A DNA stretch of 64,000 nucleotides, from NCBI GenBank assembly GCA_017478965.1, contig JAFVCV010000003.1, positions 1 through 64,000 on the forward strand. Direction: 5' to 3'. This stretch comes from Ruminococcus sp. (GTDB taxonomy: Bacteria; Bacillota; Clostridia; Oscillospirales; Ruminococcaceae). Under the pieces are notes generated by a model, which was not told the origin of the DNA, ran no database searches, and worked only from the letters and a program-made list of their open reading frames with translations. Below are positions 1-64,000 of the stretch, in pieces. Numbering within the stretch: position 1 is the stretch's first letter; each line of letters opens with the position of its first letter. The position numbers and the translations under genes are program-made.

Positions 1-99
1 AGTGTAGACCGTGGCCTTGAGCAGACCTATCTTGTCATAATACTGGAGGGTGCGCACCGTTACCCCTGAAAGCTTTGCGACTTCATTGACTGTTCTCAT
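1..99 (-). CDS. MerR-family transcriptional regulator, N-terminal part only
   Basis: The first 33 residues are visible before the window edge: they begin MRTVNEVAKLSGVTVRTLQY and continue YDKIGLLK, the winged-helix DNA-binding signature of MerR regulators (helix-turn-helix, then the RTLQYYDKIGLL wing). The start is fixed by a strong GGAGGAG ribosome site just upstream (plus-strand 102-116). The effector domain lies outside the window, so the inducer cannot be named. The promoter upstream has the 19-bp spacer typical of promoters that MerR proteins activate by untwisting, so autoregulation is likely. Confidence 0.85.
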   Translation of the reverse strand, partial: MRTVNEVAKLSGVTVRTLQYYDKIGLLKATVYT

Positions 100-124
100 C
101 GTTCTCTCCTCCTCGTGTGACTTT

Positions 125-155
125 AGTATACACTATTACGTAACGTCAGAGTCAA
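125..155 (-). promoter_or_regulatory. MerR-type promoter with 19-bp spacer and dyad
   Basis: On the minus strand there is TTGACT at 155-150 and TATACT at 130-125, separated by 19 bp instead of 17. The spacer contains an imperfect dyad centred on ACGTTACGT, with 7 symmetric pairs per arm. This is the classic architecture of a MerR-activated, autoregulated promoter and it fires into the MerR gene at 99. Confidence 0.7.
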
Positions 156-238
156 TAGACTTTTATAAGCTTTGTATAAATACACAAATATCCGCTTGGA
201 TTGAATAGCTAAATAAGCATTTTATACAAGGCAGAACC

Positions 239-273
239 AAAAAACCGGGCAGCTCAATGAATGAACTGCCCGG
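239..273 (-). terminator. Rho-independent terminator after the alcohol dehydrogenase gene
   Basis: An 8-bp perfect stem CCGGGCAG/CTGCCCGG (245-252 with 266-273), extended by 3 more pairs after a mismatch, is followed on the minus strand by a run of six T. It sits directly after the stop codon at 280 and closes the GH43-esterase-dehydrogenase operon. Confidence 0.85.
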
Positions 274-279
274 AAGAGC

Positions 280-1353
280 TCAGATATCAATGATCTTTGC
301 CATTGTCTTTTCGTCGATAGGGTAGGGGCTTGTGGCAAGCTTTGCCGGATTAGCCAGGACCACCTGTGCGGTCTTTTCCAGTATCTCCCTGCTGACGCTT
401 ACCGGGCATAGCCTGTTTATAAGGTCCCTAAGTTCTTCACAGTCCCCAAGACCGGCGGCGCTCAGGAGAGCCTTCTGCCTGTCTGCGTCCGCAAAGCTCA
501 TATACCCGGCCTGGAAAGCGCCCACCGCAGCTCCGTGAGGAATGCCGCCTTCGTAGGTCAGCAGGTAGCTGAGTGCGTGGGGGACAGCCGTGCCGTGCTG
601 AGCGATGGCCATTCCCGCAAAGGAAGATGCGTTCATGAGCATCTGCGCAGCTCTGCCGTCAAGGTCTTTTTCTCCCTCTATATATGGCCTGCACCTTTTC
701 CACATATCCAGTCCCGCAAAAACTGTCATGTCGCTGAAGTCGTCTGCACCGGAATTAAGGCCGCTCTCCAGAAGATGTGAAAGTGCGTCAACGGCGGTGT
801 TCCTGATGACTGACGCCGGGGCATTGAGCAGATATTTACCGTCGCTGAGGGCCAGATCCGGGAATAGCTTCTGCCTTATGGAGCCTTTTGTCCCCAGGTC
901 GTGCCTGGTGATGACGGAGACTGCCGTTACCTCTGAACCGGTGCCGCAGGTAGTCGGTACCGCCGCCAGAGGGACCCTGTCGTTTTCGTCGCTTTCATAC
1001 ATGAACTCCCAGCCCTTGTCCGGGTGGCGCATCATCAGCGCCGCAGCCTTTGCAGCGTCAAGAGGGGAGCCGCCGCCTACACCGATGACCATATCGGCTC
1101 CGCAGGCGATCCCAAGGTCCCTGCACTCCATGACCGTTTCTACCGACGGGTTCTCCTCAACTCTGTCAAAGACAGTGTAGTCTCTGCCCTGGGAGGAGAG
1201 CGCATTTATCACGTCCTCCAGGGAACCGTTTTTTCTCGAGGAGCTCTTCCCCGTTACGATAAGTGCATGGCGGCCCAGAGCAGCAAGCTCTGCGGCGTGG
1301 CCCATGACGCAGTTTTCCTCACTGTAGAGCAGTGTGGGCATGAAATATCTCAT
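280..1353 (-). CDS. Iron-containing alcohol dehydrogenase family protein
   Basis: A 357-residue member of the group III metal-dependent alcohol dehydrogenases, which interconvert aldehydes or ketones and alcohols with NAD(P)H. The dinucleotide loop GGGSPLDAAK lies at about 93-102 and the PTTCGTGSE segment at 133-141. The metal ligands expected of the family are in place: D189, H193, H259 and H273. It is slightly shorter than the usual 380-400 residues but looks complete. A good GAAAGGAAG ribosome site precedes the ATG. It lies 20 bp after the esterase gene and is the last gene of the operon. The exact substrate (butanol, glycerol, lactaldehyde) is not readable from sequence. Confidence 0.9.
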   Translation of the reverse strand: MRYFMPTLLYSEENCVMGHAAELAALGRHALIVTGKSSSRKNGSLEDVINALSSQGRDYTVFDRVEENPSVETVMECRDLGIACGADMVIGVGGGSPLDAAKAAALMMRHPDKGWEFMYESDENDRVPLAAVPTTCGTGSEVTAVSVITRHDLGTKGSIRQKLFPDLALSDGKYLLNAPASVIRNTAVDALSHLLESGLNSGADDFSDMTVFAGLDMWKRCRPYIEGEKDLDGRAAQMLMNASSFAGMAIAQHGTAVPHALSYLLTYEGGIPHGAAVGAFQAGYMSFADADRQKALLSAAGLGDCEELRDLINRLCPVSVSREILEKTAQVVLANPAKLATSPYPIDEKTMAKIIDI

Positions 1354-1373
1354 ATCTGTACTTCCTTTCAGTA

Positions 1374-1895
1374 TTATTCAGCCGGCCCTATGACCTCTGA
1401 GAAAAACTCCTCCAGGGGCAAAGTAGCCCCTGAATGTTTCCCGCCTATGACAGTCCTGACCCGTTCTTTGTCCAGCAGGCTCTTCGTGAAGTCATGGCTG
1501 TCGATGACTTCGTCCCTGCTGCCGACTATAGCCAGGACCTTCTCTCTGTCAAGTCCCGCTATCCTGTCAAAGCTGCATATGTAGGGCCTTATGTCCCCCT
1601 GAAAGCCAAGCCTTGGCAGATGTAGGAAGGGCAGCAGACATGGGTTTATCAGCACTGCCCGCAGCCCCAGGCTCACGCTCAGCAGCGCCCCGTAAAAACC
1701 GCCCAGGCTGGTGGCTGTGACCAGCTGCACTTCGTTCTCTCCTGCGGCCTTTGTCAGCATATCAAGGACCTCCGCATGGTCTGTGCCGTCATAGTCTATG
1801 GCCGGCGAAAACACCTCATGTCCCAGCTTCGTCAGTGAGCTGTAGGCGCAGTTATGCGGGTCCCCGTGGTAGCCGTGAATGTTAAGTATCCTCAT
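1374..1895 (-). CDS. YqiA/YcfP-type alpha/beta-fold esterase
   Basis: A 173-residue compact alpha/beta hydrolase resembling the UPF0227/YqiA esterase family. It opens with the oxyanion-loop pattern MRILNIHGYHGDP. The nucleophile elbow is ATSLGG (about residues 82-87, the serine replacing the usual GSSLGG context). A late aspartate is in GSRDEVID and a catalytic histidine in GGKHSG. The start ATG overlaps the stop of the GH43 gene by 4 bases (ATGA), so the two are translationally coupled. Substrate unknown; small-molecule ester or thioester cleavage is the family expectation. Confidence 0.75.
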   Translation of the reverse strand: MRILNIHGYHGDPHNCAYSSLTKLGHEVFSPAIDYDGTDHAEVLDMLTKAAGENEVQLVTATSLGGFYGALLSVSLGLRAVLINPCLLPFLHLPRLGFQGDIRPYICSFDRIAGLDREKVLAIVGSRDEVIDSHDFTKSLLDKERVRTVIGGKHSGATLPLEEFFSEVIGPAE

Positions 1896-3436
1896 TTTTC
1901 CGTCGTTTCCCAGCTGTCAAGATCGAATTTTCCGTCAAAAACAAAATAAATGTCATGGACTCCGCCTGCGGTGACAGTTCCCTCAGCCTCAGCCCAGTCC
2001 TTGCAGTCAAAGCTAAGTGAAACTGCACTGTCGCCCATTATGCTGTCAAGGCGCATCTCCAGGGTGCCGCTGCCCCTGACCACTGCCTTGAAAGTGCCTG
2101 CCTTGTCGCCAAAGTCCACGTTTTTCACTGCGATGACTTTCCCGCTCTCACACTTTGCGTAATTGACCCCTATCTGAGAGCCGTATTCGCAGTCCGTGAG
2201 AAAGCCCTCCTCACCCTGTCTTATCTCGTAAGGTGACAGGTTTTTCAGTGCCCTGGTCCCGGTCCGTGAGGCAAAGCACTCGTTTATGACAGCATTCTCC
2301 TCATCGACTTCCACCTCATCTGCCCCGATGCTCCTGTAACCGCCCTCAACGCCAAGCTCCTTCTGTAGGATGAGCGTGTGATAGAAAAGATAATATTTGT
2401 CACCGAATTTTTGGAGATGGGTGTGGTTGTTGCTGTATTCCATTCCCAGCTGACCTGGGTTTTTCAGATAGTGCTCCTGATATTCCCAGCTGTCGGTATC
2501 TAAGGGATCGGACGAGGTCATATAGCACATCGAGCAGGTGGGCGGGGTGCCCTTGCCGCTGTCGTGATCCCAGTCAGTCCGCTTTTCCCAGGAGGTGTTG
2601 AAGGTGTAGATATACTTTCCGCCGAAGAAATTCAGCTCACTGGCCTCAAAGAAATAAGGGGCCTTTATCTCCACGAAATCACTGTCAAATGACAGCATAT
2701 CCTCCCCTAGCTTTACTATCCTTGCGGTACCCGGGTAAAGGTCTGTTCCGCTGTTTGCCCTGCCGCCGCCGAAGGCCAGCCAGCCTGTCCCGTCATCGTC
2801 GATGACCGCACCGGGGTCAAAGGGCTGCGGACTGTTTTTCAGTCCCTCCATGCCGTTATAGATAAGGGGCTTTCCCAGCGGGTCTGACCAGGGCCCCCGG
2901 GGGTCCTCCGCTGTCAGAACTCCCACGCCGTTGCCGCTGTTGGAAAAATACAGATAAAAATGTGTCTTGCCGTCCTCCTCTGTCCTTTTGACCACCGAGG
3001 GCGCCCAGCTGGCGTATACCCACGGGGCGATCTCACCGGTGTTTATGGTGCCCTCATATCGCCAGTTCGCCATGTCGTCAGTGGAAAGGATAACGAAAGA
3101 CTTTATGCGTTCATAGGTGTTCTCACCGCCCTTTTCAAGGTACTGCTGCTGATCGTTCGTGCCGAAGACATACAGCCGCCCCTCATATTCCACCGCAGTG
3201 GGGTCGGCGCAGAAGATGTTTGTGATAAGGGGATTGTTCTGCTGTTCAAGGGCCTTGAACAGCACGGTGTTGTCCCCTGAAGTTTCGACCCTTTTGCCTT
3301 CCTCAGTCTTTGTTTTAGCTATAGCAGTCCGGGCCTGGCTCGATACGCCGGTCTGTGAAGACTCTGACGATGCGCTGCCCCCGCAGCCTGACAGCAGCAG
3401 GACCGCACAAACAGCCGCTGCCGTTTTTGTTCTCAT
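1892..3436 (-). CDS. GH43-family glycoside hydrolase, lipoprotein
   Basis: A secreted, membrane-tethered five-bladed beta-propeller glycosidase, probably active on arabinose- or xylose-containing hemicellulose. The signal peptide ends in a lipobox LSGC (Cys18). Expected acidic residues of the family are D78 (CADPT, base), D207 (PFDPGA, pKa modulator) and E264 (FFEASE, acid). The last ~110 residues form a beta-rich module resembling CBM6/36 modules. The start at 3436 (or 3442) follows GGAGGTGC; an in-frame ATG at 3484 lies upstream of the -10 box and cannot be used. First gene of the operon with the esterase and dehydrogenase. Subfamily and exact substrate are not certain. Confidence 0.88.
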   Translation of the reverse strand: MRTKTAAAVCAVLLLSGCGGSASSESSQTGVSSQARTAIAKTKTEEGKRVETSGDNTVLFKALEQQNNPLITNIFCADPTAVEYEGRLYVFGTNDQQQYLEKGGENTYERIKSFVILSTDDMANWRYEGTINTGEIAPWVYASWAPSVVKRTEEDGKTHFYLYFSNSGNGVGVLTAEDPRGPWSDPLGKPLIYNGMEGLKNSPQPFDPGAVIDDDGTGWLAFGGGRANSGTDLYPGTARIVKLGEDMLSFDSDFVEIKAPYFFEASELNFFGGKYIYTFNTSWEKRTDWDHDSGKGTPPTCSMCYMTSSDPLDTDSWEYQEHYLKNPGQLGMEYSNNHTHLQKFGDKYYLFYHTLILQKELGVEGGYRSIGADEVEVDEENAVINECFASRTGTRALKNLSPYEIRQGEEGFLTDCEYGSQIGVNYAKCESGKVIAVKNVDFGDKAGTFKAVVRGSGTLEMRLDSIMGDSAVSLSFDCKDWAEAEGTVTAGGVHDIYFVFDGKFDLDSWETTEK

Positions 3437-3474
3437 TATCATGCACCTCCGCAATAGAATAGCCGTTACCAGAT

Positions 3475-3503
3475 ATTTTACCATAATGGGTCAATAATGT
3501 CAA
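3475..3503 (-). promoter_or_regulatory. Sigma-A-type promoter of the GH43 operon
   Basis: Minus strand TTGACA (3503-3498), 17-bp spacer, TAAAAT (3480-3475). It gives a transcript start near 3468, about 30 bases before the chosen ATG at 3436, which supports that start. Confidence 0.8.
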
Positions 3504-3586
3504 CAGGCGGTCTGCGAAGAAAGACCGGACCAGAAACAACAGAAGACCGATTGCGATAAATGTCAATGACAAATCATTGCCATATA

Positions 3587-3615
3587 TTGAAACAAAGACC
3601 ATTATATGGTATCAT
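3587..3615 (+). promoter_or_regulatory. Sigma-A-type promoter of the zinc-ribbon gene
   Basis: TTGAAA (3587-3592), 17-bp spacer, TATCAT (3610-3615), about 54 bases before the ATG at 3669. Confidence 0.65.
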
Positions 3616-3668
3616 GATAATAGCAGACGTATTCATGATCGGAACAAAAAAAGAAACGGGGTGATCCT

Positions 3669-4901
3669 ATGATCTGTCCGCAGTGCGGAAAGAACCTTGG
3701 CGACAGTGACAGATTCTGCGCCTATTGCGGCTATAGCTTACCGTCTCCTCGGTCCGCCGCTCCGGGCCAGGGCGGCTTTATACCTCAGCAGACCGGCAGC
3801 TTTGTGCCGACCCAGAGCAGTATGCCGGCAGGGGGACAGAGCTATCCTCCTCAGTACAGTGCCTACAGTGCTTACAGTGACCCGGCCACCGGAACGGTCA
3901 CAGGGGCCTACGGCTCACAGTATCCAGCAAAGGCAAAGGGCGGCAGCGGTCTAAGGACATATCTGCTGACCGTGTTCATAGGGCTCGTTATCCTTGGCGG
4001 CGGCTTTGCGCTTTTTATAAAGCCCGGATATCTTGCCGGAAAGATCGGCTCTGACAGCAGTTCGTCTGACGGCTCCTCGAAGGCCTTTTCAGACAACTCC
4101 GCAGGCTCCTCCTCCAGGGGGACCTCTTCACGGTCCTCTAAGCTCTTCGGGAAGAGCAGCTCTGCCTCAGACAGCGGCAGCGAAAGCAGTTTTTCTGCTG
4201 AGGAGAACGGCGCCGCTTCCCAGGGCGGAAATGAAAGTGGGTCTTCAAAGGCCGAAGAAAGGCCTGCCGTGACGACGACAACTGCCGCTGTGACCACCCG
4301 GGAGCCGGAGGAGACCAGACCGGCTGAGACAAAGCCTGCCGGGACCAAGCCCCCGGTGACCACGACAACTGCTTCACAGCGCTCGGAGGAAGGTCCTTCG
4401 GACGGCGATATGGCCGCATATAACGAGGCCTCCTACTACAGTACCTATGACAGGCCCTCGTTCGATGAGTTCGAGTGGTGCTTCGGCCAGTCGGGATTTA
4501 TTTACGATATGCCCTCCTATGCTGCGGCGATCACTGACCCGCTGGGCTTTACAGGCGGGTGGAAAGCTATGGTGATCTATAATCCCACCAATTCCTCAGG
4601 GACCTTTACCAGGGAGCTGGACAATATAAGCATAGGAGTCTACAGCGGCGCCTGCGATGTTACCGTGGACTGGTATGCTATTGACTATTACGGCACCGGA
4701 GACCTTGAATATGAGGACGGTATGGACGACGGACTGTTCCTTGGCGATGCTGACAGCAGCGGTATAAGGGCAGACTATACCTACGGCGGCGCTGTGCTAA
4801 GGCTTTACCGTTTCTGGAAGGAGGACGGCGGGCAGTATGCCCTTGGCTCCATCGACCTGGAGGACGGGACCTCGGCTTATGTAGCCATGAAAAGACCCTA
4901 G
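3669..4901 (+). CDS. Zinc-ribbon, single-pass membrane protein with Ser/Thr-rich linker
   Basis: 410 residues in four parts. First, a cytoplasmic zinc ribbon at 1-21 with Cys3, Cys6, Cys17 and Cys20 (CPQCG...CAYCG). Second, a Pro/Gly/Tyr-rich stretch to about 90. Third, one membrane helix at about 96-117, followed by a long Ser-rich and then Thr/Pro-rich extracellular linker. Fourth, a folded C-terminal domain of ~150 residues rich in Tyr, Asp and Gly that I do not recognise. The topology suggests a surface or cell-wall-spanning protein whose outer domain is displayed on a stalk. GGGGTGATCCT precedes the ATG. Followed after 32 bp by the double-HTH gene, so the two are probably cotranscribed. 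Confidence 0.75.
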   Translation: MICPQCGKNLGDSDRFCAYCGYSLPSPRSAAPGQGGFIPQQTGSFVPTQSSMPAGGQSYPPQYSAYSAYSDPATGTVTGAYGSQYPAKAKGGSGLRTYLLTVFIGLVILGGGFALFIKPGYLAGKIGSDSSSSDGSSKAFSDNSAGSSSRGTSSRSSKLFGKSSSASDSGSESSFSAEENGAASQGGNESGSSKAEERPAVTTTTAAVTTREPEETRPAETKPAGTKPPVTTTTASQRSEEGPSDGDMAAYNEASYYSTYDRPSFDEFEWCFGQSGFIYDMPSYAAAITDPLGFTGGWKAMVIYNPTNSSGTFTRELDNISIGVYSGACDVTVDWYAIDYYGTGDLEYEDGMDDGLFLGDADSSGIRADYTYGGAVLRLYRFWKEDGGQYALGSIDLEDGTSAYVAMKRP

Positions 4902-4933
4902 GCTTTGAGACGTTATTCAGTGATAAGTGAACG

Positions 4934-6331
4934 GTGATGCGTATGTTGGATGAAAAGATAAAATATCTCATGAACGAGCTGAATGTGGACGGCAAGACCC
5001 TTGCCTCCTATGCGGGAGTGGCTCCGGCGGGGATAAGCAGGATGAGAAACGGCTCCAGGTCCTACGACCGCAGCAGCATAACAGTGAAAAAGCTGGTGAA
5101 CGGCCTGTGGCTCTACGCCGCAGACAAGGGGCTCGTCGAAAAGCTCTGCCTGTTGGTGGGCAGTCTTTCGGAGAACGGGGAGGACCTGAAAAAGGAGCTG
5201 ACAGAGTGGCTGTTTGACGACAAGAAGGTCATGGCAGGCAATACCTCCTCGGTGGACCCGGAGGTCTTCGGAAGAAAGCTCACCGACCTGATGAAACTGG
5301 CCGGGGTCACCAACAGCAGGCTGGGGAGAGATCTGAATATAGATTCCTCTTATATCAGCCGCATGAAGAACGGCCGTGTGCCCCAGCGCAATTATAGCCT
5401 GATGATGCGTATGTGTGAGAACATCACCGTCAGGATCTCGGAAAACGGCAGAAAAAAAGAACTGTCAAGGCTGATAGATCTCCCGGCAGAGTATCTCAGC
5501 GACAATGACGCCCCGGAGCATATCTTCAAATGGCTCTATGACAGCAGCACCGTGGGCGGGGTGAATGCTGTGAAGTCTCTGATAGAGAGCATCGAGAGCT
5601 TCCCTGAACAGATCAGGACCGAGCTGCCGTCCTTTGCTGAGGTGGCTGCGGAGGATATCCTTGACGAGCGGGTGCAGAACTATGAAGGCCTGGAGGGACT
5701 TAAAAGGGCTGTGGTCAGATTTCTCGGCAACGCTGTCAGGCAGGGCAGCAGAGAACTGCTGCTCTATTCGGAGATAACTATGGACTGGCTCAACAGTGAG
5801 TTCAGACACAAGTGGGCGGCCCTTATGAATGAATGTATGAAAAGGGGCGTGACTATCAGGATAATCCATAATGTGGACCGAAGCTCCGCTGAAATGATGA
5901 CCGCCATAAACAACTGGCTGCCCTTTTATATGTCGGGACGCATCGAACCTTACTACTGTCTGAAAAAAAGGGGCGAAAGGTTCAGCCATACCCTGTTTCT
6001 GGATCCGGACAGGGCCTGTATAGAGAGCAGCTGCGTCAGCGGCTGTGAGGGGTCGGCGGATTACGATTATCATACCTCAGAAAAGAAACTCAGGAAAATG
6101 CGGGAGTATTTCGATATGCTCCTGAGCATGAGCAGGCCCCTGGTGAAGATCTGCAACGACTATTCGGTGGCCGACGGCAATTATTCTGTCAGTACCTACG
6201 GCGAGGTGCAGATATGTATAGGCGATAGCTCGGTGGTGGTAAATAAGCTTTCTGTCCCTCAGGCGAGCTTTACTTTTACTCACCCGTTCATGTGCAGGGC
6301 GTTCAGGTCATTCGTTGAAATGCTGAATTGA
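4934..6331 (+). CDS. Double helix-turn-helix protein with C-terminal unknown domain
   Basis: 465 residues. Two XRE/lambda-repressor-like helix-turn-helix units occur in tandem: residues ~6-40 (TLASYAGVAPAGISRMRNG) and ~117-150 (RLGRDLNIDSSYISRMKNG). Both end in the same S-RM-NG recognition-helix signature, so they arose by internal duplication. The remaining ~260 residues hold an alpha/beta region (LLLYSEITMDW...VTIRIIHNVDRS) that loosely recalls a phospholipase-D-like fold without its catalytic motifs; that comparison is a guess. Possible starts are GTG 4934, ATG 4937 or ATG 4943. A single-chain regulator is likely; targets are unknown, the upstream zinc-ribbon gene being one candidate. Confidence 0.7.
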   Translation: MMRMLDEKIKYLMNELNVDGKTLASYAGVAPAGISRMRNGSRSYDRSSITVKKLVNGLWLYAADKGLVEKLCLLVGSLSENGEDLKKELTEWLFDDKKVMAGNTSSVDPEVFGRKLTDLMKLAGVTNSRLGRDLNIDSSYISRMKNGRVPQRNYSLMMRMCENITVRISENGRKKELSRLIDLPAEYLSDNDAPEHIFKWLYDSSTVGGVNAVKSLIESIESFPEQIRTELPSFAEVAAEDILDERVQNYEGLEGLKRAVVRFLGNAVRQGSRELLLYSEITMDWLNSEFRHKWAALMNECMKRGVTIRIIHNVDRSSAEMMTAINNWLPFYMSGRIEPYYCLKKRGERFSHTLFLDPDRACIESSCVSGCEGSADYDYHTSEKKLRKMREYFDMLLSMSRPLVKICNDYSVADGNYSVSTYGEVQICIGDSSVVVNKLSVPQASFTFTHPFMCRAFRSFVEMLN

Positions 6332-6342
6332 ACGTCAGTCAG

Positions 6343-6371
6343 GCGGCAGGCCCACGGTCTGCCGCTTTTTT
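6343..6371 (+). terminator. Terminator after the double-HTH gene
   Basis: Stem GCGGCAG/CTGCCGC (6343-6349 with 6359-6365) followed by six T. From here to the promoter at 6526 (about 155 bases) I see only AT-rich sequence with no recognisable element. Confidence 0.8.
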
Positions 6372-6525
6372 CTTTTTGGCGGTATGACAAATATTTCTGT
6401 CAAAACCTGTTCACAACGGTGTGAGCCATTAACTTTCCTGCTCTGTCTCGAATTGCCTGAAAATACAGAAAATGTCAATAATTTCCTCAAGACAGGAAAA
6501 CAGAAAAAAATGTGTCACGCGGTGG

Positions 6526-6585
6526 TTGACAATCATGGGCAAATATGTTATAATTATAGAAAATTATGTGAGCAAATAACATAAT
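6526..6585 (+). promoter_or_regulatory. Consensus promoter of the pilus operon with downstream dyad
   Basis: TTGACA (6526-6531), exact 17-bp spacer, TATAAT (6549-6554): both boxes are perfect. Immediately downstream lies an inverted repeat ATTATGT-N9-ACATAAT (6563-6585) covering the expected start site, a plausible repressor operator. The leader to the first gene is long, about 120 bases. Confidence 0.85.
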
Positions 6586-6684
6586 GATAATATTTTTTTA
6601 TTGTTTAATAAAGAGGCTTAGGATACCATTTAAAGGAAAAGGGTCCTGGGCCGTGTCCTGGTCATAAAGGGGGTGGTATATGGT

Positions 6685-7563
6685 ATGAACTCGAAAAAGG
6701 TAAGCCGCTTTTTAGCAGCGTGCTTATCTCTTCTTTGCCTGACCGGCGGCAGCACTGTATGTGCGGCCGGGAATGACAGCTGTGAGTTGTCTATTCCCTT
6801 TGAGCTTTCTGACAGGAAGGGCTGGATACCTGAGGGTACTATATTCACCGTCAGACTTGTGAGTGTCAACGGCGCACCTCTCCCGGATAAGGACACCTAT
6901 GAGGTGGACGTTTCGGGAAGATATGAGTTCGGGCCGATAGTCTTCGACGAACCGGGGGATTATGAGTATACCATAAGCCAGGTCTCCTATGAGAGCGACA
7001 AGATAGTTTTTGATACCACCGTCTACAGAGTGCAGGCCACTGTGCTCTATAATGACAGCGGACAGCTGGTGGGCGGGTTTGCACTGACGAGGGGCAATTC
7101 CGGCAGCAAGCTGGACGAGGTGGGTTTCAATAACGACTATAAAGTCACCGAGGACAGCAGCCGTCCCCCCAGCGAGGACAGCAGCGGTGCGGATATCACC
7201 ACCTCAGGTGACAGCTCACGAACGCCCTACAGCGACAGCAGCTACAACGGTACCGACATAGGGGGGGACAGCTCCGGCTCGTCATCAGACAGCGGGGGCA
7301 GCTCTTCGGACAGTTCGGGCACTTCGGGCAGCAGCGGGGAAGGCTCACAGAGCAGCGGACCCGGCAGCAGCTCGGGGCAGAGCGGCTCGTCCAAGGCCGA
7401 CAACGGCAGTATGCTCCCGCCGAATACCGGCGGCGGCGCAGTGCTGAGTATTTCAGGACTGGGACTGTCGGCGGCGCTGCTGTTCATCTCTGCGAAAAAG
7501 AAGAGGGAAGAACGGGAAGAGGACGGCTGTGAGAATGCTGAAAAAGACGATGACACGGGGTGA
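6685..7563 (+). CDS. Minor pilin / pilus anchor protein with FctA-type domain and LPPNTG signal
   Basis: A surface protein with signal peptide (to about VCAAG), one streptococcal pilin isopeptide-linkage (FctA/Spy0128-like) domain at about 35-150, and a ~90-residue Ser/Gly-rich stalk. The C-terminal sorting signal is LPPNTG, then a hydrophobic helix and a KKKREER tail. LPPNTG is a housekeeping-sortase type signal, unlike the IPTG/VPTG signals of the two other surface proteins here, so this is the best candidate for the subunit that anchors the fibre to peptidoglycan (FctB role). The ATG at 6685 is 9 bases after AGGGGGTG; an in-frame GTG at 6673 is less likely. First gene of the operon. Confidence 0.8.
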   Translation: MNSKKVSRFLAACLSLLCLTGGSTVCAAGNDSCELSIPFELSDRKGWIPEGTIFTVRLVSVNGAPLPDKDTYEVDVSGRYEFGPIVFDEPGDYEYTISQVSYESDKIVFDTTVYRVQATVLYNDSGQLVGGFALTRGNSGSKLDEVGFNNDYKVTEDSSRPPSEDSSGADITTSGDSSRTPYSDSSYNGTDIGGDSSGSSSDSGGSSSDSSGTSGSSGEGSQSSGPGSSSGQSGSSKADNGSMLPPNTGGGAVLSISGLGLSAALLFISAKKKREEREEDGCENAEKDDDTG

Positions 7564-7569
7564 CGGTCA

Positions 7570-8097
7570 TTGGAAAAAAACGAGGCCATCACCAAGCCAA
7601 AGAAGAAAAAGCGTGATGCAAAAAGCTATGCGATAGAGTTTTTTGCCAAGGTCGGCATGACCGCAGCGGTGCTGTGGCTGCTGCTGACATATGTTGCCGG
7701 GGTCTATGTGAACCACAGCAACTCATCTTATCCCATGATAAAGGACGGGGATCTTTGCCTGACATATAAGCTGGAAAGTCCGGCGCAAGGCGAGGTCGTG
7801 GCCTATGAAACGGAGGATGGGATAAGGTTCGGGAGAGTCATCGCTCTGAGCGGGGACTCTGTAGAGATAAAGGACGATCATATCGCAGTCAACGGCCTTG
7901 GGGTGTTTGACGAAACGGTCTACGCCACCAGCGCAGAGGGGTCGGCCATAAGTTACCCCTATAAGGTGCCAGAGGGCTGTGTGTTCGTCCTCAACGATCA
8001 CAGGAACGATATTTCAGACAGCAGGAAGTCGGGCGGCATAAAGCTTGACGACTGCAGAGGTAAAGTGGTCTTTGTCATGAGAAGAAGGGGCATATGA
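7570..8097 (+). CDS. SipA-like signal-peptidase homologue with altered catalytic dyad
   Basis: 175 residues, one N-terminal membrane helix at about 28-47 and a type I signal peptidase fold. The box I pattern is SSYPMIKDGD (Ser52 at the nucleophile position, but the usual Met after it is Ser). In box III the general-base Lys of KRVIGLPGD is replaced: F-G88-R-V-I-A-L-S-G-D. The box NDHRNDISDSR is kept. In streptococcal FCT pilus loci the SipA protein also lost its dyad and has Gly at the Lys position. It probably acts as a chaperone or scaffold for pilus assembly, not as a protease. TTG start after GGGGTGA, which overlaps the stop of the preceding gene. Confidence 0.85.
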   Translation: MEKNEAITKPKKKKRDAKSYAIEFFAKVGMTAAVLWLLLTYVAGVYVNHSNSSYPMIKDGDLCLTYKLESPAQGEVVAYETEDGIRFGRVIALSGDSVEIKDDHIAVNGLGVFDETVYATSAEGSAISYPYKVPEGCVFVLNDHRNDISDSRKSGGIKLDDCRGKVVFVMRRRGI

Positions 8098-8121
8098 CCG
8101 ATACAGATCTATGGAGGGATC

Positions 8122-9453
8122 ATGATGAAAAAGAGAAAATTTTTTGTAGGTTTTACAGCGGCTGCACTTGCAGCAGGAATGATGGCGATGTCTGCGAGCG
8201 CAGAACCCACGGGCGACCCCAGCGACCCCAGTGAGGGCGGAACGACCTCGGCGGCTGCATCTAATTTTACTTACGAACCTGTTAACGGCGGTCGGACAGA
8301 AATAAAGAAGTATCTGGTTCTGGACAGCGATGCTACTGTTCCTACCCAGACGTTCAATTACTCGATAACTGCCGGTGAAGAAGCTAAGTATACCGGTACT
8401 GGCAAAACGGACACAATAGCAGCCTATGCAGGCGTTGGCGCTGAAAACATCAGTGATGTGTCGGTATCTTTCGGTCCTGCTGACGGAACTACTGCCGGTG
8501 CAGAGGGTGACGGTATAACGAATGATGAGGGTAAAAAATACGCAGTTAATGAGTTCACTGTGGATTTCTCACGAGTAGAGTTTCCTGAACCTGGCGTTTA
8601 CCGCTATGTACTTACTGAATTAAATGCAGGTGCAACAGACGAACTTGGTGCTGGTATCTCCCATGTCGGCAATTATCAGAAGACACTTGATGTCTATGTG
8701 ACCGATAATAACGGCAGCCTTGAAGTGAGCCAGTACATACTCTACAATGGTGTGATCGACACTCCTCCTGCGATCGATGATGATACCAGTTTAGTTGCTA
8801 CGGTAGACAGAACTGATGAGGATAACAGCGACAAGACCGATGGCTTTGTAAATAATTACTCTTCTCAGGATCTTACCATAGGCAAGAAAGTAACAGGTAA
8901 CCAGGGCTCAAAGGATAAGTACTTCAAATTCACTGTTACCTTTACAAATGCAAAGGGTGCAAATATAACAATAGACAGTGAAAACTCTCATTTCTCACAA
9001 GCTCCTGCCAAGAACAGTGCTACTATCTATAGTGAGTCTGATATGGCTGGTGCTAACGGCGTAGATGACAATGATGCAGTGACAGGCCAGCAGCTGGCTA
9101 TTACGGATAATGCTGCCGCTTCATATGACTTCTATCTCCAGAACGGTGAGTATATCACTTTCCTTGGCCTTCCTTCGGGTTCTTCTTACACTGTTGCAGA
9201 GGCAGCTGAGGAATATACCAGTGTTGCTGCAAGCGATACATCATTTACAATTGGTGAGTTCACTTTTAACGGCGCTTTGGAAGGCGAGATCGCTAACGCT
9301 GATATAATTACCGGCTTCACCAACAACAAGAACGGCGCTATCCCTACCGGCGTTATCATGTCTGTGGCTGGACCTGCGGGCGTGGGTGCTGCTGTTGTGG
9401 GCGGTATCGTTTATCTCACTATAAAGAAGAAGAAAGAGGAGAACGAGGACTAA
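8122..9453 (+). CDS. Major pilin, two-domain Spy0128/FctA-like, IPTG sorting signal
   Basis: 443 residues: signal peptide ending SASA (~27), domain 1 at ~50-246, domain 2 at ~250-402, sorting signal IPTG (407-410), hydrophobic helix and KKKKEENED tail. Each domain has the Lys-Glu-Asn set expected for a self-formed isopeptide bond: K62/63-E166-N244/245 and K255/256-E360-N401/402. The spacing between the first Asn and the second Lys (about 11 residues) matches the streptococcal T1 pilin, whose signal is EVPTG. Domain 2 starts with GKKVTGNQG, a sequence echoed in the large adhesin. It is likely polymerised into the shaft by the sortase encoded next. Start at 8122 or 8125 after GGAGGGATC. Confidence 0.85.
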   Translation: MMKKRKFFVGFTAAALAAGMMAMSASAEPTGDPSDPSEGGTTSAAASNFTYEPVNGGRTEIKKYLVLDSDATVPTQTFNYSITAGEEAKYTGTGKTDTIAAYAGVGAENISDVSVSFGPADGTTAGAEGDGITNDEGKKYAVNEFTVDFSRVEFPEPGVYRYVLTELNAGATDELGAGISHVGNYQKTLDVYVTDNNGSLEVSQYILYNGVIDTPPAIDDDTSLVATVDRTDEDNSDKTDGFVNNYSSQDLTIGKKVTGNQGSKDKYFKFTVTFTNAKGANITIDSENSHFSQAPAKNSATIYSESDMAGANGVDDNDAVTGQQLAITDNAAASYDFYLQNGEYITFLGLPSGSSYTVAEAAEEYTSVAASDTSFTIGEFTFNGALEGEIANADIITGFTNNKNGAIPTGVIMSVAGPAGVGAAVVGGIVYLTIKKKKEENED

Positions 9454-9456
9454 AAG

Positions 9457-10158
9457 TTGACCGCCCTCAGGTTCTGGAAAGGCGCAGACCGGCTCTATGA
9501 CCGTGTGCTCATGGCTGTGCTGGTGGTCATTCTTCTGATAGTGTGCTACTGTATGTATGACAATTACTATGTCTACAGCCACACTCTCAATGAAAGTCTG
9601 CTGAAATACAAGCCGAACACCCCTGGCTATGTTGCCGAGGATTCGCCTATAACCGAAGATATGGTCGCTTGGCTGACTGTTGACGGGACCAATATCGACT
9701 ACCCTGTGATGCAGGGCAGCGATAATATCAAATATCTGAATACCGATCCTTACGGGAATTATTCGCTGTCGGGGAGCATTTTCCTCGACAGCAGGTGTTC
9801 CCCTGACCTTTCGGACAGCTACCTGCTCGTCTATGGCCATCATATGGAGTATGGGAAAATGTTCGGGGCTCTCGATGAGTTTCTTGACCGGGACTATCTC
9901 AGTTCCCACCGCACTGGCACCCTGATGGTAGGGCGAAGAGGTGAAAAGACCTACGGGCTTTCCCTTTTCGGAGCTATGCGGGTCAGTGAGAAGGAGGGTG
10001 CGGTCTTTGACATAGGCTCGGGGGACATTATATCGTTTCTGAGCGACAATGAGGACCTGCTGCTAAGTGAGCCGGAGGGAAGGATATTGGCGCTCTCTAC
10101 CTGTTCCGAGGGGGACTCGGTGAGCAGGATAGTAGTTTTCTGCAGGATCTTGGAATGA
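9457..10158 (+). CDS. Class B sortase (pilus polymerase)
   Basis: 233 residues with an N-terminal membrane anchor (about 17-38) and the class B sortase fold. The catalytic triad is visible: His128 in VYGHHME, Cys216 in ALSTCSEGD and Arg224 in VSRIVVF. Start TTG, 8 bases after GAGG and only 3 bases after the pilin stop, so translation is coupled. A class B enzyme beside a pilin with an (I/V)PTG signal is the arrangement in streptococcal FCT loci, where such a sortase polymerises the pilin. No separate housekeeping sortase is in the window. Confidence 0.92.
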   Translation: MTALRFWKGADRLYDRVLMAVLVVILLIVCYCMYDNYYVYSHTLNESLLKYKPNTPGYVAEDSPITEDMVAWLTVDGTNIDYPVMQGSDNIKYLNTDPYGNYSLSGSIFLDSRCSPDLSDSYLLVYGHHMEYGKMFGALDEFLDRDYLSSHRTGTLMVGRRGEKTYGLSLFGAMRVSEKEGAVFDIGSGDIISFLSDNEDLLLSEPEGRILALSTCSEGDSVSRIVVFCRILE

Positions 10159-10193
10159 ATCTGCGGATCTGAGTTTTTCTGGGAGGTGTACTG

Positions 10194-10334
10194 TTGAAAT
10201 CGTCTTTTCTGATGGGCGTTCTCAGTGCGCCTTTTGTCCTGTGTAGGGTGCCCGGCGGCGCTTTCAGGACCCTTTTGCTTTCAGGTCTTTATGAAATATC
10301 ATCAAAAAAGGAGGTGGCAGTATGTTTAAGCTGA
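10194..10334 (+). CDS. Possible 46-residue leader peptide overlapping the adhesin start
   Basis: A TTG start 5 bases after GGGAGGTG opens a 46-codon frame (MKSSFLMGVLSAPFVLCRVP... ending VAVCLS) whose TGA at 10332-10334 lies 12 bases inside the adhesin gene. The N-terminal half is hydrophobic. The ribosome site is as good as that of its neighbours, and the overlap would couple its translation to the giant adhesin. It could also be a chance frame; no homologue is recognised. Confidence 0.35.
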   Translation: MKSSFLMGVLSAPFVLCRVPGGAFRTLLLSGLYEISSKKEVAVCLS

Positions 10335-13300
10335 CTAAACTGAAAAAGCGTATCATAAGCGGGCTTTCGGCAGCCGTGATGCTTGCTGGGAACATTCTGC
10401 CCCTGACTGTTGCGTATGCTGAGCCGGAGGGGGAAGTAGTCCCCGCACATTCGGTAGCAGTTTTTGATATCGACCTTAAAAGCGGCGCCGAGCATTATTC
10501 TGTCTATGAGCCTTCACTGCCTGCTGAGGGCGGAAAGAAGCAAATAGACGACGCTTATGTCTGGAAGGCAGATTCTTCTGCTGACGGTCATAAGTTCGTT
10601 TTCAATATCAAATTCTCCGTTTCCGGCGTAGGCACTACCAGTACAAAGCCGGACGGAATGACCGATGACGAATTTGAGGCCACCAAGGAGGCAGTGGGGA
10701 GAGATTTCATAAACATCAGGATCCCTGCCCATATCCTGAAATTCAGCGGCATGGAGGCCGGTGAGCCTGTGGACGGAGTTTATCCCGACACCCTGGAGCT
10801 GCCTGTTCCTAAGGAGTCTGATATCGACCCCAGTTCTCCTGTGGGGAGACATCAGTTCGCCTACAGGTATGATGAGGAGACTGACGAGTATGTCATCTTC
10901 AACCGTGAGCCTGTTTCCGCCGGCGTGGTCTATGAGTTCCCTGTGGCCTATACTATGAACAAGAATACCTGGGAGTATAAGGACCTGGACCCCTCCAAGA
11001 GCTTCAGCGCCAGTGCTGTCGTTAATTCCTGGCCCCAGGAAGAAACTCCCAGTGAGGAGAACCGCATCGTTCTGCCAAAGGATACAAGGGAGATACCCGT
11101 GTATATCGACACCAATGCTGAGATCAAGACAGCCAAAAAGCGTGTCGAGCAGACCCTTATCGGCGCTCAGGCCGCCAGGAAGCTCACGGGTCTTTCTGAC
11201 CTTACCGACGATTACAGGTATGTCATCTGGTCTGTTACCTCTGACATTTCCAATGTTACACAGAAGTATGACCTGACACTGGTAGAGGACGGCTCCAAGC
11301 TTGCACTGACGGGCGTTGACGCTAACGACAAGACCCACACTGTAAACGGCGAGATAGTTGCGGTCAATATGGGCAGCGGCTATGAGCCCTATGCCGGGGA
11401 GACAGGCGCAAAGGTCACGGGACTGACTGCCTCCGGCAAAAGGGTGGATTATATACTTACCAGGTTCCCTAATGAGGGCGACGGTGAGAGCGAGGGCCTT
11501 AACGATCTGGAGGACAGCGAGAAGACCCGCCGGGACATCGTGCTGAAGTCCACGAACTCAGCTGAGGTCATTCTTGACCCCGGTGACGCTCAGGACATAT
11601 CCTCGATAGCTCCTGCGTCAGGTTCATTCAAATATGAGCTGTTAAGACCCACGATCCCTCCTATCCAGGAGAAGTATACCGCAAATAAGTACGGTCTTTA
11701 TGCCAACGGTACCAAGCGTGTATCCAGCACCGCCAACGTTGCAAGCTATGATCTTGCAGTGCTGGCCGTTGATGAGGATATACCTGAGCTGAGATACGAG
11801 ACCAGGACCACCGGCCATGCTTACGGCAAGACCATCGAGCACCTCAATCAGGTATTTTCCGCAGTTATCGTCCCTGAGGAACTGGACGAAGACGGAAATG
11901 CCACTATCTCTGTGGCCGGCAGGAATTATATATTCAATAAGGACTCCCGGGAGTATACCCGTGAGATATACAGCGACGACCTTCACTCCGAACTTGAGCA
12001 GACCGATGTCCTTGAGATACCGGACGACTATGAGCTGCCCATGAACATACTTACCATGCTCCAGGCAGTTGGCGAGGACCTGAGGGACAATTATTACGGC
12101 AAGACCCCTATCGAATATGTCCTGGACGACAGGACCCTGAACGTAGCTGATATAAAAGCCCCCTCTGACGCCAAAAAGCTGGGTCCGGATGATTACCGTA
12201 TAGACTATGTGGACTATACGTATGATTTCGTAGGCTACGTTTACGATAAGGATACTATGACCTTCACCGAGGGCGAGCCTAACAGCGACCCCGACGACAA
12301 TGACGAATACAACACACTGCATTTTTATGCCTATATCGGCGGCAGCGATGAGCCTATCCATGTGGCGGACTATAATGTAGTCACCGGGGACAGGTATGCT
12401 GACAGCGACTATGTCAGCGTGCTTAATTCTGGCAAGATAATGTTCAACAGCGATGTTGATGTGACCGGTTATCGGATCGTGACCGAGAATACCTATTATT
12501 ATGTCGATCTTGATACCAAGCCGAGCGTCACCCTGAAGAGCAGCCCCGATGTAAAGGAACTGGCTGAGAAGATACTCAGCACAGACGATGTTGAGAAGAA
12601 GATAGCTCTGACCAATACAGCCGACTGGACCGCTACCCATACCGGGGACGATGTGCTTCTTTACAATACTACCGTGAAGGGTACGGACTATGTGGCTGAC
12701 GTGACCCGTGATTCCAGCATCTCAAAGAAGGCCATGGGCGAAAGGTTCTCTTACAGAGGACAGGACGGAAAGATCTATAAGAGCTCCAACGATACCCTTA
12801 ACGGCTATTATCAGCTGGCTTGGAAGACGACCGTGAAGGAATGGGTAGTTGGCGACAATACTCCCGTCAAGCAGGAATCCGGCGTGATATATGATCTTCT
12901 GCCTTCGCACTGCGATATCATCGAGGGCAGCGTAAATGTCTATGCAGATGCAGGGGACGATGTGAGCATAAAGACCACGCCGCTGTCTCCTTCTGAATTC
13001 CATGTACTGGAAAGGCAGGACAACTATAACGATACCGGTAAAAAACTTCTGACCATAGAAATTAACGAGCCGTGCGCTAAGTCCTATACCATAACCTATG
13101 TCACTGTGCATACTCATGACGATATCCAGGACTATGGCTCCATAGCTCTTAACACCGTGGCCTATCAGACCGGCAACGGCGATATAGGCAGCGGATATCC
13201 CGACAACGGCGGCAACTATGCAGTATCCATGTCGGACTATATCCATAACCTTGACAAAAACAACGGCAATGCCAGAAGATTTATCTACGCTGAGGCGACC

Positions 13301-16300
13301 GAGGATATCCTGGCTCTTTTCCCGACCTCTTCGGGCATTTACAAAAAGGTAGCTACCTCCAGCGACCCGGCCTTCGGCAGGACCGCCATCGTTCATAACG
13401 GGGAGAGCTATACCTATAATATCCGTATGAAGAACGATTCCTCCACCAAGGCAAGGGATATCGCTATCCTTGATTCTGTGGAGAATTACAGGACCCACGA
13501 CGGCGTAAGGTATAACTTCGGCCTGGTGGGAAAGGACCGTGACTGGTACGGAGTTATCGAGTCCTTCAACTTACAGTCAGTTGAAGATAAGATCGCTCAG
13601 TACGTCGAGATCAAGGGCGAGGAAAATACCGCTGCCAGAGTCAGCGACCTTAAACTGTTTCTCTATGTGGGCGATGGCCCGGATGATATAGTCAACTTCG
13701 AGCAGGAGGATTATTCCGACAGTGCATCACGTATGTACCTGCTCAATGCGATATTAGGAAATGAAGAAAAGGCTGAGTCTGCCCTGATGGCAAAGCTCAA
13801 AAAAGAGGCCAGGGAGCAGCCTGAGTATTCTTCGATACCTGAGGAACAGCGTGAATCATGGTGCCAGCAGTATGCAGAAGATCATTTTGATGCTGCAAAA
13901 GCACAGGCCCAGAGTGACACCGCCCTGGGCAAGTGGAAAAATGTGGACTGGAAAACTCTGACCGAAGTAGATGGCGGTGAGCCTGTAGATATGGAAAAGG
14001 TCTCCGCATTTATCGTCTACACCGGCGAGTCCTTCGTACTGGGCAAGGGCGAGACGCTGTCCTTTGACGTCAAGATGAGGGCGCCCAAGGCCAAGGACCT
14101 GACCGACCATCTGGAAGAGACCGCAGATCCGGATAACGGCGTGTTCCTGACCCAGCCTTCGACCTATAACAACGTCTACCGCTCTTTCACAAATTTTCCT
14201 GAGGAGAAGGACGACAATTATAATGAGAAGGTAAGCTATTACTATACCCACTATGACTATACACAGGTCATGTACCGCACTGTGGGAACTCTGGAATTCG
14301 GCAAGAACGATTCCCAGAACGGCAAGTCCATACCCGGCGTAGTCTTCAACCTTTCCGGCGTGTCCGATTACGGCACGGTGTATAATCAGACCCTGACCTC
14401 TGACAGCAGCGGCAAAGTCATTTTCAAAGATCTTGAAAGGGGTACCTATACCCTTATCGAGAGCGAGAGCGACGCCGACCACCTCATCGACACCTCTGCC
14501 AAGAGGGTCACTGTTATCCCTCTAGGCGATGTTACCATAGCCACCGTTGACAATACTGACGTAGTCATCAGGCAGGAGGGCGAGGCTGACGGCAAGCCGA
14601 GGATAGAGCAGTACGGCAACCTTATAAGAGAGATATTCTACAGCCTTGATGATGACAACAATGAGGTCATTACTGAACAGAATTACTCTGTTGAGAACGA
14701 CCCCAGGTATCACGGCGATCTTGAGTTCACCAAGACTGACAGCGTTACCGGCAGGGGAGCGGCCGGCGCTGTGTTCACCCTCAGCGGTATCTCCGACCAC
14801 AATAACCAGGTCGATAGGACCGCTGTCAGCGGCTCCGACGGCAAGGTCGTTTTCCAGGACCTTGAAAGGGGCACCTATACCCTGACCGAGGTCTCTCCCG
14901 CAGAGGGCTATCTCCCTCCGCTGAATAACGTCTATACCGTCACCGGCACCGGCACCACCAACGTGTTTTTCAGCATAACCGGTGAGGGCGTTGAGAATGA
15001 CGGCGGCAACTTCGTAATAAAGAACGAGCCGATGACCACCATGGAGCTGCAAAAGACTGACGCCATCACTAAGAAATTCCTTAGAGATGCAGTTTTCTGT
15101 CTCAAAGCAGACAGCTCTCTCAGCGACACCATCGCTAATCTTAACGCCAAGACCAGGGCGCAGATACGTGCCCTTTATCCTGACGCCTCCGAAGATGAGC
15201 TGAACGCTCTTTACGAAAAGGCACTGGTGTGGGAACAGGGCGCTGACGGTTATAAGCAGACCGTTGACGGCAGCAATACCTCCCTTGGTACCTATCTTTT
15301 CAAGGAACTCCCCAGGGGCAACTATGTTCTTGAAGAGGTAAGCTCGCCTAAGGGCTACGGCGCACTTGGCAGGACCTATTCTGTGAATGTAGGCTCTGAA
15401 AACGGCAGGTTCCTCATCACATTTACTGATAAGGACAGCCATATGAGCTATGTCTATTATGACGGCGATGATTATACTTCGACTTCGGACGCCTCAAAAG
15501 CCGAGGCCTACCGTATCACCAACGACCAGACCTATGAGGACGGCAAGACCGTCATCAAGTCCTGGATAGGCGGCACCGGCGAGGACGGAAAGTTCCCTGT
15601 GCTCCATCTGAAAAACGAAAAGCCTGAGGAGAAGCCCAAGAAGGTCACAATAAACGGCAATCTTAAAACCCTTATCAATAATAATAGATCAAAGTTCACT
15701 GGGTTTAAAAGAGTTTATGACTATGATGAATCAGATGTATCTTTTAAAAGCTATAAGTTAGAAGGTGTAGACGACGAAGATGGCGTTATCTACATGAGAT
15801 GGAACAGTACTATCAACAAAATAGAGTGGTACAGTGATGCGGCGAAGATATATTTCCCTATAGATGCGTCACAGATGTTCAGTAACTGTGACAGCGCTGG
15901 CTTTACATCTTTTACATTCGGAGATGTTGATTCTCCTTTTGACACATCAAAGACTACAACTATGAAAGAGATGTTCCGCAATTGCACTAATCTTACCAGT
16001 CTTGATATCAGCAGCTTCGATACTTCTAATGTGACAAATATGTACGGAATGTTCTGGAATTGTAATAAACTAACATCGTTGGACCTGAACAATTTCAATA
16101 CATCTAAAGTCACGGATATGTCGTATATGTTCAATAGATGTAATTCCGTATCCAGTATAAATGTTTCAAGTTTTGATACTTCAAAAGTAACCACGATGTA
16201 TCTGATGTTCGGTAACGGAGGAGATAACTACAGTAACTTTAACAATTCCCTGAAGACATTGGACTTGAGTTCTTTTTCAACAGAGAGTCTTACTAATATA

Positions 16301-19048
16301 AGAGATATGTTTATCCGTCAGCTTGCTCTGGAAACGATTTATGTTGATCCTGCTCAATGGCAGACTGGTTTTATCGTACCTTCTTCGACCGTTACACTTG
16401 GTGGGAAAATATATCCCCATAATGATTCTAATGGAGGAAATACATTCAAAAACTGTAATAGTCTGAGAGGCGGAAATGGTACCGCACACGGTACCGGAGC
16501 CGGTGATAATTCTAATAACGGCTCAAACTGGGCAATAGCTGATGAAGCGAGCGATCAAGATCTGAACGGAAACGGTGTATTCGGCGAAAAAGGCTACTTT
16601 ACGGCGAAGTCCAAAACGACTGATCTAAATGGTTCGATGTCAGTGGTGGGCAGGCTGCCGCATTATCTGGGGGCCGCAGTTGAGGAGGTCTACAAGAACT
16701 TCCGGCCCGATGGCGACCCGGTCAAGACAGAGACCGATGAGACTTCAAACACTTTCACCTTCGAGTATGTTACCGAGGACGAGGGCGAATTGAGGGACGG
16801 CGCATACTATGTACCCGAACACATCTATATGTATGAAAATGTCATCACAGAGGAAGATGGTGTTCGCTACAAGACTACCCAGAAGTATGTTTACAAATTG
16901 CCCGCAGAGGCAAAATGGACCCATGTGACCAGGGGCGGTACCTCTCAGTGGTACTGCGAGATGGCCGTCAGCAACGCTGACGAGCTGATGTACGCCTGGG
17001 AGGATAAGGTGGAGGGTTATACCACCACCGCCGACCAGAATTCGCCTATCTCTACCCAGGGCGATGATGGACCGGTCATCACCAACGCAGGCAAGGACGA
17101 GAAGATAGGCAGCCTGAAACTCGTCAAGACCCTTACCGGCACTGAGTCCGAAAAGTATATATCCGACACCTTCTATTTCAAGGTAACGATGAAAAACAAG
17201 AACGGCAGTCCTTACAATATGCTGCCCTTTGACGATAACGGCGTGGCTTATTTCGCCGTGACCCCCAATGTGAGCAGCAGCGAGCAGGTGGTCATAAAGG
17301 GTATCCCCGCAGGCTGCACTTATACTGTGGAGGAGGTCACTTCCCAGGTGACCAGCGGCGATGATACCTACGAAATGCCCTACGGCTATGCGAAAGATAC
17401 TTCGTCAGGCCTTAGCGGCACCATTGCGGACAACACGCCGAAGACTGCAAAGATAAGCAACAGGATACTAACCGCAGACCTTGATCTCTCGAAGACCGCC
17501 GTTCTCTTAAAGAAGAACGACAGCGGCGTCTTTGCTCCTGTGACCGACACCACTGATGAGGACCTGACCGACTGGACCGGCAGAGTGTTCAGCTACAGAC
17601 TGACCTTCTACGACCTGGTCAAGGGACAGGATTATACCTACACAATCGGCAGCAGCACATATCACTTTACGGGCAGCACTGACACCAACGATACCAATGT
17701 TCCTGTCTTCACTCTCAGCTCCGGCCAGAGCGTGAAGTTCAAGGATATCCCCATCGGGACCAGGTATACCGTCACCGAAATAAGCGACGGCCTTGTGGAT
17801 ACCGATGACCTGAGATATTCAGTCAAATATGTGCTTGGCGGCGAAACGGTAGAGGACAGCTATACTGTGCCTCTGAGGGAACTGCCCGAAGGCGGCGAGA
17901 GCATTGCCTTCACAAACACCAAGGAGCATGACAAGGAAGAAACTGTAAGCGTTTCAGTAGAAAAGCAGTGGTTCAGTGAGAACGGCGACCGGGTAAACTG
18001 GGCCGATGTGGACGGAACTGTAAAGAAGGGCGTGGTCAACAACGGCGAGTTCATCGGTGACGATGACGGCGCTTTCGTGACCTATACCACTTTTGACGCT
18101 CAGGGCAAGCCTGTGTATGACACAGAGTCCTATTATCCCAGTTTTCTGAAGATCTATCTTGGACGTGCGATGAAACTGCCGGATTCTGAGGTCTACTTCG
18201 ACCTGGAGACCAGCTACACCAGCGAGAGCCTTAACGCCAAGGGCAGCCTTGACTCGGGCAGCTGGAAGTGCGTTTTCAAGGACCTGCCTAAATACGGCAG
18301 CACTCTGCTTGACGGCAACGAGGTCAAGTGCGAGTATATCTATTATGTCACCGAGGTGGTGCCAATAGGTTTCCACAACAGCAATGGCACAGATGATTTT
18401 ACGACCATCAGCGACGGAAGCTTCGTAAGCGCAGTAAGCTCCGGCAAGGACAGCTATACGGCGCTGCTGAAAAACCAGAAGGATGCCTCACATTCACTGT
18501 CTGTATGCAAGCGTGTCACCGGCAATATGGGCAATAAGGTGAAGGAATTCAACTTTAAGGTCCGTTTTGAGGTGCCTACAGGCGAAACAACCTATGAACC
18601 TCTGGTGGGCTCAGGCGTGGTGATGAAGATCATCGACGTCAATACCGGTAAGGAGCTGAGGAGCGCCAGAACGCTGACTCTGACCAAGGATATGAACGGT
18701 ACTCACGCCGTGAGCATTCCTCACGATACGAAGATAGTGTTCATGAACCTGCCAAACGGCACCAGGTACACCATCACTGAGAACGGCGGCGACGGCTATG
18801 AGGTCTATTCCGGCGTCTATACCGGCGACGTAAGGCAGGTCAAGGTCAGTGCTCTTGAAGAAAACGCCAAAGTCCAGCAGGGTACCCTGGACACTGATAA
18901 AGACTATCTCTACATGAACGACCTGACGGTAAACGTTCCTACGGGCATCGATCTGCCAATGGCCGCACCTGTTCTGATAGCATCAGGTATCCTGGGCTGG
19001 TATCTTCTGAAAAAGCTCAGAGAACGCCAGGAGACTGAAACAGAATAA
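10322..19048 (+). CDS. Giant pilus-tip or surface adhesin, 2908 residues, VPTG sorting signal
   Basis: Signal peptide ending AYAEPE (~36), then a ~1280-residue N-terminal region without recognised domains. Three SpaA/Cna-B-like beta-sandwich domains follow at about 1322, 1466 and 1574; the first two are near copies. An AT-richer insert (~1773-2106) carries BspA/DUF285 repeats (pattern MFRNCTNLTSLDISSFDTSN). After it come more pilin-type domains at ~2260, ~2386 and ~2542 (Cna-B) and a domain at ~2725 opening CKRVTGNMGN like the major pilin. It ends NVPTGIDLP, a hydrophobic helix and KKLRERQ. Role inferred by position: tip adhesin (Cpa-like) joined to the shaft by the class B sortase. AGGAGGTGG precedes the ATG. 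Confidence 0.88.
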   Translation: MFKLTKLKKRIISGLSAAVMLAGNILPLTVAYAEPEGEVVPAHSVAVFDIDLKSGAEHYSVYEPSLPAEGGKKQIDDAYVWKADSSADGHKFVFNIKFSVSGVGTTSTKPDGMTDDEFEATKEAVGRDFINIRIPAHILKFSGMEAGEPVDGVYPDTLELPVPKESDIDPSSPVGRHQFAYRYDEETDEYVIFNREPVSAGVVYEFPVAYTMNKNTWEYKDLDPSKSFSASAVVNSWPQEETPSEENRIVLPKDTREIPVYIDTNAEIKTAKKRVEQTLIGAQAARKLTGLSDLTDDYRYVIWSVTSDISNVTQKYDLTLVEDGSKLALTGVDANDKTHTVNGEIVAVNMGSGYEPYAGETGAKVTGLTASGKRVDYILTRFPNEGDGESEGLNDLEDSEKTRRDIVLKSTNSAEVILDPGDAQDISSIAPASGSFKYELLRPTIPPIQEKYTANKYGLYANGTKRVSSTANVASYDLAVLAVDEDIPELRYETRTTGHAYGKTIEHLNQVFSAVIVPEELDEDGNATISVAGRNYIFNKDSREYTREIYSDDLHSELEQTDVLEIPDDYELPMNILTMLQAVGEDLRDNYYGKTPIEYVLDDRTLNVADIKAPSDAKKLGPDDYRIDYVDYTYDFVGYVYDKDTMTFTEGEPNSDPDDNDEYNTLHFYAYIGGSDEPIHVADYNVVTGDRYADSDYVSVLNSGKIMFNSDVDVTGYRIVTENTYYYVDLDTKPSVTLKSSPDVKELAEKILSTDDVEKKIALTNTADWTATHTGDDVLLYNTTVKGTDYVADVTRDSSISKKAMGERFSYRGQDGKIYKSSNDTLNGYYQLAWKTTVKEWVVGDNTPVKQESGVIYDLLPSHCDIIEGSVNVYADAGDDVSIKTTPLSPSEFHVLERQDNYNDTGKKLLTIEINEPCAKSYTITYVTVHTHDDIQDYGSIALNTVAYQTGNGDIGSGYPDNGGNYAVSMSDYIHNLDKNNGNARRFIYAEATEDILALFPTSSGIYKKVATSSDPAFGRTAIVHNGESYTYNIRMKNDSSTKARDIAILDSVENYRTHDGVRYNFGLVGKDRDWYGVIESFNLQSVEDKIAQYVEIKGEENTAARVSDLKLFLYVGDGPDDIVNFEQEDYSDSASRMYLLNAILGNEEKAESALMAKLKKEAREQPEYSSIPEEQRESWCQQYAEDHFDAAKAQAQSDTALGKWKNVDWKTLTEVDGGEPVDMEKVSAFIVYTGESFVLGKGETLSFDVKMRAPKAKDLTDHLEETADPDNGVFLTQPSTYNNVYRSFTNFPEEKDDNYNEKVSYYYTHYDYTQVMYRTVGTLEFGKNDSQNGKSIPGVVFNLSGVSDYGTVYNQTLTSDSSGKVIFKDLERGTYTLIESESDADHLIDTSAKRVTVIPLGDVTIATVDNTDVVIRQEGEADGKPRIEQYGNLIREIFYSLDDDNNEVITEQNYSVENDPRYHGDLEFTKTDSVTGRGAAGAVFTLSGISDHNNQVDRTAVSGSDGKVVFQDLERGTYTLTEVSPAEGYLPPLNNVYTVTGTGTTNVFFSITGEGVENDGGNFVIKNEPMTTMELQKTDAITKKFLRDAVFCLKADSSLSDTIANLNAKTRAQIRALYPDASEDELNALYEKALVWEQGADGYKQTVDGSNTSLGTYLFKELPRGNYVLEEVSSPKGYGALGRTYSVNVGSENGRFLITFTDKDSHMSYVYYDGDDYTSTSDASKAEAYRITNDQTYEDGKTVIKSWIGGTGEDGKFPVLHLKNEKPEEKPKKVTINGNLKTLINNNRSKFTGFKRVYDYDESDVSFKSYKLEGVDDEDGVIYMRWNSTINKIEWYSDAAKIYFPIDASQMFSNCDSAGFTSFTFGDVDSPFDTSKTTTMKEMFRNCTNLTSLDISSFDTSNVTNMYGMFWNCNKLTSLDLNNFNTSKVTDMSYMFNRCNSVSSINVSSFDTSKVTTMYLMFGNGGDNYSNFNNSLKTLDLSSFSTESLTNIRDMFIRQLALETIYVDPAQWQTGFIVPSSTVTLGGKIYPHNDSNGGNTFKNCNSLRGGNGTAHGTGAGDNSNNGSNWAIADEASDQDLNGNGVFGEKGYFTAKSKTTDLNGSMSVVGRLPHYLGAAVEEVYKNFRPDGDPVKTETDETSNTFTFEYVTEDEGELRDGAYYVPEHIYMYENVITEEDGVRYKTTQKYVYKLPAEAKWTHVTRGGTSQWYCEMAVSNADELMYAWEDKVEGYTTTADQNSPISTQGDDGPVITNAGKDEKIGSLKLVKTLTGTESEKYISDTFYFKVTMKNKNGSPYNMLPFDDNGVAYFAVTPNVSSSEQVVIKGIPAGCTYTVEEVTSQVTSGDDTYEMPYGYAKDTSSGLSGTIADNTPKTAKISNRILTADLDLSKTAVLLKKNDSGVFAPVTDTTDEDLTDWTGRVFSYRLTFYDLVKGQDYTYTIGSSTYHFTGSTDTNDTNVPVFTLSSGQSVKFKDIPIGTRYTVTEISDGLVDTDDLRYSVKYVLGGETVEDSYTVPLRELPEGGESIAFTNTKEHDKEETVSVSVEKQWFSENGDRVNWADVDGTVKKGVVNNGEFIGDDDGAFVTYTTFDAQGKPVYDTESYYPSFLKIYLGRAMKLPDSEVYFDLETSYTSESLNAKGSLDSGSWKCVFKDLPKYGSTLLDGNEVKCEYIYYVTEVVPIGFHNSNGTDDFTTISDGSFVSAVSSGKDSYTALLKNQKDASHSLSVCKRVTGNMGNKVKEFNFKVRFEVPTGETTYEPLVGSGVVMKIIDVNTGKELRSARTLTLTKDMNGTHAVSIPHDTKIVFMNLPNGTRYTITENGGDGYEVYSGVYTGDVRQVKVSALEENAKVQQGTLDTDKDYLYMNDLTVNVPTGIDLPMAAPVLIASGILGWYLLKKLRERQETETE

Positions 19049-19054
19049 CGACTG

Positions 19055-19092
19055 TCAGCCCTGTCCGCAAGTTCGGATAGGGCTGATTTTTT
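19055..19092 (+). terminator. Terminator of the pilus operon
   Basis: A 13-bp stem (TCAGCCCTGTCCG with CGGATAGGGCTGA, one G-T pair), 6-base loop and T6, seven bases after the adhesin stop codon. Confidence 0.9.
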
Positions 19093-19190
19093 ATTGGGTC
19101 TATCTTTGTCCTGATGGTATTTAACTGGATACGGTCCCCGGAAAGCCCCTCAGATCATAGCGCCGATGATGCAAAAATTGACAAAAGCAC

Positions 19191-19219
19191 TTGAAATAGG
19201 GCTTTGTTTCTGGTATAAT
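19191..19219 (+). promoter_or_regulatory. Promoter of the permease-kinase gene
   Basis: TTGAAA (19191-19196), 17-bp spacer, TATAAT (19214-19219), about 44 bases before the ATG at 19263. A second TTGACA at 19179 is too far from the -10 to pair with it. Confidence 0.8.
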
Positions 19220-19262
19220 CGTATACAGAACAGGATCATTCTTAACTACAGGCGGTGCATTT

Positions 19263-22133
19263 ATGAAAGATAAAAATGCTGAGCAGCTTACACCGTATAT
19301 TTCCCCCATGGGAGCCTTCGCTATGTCTGTCGGCACCAGTTTAGGCTGGGGGCTTGTCGTCATCACAAGCACCACCTACCTTTCCGAGGCAGGCCCTATG
19401 GGAAGTATACTCGGCCTTCTGGCAGGACTTGCAGTCATGCTGGTCATCAGCCGGAACTATCACTATATGATGAACTGCATACCTGACCCGGGCGGAGCTT
19501 ATTCCTATGCTAAGGAGAGCTTTGGCTATGACCACGGTTTTCTCAGCGCCTGGTTCTTAGCGCTCACCTATGTGGCTATGTTCTGGGCCAATGTGACTGC
19601 AATACCGCTCTTTTTCAACTATCTTGCGAAGGACATCTTTAAGTTCGGGCCAAGCTATACCATATTCGGTCATGAAGTCAGCCTTGGGGAGACTTTGCTG
19701 GCTATAGCGGCTATACTGACAGTGACCTTTGTCTGCACCAGGGCACGAAAGTCTCTGACAGTCACTATGATAGTGCTGAGCCTGCTCTTTATCCTGGGAA
19801 TAGCTGTGTGCGCCGGTTCTTCTCTGGCGGGCGGCGGCTCAGAGAGCATGAGGCCCCTTTTTCTTCCGGACAGTCCGGCCATTTTGCAGGTCATAAGGAT
19901 AGCGGTCATCTCGCCATGGGCCTATATAGGCTTTGAGAATATCTCCCACTCCTCCGCCGAGTTCACCTTTCCGGTGAAAAAGTCCTTCCGGATACTGACA
20001 GTATCGCTTGTCGTTTCGGCAGTGATGTATATCGCCGTGATACTTATGTCAGTCAGCTGCTATCCGCCTGAATACGGCAGCTGGCTTGAATATGTCAGTG
20101 ACCTTGACAGTCTCCACGGCGTAAAGGCCCTGCCTTCCTTTTACGCCGCAGACCACTATCTGGGCAAAGCCGGGGTATATATAATGGCTGGGGCTGTGGG
20201 CGCTCTGATGATGACCAGCCTCATCGGCAACCTTATCCCTCTGAGCCGCCTGCTCTACGCTATGGCTAAGGACGAAATGCTGCCAAAGGGCTTTGCAGTC
20301 CTGAACAGCAGGGGAGTACCCGCCAGGGCAATGTGGCTGGTGGGGGGTGTATCCATACTGATACCGTTTTTAGGCAGGTCCGCTCTGGGGTGGATAGTTG
20401 ATGTGACCACCATCGGCGCAACCATGATCTACGGGCTGATATCAGCCTCGGCATGGAAAATGGCCCGGTCCAGGGGGGACAAGAAGTATGTGGCCACAGG
20501 CATCGTGTCAATGGTGCTGATGATAGTGTTTGCCCTCTATCTTCTGCTTTTCAATCTGGTGAGCACCCGCTCCATGGAGGCTGAGTCTTACTTCCTTTTC
20601 ACCGTCTGGACGGTCCTGGGATTTATATTCTTTTTCAGGCTCCTTAAAAAAGACGACCGAAGGATCTACGGACGTTCTACCATCGTCTGGGTGGCGCTGC
20701 TGTTGCTGGTGCTTTTCACTTCCCTTATCTGGATGAGCCGCTCCACCATGGATTCCACCGACCGGGCCCTTAACGAGGTCCGGGAGTATTACAGCACAGG
20801 CTCCGCTGACGCTGAGGATGAGCAGGACTTTATGGACATGAAATTAGACGCTCTGAGAAAGACCAATGTGAAGAGTATGCTGGTGGTCACTGTGCTTTTT
20901 GCCGTTTCTCTTGGAATACATCTGCTGCTGCAAAGACAGCATCAGGCCCTGGAAAGGGACAAGATGAGAGTGGAGGAGGAGAGCCGTGCCAAGAGCCGGT
21001 TCATGTTCAATATGTCCCACGATATCAGGACCCCGATGAACGCTATCATAGGATTTACTCACCTGGCCCGTCAGCCTGGAGTTTCCCCCGAGGAGAAGGA
21101 CGCCTATCTTGACAAGATAGATACCTCCAGCCAGCAGCTTTTAGCTATCATAAATGATATCCTTGACATGAGCCGTATAGAAAGCGGCAAGATAGAACTC
21201 ATGCCGGAGATCACGGACCTTGAAGAGGTAATGACCACTGTGAAGGACCTGTTCGTCCACCAGATGGAAGAGAAGGACATAGACTTTACTGTGGACTTGT
21301 CCGGAGTTTCAGACCGGTATGTGGTCTGCGATAAGAACCGCCTGGACCGTGTGCTGCTCAATCTGTTGAGCAATGCCCATAAGTTCACCGAAAATGGCGG
21401 CAGGGTCAGCCTGACCCTTACAGAGGAAAGCTGCCGTGAGGGCCTTGGAGACTATGTTATCAGGGTAGAGGACAACGGCATCGGTATGAGCGGGGAGTTC
21501 AGAGCGAATATGTTCAACGCCTTTGAGCGTGAGCGGACCTCCACCGTTACCAAGCTCCAGGGCACTGGCCTGGGGCTAAGTATCACCAAGGGCATAGTGG
21601 ATATGATGAACGGCACTATCGACGTGCAGTCACAGCCGGGCAAGGGCAGCCAGTTCACTGTGAGTGTGACTTTTCCCATCGCAGACGCTCCGGCTCAAAG
21701 CAGTAAAGAGAACGAGGACAGGTCCCGGCCGGACTTTGGCTCAAAGCGGCTGCTGGTGGTGGAGGACAATGCCGTCAACATGGAGATAGCCTGCATGATA
21801 CTTTCCCAGCAGGGCTTTATGCTGGATAAGGCTGAGGACGGCAAGGCAGCAGTGGAAATGGTGATGGACAGCCTGCCGGGGTATTACGACGCCATACTGA
21901 TGGATATACAGATGCCTGTGATGAACGGCTACGAAGCCGCAAGAGCCATCAGAGCACTGCCGGACAAGGAGCTTGCAGGAATACCAATAATAGCCATGAC
22001 CGCAAACGTTTTCCAGGAGGACGTCCTGGCCGCAAAGAACGCAGGTATGGACGCACATATCGCCAAGCCGCTGGATATCGGCGTTATGATGGAGACTTTG
22101 ACCGAAGTGCTGTCAAAGCCGAAAGACGGCTGA
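19263..22133 (+). CDS. Amino-acid permease fused to histidine kinase and receiver domain
   Basis: 956 residues in one chain. Residues ~10-500 form an APC-superfamily permease with about 12 membrane helices (GTSLGWGLVV and PDPGGAYSYAKESFG are typical). A loop and one more helix (~538-557) follow, then a HisKA domain with phospho-acceptor His586 (MSHDIRTPMN), a HATPase domain (DNGIGMS, GTGLGLS), and a receiver domain with Asp881 (LMDIQMPVMNG). It is therefore a hybrid sensor kinase whose input module is a transporter, comparable in logic to CbrA-type kinases, which carry a solute-symporter domain. It may sense amino-acid flux or occupancy. No DNA-binding response regulator is adjacent, so its output partner is elsewhere. 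Confidence 0.9.
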   Translation: MKDKNAEQLTPYISPMGAFAMSVGTSLGWGLVVITSTTYLSEAGPMGSILGLLAGLAVMLVISRNYHYMMNCIPDPGGAYSYAKESFGYDHGFLSAWFLALTYVAMFWANVTAIPLFFNYLAKDIFKFGPSYTIFGHEVSLGETLLAIAAILTVTFVCTRARKSLTVTMIVLSLLFILGIAVCAGSSLAGGGSESMRPLFLPDSPAILQVIRIAVISPWAYIGFENISHSSAEFTFPVKKSFRILTVSLVVSAVMYIAVILMSVSCYPPEYGSWLEYVSDLDSLHGVKALPSFYAADHYLGKAGVYIMAGAVGALMMTSLIGNLIPLSRLLYAMAKDEMLPKGFAVLNSRGVPARAMWLVGGVSILIPFLGRSALGWIVDVTTIGATMIYGLISASAWKMARSRGDKKYVATGIVSMVLMIVFALYLLLFNLVSTRSMEAESYFLFTVWTVLGFIFFFRLLKKDDRRIYGRSTIVWVALLLLVLFTSLIWMSRSTMDSTDRALNEVREYYSTGSADAEDEQDFMDMKLDALRKTNVKSMLVVTVLFAVSLGIHLLLQRQHQALERDKMRVEEESRAKSRFMFNMSHDIRTPMNAIIGFTHLARQPGVSPEEKDAYLDKIDTSSQQLLAIINDILDMSRIESGKIELMPEITDLEEVMTTVKDLFVHQMEEKDIDFTVDLSGVSDRYVVCDKNRLDRVLLNLLSNAHKFTENGGRVSLTLTEESCREGLGDYVIRVEDNGIGMSGEFRANMFNAFERERTSTVTKLQGTGLGLSITKGIVDMMNGTIDVQSQPGKGSQFTVSVTFPIADAPAQSSKENEDRSRPDFGSKRLLVVEDNAVNMEIACMILSQQGFMLDKAEDGKAAVEMVMDSLPGYYDAILMDIQMPVMNGYEAARAIRALPDKELAGIPIIAMTANVFQEDVLAAKNAGMDAHIAKPLDIGVMMETLTEVLSKPKDG

Positions 22134-22173
22134 ATCTCAGTCTGAGCGGGTTCTCGACAAGAGCAAAAAAAAC

Positions 22174-22204
22174 AAGGCGCAGCAGAGCTTATCCGCTGCG
22201 CCTT
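22174..22204. terminator. Bidirectional terminator
   Basis: Hairpin AAGGCGCAGC/GCTGCGCCTT with A-rich sequence on the left side and T-rich on the right, between convergent genes ending at 22133 and 22207. Confidence 0.8.
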
Positions 22205-22206
22205 CT

Positions 22207-23208
22207 CTATTTATTTGTTAATTTGTAGACTGTCCAGACGCTTTTGCCGTCTTCCTTGCTCTCAACATAGAACCAGGGGCCAGAAAAGTCCTTTCTCCCT
22301 TGGGGCAGCTCTGTCCTCACAGGTCCGTCCTCCTGGGAAACGTCATAGATAAAGAATTCCTTGCCCTTTATCAGCAGCCATATCCCGTTTTCAAGATACA
22401 GCATACCGTCGTAGGAAAAATCTGTCAAGACCCTGCCCTCTGAATCAATAAGTCCGCACAGACTCTCATGCGGCACCGGGCAGCAGCCGTCCCGGAATAT
22501 GGGGATACCCTCCCAGCAGCTGCCGTCTGCCATGAAGTATCTTCCGCCGTTCACATAGCTCAGTCCTTCGGGCAGCCTGCTCTTATAGTTCAGACCGTAA
22601 AGCTCCCCGGTGATCTCAGCCAGCTCTGTTCCGCCGTCATTTACCCAGACGGCCCTGTCGCCCTTTCTCACCAGGGCCGTGCCTTCCTCCGGGCAGGAAA
22701 TGAGCAGCTCATCGAAGTCTCCCTCAGGGATAAAGCTTTCGTTATCTTCTGTTTTTTCAGAACTGTCCGGGGCGCTGACAGCTTTCCCGGTGCTGTCATA
22801 ATAGGTGTTATTGTGGCCGTAGGCCTTTATCAGGCCCTCCGGCGTGAAGCTGACCTCAGTATACTCGGCTTTTACCACCATGTTCCCCGCCATGTCAGCC
22901 ACTCCCTTGTCATAAGAAAGCACCATACCCCCTTTCCAGCGGGACGGGTCCTCCACCGCTGCAAGTCCATCGTATAGCTGTGTTATCCTCCAGCCGCTGA
23001 CCAGCTGACGTTCCCAGCTGTGATGCTCTCCGGCGGCTATCTCCTCCGGCAGAGATGTCTCGGCTTTCAGGGGGACCCTGGCCTTGTCGTTCTGTCCTTT
23101 TTCGATGCCGTTTATGATAAGCAGGACCACCGCCGCAAAAGCTGCCGTTACCGCTGCCGTCACCAGTAGGTCCTTTATCAGCCTGGCACCGGGCTTTTTC
23201 TCACTCAC
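22207..23208 (-). CDS. WG-repeat-like membrane-anchored protein
   Basis: About 333 residues; an N-terminal membrane helix (VTAAVTAAFAAVVLLIING) and a large outer domain. Part of it (CGLIDSEGRVLTDFSYDG) matches the pattern of WG beta-repeats, and a similar unit (VSGWRITQLYDGLAAV...KGVADMAGN) lies earlier. The first 8 bases overlap the end of the sigma-fusion gene. GTG at 23208 is preferred because GAGGAG lies 8 bases upstream; GTG at 23217 is in frame but has no spacing to a ribosome site. Coupling to the sigma gene suggests it modulates or is controlled by that regulator. Function unknown. Confidence 0.65.
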   Translation of the reverse strand: MSEKKPGARLIKDLLVTAAVTAAFAAVVLLIINGIEKGQNDKARVPLKAETSLPEEIAAGEHHSWERQLVSGWRITQLYDGLAAVEDPSRWKGGMVLSYDKGVADMAGNMVVKAEYTEVSFTPEGLIKAYGHNNTYYDSTGKAVSAPDSSEKTEDNESFIPEGDFDELLISCPEEGTALVRKGDRAVWVNDGGTELAEITGELYGLNYKSRLPEGLSYVNGGRYFMADGSCWEGIPIFRDGCCPVPHESLCGLIDSEGRVLTDFSYDGMLYLENGIWLLIKGKEFFIYDVSQEDGPVRTELPQGRKDFSGPWFYVESKEDGKSVWTVYKLTNK

Positions 23209-24889
23209 TGTCCTCACTCCTCAGTATCTCATCTAACCATCGGTACACCTCATCGGCTGCCGGGTCTTTTGAGTTTACTTGCATCATGCTCTTCTTTTCG
23301 TGCAGCGGCACCGTGCTGTCGTTTATGTAGGCATACCACCAGACATGGTCGTCCTCGACTGCCGGCAGAGTCTGCGGCTCGTCAAGGCCGTAGTCAGGGT
23401 CCCGGCAGATGCTGAGCGTATCCAGATAGTTTTCCAGGACCTCCGCTGCGTTCACATATTTGACCAGCTCTACCCCCGAAAGCTTTTTGTCATATTTGAG
23501 CATATCGTTTATCTCATCAGATCCGTACATCTGCCCGTCAGCAGCGCTGTAGACCCTGCCCCGCCAGTCCAGGAACTGCGATGCAGCTCCCCCTTTTTCA
23601 TACTCTGTGTATTTTATAAAGCAGAGGTCGGGTATTTTATGCGGCTCGTAGTTTTCATAGTACCTAGGCTCGCTGCCCTCTTCATAAACGCAAAGTCTGC
23701 TGCTGTAATAGAAAATATATATCTGCTCTCCCCATTCGTAAAAACAGATCCTATGGTTTACCGTGGGGATGCCCTCATTCAAGTGAGCTATGTCTGCTGC
23801 GGCTATGGCCTCCTTGACCTCCATAGGCTCCGTGCTGATGAGCTTGTCAATAAAAGGCTCGTTCTGAAAGCCGGCTACCCCTCCGGAAGCTCTGGTTATG
23901 TCTGCGCTGACCTTTATGAACTGCCCTTCGTCTATATCCTCCAGCTCCAAACCGTGGACCTCAGAGCAGCTGCTAAGGTCGATGATCTTATCGCCGCTGC
24001 GGAATACTATCAGCTCGGCGCCTTTTTCTTCATTTGTCCACATATAGTCTTCTATCATCTCGATCGGTATTTCAGCAAAGTCAGTCCCTGAGGTAAGAGT
24101 GGTGGGGGTATTCCCGCCCATCTCGCCGCCTATGGAGCCTTTGGCACTTTTCAGTGCTATGGGAACGCCGATGACCGCAGCCGCCCCCACAGCAGCCACT
24201 GCTATTTTCAAAGCGCTTAAACCGCTGACCTTAGCAGCAGTGCCGACTGCCGGGGCGCTCTCACCCTCCATTAGTTCCTCCAGCACAGCGCTCATAGGCG
24301 CACTGCAAAGGACCATACCTTTTTCACACAGCATCTCAAGAGAGCTGCGTATCTTCTTTCTGGCGTCAAAAAGCCTTTTTCGGGCTGCCCCCTCGGTGGT
24401 CCCCAGGGCCTTTGCCACCTCGCTGACGGGAAGCTCCTGATAGTAGTAGAGCATCACCGCATTTTTCATCTCCGGCTTTAGCCCGTCTATGACCGTGCGC
24501 AGCTCTCTTCTCCTCTCCGCATTGACCGCATAGTCCTCCGGCAGCTCCACCGGCTCGTTGAGCGAACATTCCATCATGGCGCTCTCCTGTTCCTGCTCAT
24601 TGCGAAAGCTCCCGCTGCGCTTGATCTCGTTGATCCTGTCGGCACACTTTTTGTAGGCTATAGAATAGAGCCAGCCTGCGAAGGCCCCTTCGTTCCTCAG
24701 CCCTCCGATGCCTTCCATGGCCGCTAAAAAGGTCTCAGAAACGATATCCTCGGCCCATTCCCTGCGGCCCACGTTTTTGATGACGAACATGAAAAGCTTG
24801 TCCTTGTAGGCGCTGTAAAGCCTTTCAAAGGCCCCACGGTCACCGGCCATGGCCCTTCTGACCTCCTCAGTCCTTATATCCTTATCCAT
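23201..24889 (-). CDS. ECF-type sigma factor fused to membrane helix and extracytoplasmic domain
   Basis: 562 residues. Sigma region 2 at ~10-90 (FERLYSAYKDKLFMFVIKNV, DIVSETFLAAMEG) and region 4 at ~125-185 (LPVSEVAKALGTTEGAARKR, the -35-binding helix-turn-helix). They are followed by a membrane helix at ~226-247 and a ~310-residue outer domain of unknown type. The arrangement puts sigma factor and its membrane-bound controller in one chain, so the sigma part would be tethered until released or would act at the membrane. The start at 24889 has AGGTGG upstream; an in-frame ATG at 24940 lies too far up. The closest relative in the window is the divergent gene at 25246. Confidence 0.85.
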   Translation of the reverse strand: MDKDIRTEEVRRAMAGDRGAFERLYSAYKDKLFMFVIKNVGRREWAEDIVSETFLAAMEGIGGLRNEGAFAGWLYSIAYKKCADRINEIKRSGSFRNEQEQESAMMECSLNEPVELPEDYAVNAERRRELRTVIDGLKPEMKNAVMLYYYQELPVSEVAKALGTTEGAARKRLFDARKKIRSSLEMLCEKGMVLCSAPMSAVLEELMEGESAPAVGTAAKVSGLSALKIAVAAVGAAAVIGVPIALKSAKGSIGGEMGGNTPTTLTSGTDFAEIPIEMIEDYMWTNEEKGAELIVFRSGDKIIDLSSCSEVHGLELEDIDEGQFIKVSADITRASGGVAGFQNEPFIDKLISTEPMEVKEAIAAADIAHLNEGIPTVNHRICFYEWGEQIYIFYYSSRLCVYEEGSEPRYYENYEPHKIPDLCFIKYTEYEKGGAASQFLDWRGRVYSAADGQMYGSDEINDMLKYDKKLSGVELVKYVNAAEVLENYLDTLSICRDPDYGLDEPQTLPAVEDDHVWWYAYINDSTVPLHEKKSMMQVNSKDPAADEVYRWLDEILRSEDSE

Positions 24890-25044
24890 TCGTTCCACCT
24901 GCTTTCCCCTTATTTTAATTATATCTGTCTTTATTATCAAAGTCCAGCGAAGGGGAAATATGTTACCGTGCTCCGTTCAACTTTGTAGGAACTGACAAAA
25001 TAAGAGCTTGGTTCTTGTTTAAAACAGAGAAAATGTTCTGAGAC

Positions 25045-25070
25045 TGAAATATTCAGTTAGCTTTCCCGTC
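25045..25070 (+). promoter_or_regulatory. Possible ECF-type promoter
   Basis: TGAAAT (25045-25050), 16-bp spacer, CGTC (25067-25070): the form of ECF promoters such as those of Bacillus sigma-W (TGAAAC-N16-CGT). Located upstream of the second sigma fusion, so autoregulation is possible. Short motif, so chance cannot be excluded. Confidence 0.35.
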
Positions 25071-25073
25071 CTA

Positions 25074-25102
25074 TTTACAAACACAGGATAAAGTGGTAAA
25101 AT
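25074..25102 (+). promoter_or_regulatory. Sigma-A-type promoter upstream of the 46-residue ORF
   Basis: TTTACA (25074-25079), 17-bp spacer, TAAAAT (25097-25102). The transcript would begin near 25108, right before the AGGAGG ribosome site of the small ORF at 25119. Confidence 0.55.
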
Positions 25103-25118
25103 TACTTAGGAGGCAGGT

Positions 25119-25259
25119 ATGGAACTTAGCTTAGATGAACTGATAAGCCTTGTGCTGTCAGAAATGGCGGAGGAATGTACCCCTCCGCCAAAGGAAAAGG
25201 CTCTGCGAGCCATTATCCAACAACTTATCAAGGAGGGAAAACTTAATGACCAGGGATGA
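25119..25259 (+). CDS. Small 46-residue protein overlapping the sigma-fusion start
   Basis: ATG at 25119 has AGGAGGCAGGT directly upstream and opens a 46-codon frame: acidic N-terminus MELSLDELISLVLSEMAEEC, then TPPPKEKALRAIIQQLIKEG, ending in NDQG. The stop TGA at 25257-25259 lies 14 bases inside the sigma-fusion gene, whose own AGGAGG lies within this frame. Composition is that of a small soluble, probably helical protein. Good ribosome site, own promoter and tight overlap argue that it is translated, either as a functional partner or as a coupling leader. No family recognised. Confidence 0.55.
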   Translation: MELSLDELISLVLSEMAEECTPPPKEKALRAIIQQLIKEGKLNDQG

Positions 25260-26967
25260 GATGACCGCCGCCGCCAGAGCTGCTGCCGGGGGAGATAAGG
25301 ACGCCTTTGAAAGGCTCTATAACGAATATCACGACCGCATATATTTTTTTGTTCTCAAAAATGTCCGTGATACCCATGCGGCAGAGGATATCACCCAGGA
25401 CACGTTTGTCAGGTCCATGGAGAAGATAGGGGAGCTTGACAGTCCTGAGGCCTATCTGAGCTGGCTGCACAGCATAGCATACAATAAGTGCCGTGACCTT
25501 ATCTCTGACCGGGACCGCAGCGCCTATTTCAACACAGATGAGGAATATAAGGCCGCTGTGGAGAACACGGCTCTTTGTGAGCCGCTGATGCTCCCGGAGG
25601 ACGCAGCTGTCAACAGTGAGCTGAAACAGACCCTCAAAAAGGCCATTGATAAGCTCCCTGCCGACCAGCGTTCGGCGGTCATACTTTATTATTATGATGA
25701 CCTGAGCATCAGGGAAGTGGCTGACTCTCTGAAAGTCAGCGAAAATTCCGCCGCCCTCAAGCTCCACCGGGCAAGAAAAAAGCTTCGTAACTCCATTGAA
25801 AAGCACCTCGGCGGCGGTGCGCTCTGTGCCGTGCCGATGGGCCAGCTTATGAAGTCAGCGGTTGACCAGGGCTATGCCGCCGTACTGCGCTCCGGCAGGG
25901 CCGCCGTAAGCAGCACCCTTGCGGCTAAGATAGCCGGCTTTTCCGCTGCGGGACTTATCGCCGTTTCGGTCCCGGTGGGCCTGGCCCTTCACAGCCCCGC
26001 CAACGGTCCCTCAGATGCGGACGTTTCAGGGACCGTAAACGTTTCAGAGACTGAGGTCCCCTATATCCCTGAGGAAAATAAGGACAGCAGCGAGCCGCAG
26101 AGCACCGAGCCAGAAGTGCAGAATGTAATTGATGCGGAGCTGGTGAAGTATGAACGGGACAGCCGCACTATGCTCATCATCAATGAGCCTTACGGCCTTT
26201 GCACCGCCAGGGTCCCCGATATCCAGGCACAGGAGCTGGAGGAAGATATTCTGGTCTCCGGGGTCGGTATGAAGATAAAATGGTCCGGGAACGTGGCCGA
26301 GCTTTATCCGGCGATGCTTGAAGACGTGGAGTGGGTCAAGCTGACCGGCGAGAACGTCCGTACCTTCGTTGAACCTTATTTTGACGATCTTCTCAGCCTT
26401 TGCGGGCCGGCTTATCGGGACGGTGAGACGGACTATGAGCTTATCAATGAGACTGTCTCCCTTTACAGTGCGCAAAACAATGTCTTCCCCAACTTCACAG
26501 CCGGTGAGGTCAGCGCCCTGTGCTATCTTATCGAAAACGAGCTTTACATCCGTGGCGAAACAGAGAGCGATACCGGGGCAGGGGAGGAGTCAGGTGGATC
26601 TGATATAGAAAGCGAGCCCCTGGCCGAGACCTTTGCCCTCCAGGCGGAGGGCGGCGCAAACGCACTTTACGAGATCTACGGTATCGGGTTCGACACAGGC
26701 ACCGCAGAATGGGACCACCCGGAAGATATGGATATCAACGATACTGCGGCCCGGGACGAAAGCTACGACTTTGACCATACTGATACCATGACCGCCTACG
26801 ACCTGCTGAAATACACCCTCTGGTATTTCCAGTATAACCTGACGCCTGAGATAGCTGCCGAAAACGCCGCTAAGGACATCACCCTGACCCTTGACCGTGA
26901 CAGCAGCGGACAGTACCGGGTCACCTACTGTAAGTTCGCAGATCAGGAATACAGGCCGGAGCAATAA
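25246..26967 (+). CDS. Second ECF-type sigma factor fused to membrane helix and extracytoplasmic domain
   Basis: 573 residues with the same layout as the divergent gene: sigma region 2 at ~10-90 (FERLYNEYHDRIYFFVLKNV, DITQDTFVRSMEK), region 4 at ~130-185 (LSIREVADSLKVSENSAALK), membrane helix ~226-248, then an outer domain of ~320 residues rich in acidic residues. The ATG at 25246 follows AAGGAGGG and is chosen over an in-frame ATG at 25150 whose extra 32 residues are highly basic and overlap the small ORF. The outer domains of the two fusions are not obviously alike, so they may answer different signals. Confidence 0.85.
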   Translation: MTRDEMTAAARAAAGGDKDAFERLYNEYHDRIYFFVLKNVRDTHAAEDITQDTFVRSMEKIGELDSPEAYLSWLHSIAYNKCRDLISDRDRSAYFNTDEEYKAAVENTALCEPLMLPEDAAVNSELKQTLKKAIDKLPADQRSAVILYYYDDLSIREVADSLKVSENSAALKLHRARKKLRNSIEKHLGGGALCAVPMGQLMKSAVDQGYAAVLRSGRAAVSSTLAAKIAGFSAAGLIAVSVPVGLALHSPANGPSDADVSGTVNVSETEVPYIPEENKDSSEPQSTEPEVQNVIDAELVKYERDSRTMLIINEPYGLCTARVPDIQAQELEEDILVSGVGMKIKWSGNVAELYPAMLEDVEWVKLTGENVRTFVEPYFDDLLSLCGPAYRDGETDYELINETVSLYSAQNNVFPNFTAGEVSALCYLIENELYIRGETESDTGAGEESGGSDIESEPLAETFALQAEGGANALYEIYGIGFDTGTAEWDHPEDMDINDTAARDESYDFDHTDTMTAYDLLKYTLWYFQYNLTPEIAAENAAKDITLTLDRDSSGQYRVTYCKFADQEYRPEQ

Positions 26968-27012
26968 AAAGAGTACAATAAAACGGACAAAAATCGAAAC
27001 TGCCCTATAATG

Positions 27013-27051
27013 AAAAAACAGCATGGAGATCGGCTCTCCTTGCTGTTTTTT
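27013..27051. terminator. Bidirectional terminator between convergent genes
   Basis: Hairpin with arms AAAAACAGCA and TGCTGTTTTT around an inner GGAGA/TCTCC stem; poly-A on the left and poly-T on the right serve both strands. Confidence 0.85.
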
Positions 27052-27057
27052 ATCCTT

Positions 27058-28212
27058 TCACTGTTCAACTGCCGGCACGTAGAATATTCCGTAGTTCTTC
27101 AGTCCCTGCGCCATGCTGAACTGGTCTGCGTCAAGCTCTATATAGAACCTGTAATATGGCAGGCACTGTCCCCCGGCGCTTATCTTGTATACCATGTCGG
27201 TCCGGGCGATGTCCTCTTCTCTTATCTGCCCGGTTTTAAGAAAGTCCGCAGGCACCGAGCTCTGATGCTCTCCGGCTTTCAGGGACTGAGCCGCCTGCTC
27301 AGGGCTGATAAGGGAGCAGTGGCCGATATATTCAAGACTTTGCAGAGGGTCGTTATATCTTATGACCATCAGCCTGCCCTCATCGTCCGGGGCAAATTCC
27401 GCTCCTCCCAGACTGAAACTGAGCAGTTCCTCCGCCGGGTCTGCGCTGTGTTCATAGGCCTGGTAAGTGCGGTCCTCCTCGCCGCCGAAGGTCCTGTCAG
27501 CGTATGAATACCACACCGGGTCGTCAAGTCCTGTCAGCTCGCCGTATTCGCCGCAGAGATATTCAAGGACCTTTTCTGCCTGCTCATGGTCAGTGCCGCT
27601 GTAGGTAAACTCATATCCCTCCGGCAGCTCTTTCCCCTGGAAGAAAACAGTAGTTTTCCCGCTGCCCTCTACGCTTATGACCGTTTTGCTGCTGCAAAGG
27701 CAGTCTATCCGGCAGATACCGCCCTCAGCGGCTGTAGTGTCAGTGTCAGTGATCGTCTCCCCAAGCAGGTCCGCCGCCCGCTGAGCAGCCTTTTTCATAT
27801 CCTCCTCGCTCAGAAAAACCGTTATCCCCGACATATCCGCACCGCTTTCAGCAAGGCTCCTGTATACCGGCAGCTCACTGAGACCGGAAACGTCCGGCAC
27901 CGGTACATCAAGCTCACTGATGTCGTAAGCCATCAGTCCCTCGAAGCCCATAGTGCCGAAATCAAGCTCCGTGTCAAGCTCCTGCGTACATCTTATTTTC
28001 TCCTGCCCGCCGCTGACGGTGCCAAGGGGCTTTTCTCTGCCTGCGTGATAGATCTGCGTACCTGCGATGAGCGCTATGGCCGCTGCCGCAAAAAGTCCTC
28101 CGAGCACAGGCTTCAATAAAGGCCTCACCCTCCGGCGCTGCTGCCATAGCTCCGGCACGAACCGCTCGTCTGTCTCTCCAAGGACCTCCAATAAAAGCTC
28201 GCTGTTTTTCAT
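27058..28212 (-). CDS. Putative anti-sigma factor, single-pass membrane protein
   Basis: 384 residues. A short cytoplasmic N-terminus (ELLLEVLGETDERFVPELW), one membrane helix at ~36-51 (VLGGLFAAAAIALIAGTQIY), then a ~330-residue outer domain of unknown fold. Its ATG overlaps the stop of the ECF sigma gene (ATGA at 28209-28212), the standard arrangement for a sigma factor and its membrane anti-sigma factor. The role is inferred from topology and coupling; I see no clear zinc-binding anti-sigma motif. Confidence 0.7.
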   Translation of the reverse strand: MKNSELLLEVLGETDERFVPELWQQRRRVRPLLKPVLGGLFAAAAIALIAGTQIYHAGREKPLGTVSGGQEKIRCTQELDTELDFGTMGFEGLMAYDISELDVPVPDVSGLSELPVYRSLAESGADMSGITVFLSEEDMKKAAQRAADLLGETITDTDTTAAEGGICRIDCLCSSKTVISVEGSGKTTVFFQGKELPEGYEFTYSGTDHEQAEKVLEYLCGEYGELTGLDDPVWYSYADRTFGGEEDRTYQAYEHSADPAEELLSFSLGGAEFAPDDEGRLMVIRYNDPLQSLEYIGHCSLISPEQAAQSLKAGEHQSSVPADFLKTGQIREEDIARTDMVYKISAGGQCLPYYRFYIELDADQFSMAQGLKNYGIFYVPAVEQ

Positions 28213-28760
28213 AATGTCCCGCCTTCTTTCTCCAGATAGTTTTTTAATTTGTCTCTTGTCCGCTTTAAACTCATCTTCACTGCACCCTCGCTTTGCCCGC
28301 AGCTTTTTGCGATCTCCTTCACGGGCATCATGTACCAGTACCGCAGCATGAAAAGCTCCCGGTTTTTCTCCTCCAGCGCATCAAGAAAGCTGTTGAGCTG
28401 CTCCCTCAGCACCAGTCTGTCCTCCAAAGAGCTGCCTTCGCCGATACAGCCCTCCAGCTCCTCTAAGCACAGTTCAGTTTGTCCGCCGCCTTTTTTCAAA
28501 GCTCTTTCCTGTCTGTATCTGTCTATGGCCAGGTTCCTTATTATCCTGCCCAGAAATGCCCCAAGCTTTGCCGGCCGCTGTGGCGGTATGCTCTCCCAGG
28601 CCCTCATAAGAGCATCGTTGATACATTCCTCTGCATCCTGCGCTGAGCCAAGGATGTTCACCGCTATGGCCTTTAAATATGCCCCATAGCGCTCCTGGCT
28701 CTCGCGTATGGCAGATCTGTCCCTTTTCTGGTACAGTTCCACTATCCTGCTGTCTTCCAT
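28209..28760 (-). CDS. ECF-family RNA polymerase sigma factor
   Basis: 183 residues, standard size. Region 2 at ~20-90 (YLKAIAVNILGSAQDAEECINDALMRAW) and region 4 at ~120-175 (ELFMLRYWYMMPVKEIAKSCGQSEGAVKMSLKRTRDKL). Start supported by GAGGAGGTG just upstream. Cotranscribed with the membrane protein that follows, its presumed anti-sigma factor. A candidate ECF promoter lies upstream, so it may drive its own synthesis. Confidence 0.9.
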   Translation of the reverse strand: MEDSRIVELYQKRDRSAIRESQERYGAYLKAIAVNILGSAQDAEECINDALMRAWESIPPQRPAKLGAFLGRIIRNLAIDRYRQERALKKGGGQTELCLEELEGCIGEGSSLEDRLVLREQLNSFLDALEEKNRELFMLRYWYMMPVKEIAKSCGQSEGAVKMSLKRTRDKLKNYLEKEGGTL

Positions 28761-28793
28761 CTGTTCACCTCCTCAGGCGCCTTCACTAATAAT

Positions 28794-28820
28794 GACGGAC
28801 TCTGTCCCCAAAAAGTAACA
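28794..28820 (-). promoter_or_regulatory. Possible ECF-type autoregulatory promoter
   Basis: Minus strand TGTTAC (28820-28815), 17-bp spacer, CGTC (28797-28794), about 34 bases before the sigma gene ATG at 28760. Resembles TGWAAC-N16/17-CGTC ECF promoters. Confidence 0.4.
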
Positions 28821-28845
28821 CTGAAAAAAGTTTTCCCGTCCGGGC

Positions 28846-28874
28846 TTGATTTTTATTCACGTTTGTAGTATGAT
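28846..28874 (+). promoter_or_regulatory. Promoter of the tyrosine phosphatase gene
   Basis: TTGATT (28846-28851), 17-bp spacer, TATGAT (28869-28874), 33 bases before the ATG at 28907. Confidence 0.7.
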
Positions 28875-28906
28875 AACTATCAGAGAAATGACATGAGGAG
28901 GACAGT

Positions 28907-29695
28907 ATGGTATTTGAAGGACTTAATAACACCCGTGACCTTGGGGGGCTTCCGGCCGCCGGAGGGAAGACCGTAAAACCCGGCCGGCTCTTTCGCAGCA
29001 GCCAGCTTTTTAAGGCCACAGTGAACGATATCAGGACGCTTCAGGACCTTGGCCTTACCAAGGTCATCGACCTTCGCAGCGAAGAAGAACGCCGTGAAAA
29101 GCCCGACCCTGAGCTGAAAGGGACCGGGTATATCTTTATCCCTGTCCTCAGGGACCTGGCCGCTGGGATAAGGCGGGACGAGAAAGCCGAAGGAAAGGCT
29201 GTGGAGAGCGTCATCTCCCATGGTCTGGAGGAACCGGGATTTTCAGAGAGGTATATGTGCGGCCTTTACCGTGACCTTGTCACCGACCCCTACACCGTCT
29301 CCCAGTACAGCCGATTTGTCAGAGAGCTTATGACCTCGGAAAATGAGCGGGTCCTTTGGCACTGCACTGCCGGCAAGGACCGTGCGGGCTTTGCTGCGGT
29401 GATAGTCCTGAAACTTCTCGGGGTCAGCGACGAGGATATCTTAAAAGACTATCTTTTGACCCAGACCTGTCTTGCAGGGGAAGTGGAGGAGCTTATCCGG
29501 CGGTTCGTCCCGCCCGGAGCACCGGCGGCCCTCAGCGAGTCAGTCAGGACCCTGTTCTGCGCAAAGCAGGATTTTCTTGACGCACTCTACGCTGCCGCCG
29601 ATGAGAAATACGGTTCTTTCCAGGGCTTTATTTCCACTGGCCTGAAAGTAGGCTCAGGTGAGATATCCAGGCTGCGGTCCATCTATCTGGAATGA
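28907..29695 (+). CDS. Protein-tyrosine phosphatase, IphP/Y_phosphatase3 type
   Basis: 262 residues. The signature loop HCTAGKDRAG gives Cys153 as nucleophile and Arg159 as phosphate binder (CX5R). The N-terminus GLNNTRDLGGLPA and the strand VIDLRSEEER are typical of the bacterial dual-specificity tyrosine phosphatases of this family. The general acid is probably in the YRDLVTDPY region. AGGAGGACAG precedes the ATG. Stands alone between terminators. Substrate (phosphoprotein, phosphoinositide or other) unknown. Confidence 0.88.
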   Translation: MVFEGLNNTRDLGGLPAAGGKTVKPGRLFRSSQLFKATVNDIRTLQDLGLTKVIDLRSEEERREKPDPELKGTGYIFIPVLRDLAAGIRRDEKAEGKAVESVISHGLEEPGFSERYMCGLYRDLVTDPYTVSQYSRFVRELMTSENERVLWHCTAGKDRAGFAAVIVLKLLGVSDEDILKDYLLTQTCLAGEVEELIRRFVPPGAPAALSESVRTLFCAKQDFLDALYAAADEKYGSFQGFISTGLKVGSGEISRLRSIYLE

Positions 29696-29759
29696 CATTG
29701 AATACCGGGGCAGCGAAGTATGGGCCGGTGTTTATTTCCGCCGGGGATAAACGTGGATG

Positions 29760-29791
29760 AAAAAACCGCTCTCAGAGAGGGCGGTTTTTTT
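29760..29791. terminator. Terminator hairpin, both orientations possible
   Basis: AAAAACCGCTCTC with GAG-GGCGGTTTTTTT; T-run on the plus strand and A-run on the left make it usable for the phosphatase gene and, in principle, for the convergent ogt gene. Confidence 0.75.
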
Positions 29792-29958
29792 CGCTGGATC
29801 GCTTTCAAGTCAGCATCGGGAGCTCAGTTTCACAGAAGATCATATCCTGGTATAATGCTGCCGTGAAAAATGGCTGTTGGCGCTGTCATTCGTTTCGCAA
29901 AGCCGATATGTGCCGAAGCTTTGGCTGCTTCACACCCGCAGACCGTCTGGATAGGTGT

Positions 29959-30453
29959 TTACAGGGCTTTTTCCAGTTTAAGCAGTGCGGCCTTCTTATC
30001 AAGACCGCCTGCATAGCCCCTCAGACTTCCGTCTGAGCCGACTACTCTGTGACAGGGAATGATAATTGAGACAGGATTGTGTCCCACAGCTCCCCCCACA
30101 GCCTGCGCCGACATCCGTCCGATGCCCCTCTGTCTGGCCATGATCTCTGCTATCCAGCCATAAGTAACGGTCTGTCCGAAAGGTATGGTAAGCATGATAT
30201 CACAGACCTCCCGGCGAAACGGCGTCGTCCGCAGGCTCAGCTGCGGAGTAAAACCGGGTGCTTTCCCGCTGAAATAAATGTCCAGCCATCTGACCGTCTG
30301 CCTGAAAACAGGCAGGTCACATTCAGTCTTTTCACTGCCGAGGGTGTCAGCGTAATACTTCTGTCCGTCAAACCATAGCCCTGTGAGAGCTGCGCCGTCA
30401 CTTGCAAGTGCGATGCCGCCCAGGGGGGAGGTGTAGTGGTAAATGTAAGTCAT
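29959..30453 (-). CDS. ogt: Methylated-DNA-protein-cysteine S-methyltransferase
   Basis: 164 residues. Suicide repair enzyme that takes alkyl groups from O6-alkylguanine onto its own cysteine. The active-site motif IIPCHRVV places the acceptor at Cys134. The preceding helix-turn-helix region (PFGQTVTYGWIAE, SAQAVGGAVGHNP) binds DNA, with the Arg finger in RMSAQAVG. Full family length. The ribosome site is weak and no clear promoter was found upstream. Confidence 0.93.
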   Translation of the reverse strand: MTYIYHYTSPLGGIALASDGAALTGLWFDGQKYYADTLGSEKTECDLPVFRQTVRWLDIYFSGKAPGFTPQLSLRTTPFRREVCDIMLTIPFGQTVTYGWIAEIMARQRGIGRMSAQAVGGAVGHNPVSIIIPCHRVVGSDGSLRGYAGGLDKKAALLKLEKAL

Positions 30454-30598
30454 CTCTTCATCACCGCTTTCATCAGCATTGACGCTGTCATGAAAATCAC
30501 TTCTGCTGCTAAGTATTTATGATCTGCCGCATATGCAGCTGTCGGTCTGAGCGCCATCTGTGCTGTATTTCGGCTTGCCGGACAGCCTGGCGCAAACG

Positions 30599-32851
30599 TC
30601 ATTCGGCGTTTTTCAGCGCCTCGGCAAGCGGTATCTTTTTTACGCTGCGGTTGAGCACGAATGCTACCAGCGAGTAGGAGACAATGCCGATGATAAGGCA
30701 TTTGAGCATCACTGTCAGGTCCGTTTCATAGGCGAAATAACCCGAATAATTCATAAAGACCATCTTAAATATGGCTCCGATAAGGAAGTCTACCAGCGGA
30801 AGTGTACACAGCATCGACAGCAATGCGACAATAGTCGTGGTGTGGACATAAAGCCCGTTTATCTCCCGGTCATAATAGCCAAGTATCTTCGTCATCGAGA
30901 TGGACTGAGCGTTCTTCTCGATTATCAGCTTTGCCAGAAGATAGATGACCATGACGAACATCGCAACGCCGAACCATTTGAACACATTCATTATGCTTCC
31001 CATAGACCTTGTCATCTGGCGGGAAGTCTTGGTCATGTCTTCTTCGGTTATCCTGCTCATTATCAGCCTTTCGTCGATGTCTTCGAGCTTATCGTCTGAA
31101 AAGTAAATGTTGAAATACCCGTCGTCAAGCTCAAAGGTCTCGCAGAAACTGTCAAGGTCCATGAATATGGCTATGGAGGCGGGATAATCATAAGAACCGG
31201 TTATGGTGAACTCATAGTCCTTGTCGCTGTATTTTTCTGTGAGTTTCAGCCGGTCGCCCTTTTCAAGTCCGTATTTGTTCATCATGGCGGTCGATATGGA
31301 AACGCCTTTGCCGTGGTCTATTTTTACAAATTTGCTGTCATCAGCGATGCCGTAGACCGAAACGTCCTCGGCTTTGTATTTTTCAAACGTCGTCTCAAGG
31401 CTCAGCATGGCTGCCTTTTCAGCATTCTGGTCATCGGTCTCCACAGGCATTCGCAGTACATATATGTTGTCCGCTATCATGTTGTTCAGAGTTTCCTCTT
31501 TGAAATTGTCGAGCATAGGCTCGAACATCAGCCCGAAGAACAGTATGGAATAGCCCAGTATGATGCCGAAGATTATGACGATATAACCGGGAATGTTCTG
31601 GAAGAATATGCGGAGTCTGAAACGGGTCATGATGCCTATGCCTGTGTTCAGGCGGAAGGCCTTTTTCTTCTGCCCACGGCTCAGGTCACGACGGAGGAAT
31701 TTCAGCGGAGATAGACTGAGCTTTCGTGCGAGTGCGGTCAGGTTTATCACAAACATAATTACGAAGGGTATCACCGTTGTGAGCAGAAAAGCGTCCGCAT
31801 TGAAGCTGACTTCATATGTCGTAAGACTGTAGCTGCCGAGATATGCGGCCGCCATGTATTTTTCGAGCAGAGTATAGCCGATCACATTCCCGACCACGGA
31901 AGCGGCAAGGAGAGTATACATCGGCAGCTTCATGTAATGCCTTATCATCTCAAGCTTTGTATATCCCGATGCCCGGAGCGTGCCGATAACAGAGGCTTCC
32001 TTTGCAATTGTGCTCTCGGTAGTCACCACGAAGATAAAGGCGAGAATGACCATAGTGATATACAAAAATGTAAGCATACTGGTCCGGTCATTGTGAAGGT
32101 CGTTGCCGGCAAAGTGGATAGCCTGATTGGAGTAGGCGGGTATGAAGTTCTGGAGCATGGCTTTTTCTGAAACTGTCTTCACCAGCTCCTCGGACATATC
32201 CTGGGCTTCGCTGTCATTCGCAGGTGACTTATCATACATCCATGAATAACTATAGTGCAGATGGTCGTCATTGAAGGCCTCAAAGCCTTCATCTGTCATA
32301 GCCCCCACACCGAACATATCGTTGTCGAACATCAGGTCTGTGGGGCTTTCATAAAGCGCAGAATAGTCTGTGAACGCCACTATCCCGCAGACGTTCAGCG
32401 TCCTGCCCGATACCTGAAAGCTGCTGCCGGGCTTCAGACTGTGATTTTTCGCATAAAGCCTGTCAAGGGCGATATCGTTTTTAGCCGAGGGCAGTTCGCC
32501 CTCCCAGATACACAGCCGGTCGATCTCGCTGCGCTCACCGTATATGCGCAGTGTGCTGTCAAAGCTGTCGGTCTCTTCGTCCTTGTAATAGTTTTCATAC
32601 AGCTTTATGCCGCCGTCCTTCTCTATGTCTTCCAGCACGCTGTCTTCGGGCTTGAGCATGAATTCAAGATTACCGTCCTCGATACTGTATTTCTCAAAGC
32701 TTTCGTTATAGGCATCTATCATTCCCGTATCGGACACTATAAAGCCCGAGGTCGCACCTATCATCATCACGAAAAACAGAAAGATGATCGTATACTTTCC
32801 CAGCTCTTCCCGCAGCTGCTTGCCGAGACGTTTGTTAAGAGGGTCACGCAT
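30599..32851 (-). CDS. ABC transporter permease, large FtsX-type
   Basis: About 750 residues with one N-terminal helix (IIFLFFVMMIGATSGF), a large outer domain of ~200 residues, and two FtsX-like modules (MLTFLYITMVILAFIFVVTTEST...; MNVFKWFGVAMFVMVIYLLAKLI...). This is the ~8-helix topology of exporters or mechanotransmission permeases such as those for antimicrobial peptides or lipoproteins. ATG at 32851 follows AAGGGGGAT; an in-frame ATG at 32869 overlaps the ATPase gene and lacks a site. Forms a two-gene unit with the ATPase. Substrate unknown. Confidence 0.85.
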   Translation of the reverse strand: MRDPLNKRLGKQLREELGKYTIIFLFFVMMIGATSGFIVSDTGMIDAYNESFEKYSIEDGNLEFMLKPEDSVLEDIEKDGGIKLYENYYKDEETDSFDSTLRIYGERSEIDRLCIWEGELPSAKNDIALDRLYAKNHSLKPGSSFQVSGRTLNVCGIVAFTDYSALYESPTDLMFDNDMFGVGAMTDEGFEAFNDDHLHYSYSWMYDKSPANDSEAQDMSEELVKTVSEKAMLQNFIPAYSNQAIHFAGNDLHNDRTSMLTFLYITMVILAFIFVVTTESTIAKEASVIGTLRASGYTKLEMIRHYMKLPMYTLLAASVVGNVIGYTLLEKYMAAAYLGSYSLTTYEVSFNADAFLLTTVIPFVIMFVINLTALARKLSLSPLKFLRRDLSRGQKKKAFRLNTGIGIMTRFRLRIFFQNIPGYIVIIFGIILGYSILFFGLMFEPMLDNFKEETLNNMIADNIYVLRMPVETDDQNAEKAAMLSLETTFEKYKAEDVSVYGIADDSKFVKIDHGKGVSISTAMMNKYGLEKGDRLKLTEKYSDKDYEFTITGSYDYPASIAIFMDLDSFCETFELDDGYFNIYFSDDKLEDIDERLIMSRITEEDMTKTSRQMTRSMGSIMNVFKWFGVAMFVMVIYLLAKLIIEKNAQSISMTKILGYYDREINGLYVHTTTIVALLSMLCTLPLVDFLIGAIFKMVFMNYSGYFAYETDLTVMLKCLIIGIVSYSLVAFVLNRSVKKIPLAEALKNAE

Positions 32852-32862
32852 TTTTATCCCCC

Positions 32863-33561
32863 TTACCATTCAAGCTCATCAACGGTGAGCTTTGTTTCGT
32901 TCAGACGGTCACTTCTTATCATGCCGTCACGCAGTTTCACCACCCGGTCAGCCATATTCTTTATAGCATCGTTATGAGTCACCATGATGACGGTCGTGCC
33001 GTATTTGTTGTGAACGTCGTCTATCAGCGCAAGTATTTCCTTCGAGGTCTTGTAGTCCAGCGCTCCCGTAGGTTCATCGCAGAGCAGTATATCCGGGTTC
33101 TTGACCAGTGCCCTTCCGATGGCGGTGCGCTGCTGCTGACCGCCTGACAGCTGGTTCGGGAGCTTGTGGCGGTGCTCGTAAAGTCCCAGCGTTTTCAGAA
33201 GTTCGTCCACTTCCAGCGGCGAATCACTGAGATATGCACCTACCTCAACATTTTCCTTGATGTTCAGGTTGGGTATCAGGTTATACATCTGGAAAATATA
33301 TCCAAGATGCTTGCGGCGGTATCTTGTCAGCGCCTTTTCGTTCATGTCGGCAGTTTTTTCGCCGTTTATGGAGATATAGCCGCTGTCTGCGGTATCTATC
33401 CCGCCGATGATATTCAGCAGAGTTGACTTGCCTGAACCTGACGGTCCCAGCAGCACACAGAACTCTCCCTTTTCGATCTTCAGGTCGATGCCTTTAAGCA
33501 CCTCGACCCTGCTTTCGCCCTCTCCGAAGGCACGTTTGATCTGACTAAGCTCCAGAAACAT
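32863..33561 (-). CDS. ABC transporter ATP-binding protein, LolD/MacB type
   Basis: 232 residues. Walker A GPSGSGKST, signature LSGGQQQRTAIGRAL, Walker B ILLCDEPTGALD and switch His in VTHND are all intact. Start at 33561 has AGGAGG 8 bases upstream; the longer frame to 33624 includes the operator region and is rejected. Powers the FtsX-type permease encoded 11 bp downstream. Confidence 0.95.
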   Translation of the reverse strand: MFLELSQIKRAFGEGESRVEVLKGIDLKIEKGEFCVLLGPSGSGKSTLLNIIGGIDTADSGYISINGEKTADMNEKALTRYRRKHLGYIFQMYNLIPNLNIKENVEVGAYLSDSPLEVDELLKTLGLYEHRHKLPNQLSGGQQQRTAIGRALVKNPDILLCDEPTGALDYKTSKEILALIDDVHNKYGTTVIMVTHNDAIKNMADRVVKLRDGMIRSDRLNETKLTVDELEW

Positions 33562-33619
33562 TGTTTGTCCTCCTACTAAGTAAGGTCCGTCCGTAAATAT
33601 ATGACGTATGGCCGGTCGA

Positions 33620-33645
33620 AACATCTGAACCGATGTTCATATGTT
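33620..33645. promoter_or_regulatory. Palindromic operator over the ABC transcription start
   Basis: A 26-bp inverted repeat, 11-bp arms with a single mismatch around CGAT: AACATcTGAAC-CGAT-GTTCAtATGTT. It begins right after the -10 box of the ABC promoter (33652-33647 on the minus strand), so a bound dimeric repressor (TetR, MarR or PadR type) would block transcription. Confidence 0.75.
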
Positions 33646-33646
33646 C

Positions 33647-33675
33647 ATTATATCACTAATGCTTGCCTAAGTCAA
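33647..33675 (-). promoter_or_regulatory. Promoter of the ABC exporter operon
   Basis: Minus strand TTGACT (33675-33670), 17-bp spacer, TATAAT (33652-33647). Confidence 0.85.
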
Positions 33676-33924
33676 TACCGCTGGCGAAAAAAACATAAAC
33701 AAGGTTAGTGTGAACAAACTCTCTGTTTTTGTTGATTTCCAACTATAGATGCCGAAAAAAGCAAAACGCCGGCAAGTATCATACTCTGTACCCACCGACG
33801 ATATATACTTTCTGCGGTATATTTTTATCAGCACCATTGACCCCGCTGTTCGTTACTACTATGAACAGCGGGGCCAACAGTTCCAACTATATATTTTGAT
33901 CTTATCTTTTTCTGTAAGATAAAA
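33676..33924. other. Non-coding stretch with a perfect 11-bp hairpin and a repeated 11-mer
   Basis: No gene was found here. Two things stand out. TTCCAACTATA occurs at 33737-33747 and again at 33881-33891. A perfect hairpin CCCCGCTGTTC/GAACAGCGGGG lies at 33841-33873 without a T-run after it. The rest is AT-rich without a recognised element. Confidence 0.5.
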
Positions 33925-33964
33925 AACGCCGTATTTACGATGCTTCACTCGTAAATACGGCGTT
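33925..33964 (-). terminator. Strong terminator of the initiator tRNA gene
   Basis: A 15-bp perfect stem AACGCCGTATTTACG/CGTAAATACGGCGTT; the minus strand continues into TTTTTT. It starts 5 bases after the tRNA 3' end. Confidence 0.92.
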
Positions 33965-33969
33965 CTTGA

Positions 33970-34046
<77 letters not shown>

Positions 34047-34099
34047 ATAAACCGGGGTTTTGCTTGCTTTTTAACAGTACCCTCGCTGAGTACTTTAAT

Positions 34100-34128
34100 A
34101 TTATATCACAACGGTCTGCGTTTGTCAA
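34100..34128 (-). promoter_or_regulatory. Consensus promoter of the tRNA-fMet gene
   Basis: Minus strand TTGACA (34128-34123), 17-bp spacer, TATAAT (34105-34100): perfect boxes, as expected for a stable RNA gene. Confidence 0.9.
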
Positions 34129-34238
34129 GTGTATTTTTCATATTTTTTATTGTTTACAGAACGTTCTTATTTTAGACTTAAAAGGCGGCCCCAGTCCGGA
34201 GGTCACTGTGGACTTTGTTCAAGACTCGAAATTTCTGC

Positions 34239-34267
34239 TTGCTAAGCGGGACGGATAGTGCTATAAT
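34239..34267 (+). promoter_or_regulatory. Promoter of the SLC13-type transporter gene
   Basis: TTGCTA (34239-34244), 17-bp spacer, TATAAT (34262-34267), 38 bases before the ATG at 34306. Confidence 0.75.
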
Positions 34268-34305
34268 GTTATTGTATCACGGATATATGAAAAAGAGGGA
34301 TAGTT

Positions 34306-35406
34306 ATGCTGAGATTATTCAGGGCGCAGCCCGTGCTGGTCATAGCTTTTGCAGCTGCTGCGGCTACCATGTTCATAGTCCCGCCCGGGCCGGATTATGC
34401 AGGATATATAAACTACACCGTCCTTATCGAGCTTTTTGCGCTCATGACGGCGGTGGCGGGTCTGAGAGAGGCCGGGGTCTTCGACAGGGCTGCCGGGGCG
34501 CTTATCAGACGGGTCGGCACGGTCAGGAGACTGGGACTGCTGCTGGTGCTGCTTTGTTTCTTTTCCTCAATGCTCCTGACCAACGATGTGGCCCTTATAA
34601 CCTTTGTGCCGCTGACGGTCATGCTGTTCAAGGACGAAGAGGATGAACAGCTCATCAGGGCCGTGGTCCTGGAGACAGCGGCAGCCAACGGCGGAAGTAT
34701 GCTGACCCCGGTGGGTAATCCGCAGAACCTTTTCATCTATGAACACTACGGCCTTTCCGCCGGGGACTTTGTCAGGGCCATGGCCCCGGTGGGGCTGGTC
34801 TGTCTGGCGGCCATCTTTCTGCTGACCTTCCTGCTCAGCGGAGAGGAGTGCAAGGGCGGCCCCGGGAACACGGCTGAGATAAAAAAGGCCCCGGCGGCAG
34901 GCTATTCTCTGCTGTTTCTGGTATGTCTGCTGGCGGTGTTCAGGGAGGTGCCGGTATGGGTATGTCTGCCGGCGGCTGGGGCGGCAGCCCTGGTATTCGG
35001 GCCGAGGACGCTGCTTAAAGTGGATTACGGGCTGCTTATGACCTTTCTGTGCTTTTTCGTTTTCGTGGGAAATCTACAGGCTATAGACGGGGTAAGGTCA
35101 CTTTTCACCGGTATGATACAGGGCCGGGAGGTATATGTGGGGGCGGCGCTGTCCCAGGTCATCAGCAACGTTCCGGCGGCATTCATGCTTTCCGGCTTTA
35201 CCGATGACGGTGCCGCTCTGCTTTCAGGTGTGGACATCGGCGGCTTCGGAACACTTATCGCTTCAATGGCGAGCCTGATCTCCTTCCAGCTGTACAGGAA
35301 GTCTCCGGGGGCAAGGGCAGGGCGTTATATGGCGGTGTTCTCGGCGGTGAATTTCGGCATTCTGATACTTCTGCTGGGGGTACAGATGTTGGTAAGTCTT
35401 GTGTAA
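34306..35406 (+). CDS. SLC13/CitT/ArsB-superfamily anion transporter
   Basis: 366 residues, about 10 membrane helices. Two family motifs are visible: MLLTNDVALITFVPL (~89-103, the Asn-containing hairpin) and GGSMLTPVGNPQNLFIY (~127-143, ion-binding loop). Members carry di/tricarboxylates, sulfate or arsenite with sodium or protons. It is short for the family (usually over 400), with the second repeat reduced: the C-terminal half shows FVGNLQAIDGV and SQVISNVPAAFMLSGF. GAGGGATAGTT precedes the ATG. Substrate not assignable. Confidence 0.82.
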   Translation: MLRLFRAQPVLVIAFAAAAATMFIVPPGPDYAGYINYTVLIELFALMTAVAGLREAGVFDRAAGALIRRVGTVRRLGLLLVLLCFFSSMLLTNDVALITFVPLTVMLFKDEEDEQLIRAVVLETAAANGGSMLTPVGNPQNLFIYEHYGLSAGDFVRAMAPVGLVCLAAIFLLTFLLSGEECKGGPGNTAEIKKAPAAGYSLLFLVCLLAVFREVPVWVCLPAAGAAALVFGPRTLLKVDYGLLMTFLCFFVFVGNLQAIDGVRSLFTGMIQGREVYVGAALSQVISNVPAAFMLSGFTDDGAALLSGVDIGGFGTLIASMASLISFQLYRKSPGARAGRYMAVFSAVNFGILILLLGVQMLVSLV

Positions 35407-35475
35407 GGGGGAGTTTTTCTGGACAGGAGAGCGACGGAGCGGACAGTTACGGTAAAGGGCGGAAGTGTCCGTGCT

Positions 35476-36276
35476 GTGAACTTCGGTGTAGGAAATAGGG
35501 ATCTGCTGATACTGCCGGGGCTCAGTACCGTGGGGATAGCCGGAAAGGGAGAGAGCCTGGCGGGACGGTACAGTGCATTAGGAAAAGATCACAGGGTCAC
35601 GGTCCTGGATATGCCGCAGCCTATCCCGGAGGACTTCACTTTTGAGACTGCTGCCCGGACAGCTGCTCTGGCAATGGAAAGTCTTGGCATCGCAAGGGCA
35701 GATGTCCTTGGCATATCCATGGGAGGTATGATCGCTCAGTATCTTGCGCTCTGCCGGCCTGAAATGGTCCGCAGCATGGTGCTGGTATCGACTGTTTCGG
35801 GGCCGGACAGGATACTGAAGGAGAACCTGGACCGATGGATAAGGACAGCCCCCAATGCACGCCGCAGGGAGCTTGAAAAGACCATGTTCGCCCTCATGCA
35901 CACGCAGAGCCACACTGAAAGGTTTTCGGGACTTCTGTTTCCCGAAAACAGCCCTTCGGGTGACTATGAAAAGGAATTTGACAGAAAACGTTTCGTGGCC
36001 CTTTGCAGGCTGTGCCTGAGCTGTTCAGTATATGAAAGGCTCTCCGGTATAGCTGTGCCGGCACTGGTCATCGGCGGCGCCGGGGACCGGGTCATGGACC
36101 CGGAGTCCTTCTGGCTGACGGCTGAGGGGCTTGGCTGCGAGCTGTTCATATACCCGGAGCTTGGCCACGCCCTCTATGACGAGGCAGCCGACTTCCTGCA
36201 ACGGGTCCTCAGTTTTTTTGAGGGTATAGACGAAAGGAGCATCAATGGTGAACATCATCAGGATAAGCGACCTTAG
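35476..36276 (+). CDS. Alpha/beta hydrolase
   Basis: 266 residues from the GTG used here. Nucleophile elbow GISMGG (~80-85), acid in GGAGDRVMD (~218) and catalytic His in LGHALYDEA complete the triad, as in MhpC/PcaD-type hydrolases. The GTG lacks a well placed ribosome site. The same frame runs up to a CTG at 35419 that does have AGGGGGAG 6 bases upstream, and the added 19 residues (ending TVTVKGGSVRAV) look like the usual first beta strands. The true start may be that CTG. Its end overlaps the methylase start by 32 bases; probably part of one operon with the transporter. Substrate unknown. Confidence 0.82.
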   Translation: MNFGVGNRDLLILPGLSTVGIAGKGESLAGRYSALGKDHRVTVLDMPQPIPEDFTFETAARTAALAMESLGIARADVLGISMGGMIAQYLALCRPEMVRSMVLVSTVSGPDRILKENLDRWIRTAPNARRRELEKTMFALMHTQSHTERFSGLLFPENSPSGDYEKEFDRKRFVALCRLCLSCSVYERLSGIAVPALVIGGAGDRVMDPESFWLTAEGLGCELFIYPELGHALYDEAADFLQRVLSFFEGIDERSINGEHHQDKRP

Positions 36277-37051
36277 CATAAAGGAACTACAGCCATACAC
36301 CGCCATGGGAGAAAAGAGGCTCTGCACCCAGGAGGGGGGGCTTTTCGTGGCGGAGAGCATCAAGGTCGCAGCGACGGCCATTGATGCAGGCTATGAACCT
36401 GTCAGTGTGCTGGCAGAGAAAAAGTGCATAGAGGGCCAGGGCAGGGAGCTGATCGGCAGGATGGGGGATATCCCGGTCTATACGGCTCAGAGCAGCGTTC
36501 TCACGGAGCTGACCGGTTTTAAAATGACCCAGGGCATGGTCTGCCTGATGAAACGCCGTCAGCTGCTGAGTCCGGAGCATATACTGAGAAACGCCTCCAG
36601 GGTGGCTGTCCTTGAGGACGTCATGAACCAGACCAACGTCGGGGCTATTTTCAGGGCGGCGGCAGCCCTTGGTATAGACGGCGTCCTGCTGAGTCCATCT
36701 TGCAGCGACCCGCTTTTCAGAAGGTCTGTCAGAGTCAGTATGGGGACTGTCTTTCAAGTCCCCTACGCTTATTTTGACTGCCCATCGCCGGAGTATATAG
36801 ACCTTCTGCACCGTTACGGCTTTACCGCAGCGGCTATGGCTCTCAGGGAGGACTGCATGGACCTGGGGAGCTTTGACAGCACAGCATACAGCCGCCTTGC
36901 TCTTCTTCTGGGCACCGAAGGCACCGGCCTGCGTGAAGAGACCGTCAGCGCCTGCGATATGGGACTTCGTATCCCCATGCACAACGGCGTTGACTCTCTC
37001 AATGTGGCGGCGGCAGCTGCGGTGGCTTTCTGGGAGCTCAGAAAAAGATAA
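36245..37051 (+). CDS. SpoU/TrmH-family RNA 2'-O-methyltransferase
   Basis: 268 residues. An N-terminal L30e-like RNA-binding part (FVAESIKVAATAIDAGYEPV) precedes a SPOUT domain with all three motifs: motif 1 QTNVGAIFRAA, motif 2 LLLGTEGTGL and motif 3 IPMHNGVDSLNVAAAAA, which form the SAM-binding trefoil knot. Modifies ribose in rRNA or tRNA; the target position cannot be told. Starts inside the hydrolase gene. Confidence 0.92.
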   Translation: MVNIIRISDLSIKELQPYTAMGEKRLCTQEGGLFVAESIKVAATAIDAGYEPVSVLAEKKCIEGQGRELIGRMGDIPVYTAQSSVLTELTGFKMTQGMVCLMKRRQLLSPEHILRNASRVAVLEDVMNQTNVGAIFRAAAALGIDGVLLSPSCSDPLFRRSVRVSMGTVFQVPYAYFDCPSPEYIDLLHRYGFTAAAMALREDCMDLGSFDSTAYSRLALLLGTEGTGLREETVSACDMGLRIPMHNGVDSLNVAAAAAVAFWELRKR

Positions 37052-37052
37052 G

Positions 37053-37076
37053 GCCGGCTGAGTTACCTCAGCCGGC
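37053..37076. terminator. Hairpin between convergent genes
   Basis: Perfect 10-bp stem GCCGGCTGAG/CTCAGCCGGC with a 4-base loop. On the minus strand it is followed by CTTATCTTTTT, so it likely ends the flavodoxin transcript; on the plus strand no T-run follows. Confidence 0.65.
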
Positions 37077-37085
37077 ATGAAGATA

Positions 37086-37562
37086 CTATAGTATACCCAT
37101 TACCCAGGTCCTGACAGCCTCGCCGTTTTCCGAGGGCCGGAAGACCTTGGCGGCCTTTATCTCGCCGTTGCCGTTAAAGCAGGGCAGGAGCTTTTCGGCG
37201 GTCCTGCCGATGTCGCTGCCGCCGGAGGTCGCAAAAAGGGCCACCTTTTTGCCTTCCCAGCTGTAGCTTTTGACAAAGGTGCTGATGATGTTGGGCGCAC
37301 CGTAATACCAGATCGGGAAACCTATGAAGACCGTGTCGAAATCACCAAAGTTTTCCACCGTGCCTTCGATCGGGACGTCCTTTTTGCCAAGCTTTTCCTT
37401 ATTGCACCTGGCCAGGGGATTGGTCCATTTGATGTCCCCCGGGGTGTATGGGTCCCTGGGCTTTATCTCAAAAAGCTCGCTTTCCGAGACCTTTGCCACG
37501 GCCTTAGCCAGCTTGGCTGTGTTTCCGCCCGGGGAGAAATAAACTGTCAGCGTCCTGCTCAT
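37086..37562 (-). CDS. Flavodoxin
   Basis: 158 residues. The FMN phosphate loop is SPGGNTAKLAKAVA (~9-22). FIGFPIWYYGAP (~77-88) supplies the aromatic isoalloxazine contact and ATSGGSDIG (~111) the second loop. Of the low-potential electron carrier family (Flavodoxin_4-like), replacing ferredoxin under iron limitation or feeding a partner enzyme. Monocistronic, with AGGAGGTCATT upstream. Confidence 0.92.
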   Translation of the reverse strand: MSRTLTVYFSPGGNTAKLAKAVAKVSESELFEIKPRDPYTPGDIKWTNPLARCNKEKLGKKDVPIEGTVENFGDFDTVFIGFPIWYYGAPNIISTFVKSYSWEGKKVALFATSGGSDIGRTAEKLLPCFNGNGEIKAAKVFRPSENGEAVRTWVMGIL

Positions 37563-37580
37563 AATAATGACCTCCTTTTA

Positions 37581-37645
37581 GCCTTTAAAGGCAGATATTG
37601 GCAAATATATGATAGCACATTTTTCCCCCGTTGTCAATCAGGGGG
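37581..37645 (-). promoter_or_regulatory. Flavodoxin promoter region with two inverted repeats
   Basis: Minus strand TTGACA (37637-37632), 17-bp spacer, TATCAT (37614-37609). A perfect 12-bp palindrome GCCTTTAAAGGC (37581-37592) lies in the leader, and CCCCC-N11-GGGGG (37625-37645) surrounds the -35 box. Either could be an operator. Confidence 0.7.
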
Positions 37646-37674
37646 AAGATAAGATACACACAGGAGATGATGAA

Positions 37675-38745
37675 ATGACTGCATTGATACTTAATTCCGG
37701 CGTAGGCTCCAGAATGGGGGAGCTGACCCTTGACAGACCCAAGTGCATGACCGAACTCGGTCAGGGGGAGACGATCATAGACAGACAGCTTTCTCAGCTG
37801 AGGGCGGCGGGGATAAAAAAGGCCGTTATCACCACGGGGGGGCACAGGGAGGTCCTGGAGGAGCATCTGAGGAGCATCGGTGGGGACATGGAGATAAATA
37901 CCGTGTTCAATCCGGTATTTGACAGTACGAACTATATCTATTCGATCTACAATGCAAGGGACTGTCTCAGGGACGATATACTTCTGATCCACGGGGACCT
38001 GGTCTTTGATGACGGGGTCCTGAGAAGAGCGCTGGACAACAGCCGCAGCACCATGGCGGTCAGCAGCACTGCCGCTTTGCCGCAAAAGGATTTCAAGGCA
38101 GTGACCGAGGACGGGCTGATAAAAAAGATAGGCGTAGACTGCTTTGAGAACGCAGCGGCGGCCTGGGCGCTGTATAAGCTGCTGCGGTCCGACTGGGAAG
38201 GGTGGCTGGAAAGCATTTGCAGATACTGTGAAAGCGGTGATGAGCAAAAACGGCGATGCTACGCCGAGAATGCCTATAACGAAGTCGCCGGGGAGGGCTG
38301 TTGCATATTTCCCATGGACATAGGGGATATGCTCTGCGGCGAGGTGGACGATGTGCAGGACCTGGAAAACATAAGAAAAGCTCTGAAAGGCCGCCGCAGG
38401 ATAGAGTATATCCACGAGCCAACGGACCTGATGTGCGGCCAGGCGGTGCTTGCCATGGTCCTTGGCCGGACCCCTGAGGACGTGGCGGCGGAGCTTGGGA
38501 ATGACCGGGAGACCGATCTGAAAGAGATGAAAACGGTACTCAGGACCGGAGGAATGTGGGTAAGCGACAGAAGGGTGCAGTTTGAGTCAAGAGACGAGCT
38601 GCCGATGCTTTGTATGCTGAGTCTGGAGACCCCAAGATGCTGGCACTGGTCACTTTACGCCTATGGGGTCTTCTATGACCCGGAGCATGGGGTGATGTCA
38701 GATCTGCCTGAAAGCGGCAGGAGATACTATTGGGAGCTTAGATAA
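37675..38745 (+). CDS. LicC-like nucleotidyltransferase fused to a C39-peptidase-like domain
   Basis: 356 residues. Residues 1-~235 are a sugar-nucleotide-transferase fold of the phosphocholine cytidylyltransferase type: ALILNSGVGSRMG loop, RPKCM with the Lys, GDLVFDD (D108 metal site) and PMDIGD (D215). Such enzymes activate phosphocholine or a similar phosphoalcohol with CTP. Residues ~243-356 look like a papain-fold C39 domain: Cys254 in LMCGQAVLAMVLG, His324 in CWHWSLYAYG and Asp335 in YDPEHG. I know no precedent for this fusion. ATG at 37675 follows AGGAG; a longer frame to 37609 is rejected. Lies upstream of lipid-synthesis genes. Confidence 0.78.
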   Translation: MTALILNSGVGSRMGELTLDRPKCMTELGQGETIIDRQLSQLRAAGIKKAVITTGGHREVLEEHLRSIGGDMEINTVFNPVFDSTNYIYSIYNARDCLRDDILLIHGDLVFDDGVLRRALDNSRSTMAVSSTAALPQKDFKAVTEDGLIKKIGVDCFENAAAAWALYKLLRSDWEGWLESICRYCESGDEQKRRCYAENAYNEVAGEGCCIFPMDIGDMLCGEVDDVQDLENIRKALKGRRRIEYIHEPTDLMCGQAVLAMVLGRTPEDVAAELGNDRETDLKEMKTVLRTGGMWVSDRRVQFESRDELPMLCMLSLETPRCWHWSLYAYGVFYDPEHGVMSDLPESGRRYYWELR

Positions 38746-38757
38746 AGCCGTGTGTTT

Positions 38758-38797
38758 CAAGCTTAGTATTGACAAAGGGGAAAGCTTGTATTATAAT
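38758..38797 (+). promoter_or_regulatory. Perfect promoter of the lipid cluster with embedded inverted repeat
   Basis: TTGACA (38769-38774), 17-bp spacer, TATAAT (38792-38797). CAAGCTT (38758-38764) and AAGCTTG (38782-38788) form an inverted repeat that flanks the -35 box, a possible operator. Confidence 0.88.
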
Positions 38798-38829
38798 TAT
38801 CATAATAAAGTTAATAAATTATTAAGGCG

Positions 38830-39498
38830 GTGACAGACACGGATAAGCGGGCAGTTTTGTACAGGATAATGAGGGCGGTCATAAAGCCACTTTTTGTAGC
38901 GGTATTCAGGCCGAGGATAGTGGGTGCGGAGCATATCCCTAAGGAGGGCGCCGCTGTACTTGCGGGGAACCATATGCACGCCCTGGATCCCATTCTTATA
39001 GATATATGTACCCACAGGACAGTAAGGACCCTGGCGAAAAAGGACCTTCGTGACGGGGCCTTCGGGTGGTTTTTCAGAAGTCTCGGCACTATCCCTGTGG
39101 ATCTCAGGGCGAAGAAGAACCCTGAGGCACTTGCAGCCGCAGAGGAGGCACTGAGTGAGGGCGAGCTGGTGAACGTTTCTCCGGAGGCCAAGAGAAATTA
39201 TACCGATGAGCTGCTGCTGCCATTTAAATACGGCGCTGCGGCCATGAGCGAAAAGACCGGCGCTGCGCTGGTCCCCTATGCCATAACCGGCAGCTATAAG
39301 CTTTTCGGGGACAGGCTGACGGTGGTCTTCGGCAAGGCCTTCCACGGGCCTGAGGGGGACCTTTACAGGACCAACAAGCAGCTTTATGAGAACATAGGCA
39401 GCCTGCTGATAAAGACTATGCCGGCTGCGGTTCTGAAAACTAAACACATCAAAGAATTTGACAGATGGGAGAGAGAGCAGAATGAACAGACATCTTGA
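38830..39498 (+). CDS. 1-acyl-glycerol-3-phosphate acyltransferase family protein (PlsC-like)
   Basis: 222 residues. Acyltransferase motif I NHMHALD (H-x4-D) at ~42-48, motif II around GTIPVDLRAK, and motif III as NVSPEAKRN. In motif III Glu and Arg are kept but the usual F-P-E-G-T-R is altered, so the acceptor may not be ordinary lysophosphatidate. Short hydrophobic N-terminus for membrane association. The start GTG at 38830 has only AAGG close by; ATG at 38869 is an alternative. First gene of an apparent four-gene operon. Confidence 0.85.
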   Translation: MTDTDKRAVLYRIMRAVIKPLFVAVFRPRIVGAEHIPKEGAAVLAGNHMHALDPILIDICTHRTVRTLAKKDLRDGAFGWFFRSLGTIPVDLRAKKNPEALAAAEEALSEGELVNVSPEAKRNYTDELLLPFKYGAAAMSEKTGAALVPYAITGSYKLFGDRLTVVFGKAFHGPEGDLYRTNKQLYENIGSLLIKTMPAAVLKTKHIKEFDRWEREQNEQTS

Positions 39499-41119
39499 AT
39501 ATCCGCAAAGCTCCCTGTTTGACTTTTTAGCAAGCAGGGCAAGGGAAGTACAGGGACTGACTGCGCTTGAATATTACGGTGCAAAGATAAGCTACAGAAG
39601 ACTTATCGGCGAGATCTCCCGGTGCGCCAGGGCATTGACGGCCATTGGAGTATCTGAGGGGGACAGCGTTTCTATCTGTCTGCCGAATATCCCCCAGGCG
39701 GTATTCCTGTTCTACGCCGTCAACAAGATAGGCGCTGTGGCGAATATGATACACCCCATGTCAGGGGAGAATGAGATAGTGCGCTATATGAAGCTGACGG
39801 AGAGCCGTTTTTTGTTCGGGCTGGATATGATGGGAGACAAGCTCAGAAGGGTCAAGGCCGAAGTAAAGCCGGATTTTGCTGCGGCAGTGGACGTGGGGAC
39901 CTATATGCCGCAGGTCATCAGGGCCGGGGCGGCATTCAAAAGCCGGGGGACCAGAAAGGACATCAGCGGTCTTACCAGATATACGGACTTTCTGAAGGGC
40001 GCTGACAAGGTCCCTCATAACGTAAACACTCATGGTACCGCCGGGGACACAGCCGCCATTCTCTACAGCGGCGGCACCACAGGCAAGCCTAAGGGCATAA
40101 TGCTCACTAACCTTAACTTCAACGCCCTGGCTCTCCAGAGCATAGACGGCTCAGGCAGTCTTTATCAGGGGGAGAGGATGCTGTCAGTGATGCCTATATT
40201 CCATGGGTTCGGCCTTGGGGTCTGCATTCATACCATTCTCATACTTGGCGGCACGGCTATCATACTGCCCAAATTCTCCGCTAAGGAATTCGGCAGCCTG
40301 CTGTTCAGGTACAGGCCCAATATCATCTCCGGGGTGCCGGCCATCTATGAATCCATGCTCACTGAGGAGGGCTTTGACGGCAGGAGCCTGGATTTTATAA
40401 AGACGATCATCTCCGGCGGGGATTCTCTTGCGCCGTCATCGAAGAAAAAGCTCAACGAGATGCTTGCGGCACATGGGTGCAGCGCAAGGGTAAGAGAGGG
40501 CTACGGACTGACCGAGTGCGTCACAGGAAGCTGTCTGCTGCCTAAGGACTGCGACGATCTGGAAAGCGTAGGCAAGCCCTATGCGGATACTTATTATAAG
40601 ATAGTAGACCCGGCCACTGACAGGGAGCTGCCTGCGGGTGAGACAGGGGAGATCATTCTGAGAGGGCCTACGGTCATGAAGGGCTATTATAAGGAGCCTG
40701 AGGAAACGGCGAATACGCTCAGGGTCAGGGAGGACGGACATACCTGGCTCTATACCGGGGACCTGGGGTATATAAGCGCCCAGGGTCTCGTGTATTTCAG
40801 GCAGAGACTGAAAAGAATGATAGTCTCCGGAGGATACAATATCTATCCCCAGCAGCTGGAGGAGGTCATCTGCTCTCATAAGAACGTGGTGATGTGCGCC
40901 GTGGTCGGCCTGCCGGACAGGATAATGGGAGAAAGGACCACAGCCTTTGTGGTGGCAGACGAAGGGGCTGACGAAGAAAAGCTGCGGGAGGAGCTGATGG
41001 AGATGCTCAGAAAAGAGGTCGCCGTCTATGCTCTGCCCAGGGAGATAAGGTTCAGAAAGGAACTGCCCCATACTCTGGTGGGGAAGATAGCGTATAATGA
41101 GCTGAAAGCCGAGGAGTGA
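39482..41119 (+). CDS. Acyl-CoA synthetase / AMP-dependent acyl ligase
   Basis: 545 residues of the class I adenylate-forming family. ATP loop YSGGTTGKPKG (~200), motif EGYGLTE, hinge YTGDLG and the C-terminal catalytic Lys in TLVGKIAYNEL are present. Activates a carboxylic acid, in this context probably a fatty acid, as adenylate and then thioester. ATG at 39482 overlaps the PlsC gene by 17 bases. It would supply acyl groups to the acyltransferase or a carrier; no acyl carrier protein is adjacent. Confidence 0.9.
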   Translation: MNRHLEYPQSSLFDFLASRAREVQGLTALEYYGAKISYRRLIGEISRCARALTAIGVSEGDSVSICLPNIPQAVFLFYAVNKIGAVANMIHPMSGENEIVRYMKLTESRFLFGLDMMGDKLRRVKAEVKPDFAAAVDVGTYMPQVIRAGAAFKSRGTRKDISGLTRYTDFLKGADKVPHNVNTHGTAGDTAAILYSGGTTGKPKGIMLTNLNFNALALQSIDGSGSLYQGERMLSVMPIFHGFGLGVCIHTILILGGTAIILPKFSAKEFGSLLFRYRPNIISGVPAIYESMLTEEGFDGRSLDFIKTIISGGDSLAPSSKKKLNEMLAAHGCSARVREGYGLTECVTGSCLLPKDCDDLESVGKPYADTYYKIVDPATDRELPAGETGEIILRGPTVMKGYYKEPEETANTLRVREDGHTWLYTGDLGYISAQGLVYFRQRLKRMIVSGGYNIYPQQLEEVICSHKNVVMCAVVGLPDRIMGERTTAFVVADEGADEEKLREELMEMLRKEVAVYALPREIRFRKELPHTLVGKIAYNELKAEE

Positions 41120-42459
41120 GCATTTTGGAGGATAACAGGAGATTTTTGCTGGTCCACCCCGAGATAAGCAGGACGAAGTATAACTTTGCGGGGATAATAG
41201 ATAACGAACCCCTGGAGCTTGAATATATCTATGCCATGCTCAAAGGAGCCGGCTTTGAGCCTTACATCTGGGACGGGCAGGTGGAAAAGCAGGCCTGCGC
41301 CGACAGGATAAAGGAGCTGAGGCCTAAGTTTTTCTACGTCTGCGGCAGGACCAGGCAGGAGAACTTCATGAAGGAATACTGCCGGGCAGCCAAGGCTGCC
41401 GGTGCGGTGACCATGGTGGGCGGGCTCCATGCCCAGCACTGCTATAAGAGGTTTTATGAGAGCTATGTAGACTATGTATTCACAGGCTTTGATATCTTTG
41501 ATATCCTGAAGGTCGCAGAGGGCAGAGCGAGCGCGGCCGGCAGCCTTTGCATAAGAAACGGCAGCCGATGGGAGGAGCGCAAGGCTTGTCCGTTCGATAT
41601 AAAGAAACTGCCAAGGCCCGACAGGACATATTTTTATCAGCACCTTGACCGGTACAGATACCTGGAGCTTATACCCTGCGCTCATGTCAGGACGGCCTAC
41701 TGCTGTCCGTACAGATGCAGGTTCTGCTACCGAAACACCCTCAACTGCGGGGTGTATTCTGCCAGGGACATCGGCGACGTGGTGGAGGAGATAGCTGCCC
41801 TTGAGGTGGAGAACGTCTATATCATAGACGACGATTTTCTTTTCAGCGAGAAGAGGATAAGGGAATTTATCAGGCTCGTCAGGGAAAAGGGGATAAAGAA
41901 AAAATACGTCTGCTACGGCAGGGCGGACTTTATCTCCTCCCATAAGGAGCTGATGAAGGAACTGAGGGATATCGGGTTCTATTATGTACTTGTGGGTCTG
42001 GAGGCAACTGATGACAAGCACCTTTACCGTTACAACAAAAAGTCGGATATGTACACAAATTCCAATGCGGTGGAGATACTCAACAGCCTTGGCATCAACA
42101 CCATGGGAATGTTCATCACCGATCTGGACTTTAAGCGGGAGGATTTCAAGGGCATCTACAGATGGGTAAAGCGCCACAAGCTCAGACACGCAGCCATCTC
42201 TATATTCACTCCCGAGATGAGCTCGCCTCTCTACGATGAATACCGCAGCAGGCTCATAACCAAGGACCCCTCCCACTGGGACTACCTCCATGTGGTGGCA
42301 AAGCCCTCGGCAATGTCGGTGAAGAGGTACTATATGTACTATCATATCCTGCTGGTGAAGCTGTTCATAAGGGCCTGGCGGCAGGGGATATACGATTTTG
42401 TGGACTATAAATATTACATTGGCTCGATACTGAAGAATTTCTTCAGATTTGGCGGATAA
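41116..42459 (+). CDS. Radical SAM protein with B12-binding-like N-terminus
   Basis: 447 residues. The N-terminal ~160 residues form a Rossmann-type domain (RFLLVHPEISR, TMVGGLHAQH) as in cobalamin-dependent class B radical SAM enzymes, although the D-x-H-x-x-G ligand motif is missing. The radical SAM centre is C197-x3-C201-x2-C204 (CPYRCRFC) with a following barrel (NVYIIDDDFLFS, YVLVGLEATD). Similar proteins methylate or otherwise alter lipids and isoprenoids (HpnJ, BchE relatives). GTG 41116 overlaps the ligase stop; TTG at 41125, 8 bases after GGAG, is an alternative start. By context it would modify a lipid precursor. Confidence 0.85.
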   Translation: MSILEDNRRFLLVHPEISRTKYNFAGIIDNEPLELEYIYAMLKGAGFEPYIWDGQVEKQACADRIKELRPKFFYVCGRTRQENFMKEYCRAAKAAGAVTMVGGLHAQHCYKRFYESYVDYVFTGFDIFDILKVAEGRASAAGSLCIRNGSRWEERKACPFDIKKLPRPDRTYFYQHLDRYRYLELIPCAHVRTAYCCPYRCRFCYRNTLNCGVYSARDIGDVVEEIAALEVENVYIIDDDFLFSEKRIREFIRLVREKGIKKKYVCYGRADFISSHKELMKELRDIGFYYVLVGLEATDDKHLYRYNKKSDMYTNSNAVEILNSLGINTMGMFITDLDFKREDFKGIYRWVKRHKLRHAAISIFTPEMSSPLYDEYRSRLITKDPSHWDYLHVVAKPSAMSVKRYYMYYHILLVKLFIRAWRQGIYDFVDYKYYIGSILKNFFRFGG

Positions 42460-42473
42460 GGAACGGTACGGCT

Positions 42474-43154
42474 ATGGGCGAGGTCTATAAAAATCCCGTG
42501 AAAAAGCTTATTCCCAGTAAGCTGGAAACGGGTCTTCAGAAGTTTTTGTATAAACACGTGGGGCCGCATATACCCAGTAGTGCGACCCCCAATCAGGTCA
42601 CGGCTGTCAGCGCCATAGGCGGCGGCTTTGCGGTCATCATGACGCTGCTGACCAATTTTTCGTACTGGTTTTTTATCGGGACCGTGGCTGGCCTGGCGGT
42701 GCATATCATAGCCGACGACCTTGACGGCTATGTAGCAAGGAGCAGGGGTATGTCGTCAAGGGCGGGAGCGTATTTCGACCTTATCACCGATGTGCTGTTC
42801 TCTACCTTCCTGATAATCGCTTTCGGGCTGACCCCCTGCGCACACCTTCTGCCATCGGCTCTGGCGGCGCCGCTGTATGGGGTAATGAACGTTACTATGA
42901 TGAACTACATAATCTATTTCAATGAGTTCCAGTTCCCAAGACTGGGACCCATCGAGGCCCATCTGAGCTATACGGCTTTTGCGGTGCTGGGAGCGGTCTT
43001 TAAAGACCGGGCCGTCTTCACCCTCATGGGTGTTGGAGTCACGGCCTGTGATATCTTTATGACAGCGGCTATGATACCGATGTATTATGAGATGTTCAGA
43101 ATGGCTGTTGCGCTTTTCAGAAGGCTCAGTGCTGAGGATAAGAGCAAAAACTGA
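42474..43154 (+). CDS. CDP-alcohol phosphatidyltransferase family protein
   Basis: 226 residues, several membrane helices. The full family motif is present: D-x2-D-G-x2-A-R-x8-G-x3-D-x3-D, read as DDLDGYVARS...AGAYFDLITD (~78-103). These enzymes join a CDP-activated alcohol or CDP-diacylglycerol with a second alcohol to make phospholipids. With the cytidylyltransferase upstream it could complete a CDP-alcohol route. Last gene of the operon, followed by a terminator. Confidence 0.92.
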   Translation: MGEVYKNPVKKLIPSKLETGLQKFLYKHVGPHIPSSATPNQVTAVSAIGGGFAVIMTLLTNFSYWFFIGTVAGLAVHIIADDLDGYVARSRGMSSRAGAYFDLITDVLFSTFLIIAFGLTPCAHLLPSALAAPLYGVMNVTMMNYIIYFNEFQFPRLGPIEAHLSYTAFAVLGAVFKDRAVFTLMGVGVTACDIFMTAAMIPMYYEMFRMAVALFRRLSAEDKSKN

Positions 43155-43166
43155 ATAATGCTGCTG

Positions 43167-43195
43167 CGCCGGCGGGGGACTGCCGGCGTTTTTTT
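43167..43195 (+). terminator. Terminator of the lipid operon
   Basis: Stem CGCCGGC/GCCGGCG (43167-43173, 43082+100-43188 side at 43182-43188) followed by seven T (43189-43195). Confidence 0.85.
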
Positions 43196-43292
43196 AGGCG
43201 GTTAGTTATGGCTAATGTGTACAAAAAGAGTCGAAATGAAATGCTTTTTTTGTTTCTGCAAACAAATTATTGTTAACTAAAAATGAATTCTC

Positions 43293-43345
43293 TTGACTTA
43301 CAACTGGCAGTGTGATACTATATTTTTTAGGTTAGCGGCCCCTGA
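43293..43345 (+). promoter_or_regulatory. Promoter of the iron-uptake cluster with DtxR/IdeR-like half site
   Basis: TTGACT (43293-43298), 17-bp spacer, TACTAT (43316-43321). Right after the -10 box lies TTAGGTTAGC (43327-43336), identical to one half of the DtxR/IdeR consensus; over 19 bases it matches 14. An iron-dependent repressor bound here would block the start site, fitting an iron-uptake operon. The second half is degenerate, so it needs testing. Confidence 0.6.
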
Positions 43346-43355
43346 GCGGTCCATG

Positions 43356-43382
43356 AAAAAGTTGGCTTTATGCCGACTTTTT
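43356..43382 (+). promoter_or_regulatory. Attenuator-like hairpin in the iron-cluster leader
   Basis: AAAAAGTTGGC / GCCGACTTTTT, 11 pairs (one G-T) with a 5-base loop and a T-rich 3' arm, about 30 bases after the start site and 130 bases before the first gene. It looks like an intrinsic terminator inside the leader. The remaining leader to 43512 holds several TTAG/CTAA dyads (e.g. AGTTA-N8-TAACT, 43397-43414) but no riboswitch class I recognise. Confidence 0.5.
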
Positions 43383-43512
43383 GTATTTTAGGGCATAGTT
43401 AGCTGTGGTTAACTTACTCGCCAGGTTTCCGGAAGATACAGGGAACGGCTGCACCAAAGTTAGCCTTGTCAAACTTTAAAGAGGCGAATACCTCAGCGGG
43501 AGGAATAGAGAA

Positions 43513-45132
43513 ATGTCATTTAAAAAGACCGCACTTACTGCGGTGCTGTCGCTGATGATGGCGATGCTTATACCGGTTTTCGGCATAACTGCCCACGCTG
43601 CGACGGATTACATACCCACATGGGACGAGTACAAGGTATCGGGCAACCCCATCGACACCTGGAACGATAAGGCAAACGCCATCGACAAGGTCCTGGAGGC
43701 CTCCTATCAGCTCTACTCTCAGGGCGATCAGGCCGAAGCCTACACGGCTGTGCTCAATACCTACAATTTTTACTATGAGACCTCTGGCTTCGAGCGCAAC
43801 GTCAACGGATATTCCGGCTCGGAGGTCAGCAAGGCCGAGCTGAGCTTCAAGACGGCGAGAAAGTCTGTAAAAAAAGGCGCTCCCATCGAGGAGGTGAGGG
43901 TGAATTATGAGGCCCTCAGTGAGATACTCCATATCCAGGCCAATCACCTTGACGGTCTGGGCGATACGGGTTCCTCGGGCCTGACCTTCGGGGAGGGCGC
44001 TCCCGCAGCGCAGAACACTACGGTGCAGACCGGCGAGAGCCAGACCGGAGACAGCGGCAGCACAACGCCTCTTTCCAGCGGCACCACCAGCGGCTGGGTG
44101 ACTTTTGCGTCATGCTTTGCCATTATCCTCCGTGAGGGTCTGGAGGCCATACTTGTCGTAGGGGCTATCATCGCCTATCTGGTCAAGTCCGGCAACAGGG
44201 ACAAACTCAAGCACGTTTATATCGGCTGCATTGCGGCCATCGGCGCAAGTTTCCTCTGTGCATGGCTGCTGAGCCTGCTGAAACTTGCTAATACCGCCAA
44301 CCAGGAGATAATCGAGGGCGTTACCGCACTGACTGCGGTGCTGGTACTGTTCTATGTGAGCAACTGGATGGTCTCGAAGGCAGAGGCGGATACCTGGAAC
44401 AAGTACATCGACGACCAGGTCAAGATGTCTGCCGAGACAGGCAGCGTTTTCACCCTGGCATTCACAGCTTTCCTTGCAGTGTTCCGTGAGGGCGCAGAAG
44501 TTATACTCTTCTATCAGCCTCTTCTCAGTGACGCTAAGAGCATGAGCTACGTCTGGGGCGGCTTCGGCGTGGGCTGCGTGGTGCTTGCGGTGGTGTTCCT
44601 CTGCATAAGGTTCCTGAGCGTAAAGCTGCCTATAAGGCCGTTTTTCCTTGGCACCAGCATACTGATGTTCATAATGTCCATATCCTTCCTTGGTGCGGGC
44701 ATCAAGGAGCTCATCGAGGGAGACGTCATCGACATGACCTCGCCCGACTGGCTCCAGGCTATAATACCTTTCAACGACGTTCTCAACGTTCTTGGCATCT
44801 ATCCTGTCCTTGAAACTCTGATACCGCAGCTGATACTTATTTTTGTAACTCTGATGATATTCGTCATGCAGAAGTACAAGGAGAAGAATAAGAACGAGGC
44901 TGGTATCCTTGCCATCATATTCGGCGGCCTGGGCGGCCACAAGTTCTACCTCGGAAAGTACGGACAGGGCCTTATCTGCGTTGCTTTCTGCTGGTCGGGC
45001 ATACCTGAGCTGCTGGGCGTCATTCAGGGCATACACTATCTGACGGAGACTAAGGAACAGTTTGAGAACGAGCTTCTTCCGAAAAAGAAGGAGCCAAAGA
45101 AAAAGGCCGTAAAAAAGGCCGCAAAGACATGA
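43513..45132 (+). CDS. FTR1-family iron permease with C-terminal TM2 domain
   Basis: 539 residues. Signal peptide ending AHAAT (~30), outer helical domain (~31-155), Ser/Thr/Gly linker, then a seven-helix FTR1 permease with both iron motifs: R207-E-G-L-E211 and R325-E-G-A-E329. An added TM2-type two-helix module lies at ~460-510 (GILAIIFGGLGGHKFYLGKY), and the tail is Lys-rich. FTR1 proteins import ferric iron or oxidised ferrous iron. GGGAGGA precedes the ATG. First gene of the cluster; equivalent of Campylobacter Cj1658, but the TM2 tail is not a usual part. Confidence 0.93.
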   Translation: MSFKKTALTAVLSLMMAMLIPVFGITAHAATDYIPTWDEYKVSGNPIDTWNDKANAIDKVLEASYQLYSQGDQAEAYTAVLNTYNFYYETSGFERNVNGYSGSEVSKAELSFKTARKSVKKGAPIEEVRVNYEALSEILHIQANHLDGLGDTGSSGLTFGEGAPAAQNTTVQTGESQTGDSGSTTPLSSGTTSGWVTFASCFAIILREGLEAILVVGAIIAYLVKSGNRDKLKHVYIGCIAAIGASFLCAWLLSLLKLANTANQEIIEGVTALTAVLVLFYVSNWMVSKAEADTWNKYIDDQVKMSAETGSVFTLAFTAFLAVFREGAEVILFYQPLLSDAKSMSYVWGGFGVGCVVLAVVFLCIRFLSVKLPIRPFFLGTSILMFIMSISFLGAGIKELIEGDVIDMTSPDWLQAIIPFNDVLNVLGIYPVLETLIPQLILIFVTLMIFVMQKYKEKNKNEAGILAIIFGGLGGHKFYLGKYGQGLICVAFCWSGIPELLGVIQGIHYLTETKEQFENELLPKKKEPKKKAVKKAAKT

Positions 45133-45200
45133 TATGAACCGCCTGTATACGGACGGTCTACATATAACAAGCAGTCATAATTATGAAGGAGGAATTTTTA

Positions 45201-45833
45201 ATGACTAAGAAAAAGCTTGTGGGCATAGCTCTGGCAGCTATGATGGCTATGAGCATGGCAGCCTGCGGCAGCACTGACGACAGCAAGGCTGACACTGCCA
45301 GCAAGAGCGAGGGTTCCGACGCAGTAGTCGAGGATACCCCCAACGCTGATGACGGCGCAGGATTTACCGAGTATCCTATCTTTGAGGACGAAGAGGTAGG
45401 TTTCCTGAACGTATCCGCTGTATACTTCCAGCCTGTACCTATGTCCAACGGCAACGAGAAGGTGGACGGTTTCAACATTCACCTTGAGGCTGACGTTTCC
45501 GCTCTGGAGAACGACCTGGGCTTCGGCGTAGGCGACTGGGTGCCTTACATGACAGTTGATTACAAGATCACCGGCTCTGACGGATCTGTAGCTGCTGACG
45601 GCACATTTATGGTAATGAGCGCATCTGACGGTCCGCACTACGGTGCTAACGTGGCTCTGCCCAATGCTGATACCTACAGCATCGAGTTCCAGTTCCACAA
45701 CCCCGAGGAGAACGGCTATCTGCTCCACACCGATGCAGAAACAGGCCCTGGCGGGACCTTCGACAAGTACTTTGCCGACGGCAACCTGAAGGTGACCTTT
45801 GACGGCTGGGACTACGTTCCTCAGGAGTGGTAG
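45201..45833 (+). CDS. P19/Tp34-type iron-binding lipoprotein
   Basis: 210 residues. Lipobox MAAC (Cys16) after a short signal peptide, acidic linker, then an immunoglobulin-like domain of the periplasmic iron-transport family (PF10634). Metal-site residues expected for P19 include the His in FNIHLEADV and in SDGPHYGANV, plus Glu/Met nearby. It captures iron (with copper in P19) at the cell surface and passes it to the FTR1 permease. The start at 45201 has AAGGAGGAAT upstream; an in-frame ATG at 45183 is the ribosome-site region itself. Confidence 0.88.
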   Translation: MTKKKLVGIALAAMMAMSMAACGSTDDSKADTASKSEGSDAVVEDTPNADDGAGFTEYPIFEDEEVGFLNVSAVYFQPVPMSNGNEKVDGFNIHLEADVSALENDLGFGVGDWVPYMTVDYKITGSDGSVAADGTFMVMSASDGPHYGANVALPNADTYSIEFQFHNPEENGYLLHTDAETGPGGTFDKYFADGNLKVTFDGWDYVPQEW

Positions 45834-45870
45834 ACCCGCACAGGTAAATTTCCTTATCAAATTATCGCAT

Positions 45871-45899
45871 TATGCGCTGAGAATTTAGCTCAGCGCATA
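45871..45899 (+). terminator. Hairpin after the P19 gene
   Basis: Perfect 10-bp stem TATGCGCTGA/TCAGCGCATA, 9-base loop, followed after a few bases by GTTTTT. It may be a partial terminator that sets a higher level for the first two genes, or an RNA-stabilising structure. Confidence 0.6.
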
Positions 45900-45983
45900 T
45901 TGTGCGTTTTTGAATGTTAACAAAGGCAAACTATCGCCGCTCTGTCAACATTCAAAAGCGTCGGAGCGGAAAGGAGAAAGATC

Positions 45984-47258
45984 GTGTTAAAATATTTTGT
46001 TATGACCGTGGAGGCTATGGTCCTGGCGGCGGTGACAGTCGGAACTGTCAGAGGGTTTGTTTTCCTGACTGATGAACGCAGGGGAAAGCTCGCCGGTGCC
46101 ATTGGCGCCGGAGTGGGCTTTGTGGCTGCGGCTGTGATGGCGATAATGAAAAACGCCACTACCAGGATCGACACTTCCCTATGGAACCTGAGGATATTCA
46201 CGCTCACTATGGTTCTGTCGCTGGCACTGATCGTTTTCGGCATTTTCAGAAAGAAAAAGATACCGGCTGGGGCCGTTTATATCTGCGGGGGACTTATCAC
46301 GGCGCTGATGATATTCTATGTCCTGCCTGATGTGCTGGCCTACCCGTATCTTATACTTCTCACCGAGAAATCTGTGCTCTCCACCGGGTTCCTGCTCAAA
46401 TGCGTGGGCATAGTTTTCGGAATTATACTTATCCTTGTGGCTCAGTCTGCGATCTATAACGGGACTGTACGTCTCAGCTCCTGGACCGCTTACGGCGTCT
46501 GCACTGCGGTGCTGCTCATCAACGCCGCCAGACAGTTCTGCGCAGTCCTCGGCATCATGCTCAATAAGCGTATGCTCGAAAAGCTGGATAAGGACCTCAA
46601 ACACGATATCTTCGAGCTTGTGAAGTTCTCTTCAAATAACAGCAATATGTTCGTCTATGCTGCTGTTATCGCAGCTATGACTGTGCCTGCGGTCCTGTGG
46701 GTGAAAAGTCTCAGGGCCAGGGAGCCTTACGATAACCCGGCACAGAAAAGAAAGCTGCGCAAGAAGTGGAGAGTCACCAGGACCTATGCGACCCTGATGC
46801 TGTGCTGTCTGATCTTTGGCATGGTGACGTTTACCACTCTTGATGCCGTTGCGAACCGTGAGATACCCCTTTCGCCTGTGGAGGACGCTAAGATAGACAG
46901 CGGCTATGTGGTGGTCCCCTTCGAGCAGGTGGATGACGGACATCTGCACCGTTTCGCCTATGTTACCGAAAACGATATCCAGATAAGGTTCATCGTTATC
47001 AAAAAGCCGAATTCCTCCGCTTACGGCATTGGTCTTGACGCCTGTGACGTTTGCGGCGAGACAGGCTATTTCGAGAAGGACGGTCAGGTGGTCTGCAAGC
47101 TCTGCGACGTTGTTATGAACATACAGACCATAGGCTTCAAGGGCGGCTGCAACCCCATAGTTATCCCCTATGAGATACGTGACGGACAGATCTTCGTTCC
47201 CATCGAGGGACTGCTTGAAAACGAAAAGATGTTCAGAAACAACCGTATGCGCAGCTAG
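45984..47258 (+). CDS. Membrane protein with DUF2318 (iron-sulfur-type) domain
   Basis: 424 residues, about 8 membrane helices in the first 300, then a DUF2318 domain facing outward at ~310-424 with two cysteine pairs (CDVCGETGYF, VVCKLCDVVMN) and a further GGCNP. This is the Cj1660-type component of p19 iron systems, thought to handle electrons or metal at the membrane. GGAAAGGAG precedes a TTG/ATG-type start at 45984. Confidence 0.88.
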   Translation: MLKYFVMTVEAMVLAAVTVGTVRGFVFLTDERRGKLAGAIGAGVGFVAAAVMAIMKNATTRIDTSLWNLRIFTLTMVLSLALIVFGIFRKKKIPAGAVYICGGLITALMIFYVLPDVLAYPYLILLTEKSVLSTGFLLKCVGIVFGIILILVAQSAIYNGTVRLSSWTAYGVCTAVLLINAARQFCAVLGIMLNKRMLEKLDKDLKHDIFELVKFSSNNSNMFVYAAVIAAMTVPAVLWVKSLRAREPYDNPAQKRKLRKKWRVTRTYATLMLCCLIFGMVTFTTLDAVANREIPLSPVEDAKIDSGYVVVPFEQVDDGHLHRFAYVTENDIQIRFIVIKKPNSSAYGIGLDACDVCGETGYFEKDGQVVCKLCDVVMNIQTIGFKGGCNPIVIPYEIRDGQIFVPIEGLLENEKMFRNNRMRS

Positions 47259-47270
47259 GAGGTAAGGACT

Positions 47271-48563
47271 ATGTTTTTCAGAATGATTAGAGGCACTCTG
47301 TTCAGGCAGTGGAAAAAGATGCTCATGATAGCCTTTACCATCGCCCTGGGCGCTTCCCTGGCCTCTGCGATGCTCAGCGTTATGCTGGACGTTGGCGATA
47401 AGGTGAACCAGGAGCTGAAGACCTACGGCGCCAACATAACCGTTGTGCCTAAGGAGAACTCGGTGCTCAGTGAGCTTTATGAGGTGGAGGACGGAGGAGT
47501 CTCCGGAGCCTACCTGAGGGAAGATGAGCTGGGAAAGATAAAGACTATCTTCTGGGCATTCAATATCGTCGATTTTGCGCCCTTCGTGAATGTGGACTGC
47601 ACTCTGGAGGACGGCACTGAGGTGCAGTGCGTAGGCAGCTGGTTCGACCACCATATGGACCTTCCCACCGGGGAAACTCTTGATGCGGGCGTAGTCAGCC
47701 TGAGGAGCTGGTGGGAACTGGAAGAAGGCCAGTGGCTGGACGAGCAGCTGCTCAGTGACAGCGCAGATGCGGCCATGGTCGGCAAAGACCTGGCGCAGAA
47801 GCTTGACCTTAAACCCGGGGACACCCTCCGTGTGAGCGGACCCGCCGCTGACAGGGAGCTGAGAGTGGCCGGCATTTACGACGCAGGCGGCACTGAAGAT
47901 ATGCAGATATATCTCCAGCTGGACACTGCACAGTCCCTTGCAGACCTGGAGGGCTGCGTTGACAGGATAGAGGTCAGCGCCCTTACCACTCCGGAAAACG
48001 AGCTTTCCGAAAGGGCCGCCAAGGACCCTTCGTCCCTGACCGTGGCACAGATGGAGACCTGGACCTGCACGGCCTACGCCAGCTCCATCTGCTATCAGAT
48101 ACAGCAGGTCATTACGGATTCCGTGGCCGCTCCTGTGAGACAGGTGGCTGACTCCGAGGGCGCTATACTCAGCAAAACACAGCTGCTGATGATACTCATA
48201 ACTATCCTGAGCCTTATCGGCGCCGCTCTTGGCATATGCAATCTGGTGACGGCCAGCGTTATGGAGAGGGCGCAGGAGATAGGACTTATGAAGGCTCTGG
48301 GCGCCCAGAACCTCTCCATCGCTCTGCTGGTGCTCTGTGAGATCGCCATAACTGCGGTATTCGGCGGCGTGGGCGGCTTTTTCGCAGGTTTCGGCTTTGC
48401 CCAGCTCATAGGCCATACGGTGTTCGGCTCGGCTATCGAGATGCGGCCCATGGTGGTGCCTATAGTTGCTGTGCTGGTGGTGATAGTGACCCTCATCGGC
48501 TCTATCCCGGCCATAAAGATGCTCCTTGGGCTTAGGCCTACGGAAGTTCTCCACGGCAGATAA
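47271..48563 (+). CDS. ABC permease, MacB/FtsX type (first of pair)
   Basis: 430 residues: N-terminal helix (MLMIAFTIALGASLASAML), a ~250-residue outer domain, and three C-terminal helices ending in LLGLRPTEVLHGR. The helix ITILSLIGAALGICNLVTASVMERAQEIGLMKALGA carries the FtsX coupling signature. Corresponds to Cj1661. Thirteen bases after the DUF2318 gene, with AGGAGG between. Confidence 0.92.
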   Translation: MFFRMIRGTLFRQWKKMLMIAFTIALGASLASAMLSVMLDVGDKVNQELKTYGANITVVPKENSVLSELYEVEDGGVSGAYLREDELGKIKTIFWAFNIVDFAPFVNVDCTLEDGTEVQCVGSWFDHHMDLPTGETLDAGVVSLRSWWELEEGQWLDEQLLSDSADAAMVGKDLAQKLDLKPGDTLRVSGPAADRELRVAGIYDAGGTEDMQIYLQLDTAQSLADLEGCVDRIEVSALTTPENELSERAAKDPSSLTVAQMETWTCTAYASSICYQIQQVITDSVAAPVRQVADSEGAILSKTQLLMILITILSLIGAALGICNLVTASVMERAQEIGLMKALGAQNLSIALLVLCEIAITAVFGGVGGFFAGFGFAQLIGHTVFGSAIEMRPMVVPIVAVLVVIVTLIGSIPAIKMLLGLRPTEVLHGR

Positions 48564-48581
48564 AAAGCGGAGGCAGGTAAA

Positions 48582-49742
48582 ATGAAGAAAAGAAAAATGT
48601 TCATAAGAATGATAACGGCCTCGCTGATGAGAAGGCGTTCACGAATGATAGTGGCGCTTTTGTCCATCGCCATCGGTGCGACTATACTGTCGGGGCTGGT
48701 GTCTATCTATTATGACGTGCCGAGACAGATGGGCGCACAGTTCCGTAACTACGGTGCAAATATGATATTCACCGGTGAGGACGGGAGCCTGGGTCTTGAC
48801 GAGGTCATTGCCGGGGAGAAGAAGATAGACCCCGCAGAGCTGGTGGGCGCTGCGCCCTACCGCTACGAGAATGTCAGGATAAACGATATCCCTGTGGTGG
48901 CTGCCGGAACAGACCCGCAGGGAGTTCAGAAGACAAGCCCCTACTGGAGGGTCGAAGGCAGCTGGTTCTCCGGCGGCGGCGAACTGCTGGTGGGAGCATC
49001 GGTGGCCGAGTCCTTCAGGATAAAGTCCGGTGACGTCATCGACGTTTCCTTTACCCCGGCAGCGCAGGAGGATGAGTCCGGTGAAGAGGAGTTTGTCATG
49101 GACAACTTCAAGACCTTCACCGTCATGGGTATACTTCAGACCGGCGGCTCGGAGGAGAATTACATTTATATGTCCTTAGATGACCTGAGGGAGCTGACCG
49201 GCACTGAGGGGAGCATTGATGTGGCAGAGCTGAGCGTTTCGGCAGGTCAGGAGGAGCTGTCGGCCTATATCGACGCTATCAACAGCGGCGTAAAGGGCGT
49301 CCACGCCAGCCTGGTCAAGAGAGTGACAGCCTCGGAGGCCACGGTCCTGACGAAATTACAGGCTCTTGTGCTGCTGGTGACTATCGTGGTCCTGGCGCTG
49401 ACGATGATATGCGTTGCCACTACCATGACGGCCGTGGTAGCGGAGCGCCGCAAGGAGATAGGTCTGAGAAAAGCCATCGGCGCATCGGATAAGAGCATTA
49501 TCCAGGAGTTCATGGGTGAGAGTATGCTCCTGGGGCTGCTGGGAGGAGCGCTGGGGTCGGTGCTGGGTTATGTGTTCGCACAGCAGGTCAGCATCAATGT
49601 GTTCAGCAGCTCCATCTCGTTCAGGCCGGTGCTGGTCCCTGTTACTGTCATAGCGTCGATAGCAGTCACGGGTATCTCCAGCCTTATGCCTATAAGGAGC
49701 GCTACTGACGTTGACCCGGCCATGGTACTGAAAGGCGAATGA
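48582..49742 (+). CDS. ABC permease, MacB/FtsX type (second of pair)
   Basis: 386 residues with the same MacB topology as the gene before it: helix near 15-40, outer domain, three C-terminal helices, coupling segment ERRKEIGLRKAIGASDKS. Corresponds to Cj1662. Probably forms a heterodimer with the first permease. Confidence 0.92.
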   Translation: MKKRKMFIRMITASLMRRRSRMIVALLSIAIGATILSGLVSIYYDVPRQMGAQFRNYGANMIFTGEDGSLGLDEVIAGEKKIDPAELVGAAPYRYENVRINDIPVVAAGTDPQGVQKTSPYWRVEGSWFSGGGELLVGASVAESFRIKSGDVIDVSFTPAAQEDESGEEEFVMDNFKTFTVMGILQTGGSEENYIYMSLDDLRELTGTEGSIDVAELSVSAGQEELSAYIDAINSGVKGVHASLVKRVTASEATVLTKLQALVLLVTIVVLALTMICVATTMTAVVAERRKEIGLRKAIGASDKSIIQEFMGESMLLGLLGGALGSVLGYVFAQQVSINVFSSSISFRPVLVPVTVIASIAVTGISSLMPIRSATDVDPAMVLKGE

Positions 49743-49785
49743 GCCTTGGGCTGACTGCAAAACTCTGAAAAAAGGAGAATGGACA

Positions 49786-50475
49786 ATGAGCTTACTGGAA
49801 CTAAAAAACGTTTATAAGATATACGGCGACCTTCACGCCCTGGACGATGTGAGCCTGAAAGTGGAGAAGGGCGAGTGGGTGTCCATAATGGGACCGTCCG
49901 GCTCGGGAAAAAGCACCATGATGAACATTATCGGCTGCATGGATAAGCCCAGCAAGGGGGAGGTCCTCCTTGACGGGGTCGATATCTCAAAGGAGTCAAA
50001 AAAGAACCTGACCAATATCCGCCGGGACAAGATAGGGCTTATCTTCCAGCAGTTTCACCTGGTCAATTATCTGACTGCGGTGGAGAACGTGATGCTGGCA
50101 CAGTACTACCACAGCATACCCGACGAGAAGGAGGCCCTGGAGGCTCTGGAGAGAGTGGGCCTGGGGGACAGGGCAAAGCACCTTCCCAGCCAGCTGTCCG
50201 GCGGCGAGCAGCAGAGGGTCTGTGTTGCCAGGGCGCTGATAAACTACCCTGAGGTGATCCTTGCAGACGAGCCGACGGGCAATCTGGACGAGGCCAATGA
50301 GGAGATAGTTGTGGAACTTTTCCACAAGCTCCACAACGAGGGCACCACCCTTATCGTCGTCACCCACGACCCTGAGGTGGCTGAAGTGGCCCAGAGGACT
50401 CTGGTCCTGAGGAGCGGAAAACTCAGCAAGGAGATAGTGAACGAGAATTTCACCGGCAAGATACATTTTGACTGA
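49786..50475 (+). CDS. ABC ATPase for the MacB-type permease pair
   Basis: 229 residues with Walker A GPSGSGKST, signature LSGGEQQRVCVARAL, Walker B ILADEPTGNLD and VTHDPE. LolD/MacB subfamily. Corresponds to Cj1663. With the permease pair it likely transmits energy to outer proteins and not classical import. AAAGGAG upstream. Confidence 0.95.
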   Translation: MSLLELKNVYKIYGDLHALDDVSLKVEKGEWVSIMGPSGSGKSTMMNIIGCMDKPSKGEVLLDGVDISKESKKNLTNIRRDKIGLIFQQFHLVNYLTAVENVMLAQYYHSIPDEKEALEALERVGLGDRAKHLPSQLSGGEQQRVCVARALINYPEVILADEPTGNLDEANEEIVVELFHKLHNEGTTLIVVTHDPEVAEVAQRTLVLRSGKLSKEIVNENFTGKIHFD

Positions 50476-50490
50476 GCAGGAGGGATAAAG

Positions 50491-50925
50491 ATGAAAAAGG
50501 CGACAGCAGTTTTAGCGCTGGTCTTCGTGACGGCACTTTCTGCCTGCGGCAGCACCACCTATAAGGACGGCACCTACAAGGCCAAGAGCGCCGAGTATGT
50601 CAGCGACGACGGCACTGAGGACGGCAACGGCTACGGCGAGGTGGAGATCACCATTACCGACGGCAAGATTAGCGATGTTAAATTCCTGACCTATGAGCTG
50701 GACGGTACTCTGAAAGACGAGGAATACGGCAAGGAGAACGGCGAGATAAAGAACAAGGATTTCTACACCAAGGCCCAGCGGGCAAGAGCCGCCTGCGAGA
50801 ACTATGCGGAGCAGCTCAGGGCGAAGGGGAACATCGACGACGTTGACGGAGTCAGCGGAGCCACGGTGAACTATAACGAATTCAAGGAGGCTGTTGCCGC
50901 TGCCCTGAAGCAGGCGGAGGAATGA
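50491..50925 (+). CDS. FMN-binding-domain lipoprotein (flavinylation substrate)
   Basis: 144 residues. Lipobox LSAC (Cys19) and an FMN-binding domain. The ApbE flavinylation motif D-x-x-S/T-G-A-T is visible as DGVSGAT, with Thr125 the expected site of covalent FMN. An extracellular flavin carrier in the middle of an iron-uptake cluster points to electron delivery, for example ferric reduction before uptake. No ApbE gene lies in the window. GGAGGG precedes the ATG. Confidence 0.88.
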   Translation: MKKATAVLALVFVTALSACGSTTYKDGTYKAKSAEYVSDDGTEDGNGYGEVEITITDGKISDVKFLTYELDGTLKDEEYGKENGEIKNKDFYTKAQRARAACENYAEQLRAKGNIDDVDGVSGATVNYNEFKEAVAAALKQAEE

Positions 50926-51443
50926 GGTCAGTCCTGCGGCACGGGGCCGTGACGGTCCTTGGGCTTTTTATCCTGATCGGACTGCCTTTTTTCAGCTCGG
51001 ACTATTTTAAACGTTTAAGAAACGGCGAGGACGCAGTTTCAGGAGCAACGGTGGCCCTTGACAAGCCGTCGGGGGAGTATGTGGTCTTCATAAACCGGGA
51101 CCTTCACACTGACAGCAAAAATCTCAGTATCTGGGAGGGATTTTTCGCAAGAGGTGAGGACGAAGGCATTTATAACGTTTTCGAGGACCTGAGCTGCACT
51201 GTTGCCGACAGCGACCCATCGGGACTGGAGATGGCCAGGAGCTTTCAGTCCCTACTGCCCGAGAACCAGATGAAGGTCCGCACTGAGAACATCGTGCTTA
51301 TGCTGTCGAAGGCAGAAAACGGCAGGTTCGACCTTATCATCATGTCCAGGGAGCTTGCAGAGGTCTATAAGGCGGACCGCATCGCAGAGCAGACAGGGGC
51401 ATTGATGCTGACAGTTTCGCAGGAGCAGGAGGAGCAGAAATGA
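50922..51443 (+). CDS. Small anchored protein with an ApbE-like SGAT motif
   Basis: 173 residues: one membrane helix at ~8-25, then at once a sequence D37-A-V-S40-G-A-T43 that fits the flavinylation motif, followed by an outer alpha/beta domain of ~120 residues I do not recognise (GEYVVFINRDLHTD, FDLIIMSRELAEVY). The start overlaps the FMN-protein stop (ATGA). If flavinylated it would be a second flavin carrier close to the membrane surface. The motif may instead be a remnant. Confidence 0.6.
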   Translation: MRSVLRHGAVTVLGLFILIGLPFFSSDYFKRLRNGEDAVSGATVALDKPSGEYVVFINRDLHTDSKNLSIWEGFFARGEDEGIYNVFEDLSCTVADSDPSGLEMARSFQSLLPENQMKVRTENIVLMLSKAENGRFDLIIMSRELAEVYKADRIAEQTGALMLTVSQEQEEQK

Positions 51444-51988
51444 GAAGAGCCAACGCTTTTATAAGTATGCTTATCATGGCACTTTTCCTGTTCCATGGGA
51501 TAATGGGGGGCTTTCAGCTGGCCGGGGTCATTCCGGGCGGATCGGGGCTGATGAAGGTCATGGCCTGGATAATGACCGTGCTCATCGCCGTCCATGGGAT
51601 CATAGGCATAAAGCTGACCGCTGATACATTCAGGACGATAAAGAAGTCCGGCGCAGGATACTATAAGGAAAACAGGCTGTTCTGGCTCAGGCGTGCAAGC
51701 GGCTTTGCCATTATGGTCTTTATCCTTTTTCACATACTTATTTTTCTGGGAAAAAACGGCGATGCTTACAGGCTCAGTCTGTTTGCGGTCCCGCAGCTCA
51801 TCTCGCAGATACTTCTGGTCATTTCAGTTGCCCTGCACGTCATCACTAACGTCAGGCCCATGCTGCTGAGTTTCGGTACAAAAAGCTGGAAAGACCTGGG
51901 ACTTGACCTCTGCATGATACTGGCGGGGGCAATGCTTTTCACAGGTGTGTGCTTTATCGTCTATTATATCAGGTGGAAGGTCTTCTGA
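51440..51988 (+). CDS. Cytochrome b-like membrane subunit (fumarate-reductase type)
   Basis: 182 residues, five membrane helices. Helix-borne histidines fit heme b ligation: FLFHGIMGG, IAVHGIIGI, FILFHILIF and VALHVITN. Same order as FrdC/SdhC before the flavoprotein gene, start overlapping the preceding stop (ATGA). Proposed role: passing electrons between menaquinol and the flavoprotein, or outward to the flavinylated proteins. Confidence 0.8.
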   Translation: MRRANAFISMLIMALFLFHGIMGGFQLAGVIPGGSGLMKVMAWIMTVLIAVHGIIGIKLTADTFRTIKKSGAGYYKENRLFWLRRASGFAIMVFILFHILIFLGKNGDAYRLSLFAVPQLISQILLVISVALHVITNVRPMLLSFGTKSWKDLGLDLCMILAGAMLFTGVCFIVYYIRWKVF

Positions 51989-52001
51989 CGGGGTGATCTT
52001 A

Positions 52002-53567
52002 ATGGAAGAGATAAATATTCTTGGAGCCGGATTAGCCGGACTTTCGGCGGCGATCACTCTGGCTCAGGGCGGTCAGAAGTGCAGACTTATCTCAGCCCAA
52101 AGCTCGGAACGGGCCCAGAGCGTCATGGCCGAGGGCGGGATAAATGCGGCCCTTGATCTGATGGGCGAGGGTGACAGTCCTGAGCTGCATTTTGAGGACA
52201 CCATGAGGGGCGGGGCCTATCTGGCCGACGAGGAGGCAGTGAGAAGACTGACCTTTGGCGCACCGGATACTGTCAGGTGGTTAGCCGGCCTGGGGGTCCC
52301 TTTCAATATGAAGGACGGCAGGCTCGTCCAGCGCAGCTTCGGCGGGCAAAAGAAAAAGCGCACCGCCTACGCCAGGAGCAGCACCGGAAAAATGATAATG
52401 TCAGCGCTTATCGACGAGTGCAGAAAATATGAGTGCTCCGGGCTGGTAAAGCGCTTTGACCACCACGGATTTCTTGGGCTGAACGTCCGTGAGGACAGCT
52501 GTCTTGGACTGAGAGCCAGAGATATCTACAGCGGCGAAGTCATGGACTTCAGCGGACGGGTCATAATGTGCTGCGGAGGTCCGGCCGGGCTTTTCCCGGG
52601 TTTGACCACAGGGACGGCTGCCAACAGCGGTTATGCGGCCGCAAGGCTTTTTGAACAGGGCGTGGTATTCGGCAATCTGGAGATGCTCCAGTATCACCCT
52701 ACCACAGTTGCTATCCCCGACAAGCGCTGTCTTGTCACCGAGGCCGCCAGGGGCGAGGGCGGCAGACTGTTCATAATGCGAAACGGCAAAAGATGGTATT
52801 TTATGGAAGAAAAATATCCTGAGCTAAAAAACCTCATGCCAAGGGACGTGGTGGCAAGGGAGATGTATTTCGTCCGTAAAGAGCCGGACAGTAGCGGAGA
52901 GGTGATGCTCGATATGACCGGTCTTGACGGACTGGTCTGGCGCAGCAGACTTCCGGACCTGAGGGCGGAGCTTATCCACTACCTTGGCATAGACCCGGCA
53001 AAGGAACCGGTGCCGGTCAGGGAGGGTATACATTATTTCATGGGCGGGATATACACTGATATCGCTCATAGGACCAGCCTGAGGGGACTTTATGCCGCAG
53101 GGGAATGTACCTGTCAGTACCACGGGGCAAACCGCCTCGGGGGAAATTCCATGCTGGGGGCAGTGTTCGGCGGAAGGACGGCGGCTGAGGATATCCTTTG
53201 CGACGGCGATCAGGCAGCTGACTTTAACGGCGAAAGGGACAGCGGGTCTGTGACGGAGAACGAGCCTTCGGACGCAGTGAAGCTTGAACTGGGCGAAATT
53301 TTGTACAGCGGCCTAGGCATAGTCCGCAGCGCCGAAGGCTTATGTAACGCACTTGACAGGCTTGACGAGCTGGAGGAGCGCCGTGGGACCTTCCCCAGGA
53401 CAAGACTGGCAAGGGCCATGCTGCTGTCTGCCATGGAGAGGAAGGAGAGCCGGGGCGCCCATTACCGTGAGGATCACCCAGAAAGGGACGAGAAACTCGG
53501 AAGACCCACTCTTAGCCGGTATAAAAACGGCGTCATAGAGGTAAGCATAGGGGAGGGCTTTGAATGA
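52002..53567 (+). CDS. FAD-binding flavoprotein of the fumarate reductase / L-aspartate oxidase family
   Basis: 521 residues. FAD Rossmann motif NILGAGLAGLSAA at the N-terminus. Family motifs are HPTTVAIP, EAARGEGGRLF, the proton-shuttle region PRDVVAREM, HYFMGGIYTD and HGANRLGGNSMLG. The histidine that carries covalent FAD in FrdA/SdhA (RSHTVAAQGG) is replaced: RAQSVMAEGG, so FAD is bound non-covalently. At 521 residues it is shorter than FrdA (~600). Start at 52002 after GGGGTGAT. Substrate could be fumarate or another acceptor. Confidence 0.85.
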   Translation: MEEINILGAGLAGLSAAITLAQGGQKCRLISAQSSERAQSVMAEGGINAALDLMGEGDSPELHFEDTMRGGAYLADEEAVRRLTFGAPDTVRWLAGLGVPFNMKDGRLVQRSFGGQKKKRTAYARSSTGKMIMSALIDECRKYECSGLVKRFDHHGFLGLNVREDSCLGLRARDIYSGEVMDFSGRVIMCCGGPAGLFPGLTTGTAANSGYAAARLFEQGVVFGNLEMLQYHPTTVAIPDKRCLVTEAARGEGGRLFIMRNGKRWYFMEEKYPELKNLMPRDVVAREMYFVRKEPDSSGEVMLDMTGLDGLVWRSRLPDLRAELIHYLGIDPAKEPVPVREGIHYFMGGIYTDIAHRTSLRGLYAAGECTCQYHGANRLGGNSMLGAVFGGRTAAEDILCDGDQAADFNGERDSGSVTENEPSDAVKLELGEILYSGLGIVRSAEGLCNALDRLDELEERRGTFPRTRLARAMLLSAMERKESRGAHYREDHPERDEKLGRPTLSRYKNGVIEVSIGEGFE

Positions 53568-54295
53568 AGACTGAGCTTAGGATACTAAGGCGCAGGAGCC
53601 GTGAGGAGGAGCCATTCTGGCAGAGCTTTATCTATGAGGCTGAGGACGCAAATGCGGCGGTGTCAACAGCGCTGAATGCCCTGAATTCCCGGGAGGAGCT
53701 GACTGACACTGAGGGGCGCAGAGCAGACCCGATCAGGTGGGAATGCAGCTGTCTGCAAAAAAAATGCGGGGCCTGCGCTATGGTAATAAACGGCAGGCCG
53801 GCCCTTGCCTGCGACAGCAAGCTGAGCGGTCTGGGCCCGGTGGTCACTCTGGGACCGCTGCGCAAATTCCCGGTCATAGCGGACCTTATAACGGACCGCA
53901 GCGCAATGAGGGAGGTCCTCAGGGAGATGAAGATATTTCTGAGGGCACAGACAGAAGTCAGCGAGTCCATGACTGACATTGCATATGAAGCCTCGGGCTG
54001 CCTGCAATGCGGCTGCTGTCTGGAGATCTGTCCGAATTTTTGTACCGGAGGAAAGTTCGGAGGCATGGCGGCAGCACTGCCGGCCGGCCGGCTCATAGAG
54101 GAAATGGACGGGGAGGGCAGAGAGGAGCTTTTGAAGGAGTACCGCAAAAGGGTCTATGAGGGCTGCGGTAAGTCACTTGCCTGCCGGGACATCTGTCCGG
54201 CGGGGCTTGACGTGGAAAAGCTCATGGTCAATTCAAATGCCGCCGCCGTATGGAAGGCCCTGGATTTTCTGAGGAAAAAGCGCCATGAAGTCTGA
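53564..54295 (+). CDS. Iron-sulfur subunit, FrdB/SdhB-like
   Basis: 243 residues, the size of FrdB. N-terminal [2Fe-2S] ferredoxin part with CSCLQKKCGACAM and a later Cys in RPALAC; C-terminal part with CLQCGCCLEICP and CGKSLACRDICP for the [4Fe-4S] and second cubane or trinuclear cluster. Start overlaps the flavoprotein stop. Links the flavoprotein with the cytochrome b. Confidence 0.88.
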   Translation: MKTELRILRRRSREEEPFWQSFIYEAEDANAAVSTALNALNSREELTDTEGRRADPIRWECSCLQKKCGACAMVINGRPALACDSKLSGLGPVVTLGPLRKFPVIADLITDRSAMREVLREMKIFLRAQTEVSESMTDIAYEASGCLQCGCCLEICPNFCTGGKFGGMAAALPAGRLIEEMDGEGREELLKEYRKRVYEGCGKSLACRDICPAGLDVEKLMVNSNAAAVWKALDFLRKKRHEV

Positions 54296-55211
54296 AAGGG
54301 CCGTGATCGTTCTGTTCAGTGCGGCCGTCCTGCTCACATCGGCGGCGGGACTTTATGCTGCGGCAGTCAGGGAGGGGCCTGCTCCACGCTATCAGGTCCG
54401 GCAGGATCTGAGTATACATTTCAATAACGCAGATGCGGTGATCGACCGGGTCAGAGAATGTCTCAAAGCACGGCAGGAGCTGATAAGGATAACCTACACC
54501 TCCCACAGCAGCAACCTTGAGGACCTTGACGAGCTGGTCAGAGAGCTGATGGAGTTTGCCTGCTGCGAGACCGGGGCTGCCGATGAAGGAGACTATCTGC
54601 GCTGTCAGATAGGCGGTTATGATGCCGGCTTCACTCAGGAGGAGAGGGACGGACTTTTCACCTATGAGTTAAACATCAGGCCCATCTATTTCACTGACGC
54701 TGAGCAGGAGGAAGAGGTCAGCAGGGCGGTGGAAAAGGTCATAGCCAGCCTTGGCCTGCCTGAAGGGGCCGGGGAGGAAGAGAAGATAAGAGCGGTCTAC
54801 GACTGCGTTTGTTCCAATGTGTCCTACGACTGGGTACACCGCCGAAGCGAAAACTACCGACTGAGGTCGGCGGCATACGGTGCGCTCATCTACGGCAGGG
54901 CCACCTGTCTGGGATATGCGGTGACGGTGTACAGGCTCCTGCGGGAGCTTGGAGTAGGCTGCCGGGTAGTTACGGGGGACGCCGTTGACGCTGAGACCGG
55001 GGAGCGTGAATATCACGCCTGGGTAATTATCAGGCTTGATGGGAAGTGGTATAACGCCGACCCTACCTGGGACAGCCGCAGCGGGACCCACAGCTTTTTT
55101 CTGAAAAGTGATGAGGACTTCGGGGACCATATCCGAAAAACAGGCTCTCCGGCCGGCTACGGTGCAGAAGACTATCCGATGGCCACGGAAAGTTACGGGA
55201 AAGGAAAGTAA
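54285..55211 (+). CDS. Transglutaminase-like (papain-fold) secreted protein
   Basis: 308 residues. N-terminal signal anchor (VIVLFSAAVLLTSAAGLYAAAV), a ~130-residue spacer domain, then a transglutaminase core: Cys in GRATCLGYA, His in EYHAWVII and Asp in YNADPTWD. It ends with FFLKSDEDF as common in bacterial TGase-like proteases. Overlaps the iron-sulfur gene by 11 bases. Function in an electron-transfer operon is unclear; cross-linking or processing of the surface proteins is possible. Confidence 0.85.
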   Translation: MKSERAVIVLFSAAVLLTSAAGLYAAAVREGPAPRYQVRQDLSIHFNNADAVIDRVRECLKARQELIRITYTSHSSNLEDLDELVRELMEFACCETGAADEGDYLRCQIGGYDAGFTQEERDGLFTYELNIRPIYFTDAEQEEEVSRAVEKVIASLGLPEGAGEEEKIRAVYDCVCSNVSYDWVHRRSENYRLRSAAYGALIYGRATCLGYAVTVYRLLRELGVGCRVVTGDAVDAETGEREYHAWVIIRLDGKWYNADPTWDSRSGTHSFFLKSDEDFGDHIRKTGSPAGYGAEDYPMATESYGKGK

Positions 55212-55214
55212 AAA

Positions 55215-55634
55215 ATGAATGATAAGAAAAATGTGAAAGAAACTGTTCTTGCCGCTGCTATCCTGATATGCAGCATATGCCTGTGCGCTGGGGCAAAGCT
55301 CGTATTCCACGCCTGCGGTCCTAAGGAGGACGGCAGTTATATGGCCTGCCACTGGGCAGAGCAGGCAATTTTCGGCATAGGCTGCGCTATGACTGCGATA
55401 TCGGTGTTTCTGATCGCAGTAAGGAACAGGGGCATGAAAAGGGGTCTGGCCCTTTCGCTGCTTCCCTGCGGGGCGGTCTGTGCGCTGATACCCAATATAC
55501 TTATAAAGCTCTGCATGATGACTGAGATGCGCTGCCATACCGTCATGCGTCCGGCGGCCGTTATCTTCGGCCTTATCACCGCAGTGCTGGGGACGGTTTA
55601 TGCGGTGATCTGCAAGGAGGAGAAGAAGGACTGA
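55215..55634 (+). CDS. DUF4418 membrane protein
   Basis: 139 residues, four membrane helices. Conserved cysteines occur as FHACGPKEDGSYMACHW and MRCHTVMRP, the DUF4418 pattern. Function unknown. In this cluster it precedes an FtsX/ATPase pair, and the Cys/His residues near the outer face suggest metal or redox work. Confidence 0.75.
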   Translation: MNDKKNVKETVLAAAILICSICLCAGAKLVFHACGPKEDGSYMACHWAEQAIFGIGCAMTAISVFLIAVRNRGMKRGLALSLLPCGAVCALIPNILIKLCMMTEMRCHTVMRPAAVIFGLITAVLGTVYAVICKEEKKD

Positions 55635-56830
55635 TGAAAAGTCTGGCGGTAAAAAATCTGAAGGGCAGGTCTGTCAGAACGGCTGTCCTAATGACCCTGG
55701 CGGCGCTGCTGTCCTTTACGGTCCTGGGGGGAACGCTCGTAGTCCGCAGCCTGGATAAGGGCTTAGTATCCCTTAAAGCCAGACTTGGAGCAGATGTTAT
55801 GGTGGTCCCCAAGGAGGCCACTATGAAAAAGAAATTCGAGGACATGATCCTTCAGGGGACCACCGGGTATTTCTATATGGATATGAGCAGGGCCGAAGAG
55901 GTCATGGAACGTGAGGGCGTAGGCCAGGTCTCGCCGCAGTTCTTCTTAGCGTCCACAAGCTCCAGTTGCTGCTCCATACCTGTGCAGCTGATAGGCTTTG
56001 AACCTGAAACAGACTTCACCGTGTCACCATGGATAAAGCGCACATATGGCGGCCAGCTGGGCTTTTGCGACATCGTTGCCGGCAGCGACCTGAACGTCTT
56101 CGTAGGCGATAAGCTGAGCTTTTACGGAGTGGAGTGTACAGTGGCGGCCAAGCTTGAAAAGACAGGCACCAGCTACGACACCACTGTCTTTGCCAGCGGC
56201 GAAACCGTCAAGGAGCTTATCCGGTCCTCCCTGGAAAAGGGAATGAACGATTTTGCGGACATCGACCCGGAGCGGTCCGTGTCCTGCCTGATGATAAATG
56301 CCGCCGACGGCACCTCCCCGGAGGAGCTGGTGAATGATATCAATATCCATGTCAAGAAAGTCAAGGCCTATAAGACCGGCGACATGATAAAGGGCATCTC
56401 AGACAGCCTGGGAGGAGTCTCCAGAATGATAGGGCTGCTCATAGCGGCAGTCTGGGTCTTAGGGATAGTGATACTGTCCCTGGCATTTACCATGAGCGTC
56501 AACGAGCGCAGGAAGGAATTCGCCGTCCTGAGGGTCATCGGGGCCTCACGTGGGAGCCTTGCGGGACTGGTCCTGAAAGAGGCGCTGCTGACCTGCACTC
56601 TGGGGAGCCTCGCAGGGGCCGCCCTGGGTCTGCTGGTGCTGCTGCCGTTCAATGGCTTTATAGAGGAGACTCTGGCTCTGCCGTTTTTGCTGCCGGGGGT
56701 GGGGAGCATAGCTGGCTTTACCGCAGGGGCAGTTATACTGTCGGTGCTTTCCGGAGCTGCCGCCGCTGCCATAAGCGCCCTCAGGGTCAGCCGTATCGAC
56801 ACAGGACTGATACTCAGGGGGGATAATTGA
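55634..56830 (+). CDS. ABC permease, MacB/FtsX type (third)
   Basis: 398 residues, same topology as the two earlier permeases: helix 16-35, outer domain (ADVMVVPKEA, FYMDMSRAEEV), three C-terminal helices with ERRKEFAVLRVIGASRGS. TGATG overlap with DUF4418. Most like the first permease (both have a V-VPKE strand), so the second module probably arose by duplication. Confidence 0.92.
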   Translation: MKSLAVKNLKGRSVRTAVLMTLAALLSFTVLGGTLVVRSLDKGLVSLKARLGADVMVVPKEATMKKKFEDMILQGTTGYFYMDMSRAEEVMEREGVGQVSPQFFLASTSSSCCSIPVQLIGFEPETDFTVSPWIKRTYGGQLGFCDIVAGSDLNVFVGDKLSFYGVECTVAAKLEKTGTSYDTTVFASGETVKELIRSSLEKGMNDFADIDPERSVSCLMINAADGTSPEELVNDINIHVKKVKAYKTGDMIKGISDSLGGVSRMIGLLIAAVWVLGIVILSLAFTMSVNERRKEFAVLRVIGASRGSLAGLVLKEALLTCTLGSLAGAALGLLVLLPFNGFIEETLALPFLLPGVGSIAGFTAGAVILSVLSGAAAAAISALRVSRIDTGLILRGDN

Positions 56831-57507
56831 TGGAACTGAGAGCGGAAAAAATATACCGGGATTTTATCAGAGAGAGCCGCAGCACCAACCGTTTCACCGC
56901 TGTCAAGGAGACTTCTATGCTCCTTGCGCCCGGAAAGCTGACAGTGCTGATGGGCCGCTCCGGCAGCGGCAAGACCACACTGCTTAATATGCTGTCCGGA
57001 CTTCTTTGTCCCACCGGAGGCAGTATCACCGCCGACGGACAGGACCTTTATGCCATGAGCGACAAGGAGCTGTCAAGGTTCAGAAACCTCCATATGGGCG
57101 TTATTCCTCAGGGACAGACCGCTGTACACAGCCTTGACGTCAGGGAGAATATACTTCTTCCATTTACATTTTACGGCGATGTGCCGGACGAAAAGCAGGC
57201 TCAGGAGCTTATGGAAAGGCTGGATATCGCCCACCTCGCAGCCGCTATGCCCTCGGAGCTGTCAGGCGGGGAGCTGAGACGAATGGCCATAGCCCGAGCT
57301 CTTGTGCGAAGGCCGGAGCTGATTTTTGCAGACGAGCCTACAGGGGACTTAGACGATGAGAACACCGCAGAGGTGTTCAGGGTCCTGAAAGAATACGCCG
57401 CTGAGGGTGGTTCAGTGCTGACTGTCACCCACGAGAACGACGCTAAGTCATATGCCGACGTACTGCTGACGATGAGCGCAGGAACAGTCAGCCAGGAAAT
57501 TGTATAA
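56827..57507 (+). CDS. ABC ATPase of the second FtsX-type module
   Basis: 226 residues with Walker A GRSGSGKTT, signature LSGGELRRMAIARAL, Walker B IFADEPTGDLD and VTHEND. The signature has E-L-R-R in place of Q-Q-Q-R. ATGA overlap with its permease. Last gene of the cluster. Confidence 0.93.
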   Translation: MMELRAEKIYRDFIRESRSTNRFTAVKETSMLLAPGKLTVLMGRSGSGKTTLLNMLSGLLCPTGGSITADGQDLYAMSDKELSRFRNLHMGVIPQGQTAVHSLDVRENILLPFTFYGDVPDEKQAQELMERLDIAHLAAAMPSELSGGELRRMAIARALVRRPELIFADEPTGDLDDENTAEVFRVLKEYAAEGGSVLTVTHENDAKSYADVLLTMSAGTVSQEIV

Positions 57508-57512
57508 GCAAG

Positions 57513-57538
57513 AGCGGACCGTGCGGTCCGCTTTTTTT
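57513..57538 (+). terminator. Terminator of the iron/electron-transfer cluster
   Basis: Stem AGCGGACC/GGTCCGCT, 4-base loop, T7, five bases after the last stop codon. Confidence 0.92.
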
Positions 57539-57549
57539 GCGCCGGGGAC

Positions 57550-57578
57550 TTGAAAGAGCGGGCAGGATAGGTTATAAT
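57550..57578 (+). promoter_or_regulatory. Promoter of the papain-like gene
   Basis: TTGAAA (57550-57555), 17-bp spacer, TATAAT (57573-57578), 45 bases before the ATG at 57624. Confidence 0.8.
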
Positions 57579-57623
57579 AAAGGGGAGGCCTCAGGCCAGG
57601 ATAAGAAACTAAGGAGCGTTCTT

Positions 57624-58265
57624 ATGAAAGATATCTACATCGTGCTGATAAAAGCCCATACCGGCCTTGGGAGCATTGCCCGCAGGCTCACGGGATATCC
57701 CTACACTCATATCGCTGTCTCCCTCGACAGGTCTATGACAGACTTTATCAGCTATTCAAGAAGATACCATTATTTCCCTTTCGATGCGGGATATACACAC
57801 GAATACCGTGACTATTATGCTTTCGGCAGCTATGAGCGTTTTGGCGCAAAGGTGTTCAGATTAAGACTAAGCGAGGAAGGATATGCAGAGGTCATGGACT
57901 TTATCAGAAATTGCGAAAACGATAAAGCTCAGCTGTTCAACATTTTTTCCATGGCTACCATGCCCGTTATCGGTGGATTTCGGATCTACAGGGCCAACAA
58001 CTGTATGTCCTTCACTGCCAGGGTCATCGAAAAAAGCGGCTGCGTAAGGCTAGAAAAGCCATATTACCGCTATTCTATAAAGGATATGGACCTTTTGCTC
58101 GGAAAATTTGCGGTTTTTGAGGGAAGCATAAGAAAACGCAGGCAGGACAGCCACGGTGACTATATGCGGAGTTTTGGACCGTTGAAGTTTTTCAGCGACA
58201 TGGCAAAGCTCGTTTTTCCCCTGACCTTCAGGCTCATCTTCAGACGGCCGGAGAACATGGACTGA
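57624..58265 (+). CDS. Permuted papain-like fold protein (YiiX/NlpC-P60 relative)
   Basis: 213 residues from the ATG preceded by AAGGAG; a longer frame to 57537 contains the promoter and is rejected. The pattern of permuted papain-like amidases is visible: His in YPYTHIAVSLD (~28) and Cys in ANNCMSFTARVI (~132), order His before Cys. Family members cleave acyl or peptide bonds in cell wall or lipids. No signal peptide, basic C-terminus. Monocistronic. Confidence 0.7.
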   Translation: MKDIYIVLIKAHTGLGSIARRLTGYPYTHIAVSLDRSMTDFISYSRRYHYFPFDAGYTHEYRDYYAFGSYERFGAKVFRLRLSEEGYAEVMDFIRNCENDKAQLFNIFSMATMPVIGGFRIYRANNCMSFTARVIEKSGCVRLEKPYYRYSIKDMDLLLGKFAVFEGSIRKRRQDSHGDYMRSFGPLKFFSDMAKLVFPLTFRLIFRRPENMD

Positions 58266-58490
58266 AAACAATCGCCGGTCAATTATACAAAAATTACATA
58301 AACTGTAAATATTGCCGTGATTTTTATGATAAATTTACAAAAACAGAGCAATAAACGACTAATGAACTCAGGCCATGAGCAAAAAAAGGCTTGTAAAATA
58401 TTTTAAAATATGATAAAACATATACAGGCCCGGGGTATAGGGTGATCTCCGGGGACTCTACATTATTTTGAAAGTGAGGTAAAAACACGC
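58266..58490. other. AT-rich leader region upstream of the xylanase gene
   Basis: Contains TTGTAA (near 58392) with a 17-bp spacer and TAAAAC, a weak promoter candidate, and a CCCGG/CCGGG inverted pair at ~58432-58458 that could fold in the leader. No known riboswitch class recognised. Confidence 0.4.
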
Positions 58491-60527
58491 ATGAAAAAGA
58501 ACGTGCGCAAAAGATTTATCGGCGGCGTTGCAGCCGTTGTGATGTGTCTGACTGGCGTTCTTGGCTCCTGCGGTACAGGCTCTGACAGCAGCAGTTCCTC
58601 TGCCGGCAGCAGTTCAGCGGCTCAGACATCTGAGAGCAAGGCTGAAACTGCCCAGGGAGAAGAGACTTTCACCGAAAACGTTGTTGGCGAGTCAGGCGGC
58701 TACGGCTATGAGCTGTGGAAGGATAACGGCGACACCACAATGGTCATCAAGGACGGCGGCAATTTCTCCTGCGAGTGGAGCAATATCAACAACTGCCTTT
58801 TCAGAAGAGGTCAGAAGTTCGACTGCACACAGACCTACCAGGAGCTGGGCAATATCAGCGTGAACTACGGTGTGGATTACCAGCCCGACGGTAATTCATA
58901 TATGTGCGTTTACGGCTGGACCAGAGACCCGCTCATCGAGTATTACATCGTAGAAACATGGGGCTCGTGGAGACCGCCCGGAGGGGGTGCGCCTTTAGGC
59001 GTAGTCAATATAGACGGCGGTACATACGAAATCTATAAGACCACAAGGTATGAACAGCCCTCCATAGATGGTACACAGACCTTTGACCAGTACTGGAGCG
59101 TAAGGAAGGATAAGCCGGAGACCGACGGAACTAAGGTGGAGGGTACCATCTCCATCTCAAAGCATTTCGATGCGTGGGAGCAGTGCGGTCTGCACCTGGG
59201 CAAGATGTATGAAGTTGCTCTCAATATCGAGGGCTATCAGTCCCAGGGCAAGGCGGACATATATAAGAACGAGCTTACCATCGACGGCAGCTACAGCGCC
59301 GAGCCTGCGGTAGACGTTACTTCATTTGTGACCCTCGGGTTCTTCAACAGCGAGTTCGAGGACGGCGAAGACGGCTGGCAGCCCAGAGGTTCTGCTGCGA
59401 TCGCATCGACAGGTGACGAGGCCAAGTCCGGCAGCAAGTCTCTTTATGTCAGCGGCAGGACAGATAACTGGAACGGTGCGGCCATCGACCTTGACCCAAG
59501 CACCTATACGGCCGGCATGGCCTACAGCTTTAAGGCCGCTGTTATGCAGAAGAGCGGTGAGGCTGCCACGATGAAGATGACACTGCAATATAATTCCGGC
59601 GGAGCGCCTAACTACGCCGAGGTAGCTTCTGCTTCCGCACCCAGCGGCGAGTGGATAACACTGGAGAATTCTTCGTATGCTATCCCTGATGACGCTACCG
59701 ATATGATACTTTATATAGAGTCTCCTGACAGCCTGACCGATTTCTATATCGACGATGCTTCCAGCGCCGAGTCAGGTACTCAGCCTTCCGGCGGCGATGC
59801 CAAGAAGGACGAGAAGAAGGAGGAGCCGGCAGAGGAATACGAGTTCGCTGACCCAGTTGCCGTTACCTCCGATGTGGACATTTCCTGGATAGACCCCGAC
59901 AAGCCTATGGTGGCTATCTCCTTTGATGACGGCGCAAGCGCCAATGCACCCGGCGACCCCGCTTACAGGATAATCGACGCAGTGGCCGACGCAGGTTTCC
60001 ACGCAACCTTCTTCTATGTGGGCAACTGGATCAAGACAGAGGAGCAGGTACAGTACGCTTATGAGAAGGGCATGGAGATCGCAAACCACACCACCTCTCA
60101 CCCCTACCTTTCCAAGCTGGAACCCCAGGCTATCAGGGACGAGTTCGAGAAGACTCACGAAAAGCTGAAAAACATCATCGGCGCAGAGCCTTCCAGAGTG
60201 ATGAGACTGCCTTATCTTGACAGCAGCAGCACCGTCACCAAGACCCTTAACGATGTTGCGCTCATATCCTGCTCGGTAGATACCAAGGACTGGAACAAGG
60301 CTACCACAGACGATATCGTTAACACAATAAAGACCGCTAAGGAAAACGGCACTCTTGAAAACGCCATCGTGCTTTGTCACGAGAATTACGCTACCACAGC
60401 AGAGGCTATGGAGATACTTATGCCTTACCTTAAAGAAGAGGGCTGGCAGGTAGTGACAGTTTCGGAGATGTTTGCAGTCCAGGGCAAGGAACTCATGGGC
60501 GGCAAGGTCTACACCAAGCTTTCCTGA
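58491..60527 (+). CDS. GH11 xylanase - CBM - CE4 acetylxylan esterase lipoprotein
   Basis: 678 residues, lipobox LGSC (Cys27), Ser-rich linker. GH11 endo-xylanase at ~62-270: nucleophile Glu150 in [12 protein letters not shown] and acid/base Glu247 in [13 protein letters not shown]22/CBM4_9-like jelly-roll lies at ~283-422 ([11 protein letters not shown]...YIDDAS). After an acidic/Lys linker, CE4 deacetylase at ~470-665: SFDDG (D479, D480) and the metal ligands H533/H537 in ANHTTSHP. It cuts xylan and removes acetyl groups on the cell surface. Lipid anchoring instead of a dockerin suggests use as a cell-bound enzyme. Confidence 0.93.
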
Positions 60528-60531
60528 CAGT

Positions 60532-60575
60532 AAAAAAACAAGTGAGCATTTCACAGGAAATGCTCACTTTTTTGT
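60532..60575. terminator. Bidirectional terminator after the xylanase gene
   Basis: 12-bp perfect stem AGTGAGCATTTC/GAAATGCTCACT, 4-base loop, A-run on the left and T-run on the right, between convergent genes. Confidence 0.92.
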
Positions 60576-60598
60576 TATAGCAATTTCTCAAGGCTGCC

Positions 60599-61333
60599 TT
60601 AGTAGGTGATGAATTCGATGCCGTCCGTGTCGATGCCATCGCTCTCCATCTGCTTTAGCAGCGGCTCCTTTTTGTCAAGCTCATCTTCTTCGATATAAAT
60701 ATGGAATTTTCCGTCCTCTGTGCTGTGCTCAAAGGAAAGCCTGATATCCGAGGCTATCATCGCCTCAAGTATCCTGCTGTTGGTCTCTTCAGCCTTTTCG
60801 CCGCTGAAATACGGTTTATCGGTGGAAAAAAGCTCGCCGTCAACAGTCCGCTGGTCCTTGGTCTGCTCCAGATAATCAAGATCCTGACTGCGCTGTTTCT
60901 CTTCTAGTTGTTCTTCCTTATCATCAAGATCACGGGAGCTTAAAAAAACGACTTTTTCAACATCTATGCCTCTGTCGGTGAATATCTGTTTTATCTCTTC
61001 CGTCTGATCCTCATCATACAGACCAACATATACCGTCCCGGTACCTGGGTCTTCATAACAGCCGGTTATATACGTTTCGCTTGCACTGTTGAGTTCAACA
61101 GTAACGGCCATGACATCTCCGAACAGACTCTCAGGCCAGCCTTCCAATTCGCCAGGAAGGTTTTCACAGACCTCTGTCTCATCGTTATTGTCAGGAACGC
61201 TTTCATCTTTGACAGTTGCAGCGGCGGCAGTTCCATCTCCGGCTTTATCGGCGGCAGTATCTACGTTCCCACAGGCACAAAACAGCCCGCAGGTCATGAT
61301 GACAGATATAATTGATGCTAGGATATTTTTCAT
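60599..61333 (-). CDS. Lipoprotein of unknown function
   Basis: 244 residues. Signal peptide with lipobox FCAC (Cys21), acidic linker, then two similar halves, each with strands and an acidic helix (TVYVGLYDEDQTEEIKQIFTDRGID and FHIYIEEDELDKKEPLLKQMESDGID). The halves end in parallel phrases (RGIDVEKVVF; DGIDTDGIEF), pointing to an internal repeat, as in small ferredoxin-like beta-alpha-beta domains. No family recognised. AAAGGAGCG upstream. Confidence 0.7.
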   Translation of the reverse strand: MKNILASIISVIMTCGLFCACGNVDTAADKAGDGTAAAATVKDESVPDNNDETEVCENLPGELEGWPESLFGDVMAVTVELNSASETYITGCYEDPGTGTVYVGLYDEDQTEEIKQIFTDRGIDVEKVVFLSSRDLDDKEEQLEEKQRSQDLDYLEQTKDQRTVDGELFSTDKPYFSGEKAEETNSRILEAMIASDIRLSFEHSTEDGKFHIYIEEDELDKKEPLLKQMESDGIDTDGIEFITY

Positions 61334-61390
61334 AGTGGTCGCTCCTTTCTGAAATGGTCAGGTAATTACGGCTCTTAACTGCCTGACATC

Positions 61391-61419
61391 ATTATACCAC
61401 GATCACGCCGAAAAATCAA
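61391..61419 (-). promoter_or_regulatory. Promoter of the lipoprotein gene
   Basis: Minus strand TTGATT (61419-61414), 17-bp spacer, TATAAT (61396-61391). Confidence 0.8.
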
Positions 61420-61441
61420 TAAAAAACTTACAGCGCAGGGC

Positions 61442-61924
61442 TTATTCCTTCACCAGCAAGCACACCGCCGTTGCCGACATACCCAGGCCCTCGCCGGTAA
61501 ATCCCAGTTTCTCCTCCGTGGTGGCCTTGACGGAGATCTGCCCCTTCTCACAGCCGGCGGTAGCTGCTATATTCTCCCGCATGGCGTCGATATAGGGCGC
61601 CAGCTTTGGCCGCTGTGCGCAGATCGTGCAGTCAGCGTTTCCCAGCCGGTAGCCCTGTTCCCTTATCAGTGCGCAGACTTTCTTCATAAGCTCCATGCTG
61701 TCTGCACCCTTATAGCTCATGTCTGTGTCAGGGAAATGCTTTCCGATGTCCCCAAGAGCAAGTGCGCCCAGCATGGCGTCCATAAGTGCGTGCAGCAGCA
61801 CGTCAGCGTCAGAATGGCCGTCCAGCCCCTTGTCAAAGGGGATATGCACCCCGCCTAAGATAAGCTCTCTGCCCTCAGTGAGCCTGTGTACGTCATAACC
61901 GTGGCCGATGCGGATACCGTTCAT
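61442..61924 (-). CDS. ispF: 2-C-methyl-D-erythritol 2,4-cyclodiphosphate synthase
   Basis: 160 residues, full length. MEP isoprenoid pathway step that cyclises CDP-ME 2-phosphate, releasing CMP. Metal ligands in GYDVHR (D11, H13) and the later LDGHSDADV loop; substrate loop [11 protein letters not shown] near the end. Two bases after pheA, so cotranscribed. No ispD is adjacent. Confidence 0.96.
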
Positions 61925-61926
61925 TT

Positions 61927-63039
61927 TTATACCTCCTCGTAGTTGCCTAAGAATTTGAAATAGGAAAGCTCCGAGCTGAGCTCGCTTAGCAGCTTTGCCA
62001 CCTCAGGGGTGTCGATGTTCCCATGAAAATCCAGATAGAACACCACATCAAAGTCCGTGTTGGCTATAGGCATACTCTCTATCATTGAAAGGTTCAGTCC
62101 TGCAACGGAAAACTTTGTCAGCAGTCTGTACAGCGAAGAGGACTGATGGGGGAGTGCCAGACACACTGAAATGGTGTTGGCTCTCTCGGATTTCAGCGTT
62201 TCCTTTGATATGAGGATAAACTTGGTGTAGTTGTCCTCGGCGTTCTGGATATTAGTCATCAGGATATCAAGCCCCAGGTCTTTAGCGCAGGACTCCGAGC
62301 AAATGGCGCCGTACGGTTCCTCGCTCTGCCTGATAAAGCAGGCCGCTAAGGAAGTGTTTGAGTATTCATGGGTGCGAAGACCGTTTTTCTTAATGAAATC
62401 TGAGCACTGCTGCAAGCCCTGAGTGTGCGAATAGATGTCCCTTATGTCCTCGAACCTGACCCCCGGCTTGACGGCCAGACAGTGGGAGATCTTCAGCTTT
62501 GTCCCGGCGCATATCCTGAAATCGTATTTCTTCATCAGCTCATAGGTCTGCGCTACGGACCCGGCGGTGGAATTGATTATCGGCAGTATGCCGAATTCAG
62601 CCTCGCCGTCTCTGACGGAGCGGAAAATATCCTCGAAATTTTCGTGGAACACCGGCTCGAAGTCCTCAAAAAGATTTGAACAGGCCAGGTGGTTGTATGA
62701 ACCGTTAGTCCCCGGCACAGCTACGGTGTGTTTGCCGGAAAGGTCCAGTTTTTTGTACTTTATACTCTCTGCATCAGCAAAGAACTCCTGGTACTGCATA
62801 CATTTTGAAATGTCCATCAGGGTCTGATAGAAGACCCTTGTGGCCCCTTTCAGATCCTCCGGAGCGCTGTCGGTCACCCTTTTGAGTATCTCCTTCTCAC
62901 GGTCCCTGTGAAAAACAGGCAGACCGTTTGCGATCTTGTATTCAGCCACCTGAAAGCAAAGCTCCATTCGCTTATTGAAAAGCTCCTGCATCTGTGCATC
63001 AATGTCGTTTATCTGTAGTCTCAGTTCCTGTAAGTCCAT
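61927..63039 (-). CDS. pheA: Bifunctional chorismate mutase / prephenate dehydratase
   Basis: 370 residues. AroQ-type chorismate mutase at ~1-85 ([22 protein letters not shown]), prephenate dehydratase at ~105-280 and ACT regulatory domain at ~290-370. Makes phenylpyruvate for phenylalanine. Two signature sites are changed: the dehydratase T-R-F motif reads NYTKF, and the ACT phenylalanine-binding E-S-R-P reads IESMP. The ATG at 63039 follows GGGAGC at 8 bases; an in-frame TTG at 63054 is less likely. Confidence 0.92.
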
Positions 63040-63102
63040 ATGAAAAGCTCCCAACTGTTAAGATTGGCCGCATACTGTGCTCAGACACGGCCCTGCTCCT
63101 AT

Positions 63103-63131
63103 ATTTTACCACATTTCTGCCATTAATGCAA
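63103..63131 (-). promoter_or_regulatory. Promoter of pheA-ispF
   Basis: Minus strand TTGCAT (63131-63126), 17-bp spacer, TAAAAT (63108-63103). Confidence 0.65.
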
Positions 63132-63232
63132 CACCATTAAATGACATTTTCGTTAACAGGCATAAGCTGCCGCCCTTAGGGCATAATAGCCCCAAAGGAC
63201 AATGTCCCTTAAACAGAAAGGCAGTGAGAAAC

Positions 63233-63529
63233 ATGAAACGAAACGGACTTGAAGGCAAGCTTTCAGAGGATCGCAAAAGCAGGGAGTTTTTCGGGACACT
63301 TAGTCCCACTCTCAGGAGCCGGCTGAAAAAGACGGATAAAGCCAATTTTGAGCTTCTGGAAAAAGCCGCCGGAGGGCCGCCCGTCCCGGAGGCGGACCAA
63401 GGGCCGGTGACCTCCTCGGCCTCCATGCAGGAATGCACCGGCCTTATCCCCCAGGGCAGCGGACTGTCCGAGGAAAAACTCAGCACCTTCGGCGAACTGT
63501 TCCCGTTTTGTCCTGACAAAGACAACTGA
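63233..63529 (+). CDS. Small basic-to-acidic protein of unknown function
   Basis: 98 residues from ATG 63233. Basic helical first half (RNGLEGKLSEDRKSREFFGT, LSPTLRSRLKKTDK), Pro/Gly-rich middle, and a short C-terminal piece. The ribosome site (AAAGGCAGTGAG) is moderate; a longer frame back to 63077 overlaps the pheA promoter and is not favoured. No family recognised and no membrane segment. Confidence 0.5.
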   Translation: MKRNGLEGKLSEDRKSREFFGTLSPTLRSRLKKTDKANFELLEKAAGGPPVPEADQGPVTSSASMQECTGLIPQGSGLSEEKLSTFGELFPFCPDKDN

Positions 63530-63558
63530 GAGAAGAGCCTCTTACAAAACGGGGGGTC

Positions 63559-63624
63559 TTTACTTTTGGCCCGGCCTATGTTATAATAAATAAGCGGTCC
63601 TGAGGGTCGGGGCCGCTTATTTTT
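63559..63624 (+). promoter_or_regulatory. Promoter followed at once by a hairpin
   Basis: TTTACT (63559-63564), 17-bp spacer, TATAAT (63582-63587), directed at the radical SAM gene. AATAAGCGGTCC/GGGCCGCTTATT with TTTT (63588-63624) begins at about the start site. It may be a terminator for the small gene upstream or a leader attenuator. Confidence 0.55.
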
Positions 63625-63643
63625 AAGATAACGGAGCCTTGAT

Positions 63644-64000
63644 ATGGAAGAGATCAGAAAAAAGCTTGACAAGATACTTCTCAAAGCACTGAAACCCGCC
63701 AGGTATATAGGCGGCGAGATAGGCAGTGTGGTGAAGGAAAGGGACAAGGTCGATGTCCGTTTTGCATTCTGCTTTCCCGACACCTACGATGTGGGTATGT
63801 CACACCTGGGTATGAAGATACTTTACGGACTGAAAAATGCTGTGCCCAACTGGTGGTGTGAAAGGGTCTTTATGCCGGAACATGATTTTGAAAAGCTCAT
63901 GCGTGATAACGGCATACCCCTCTACGGACTGGAGAGCCTGGACCCTATAAAGGATTTTGACTTCATCGGGTTCACTCTGCAATATGAGCTTTCCTTCAAT
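63644..64000 (+). CDS. B12-binding-domain radical SAM protein (TIGR03960-type), N-terminal part
   Basis: The first 119 residues reach the window edge. The sequence opens MEEIRKKLDKILLKALKPAR, then YIGGEIGSVV, VRFAFCFPDTYDVGMSHLGMKILYG and YGLESLDPIKDFDFIGFTLQYELSF. This is the start of the large radical SAM family commonly found beside the TIGR03936 protein and ribonuclease G in Firmicutes. GGAGCC is 8 bases before the ATG. The radical SAM cysteines would lie beyond the window. Confidence 0.85.
   Translation, partial: MEEIRKKLDKILLKALKPARYIGGEIGSVVKERDKVDVRFAFCFPDTYDVGMSHLGMKILYGLKNAVPNWWCERVFMPEHDFEKLMRDNGIPLYGLESLDPIKDFDFIGFTLQYELSFN

Follow-up and report, generated by a model that had tools for sequence, protein, structure and literature searches.

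The P19/Fet iron-uptake system, the FetMP-FetABCD(EF)/P19 cluster, also has a gram-positive form, and the presence of an FMN-binding gene in gram-positive clusters has already been published (PMC6083913, PMC8238504). The sections of PMC8238504 used here call the system mechanistically uncharacterised and discuss its clusters as having no component for electron transfer across the membrane; both reducing power and oxidase activity are mentioned in PMC10783030. The window, a stretch of 64,000 nucleotides from a Ruminococcus sp. contig, carried a cluster whose first seven genes belong to the same families in the same order, with the FMN-binding lipoprotein as the seventh (PMC6083913, PMC10783030, PMC8238504). 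The window adds to this system SGAT2, a cytochrome b, an FAD subunit, an Fe–S subunit, a transglutaminase-like protein, DUF4418, and a second ABC pair. The first four of these form a module of SGAT2, cytochrome-b-like, FrdA-like, and FrdB-like subunits.

An ORF check and profile searches of the window gave 15 co-directional genes at 43513-57507 on the forward strand (Table 1). The number and common direction of the genes agreed with the earlier note, and Pfam matches confirmed the families it had named (FTR1, P19, FtrD-like, permeases, ATPases, FMN_bind, Frd-like, Transglut_core, and DUF4418). Its statement that most genes overlap by 4-17 bases was not right: overlaps of 1-11 bases were found at 6 of the 14 junctions, and the remaining 8 were gaps of 3-150 bases with the start codons chosen here. 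Its start, 43293, falls on a promoter-like hexamer and no gene begins there. One tRNA was found in the window, with no riboswitch or other RNA at Rfam gathering scores.

Table 1. Features of the cluster in the window, with positions, strand, and the matches or sequence signs behind each assignment.
Feature	Position	Strand	Evidence
Upstream region	43293..43512	+	promoter-like TTGACT-17-TACTAT at 43293-43321; DtxR-like half-sites
FTR1 (FetM-like) iron permease, C-terminal TM2 domain	43513..45132	+	PF03239 E 1.8e-22; PF05154 E 8.2e-13
P19 (FetP-like) iron-binding protein, lipoprotein-like start	45183..45833	+	PF10634 E 5.7e-42
FetA-like membrane protein, FtrD-like domain	45984..47258	+	PF10080 E 7.3e-29
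FetB-like MacB/FtsX-type permease	47271..48563	+	PF12704, PF02687
FetC-like MacB/FtsX-type permease	48582..49742	+	PF12704, PF02687
FetD-like ABC ATPase (MacB/FtsE/LolD type)	49786..50475	+	PF00005 E 6.5e-36
FMN-binding protein, C-terminal DGVSGAT, predicted ApbE substrate	50491..50925	+	PF04205 E 2.5e-10
SGAT2: N-terminal membrane anchor, DAVSGAT right behind, outer domain	50922..51443	+	candidate flavinylated subunit beside cytochrome
Cytochrome-b-like membrane subunit, about five helices, His19/52/98/133	51440..51988	+	Sdh_cyt-like, hydropathy peaks
FrdA/SdhA-like FAD subunit	52002..53567	+	fumarate-site residues kept; Gln39 replaces FAD-linking His
FrdB/SdhB-like three-cluster Fe–S subunit	53564..54295	+	profile matches
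Transglutaminase-like protein, accessory	54285..55211	+	PF01841 E 2.4e-15
DUF4418 protein	55215..55634	+	PF14387 E 2e-24
Second FtsX-type permease	55634..56830	+	PF02687 E 5.1e-16
Second ABC ATPase (LolD-like)	56827..57507	+	PF00005 E 8.9e-33

The FTR1 permease, with two or three RE..E motifs in 55/55 relatives, adjoins P19 as in P19/Fet clusters, and P19 showed a lipobox-like start in 49 of 56 relatives. The FtrD-like protein is followed by two permeases and an ATPase, again the order of the P19/Fet cluster; the best NCBIfam matches of this ATPase were MacB, FtsE, and LolD, all below their cut-offs. The families and order of genes 1-7 thus support the earlier reading of an iron cluster, and a predicted P19/Fet importer in the window. 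Upstream of FTR1, the best 19-mer matched 13 of the 19 positions of the DtxR/IdeR consensus. A score of at least 13 was reached in 38 of 54 regions upstream of FTR1, the window included, against about 4.4% of shuffled regions, and the importer is probably under DtxR-type iron control. A Fur box was rejected, as its scores were like those of shuffles. Among the downstream accessory genes, the transglutaminase-like gene was not seen in two related clusters (G150 and G168), the literature found for DUF4418 gives no function in the parts drawn on, and the second ATPase matched LolD best in NCBIfam, below the cut-off.

The gene order was compared in the best 80 of 176 relatives, and the linkage counts therefore hold for the closer relatives. 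Of the 55 cytochrome loci whose upstream flank reached 9 kb or more, 52 had P19 and FTR1 there, so that among close relatives the trio was not found mostly without the iron genes, an outcome the earlier note had named as adverse to its reading. The nine genes from FTR1 to the cytochrome kept one order in 49/55 loci, and SGAT2 stood directly before the cytochrome gene in 77/80. Where the flanks of the cytochrome gene reached at least 9 kb on the upstream and 6.5 kb on the downstream side, all 15 genes had the identical order in 29 of 44 loci, and the arrangement is therefore not due to chance. The 25 loci with less than 9 kb upstream held a Fet-type gene in 16 cases, one of them (L106) counted through generic ATPase matches only, and none in 9. 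The module also lay within a Fet cluster in 12 of 13 other SGAT2-bearing relatives; in two of the 12 the contig stops within the cluster, short of P19. The survey of relatives and that of genome contigs share organisms, and the HMMs used were trained on the former. The Frd-like module is tied to the P19/Fet cluster through this conserved order.

Modules apart from the iron genes were found in L102, L106, and L112, and in L077, L084, L096, and L109 the FAD and Fe–S genes are located elsewhere. Two genomes, G842 and G121, have the module and no P19, and in the FAD tree they are the earliest to branch off, though their branches are long. In that tree 62 of 81 module rows were iron-linked (L106 counted as not linked), and 8 of the 12 rows labelled detached are on contigs ending within 3.2 kb upstream of the cytochrome gene. 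Where module genes are unlinked or relocated, 14 upstream regions were scored for the box and none exceeded its own shuffles (lowest P 0.22), and FTR1 in L161 had no DtxR-like box. No remnant of the cytochrome, FAD, or Fe–S genes was found in the gap of the G063 main cluster. Near the P19 clusters of 16 other P19-bearing genomes of the phylum there was no module homologue, their other downstream ORFs being judged by eye.

The FMN-binding protein carried the strict motif D..[ST]GA[ST] in 70/70 relatives and a lipobox-like start in 57 of 69. SGAT2 showed a hydrophobic N-terminus in all 74 copies and a relaxed flavin motif in 70 (0.9% in shuffles); the strict motif was present in 10, the window's copy among them, and in L112 the motif is lost. 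The window's SGAT2 gave no Pfam match, and 32 of 76 aligned family members matched DUF6921 at E up to 1. In G842 an anchored protein with a strict DVLSGAT precedes the cytochrome, FAD, and Fe–S genes; it matches DUF6921 over the cut-off and shares 20% identity with SGAT2 of the window. A DANSSAT-bearing lipoprotein takes that place in G121. The ApbE family was found in 14/14 carrier genomes tested, its gene lying outside the 15-gene cluster, and the NQR2/RnfD/RnfE family in 13/14, so ApbE may serve Rnf. With the strict motif of the FMN-binding protein and ApbE in every genome, flavin involvement is likely. Of the two flavinylated proteins claimed earlier, the FMN-binding protein, a predicted ApbE substrate, has the strict motif in every copy; SGAT2, with the strict motif in 10 of 74, is a candidate for covalent flavin.

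The cytochrome-b-like subunit of the window matched Sdh_cyt at E 0.002 (18.6 bits, below the Pfam cut-off of 25.8). In its family 43 of 75 members matched at E up to 0.1, the best with 23.3 bits, also below the cut-off, and solved structures gave one weak match (6lum_D, E 0.08). Four His were invariant in 75/75 copies, which supports the heme-b reading of the earlier note. The invariant or nearly invariant columns include Asp156 and no Glu. Ferrochelatase was found in 0/14 carrier genomes and 8/14 controls; any heme would thus have to be taken up or come from a different synthetic route, unless the subunit contains none.

In the FAD subunit, the fumarate-site His, Glu, Arg, His, and Arg were kept in 73/73 sequences, and the catalytic Thr position was occupied by Thr in 47 of them and by Ser in the other 26. 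The FAD-linking His was replaced by Gln in all 73, and the histidyl-FAD bond that serves as a criterion of complex II is not expected here. NadB identity was rejected: the column of Glu121, the NadB residue that handles the aspartate amino group, is Phe in 73/73; it is Glu both in NadB of E. coli and in the NadB-like protein of the window's own genome, the sole other match to the FAD subunit there. The Fe–S subunit had its three cysteine motifs in 66/66 relatives.

The earlier note took menaquinol as the electron donor, and this was not supported. UbiA over the cut-off was found in 0/14 carrier genomes (weak matches below it in 3 of them) and 14/14 controls, and MenB in 0/16 carrier genomes (weak matches in 4 of them) and 7/14 controls. 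The gene-content test covers UbiA and MenB, and 11 of the 14 genomes in the UbiA test have a completeness of at least 90% with contamination of no more than 5%. A menaquinol-linked fumarate reductase, or a reductase passing menaquinol electrons to surface flavins as the earlier note had it, would fit the four His of the membrane subunit and the best NCBIfam matches of the FAD and Fe–S subunits, which are SDH models (PRK08641 and PRK08640, below their cut-offs). Set against the lack of UbiA and MenB matches over the cut-off in mostly near-complete genomes, such an enzyme is very improbable, and the route from menaquinol to the surface would leave the cytoplasmic FAD and Fe–S subunits without a job.

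From the genes present and their linkage, the residues of the active site, the loss of the FAD-linking His, the four invariant His, the Fe–S motifs, and the lack of a quinone-gene match over the cut-off, we infer that a P19/Fet importer is likely joined to a quinone-free, four-subunit, complex-II-like transmembrane redox module, with covalent flavin as its outer partner and fumarate as its inner partner. The outer flavin would sit on the FMN-binding protein and probably also on SGAT2, and fumarate would bind at the FAD subunit. Given such a complex, inward electron flow is slightly favoured, because the fumarate site is kept, the FAD-linking His is lost, and homologues with non-covalent FAD are reported to reduce fumarate without oxidising succinate (PMC9557727). 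Fe2+ would be oxidised at P19/FetA/FTR1, and its electron would pass to surface FMN, through two b hemes and three Fe–S clusters to FAD, and reduce fumarate to succinate in the cytoplasm. For permeases of the FTR1 type, a use of Fe2+ oxidation has been predicted (PMC11966278). Fumarate would stand in for O2 as the sink of this oxidase-dependent permease in an anaerobe. The module and inward flow together are our best explanation, tentatively held at a probability of roughly 0.4. A more speculative and rather doubtful proposal is that Ruminococcus-type anaerobes have recruited a quinone-free complex II, with SGAT2 as a membrane-anchored covalent flavoprotein for its fourth subunit, to act as a ferroxidase driven by fumarate.

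The inward model is supported by the P19/FTR1 linkage, the SGAT2–cytochrome adjacency, the DtxR-like boxes, and ApbE in all carriers tested. Counting against it are the ferrochelatase result, the few strict SGAT2 motifs and the motif loss in L112, the modules apart from iron genes without boxes, and the FAD and Fe–S genes relocated in four loci. Covalent FMN tends to be rather too reducing an acceptor for electrons from Fe2+, and inward flow opposes the membrane potential with no Glu among the conserved cytochrome columns, though Asp156 is. The membrane potential would favour the same anatomy run outward, in which electrons from succinate or another reductant in the cytoplasm would pass through FAD, Fe–S clusters, and hemes to surface flavins that reduce Fe3+ for P19/FTR1. 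Many carriers are rumen MAGs by title and rumen iron is likely mostly ferrous, which argues against the outward route, as does the lack of another donor in the cluster. The invariant fumarate site would be needless if another donor fed in, and the Gln in place of the FAD-linking His argues against succinate oxidation (PMC9557727). Outward reduction of ferric iron, claimed in the earlier note, is doubtful for these features of the FAD subunit, and we consider it possible but unlikely. Published proposals in which ferric iron is supplied with reducing power (PMC6083913, PMC8238504, PMC10783030) nevertheless speak for the outward route and against inward flow; they include a reductive role for the FMN-binding protein of such clusters (PMC6083913, PMC8238504) and a modelled relay of reducing power to FetMP (PMC10783030).

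A quinone-free fermentative fumarate reductase that takes its electrons from flavin proteins such as Rnf, keeps redox in balance, and has nothing but the operon in common with iron uptake would explain the modules without nearby iron genes or iron boxes, the early if long FAD-tree branches of the two genomes without P19, the NQR2/RnfD/RnfE family in nearly all genomes, and the NadB-like protein as the only other FAD-subunit match in the window's own genome. It accounts poorly for P19 and FTR1 upstream in nearly all the long-flank loci among the best 80 relatives and for the DtxR-like boxes upstream of FTR1, as iron control of a fermentation enzyme would be odd, and we regard it as less probable than either direction of an iron-linked electron flow.

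In the literature searched we found no description of this arrangement. The window gives a candidate transmembrane electron-transfer part for P19/Fet in gut and rumen anaerobes, and because fumarate defines a substrate site, the question of the electron route becomes testable. If the inward model is true, a complex II would have covalent flavin instead of quinone as its coupling partner, and the oxygen-free running of an oxidase-dependent permease would be explained.

Complex II of type B (B. subtilis SdhCAB, Wolinella QFR) shares the FAD and three-cluster Fe–S subunits and a single membrane subunit of about five helices; in Wolinella QFR each of helices one to four of this subunit bears a single His, as in the window. 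The window differs in the missing FAD-linking His, the lack of a quinone-gene match over the cut-off in the tested carriers, and an extra anchored subunit with an ApbE motif. P19 resembles FtrA. The ferroxidase-permeases FtrABCD and Fet3p/Ftr1p (PMC11966278) share the FTR1-family permease and the FtrD-like protein, whereas the 15 genes include no cupredoxin or multicopper oxidase, and the proposed sink is fumarate instead of O2. ApbE-flavinylated systems (Rnf, Nqr, gram-positive EET, and PepSY-, MsrQ-, and DUF4405-linked systems; PMC8238504, PMC11334425) share an FMN_bind protein and a membrane cytochrome; the window's complex-II-like membrane part with cytoplasmic FAD and Fe–S subunits is not among the systems named in the sections of these two papers used here. 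Yeast Osm1, which re-oxidises the Ero1 flavin without O2 (PMC6242907), is likewise described as a flavin-fed fumarate reductase with non-covalent FAD that substitutes for O2, but it is soluble and eukaryotic and serves thiol rather than iron chemistry.

The cluster consists of 15 ORFs downstream of a promoter-like site, and Pfam/NCBIfam assignment of their families confirmed the gene list of the earlier note. The extensive overlaps described there were wrong: 6 of the 14 junctions overlap, by 1–11 bases, and gaps reach 150 bases. Genes 1–6 (FTR1, P19, FtrD-like, two MacB/FtsX permeases, and ATPase), together with the FMN-binding protein, are the gram-positive P19/Fet cluster. The replacement of the seventh-gene thioredoxin by an FMN-binding protein in Firmicutes and three other phyla is described in a section of Liu et al. 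2018 (PMC6083913), and disruption of fetA, B, C or D is stated to impair Campylobacter growth in a part of Richardson-Sanchez et al. 2023 (PMC10783030).

Positions of the cluster, its neighbours, and module genes standing apart from iron genes
Feature	Source	Position	Strand	Remark
B12-binding radical SAM and CDP-alcohol phosphatidyltransferase-like proteins	window	41116-43154		directly upstream of cluster; possibly a lipid-related pair
Promoter-like site	window	43293		upstream of cluster
15-gene cluster	window	43513-57507	+	
213-residue protein	window	57624-58265		116 bases past last cluster gene; no Pfam or NCBIfam match
GH11, carbohydrate-binding, and polysaccharide deacetylase domains in a single protein	window	58491-60527		downstream of cluster
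Second, diverged cytochrome with FAD and Fe-S genes	L156	9963-10499		
Second, diverged cytochrome with FAD and Fe-S genes	L157	10181-10744		
Second, diverged cytochrome with FAD and Fe-S genes	L158	6903-7439		
Anchored protein before cytochrome gene	G842 / L129	9399-9896	-	strict DVLSGAT; DUF6921 (PF21914) over cut-off

The FMN-binding gene is followed by a four-gene module: SGAT2 (a membrane anchor, then DAVSGAT) and the cytochrome-b-like, FrdA-like (FAD), and FrdB-like (Fe-S) subunits. SGAT2 was found in 14 of 199 genomes (own and relatives). Twelve of the 13 others held the four genes within the Fet cluster, the contigs of loci L018 and L026 ending inside it, before P19. The thirteenth, G063, retained SGAT2 alone in the cluster and carried a second SGAT2 with the other three genes on a separate contig. 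When the cytochrome alignment was used to scan GTDB genomes, it brought up 176 relatives, of which the best 80 were used. Most of these are MAGs under a Ruminococcus title; R. albus 8, other Oscillospiraceae, Lachnospiraceae, Eubacterium, Clostridia, and one Acholeplasmatales bin also occur among them. Among these best 80 loci, SGAT2 was present in 79 (the sole miss, L110, begins at the cytochrome gene) and immediately preceded the cytochrome gene in 77, while FMN_bind was present in 70 and P19 in 56. Where 9 kb or more of upstream sequence was available, 52 of 55 loci showed both P19 and FTR1 (misses: L094, L102, and L112), and the order from FTR1 to the cytochrome gene was kept in 49 of 55. 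The FAD and Fe-S genes were both present in 66 of the 70 loci that extend 2.6 kb or more downstream, and the identical 15-gene order in 29 of the 44 with both flanks.

All four genomes whose cluster lacked the FAD and Fe-S genes (L077, L084, L096, and L109) had a close FAD and Fe-S pair elsewhere, three beside a second, diverged cytochrome (L156, L157, and L158) and one without an adjoining cytochrome. P19 clusters in the genomes of these three kept SGAT2 and their own cytochrome and lacked FAD/Fe-S. No SGAT-motif ORF occurred within 1.6 kb upstream of the second cytochromes, and no iron box was found at these gene sets. P19 stood elsewhere in the genome in six of six cases (L080, L094, L102, L106, L111, and G063). 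On the P19 contig of the L094 genome (L162), the first gene is FrdB-like and lies upstream of FTR1, so this module may adjoin P19 after all.

In an even sample of the order, 7 of 394 genomes gave a cytochrome match. Four matches lay inside a P19 cluster (own, G047, G150, and G168, the last two without TGase); the others were G842, G121, and one weak partial match with no module homologues around it. P19 occurred in 17 of 398 genomes of an even phylum sample, and no module homologues were found near P19 in the 16 other P19-bearing genomes. Cytochrome matches in this sample numbered three: that of the own genome and two weak ones from genomes without P19. G842 and G121, of the same order, carry a diverged module and no P19. 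The anchored protein of G842 shared 20% identity with the SGAT2 of the window, and in G121 a lipoprotein with DANSSAT stands before the cytochrome gene. DUF6921, which may be a flavoprotein family, was matched by 32 of 76 aligned SGAT2 members at E up to 1; the window's SGAT2 had no Pfam match of its own. Given the sample distribution and the unlinked modules of G842 and G121, the module is an add-on, confined to some lineages, to an iron system that is more widespread, and it can exist apart from that system. A FAD tree built by a quick method separated 81 module FADs from E. coli FrdA, SdhA, and NadB and from the own NadB-like protein. G121, then G842, diverged first (support 89 and 88), a placement that is unsure because their branches are long. 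The relocated FADs fell inside the iron-linked group.

GCTAACC, which we take to be a half-site of the DtxR/IdeR box, was the most enriched 7-mer in the 54 regions upstream of FTR1 (23 regions vs. 1.4 expected). With a DtxR/IdeR consensus, 38 of these 54 regions scored at least 13 of 19, compared with about 4.4% of dinucleotide shuffles; the region in the window scored 13. The Fur consensus gave no signal upstream of FTR1. Such DtxR-like boxes would tie the linked module to iron control. None of 14 regions upstream of unlinked modules, relocated FAD/Fe-S genes, and the G842 and G121 modules beat shuffles (lowest P 0.22), which suggests that unlinked modules are outside such control. In genomes with unlinked modules, the FTR1 box itself was clear in L160, marginal in L163, reduced to half-sites in L022, and absent in L161.

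His19, His52, His98, and His133 of the cytochrome were invariant (75/75), and in the window's protein one falls in each of hydropathy peaks 1–4. Type-B complex II has one His in each of its first four membrane helices, a pattern that the cytochrome shares. The Fe-S subunit showed three of three cluster motifs in 66/66. Catalytic and binding residues of the FAD subunit were invariant in 73/73, one site varying between Thr (47) and Ser (26). At the position of the NadB Glu the subunit has Phe, like FrdA/SdhA, and Gln replaces the FAD-linking His in all 73. Covalent attachment is described as lifting the potential of FAD by some 100 mV and as needed for succinate oxidation (PMC10238741, in part), and homologues with non-covalent FAD as performing fumarate reduction only (a passage of PMC9557727). 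The strict flavin motif D..[ST]GA[ST] was present in 70/70 FMN_bind proteins. SGAT2 showed a relaxed motif in 70/74 (0.9% by shuffling) and the strict one in 10/74. Gly to Ser was its commonest departure; the substitution data in an excerpt of PMC12052999 concern Gly to Ala, which cuts flavinylation to about 50%, with Asp to Ala minor and loss of the acceptor Thr abolishing it. ApbE was encoded in 14/14 module genomes, but outside the cluster; a further group of ApbE clients, the NQR2/RnfD/RnfE family, was present in 13/14.

UbiA-family proteins over cut-off were found in 0/14 module genomes (weak matches in 3; controls 14/14), and MenB in 0/16 (weak matches in 4; controls 7/14). The ferrochelatase family likewise gave a match in 0/14 module genomes, such as G047 and G150 (controls 8/14); a heme reading therefore requires scavenged heme or another pathway. 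No other result weighs as heavily against a working heme wire. Module genomes thus combine four invariant cytochrome His with no ferrochelatase match.

The predicted anatomy fits a wire linking flavin at the surface with a fumarate site in the cytoplasm; electrons could run along it in two directions. We favour the inward one, in which electrons from the surface flavin would reach the FAD subunit and fumarate would be the sink in place of O2, because the FAD subunit appears built for fumarate reduction, no oxygen-using oxidase family was matched among the 15 proteins in Pfam, and transport by FTR1-family permeases is predicted to be coupled to Fe2+ oxidation (PMC11966278, in the portion consulted). 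Yeast Osm1/Ero1 offers a published parallel, since fumarate there substitutes for O2 as the flavin's electron sink (a section of PMC6242907); the likeness to the module is proposed here. Against inward flow stand the FMN potential, the membrane potential, and the published preference for reduction. Outward flow, with electrons passing from the cytoplasm to a surface flavin that reduces Fe3+, remains the alternative; it requires a cytoplasmic donor, and none is evident in the sequence. The existence of unlinked modules, and of the diverged ones without P19 in G842 and G121, keeps alive a third reading, that the cytochrome, FAD, and Fe-S subunits are a plain fermentative fumarate reductase.

No account of a complex-II-like module within a P19 cluster turned up in our literature search, and the supplementary tables of PMC8238504 may list such clusters uncommented. 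What appears to be new is a known iron system with a putatively quinone-free, complex-II-like partner: genes 1–7 are shared with the P19/Fet cluster, and this partner is the addition here.
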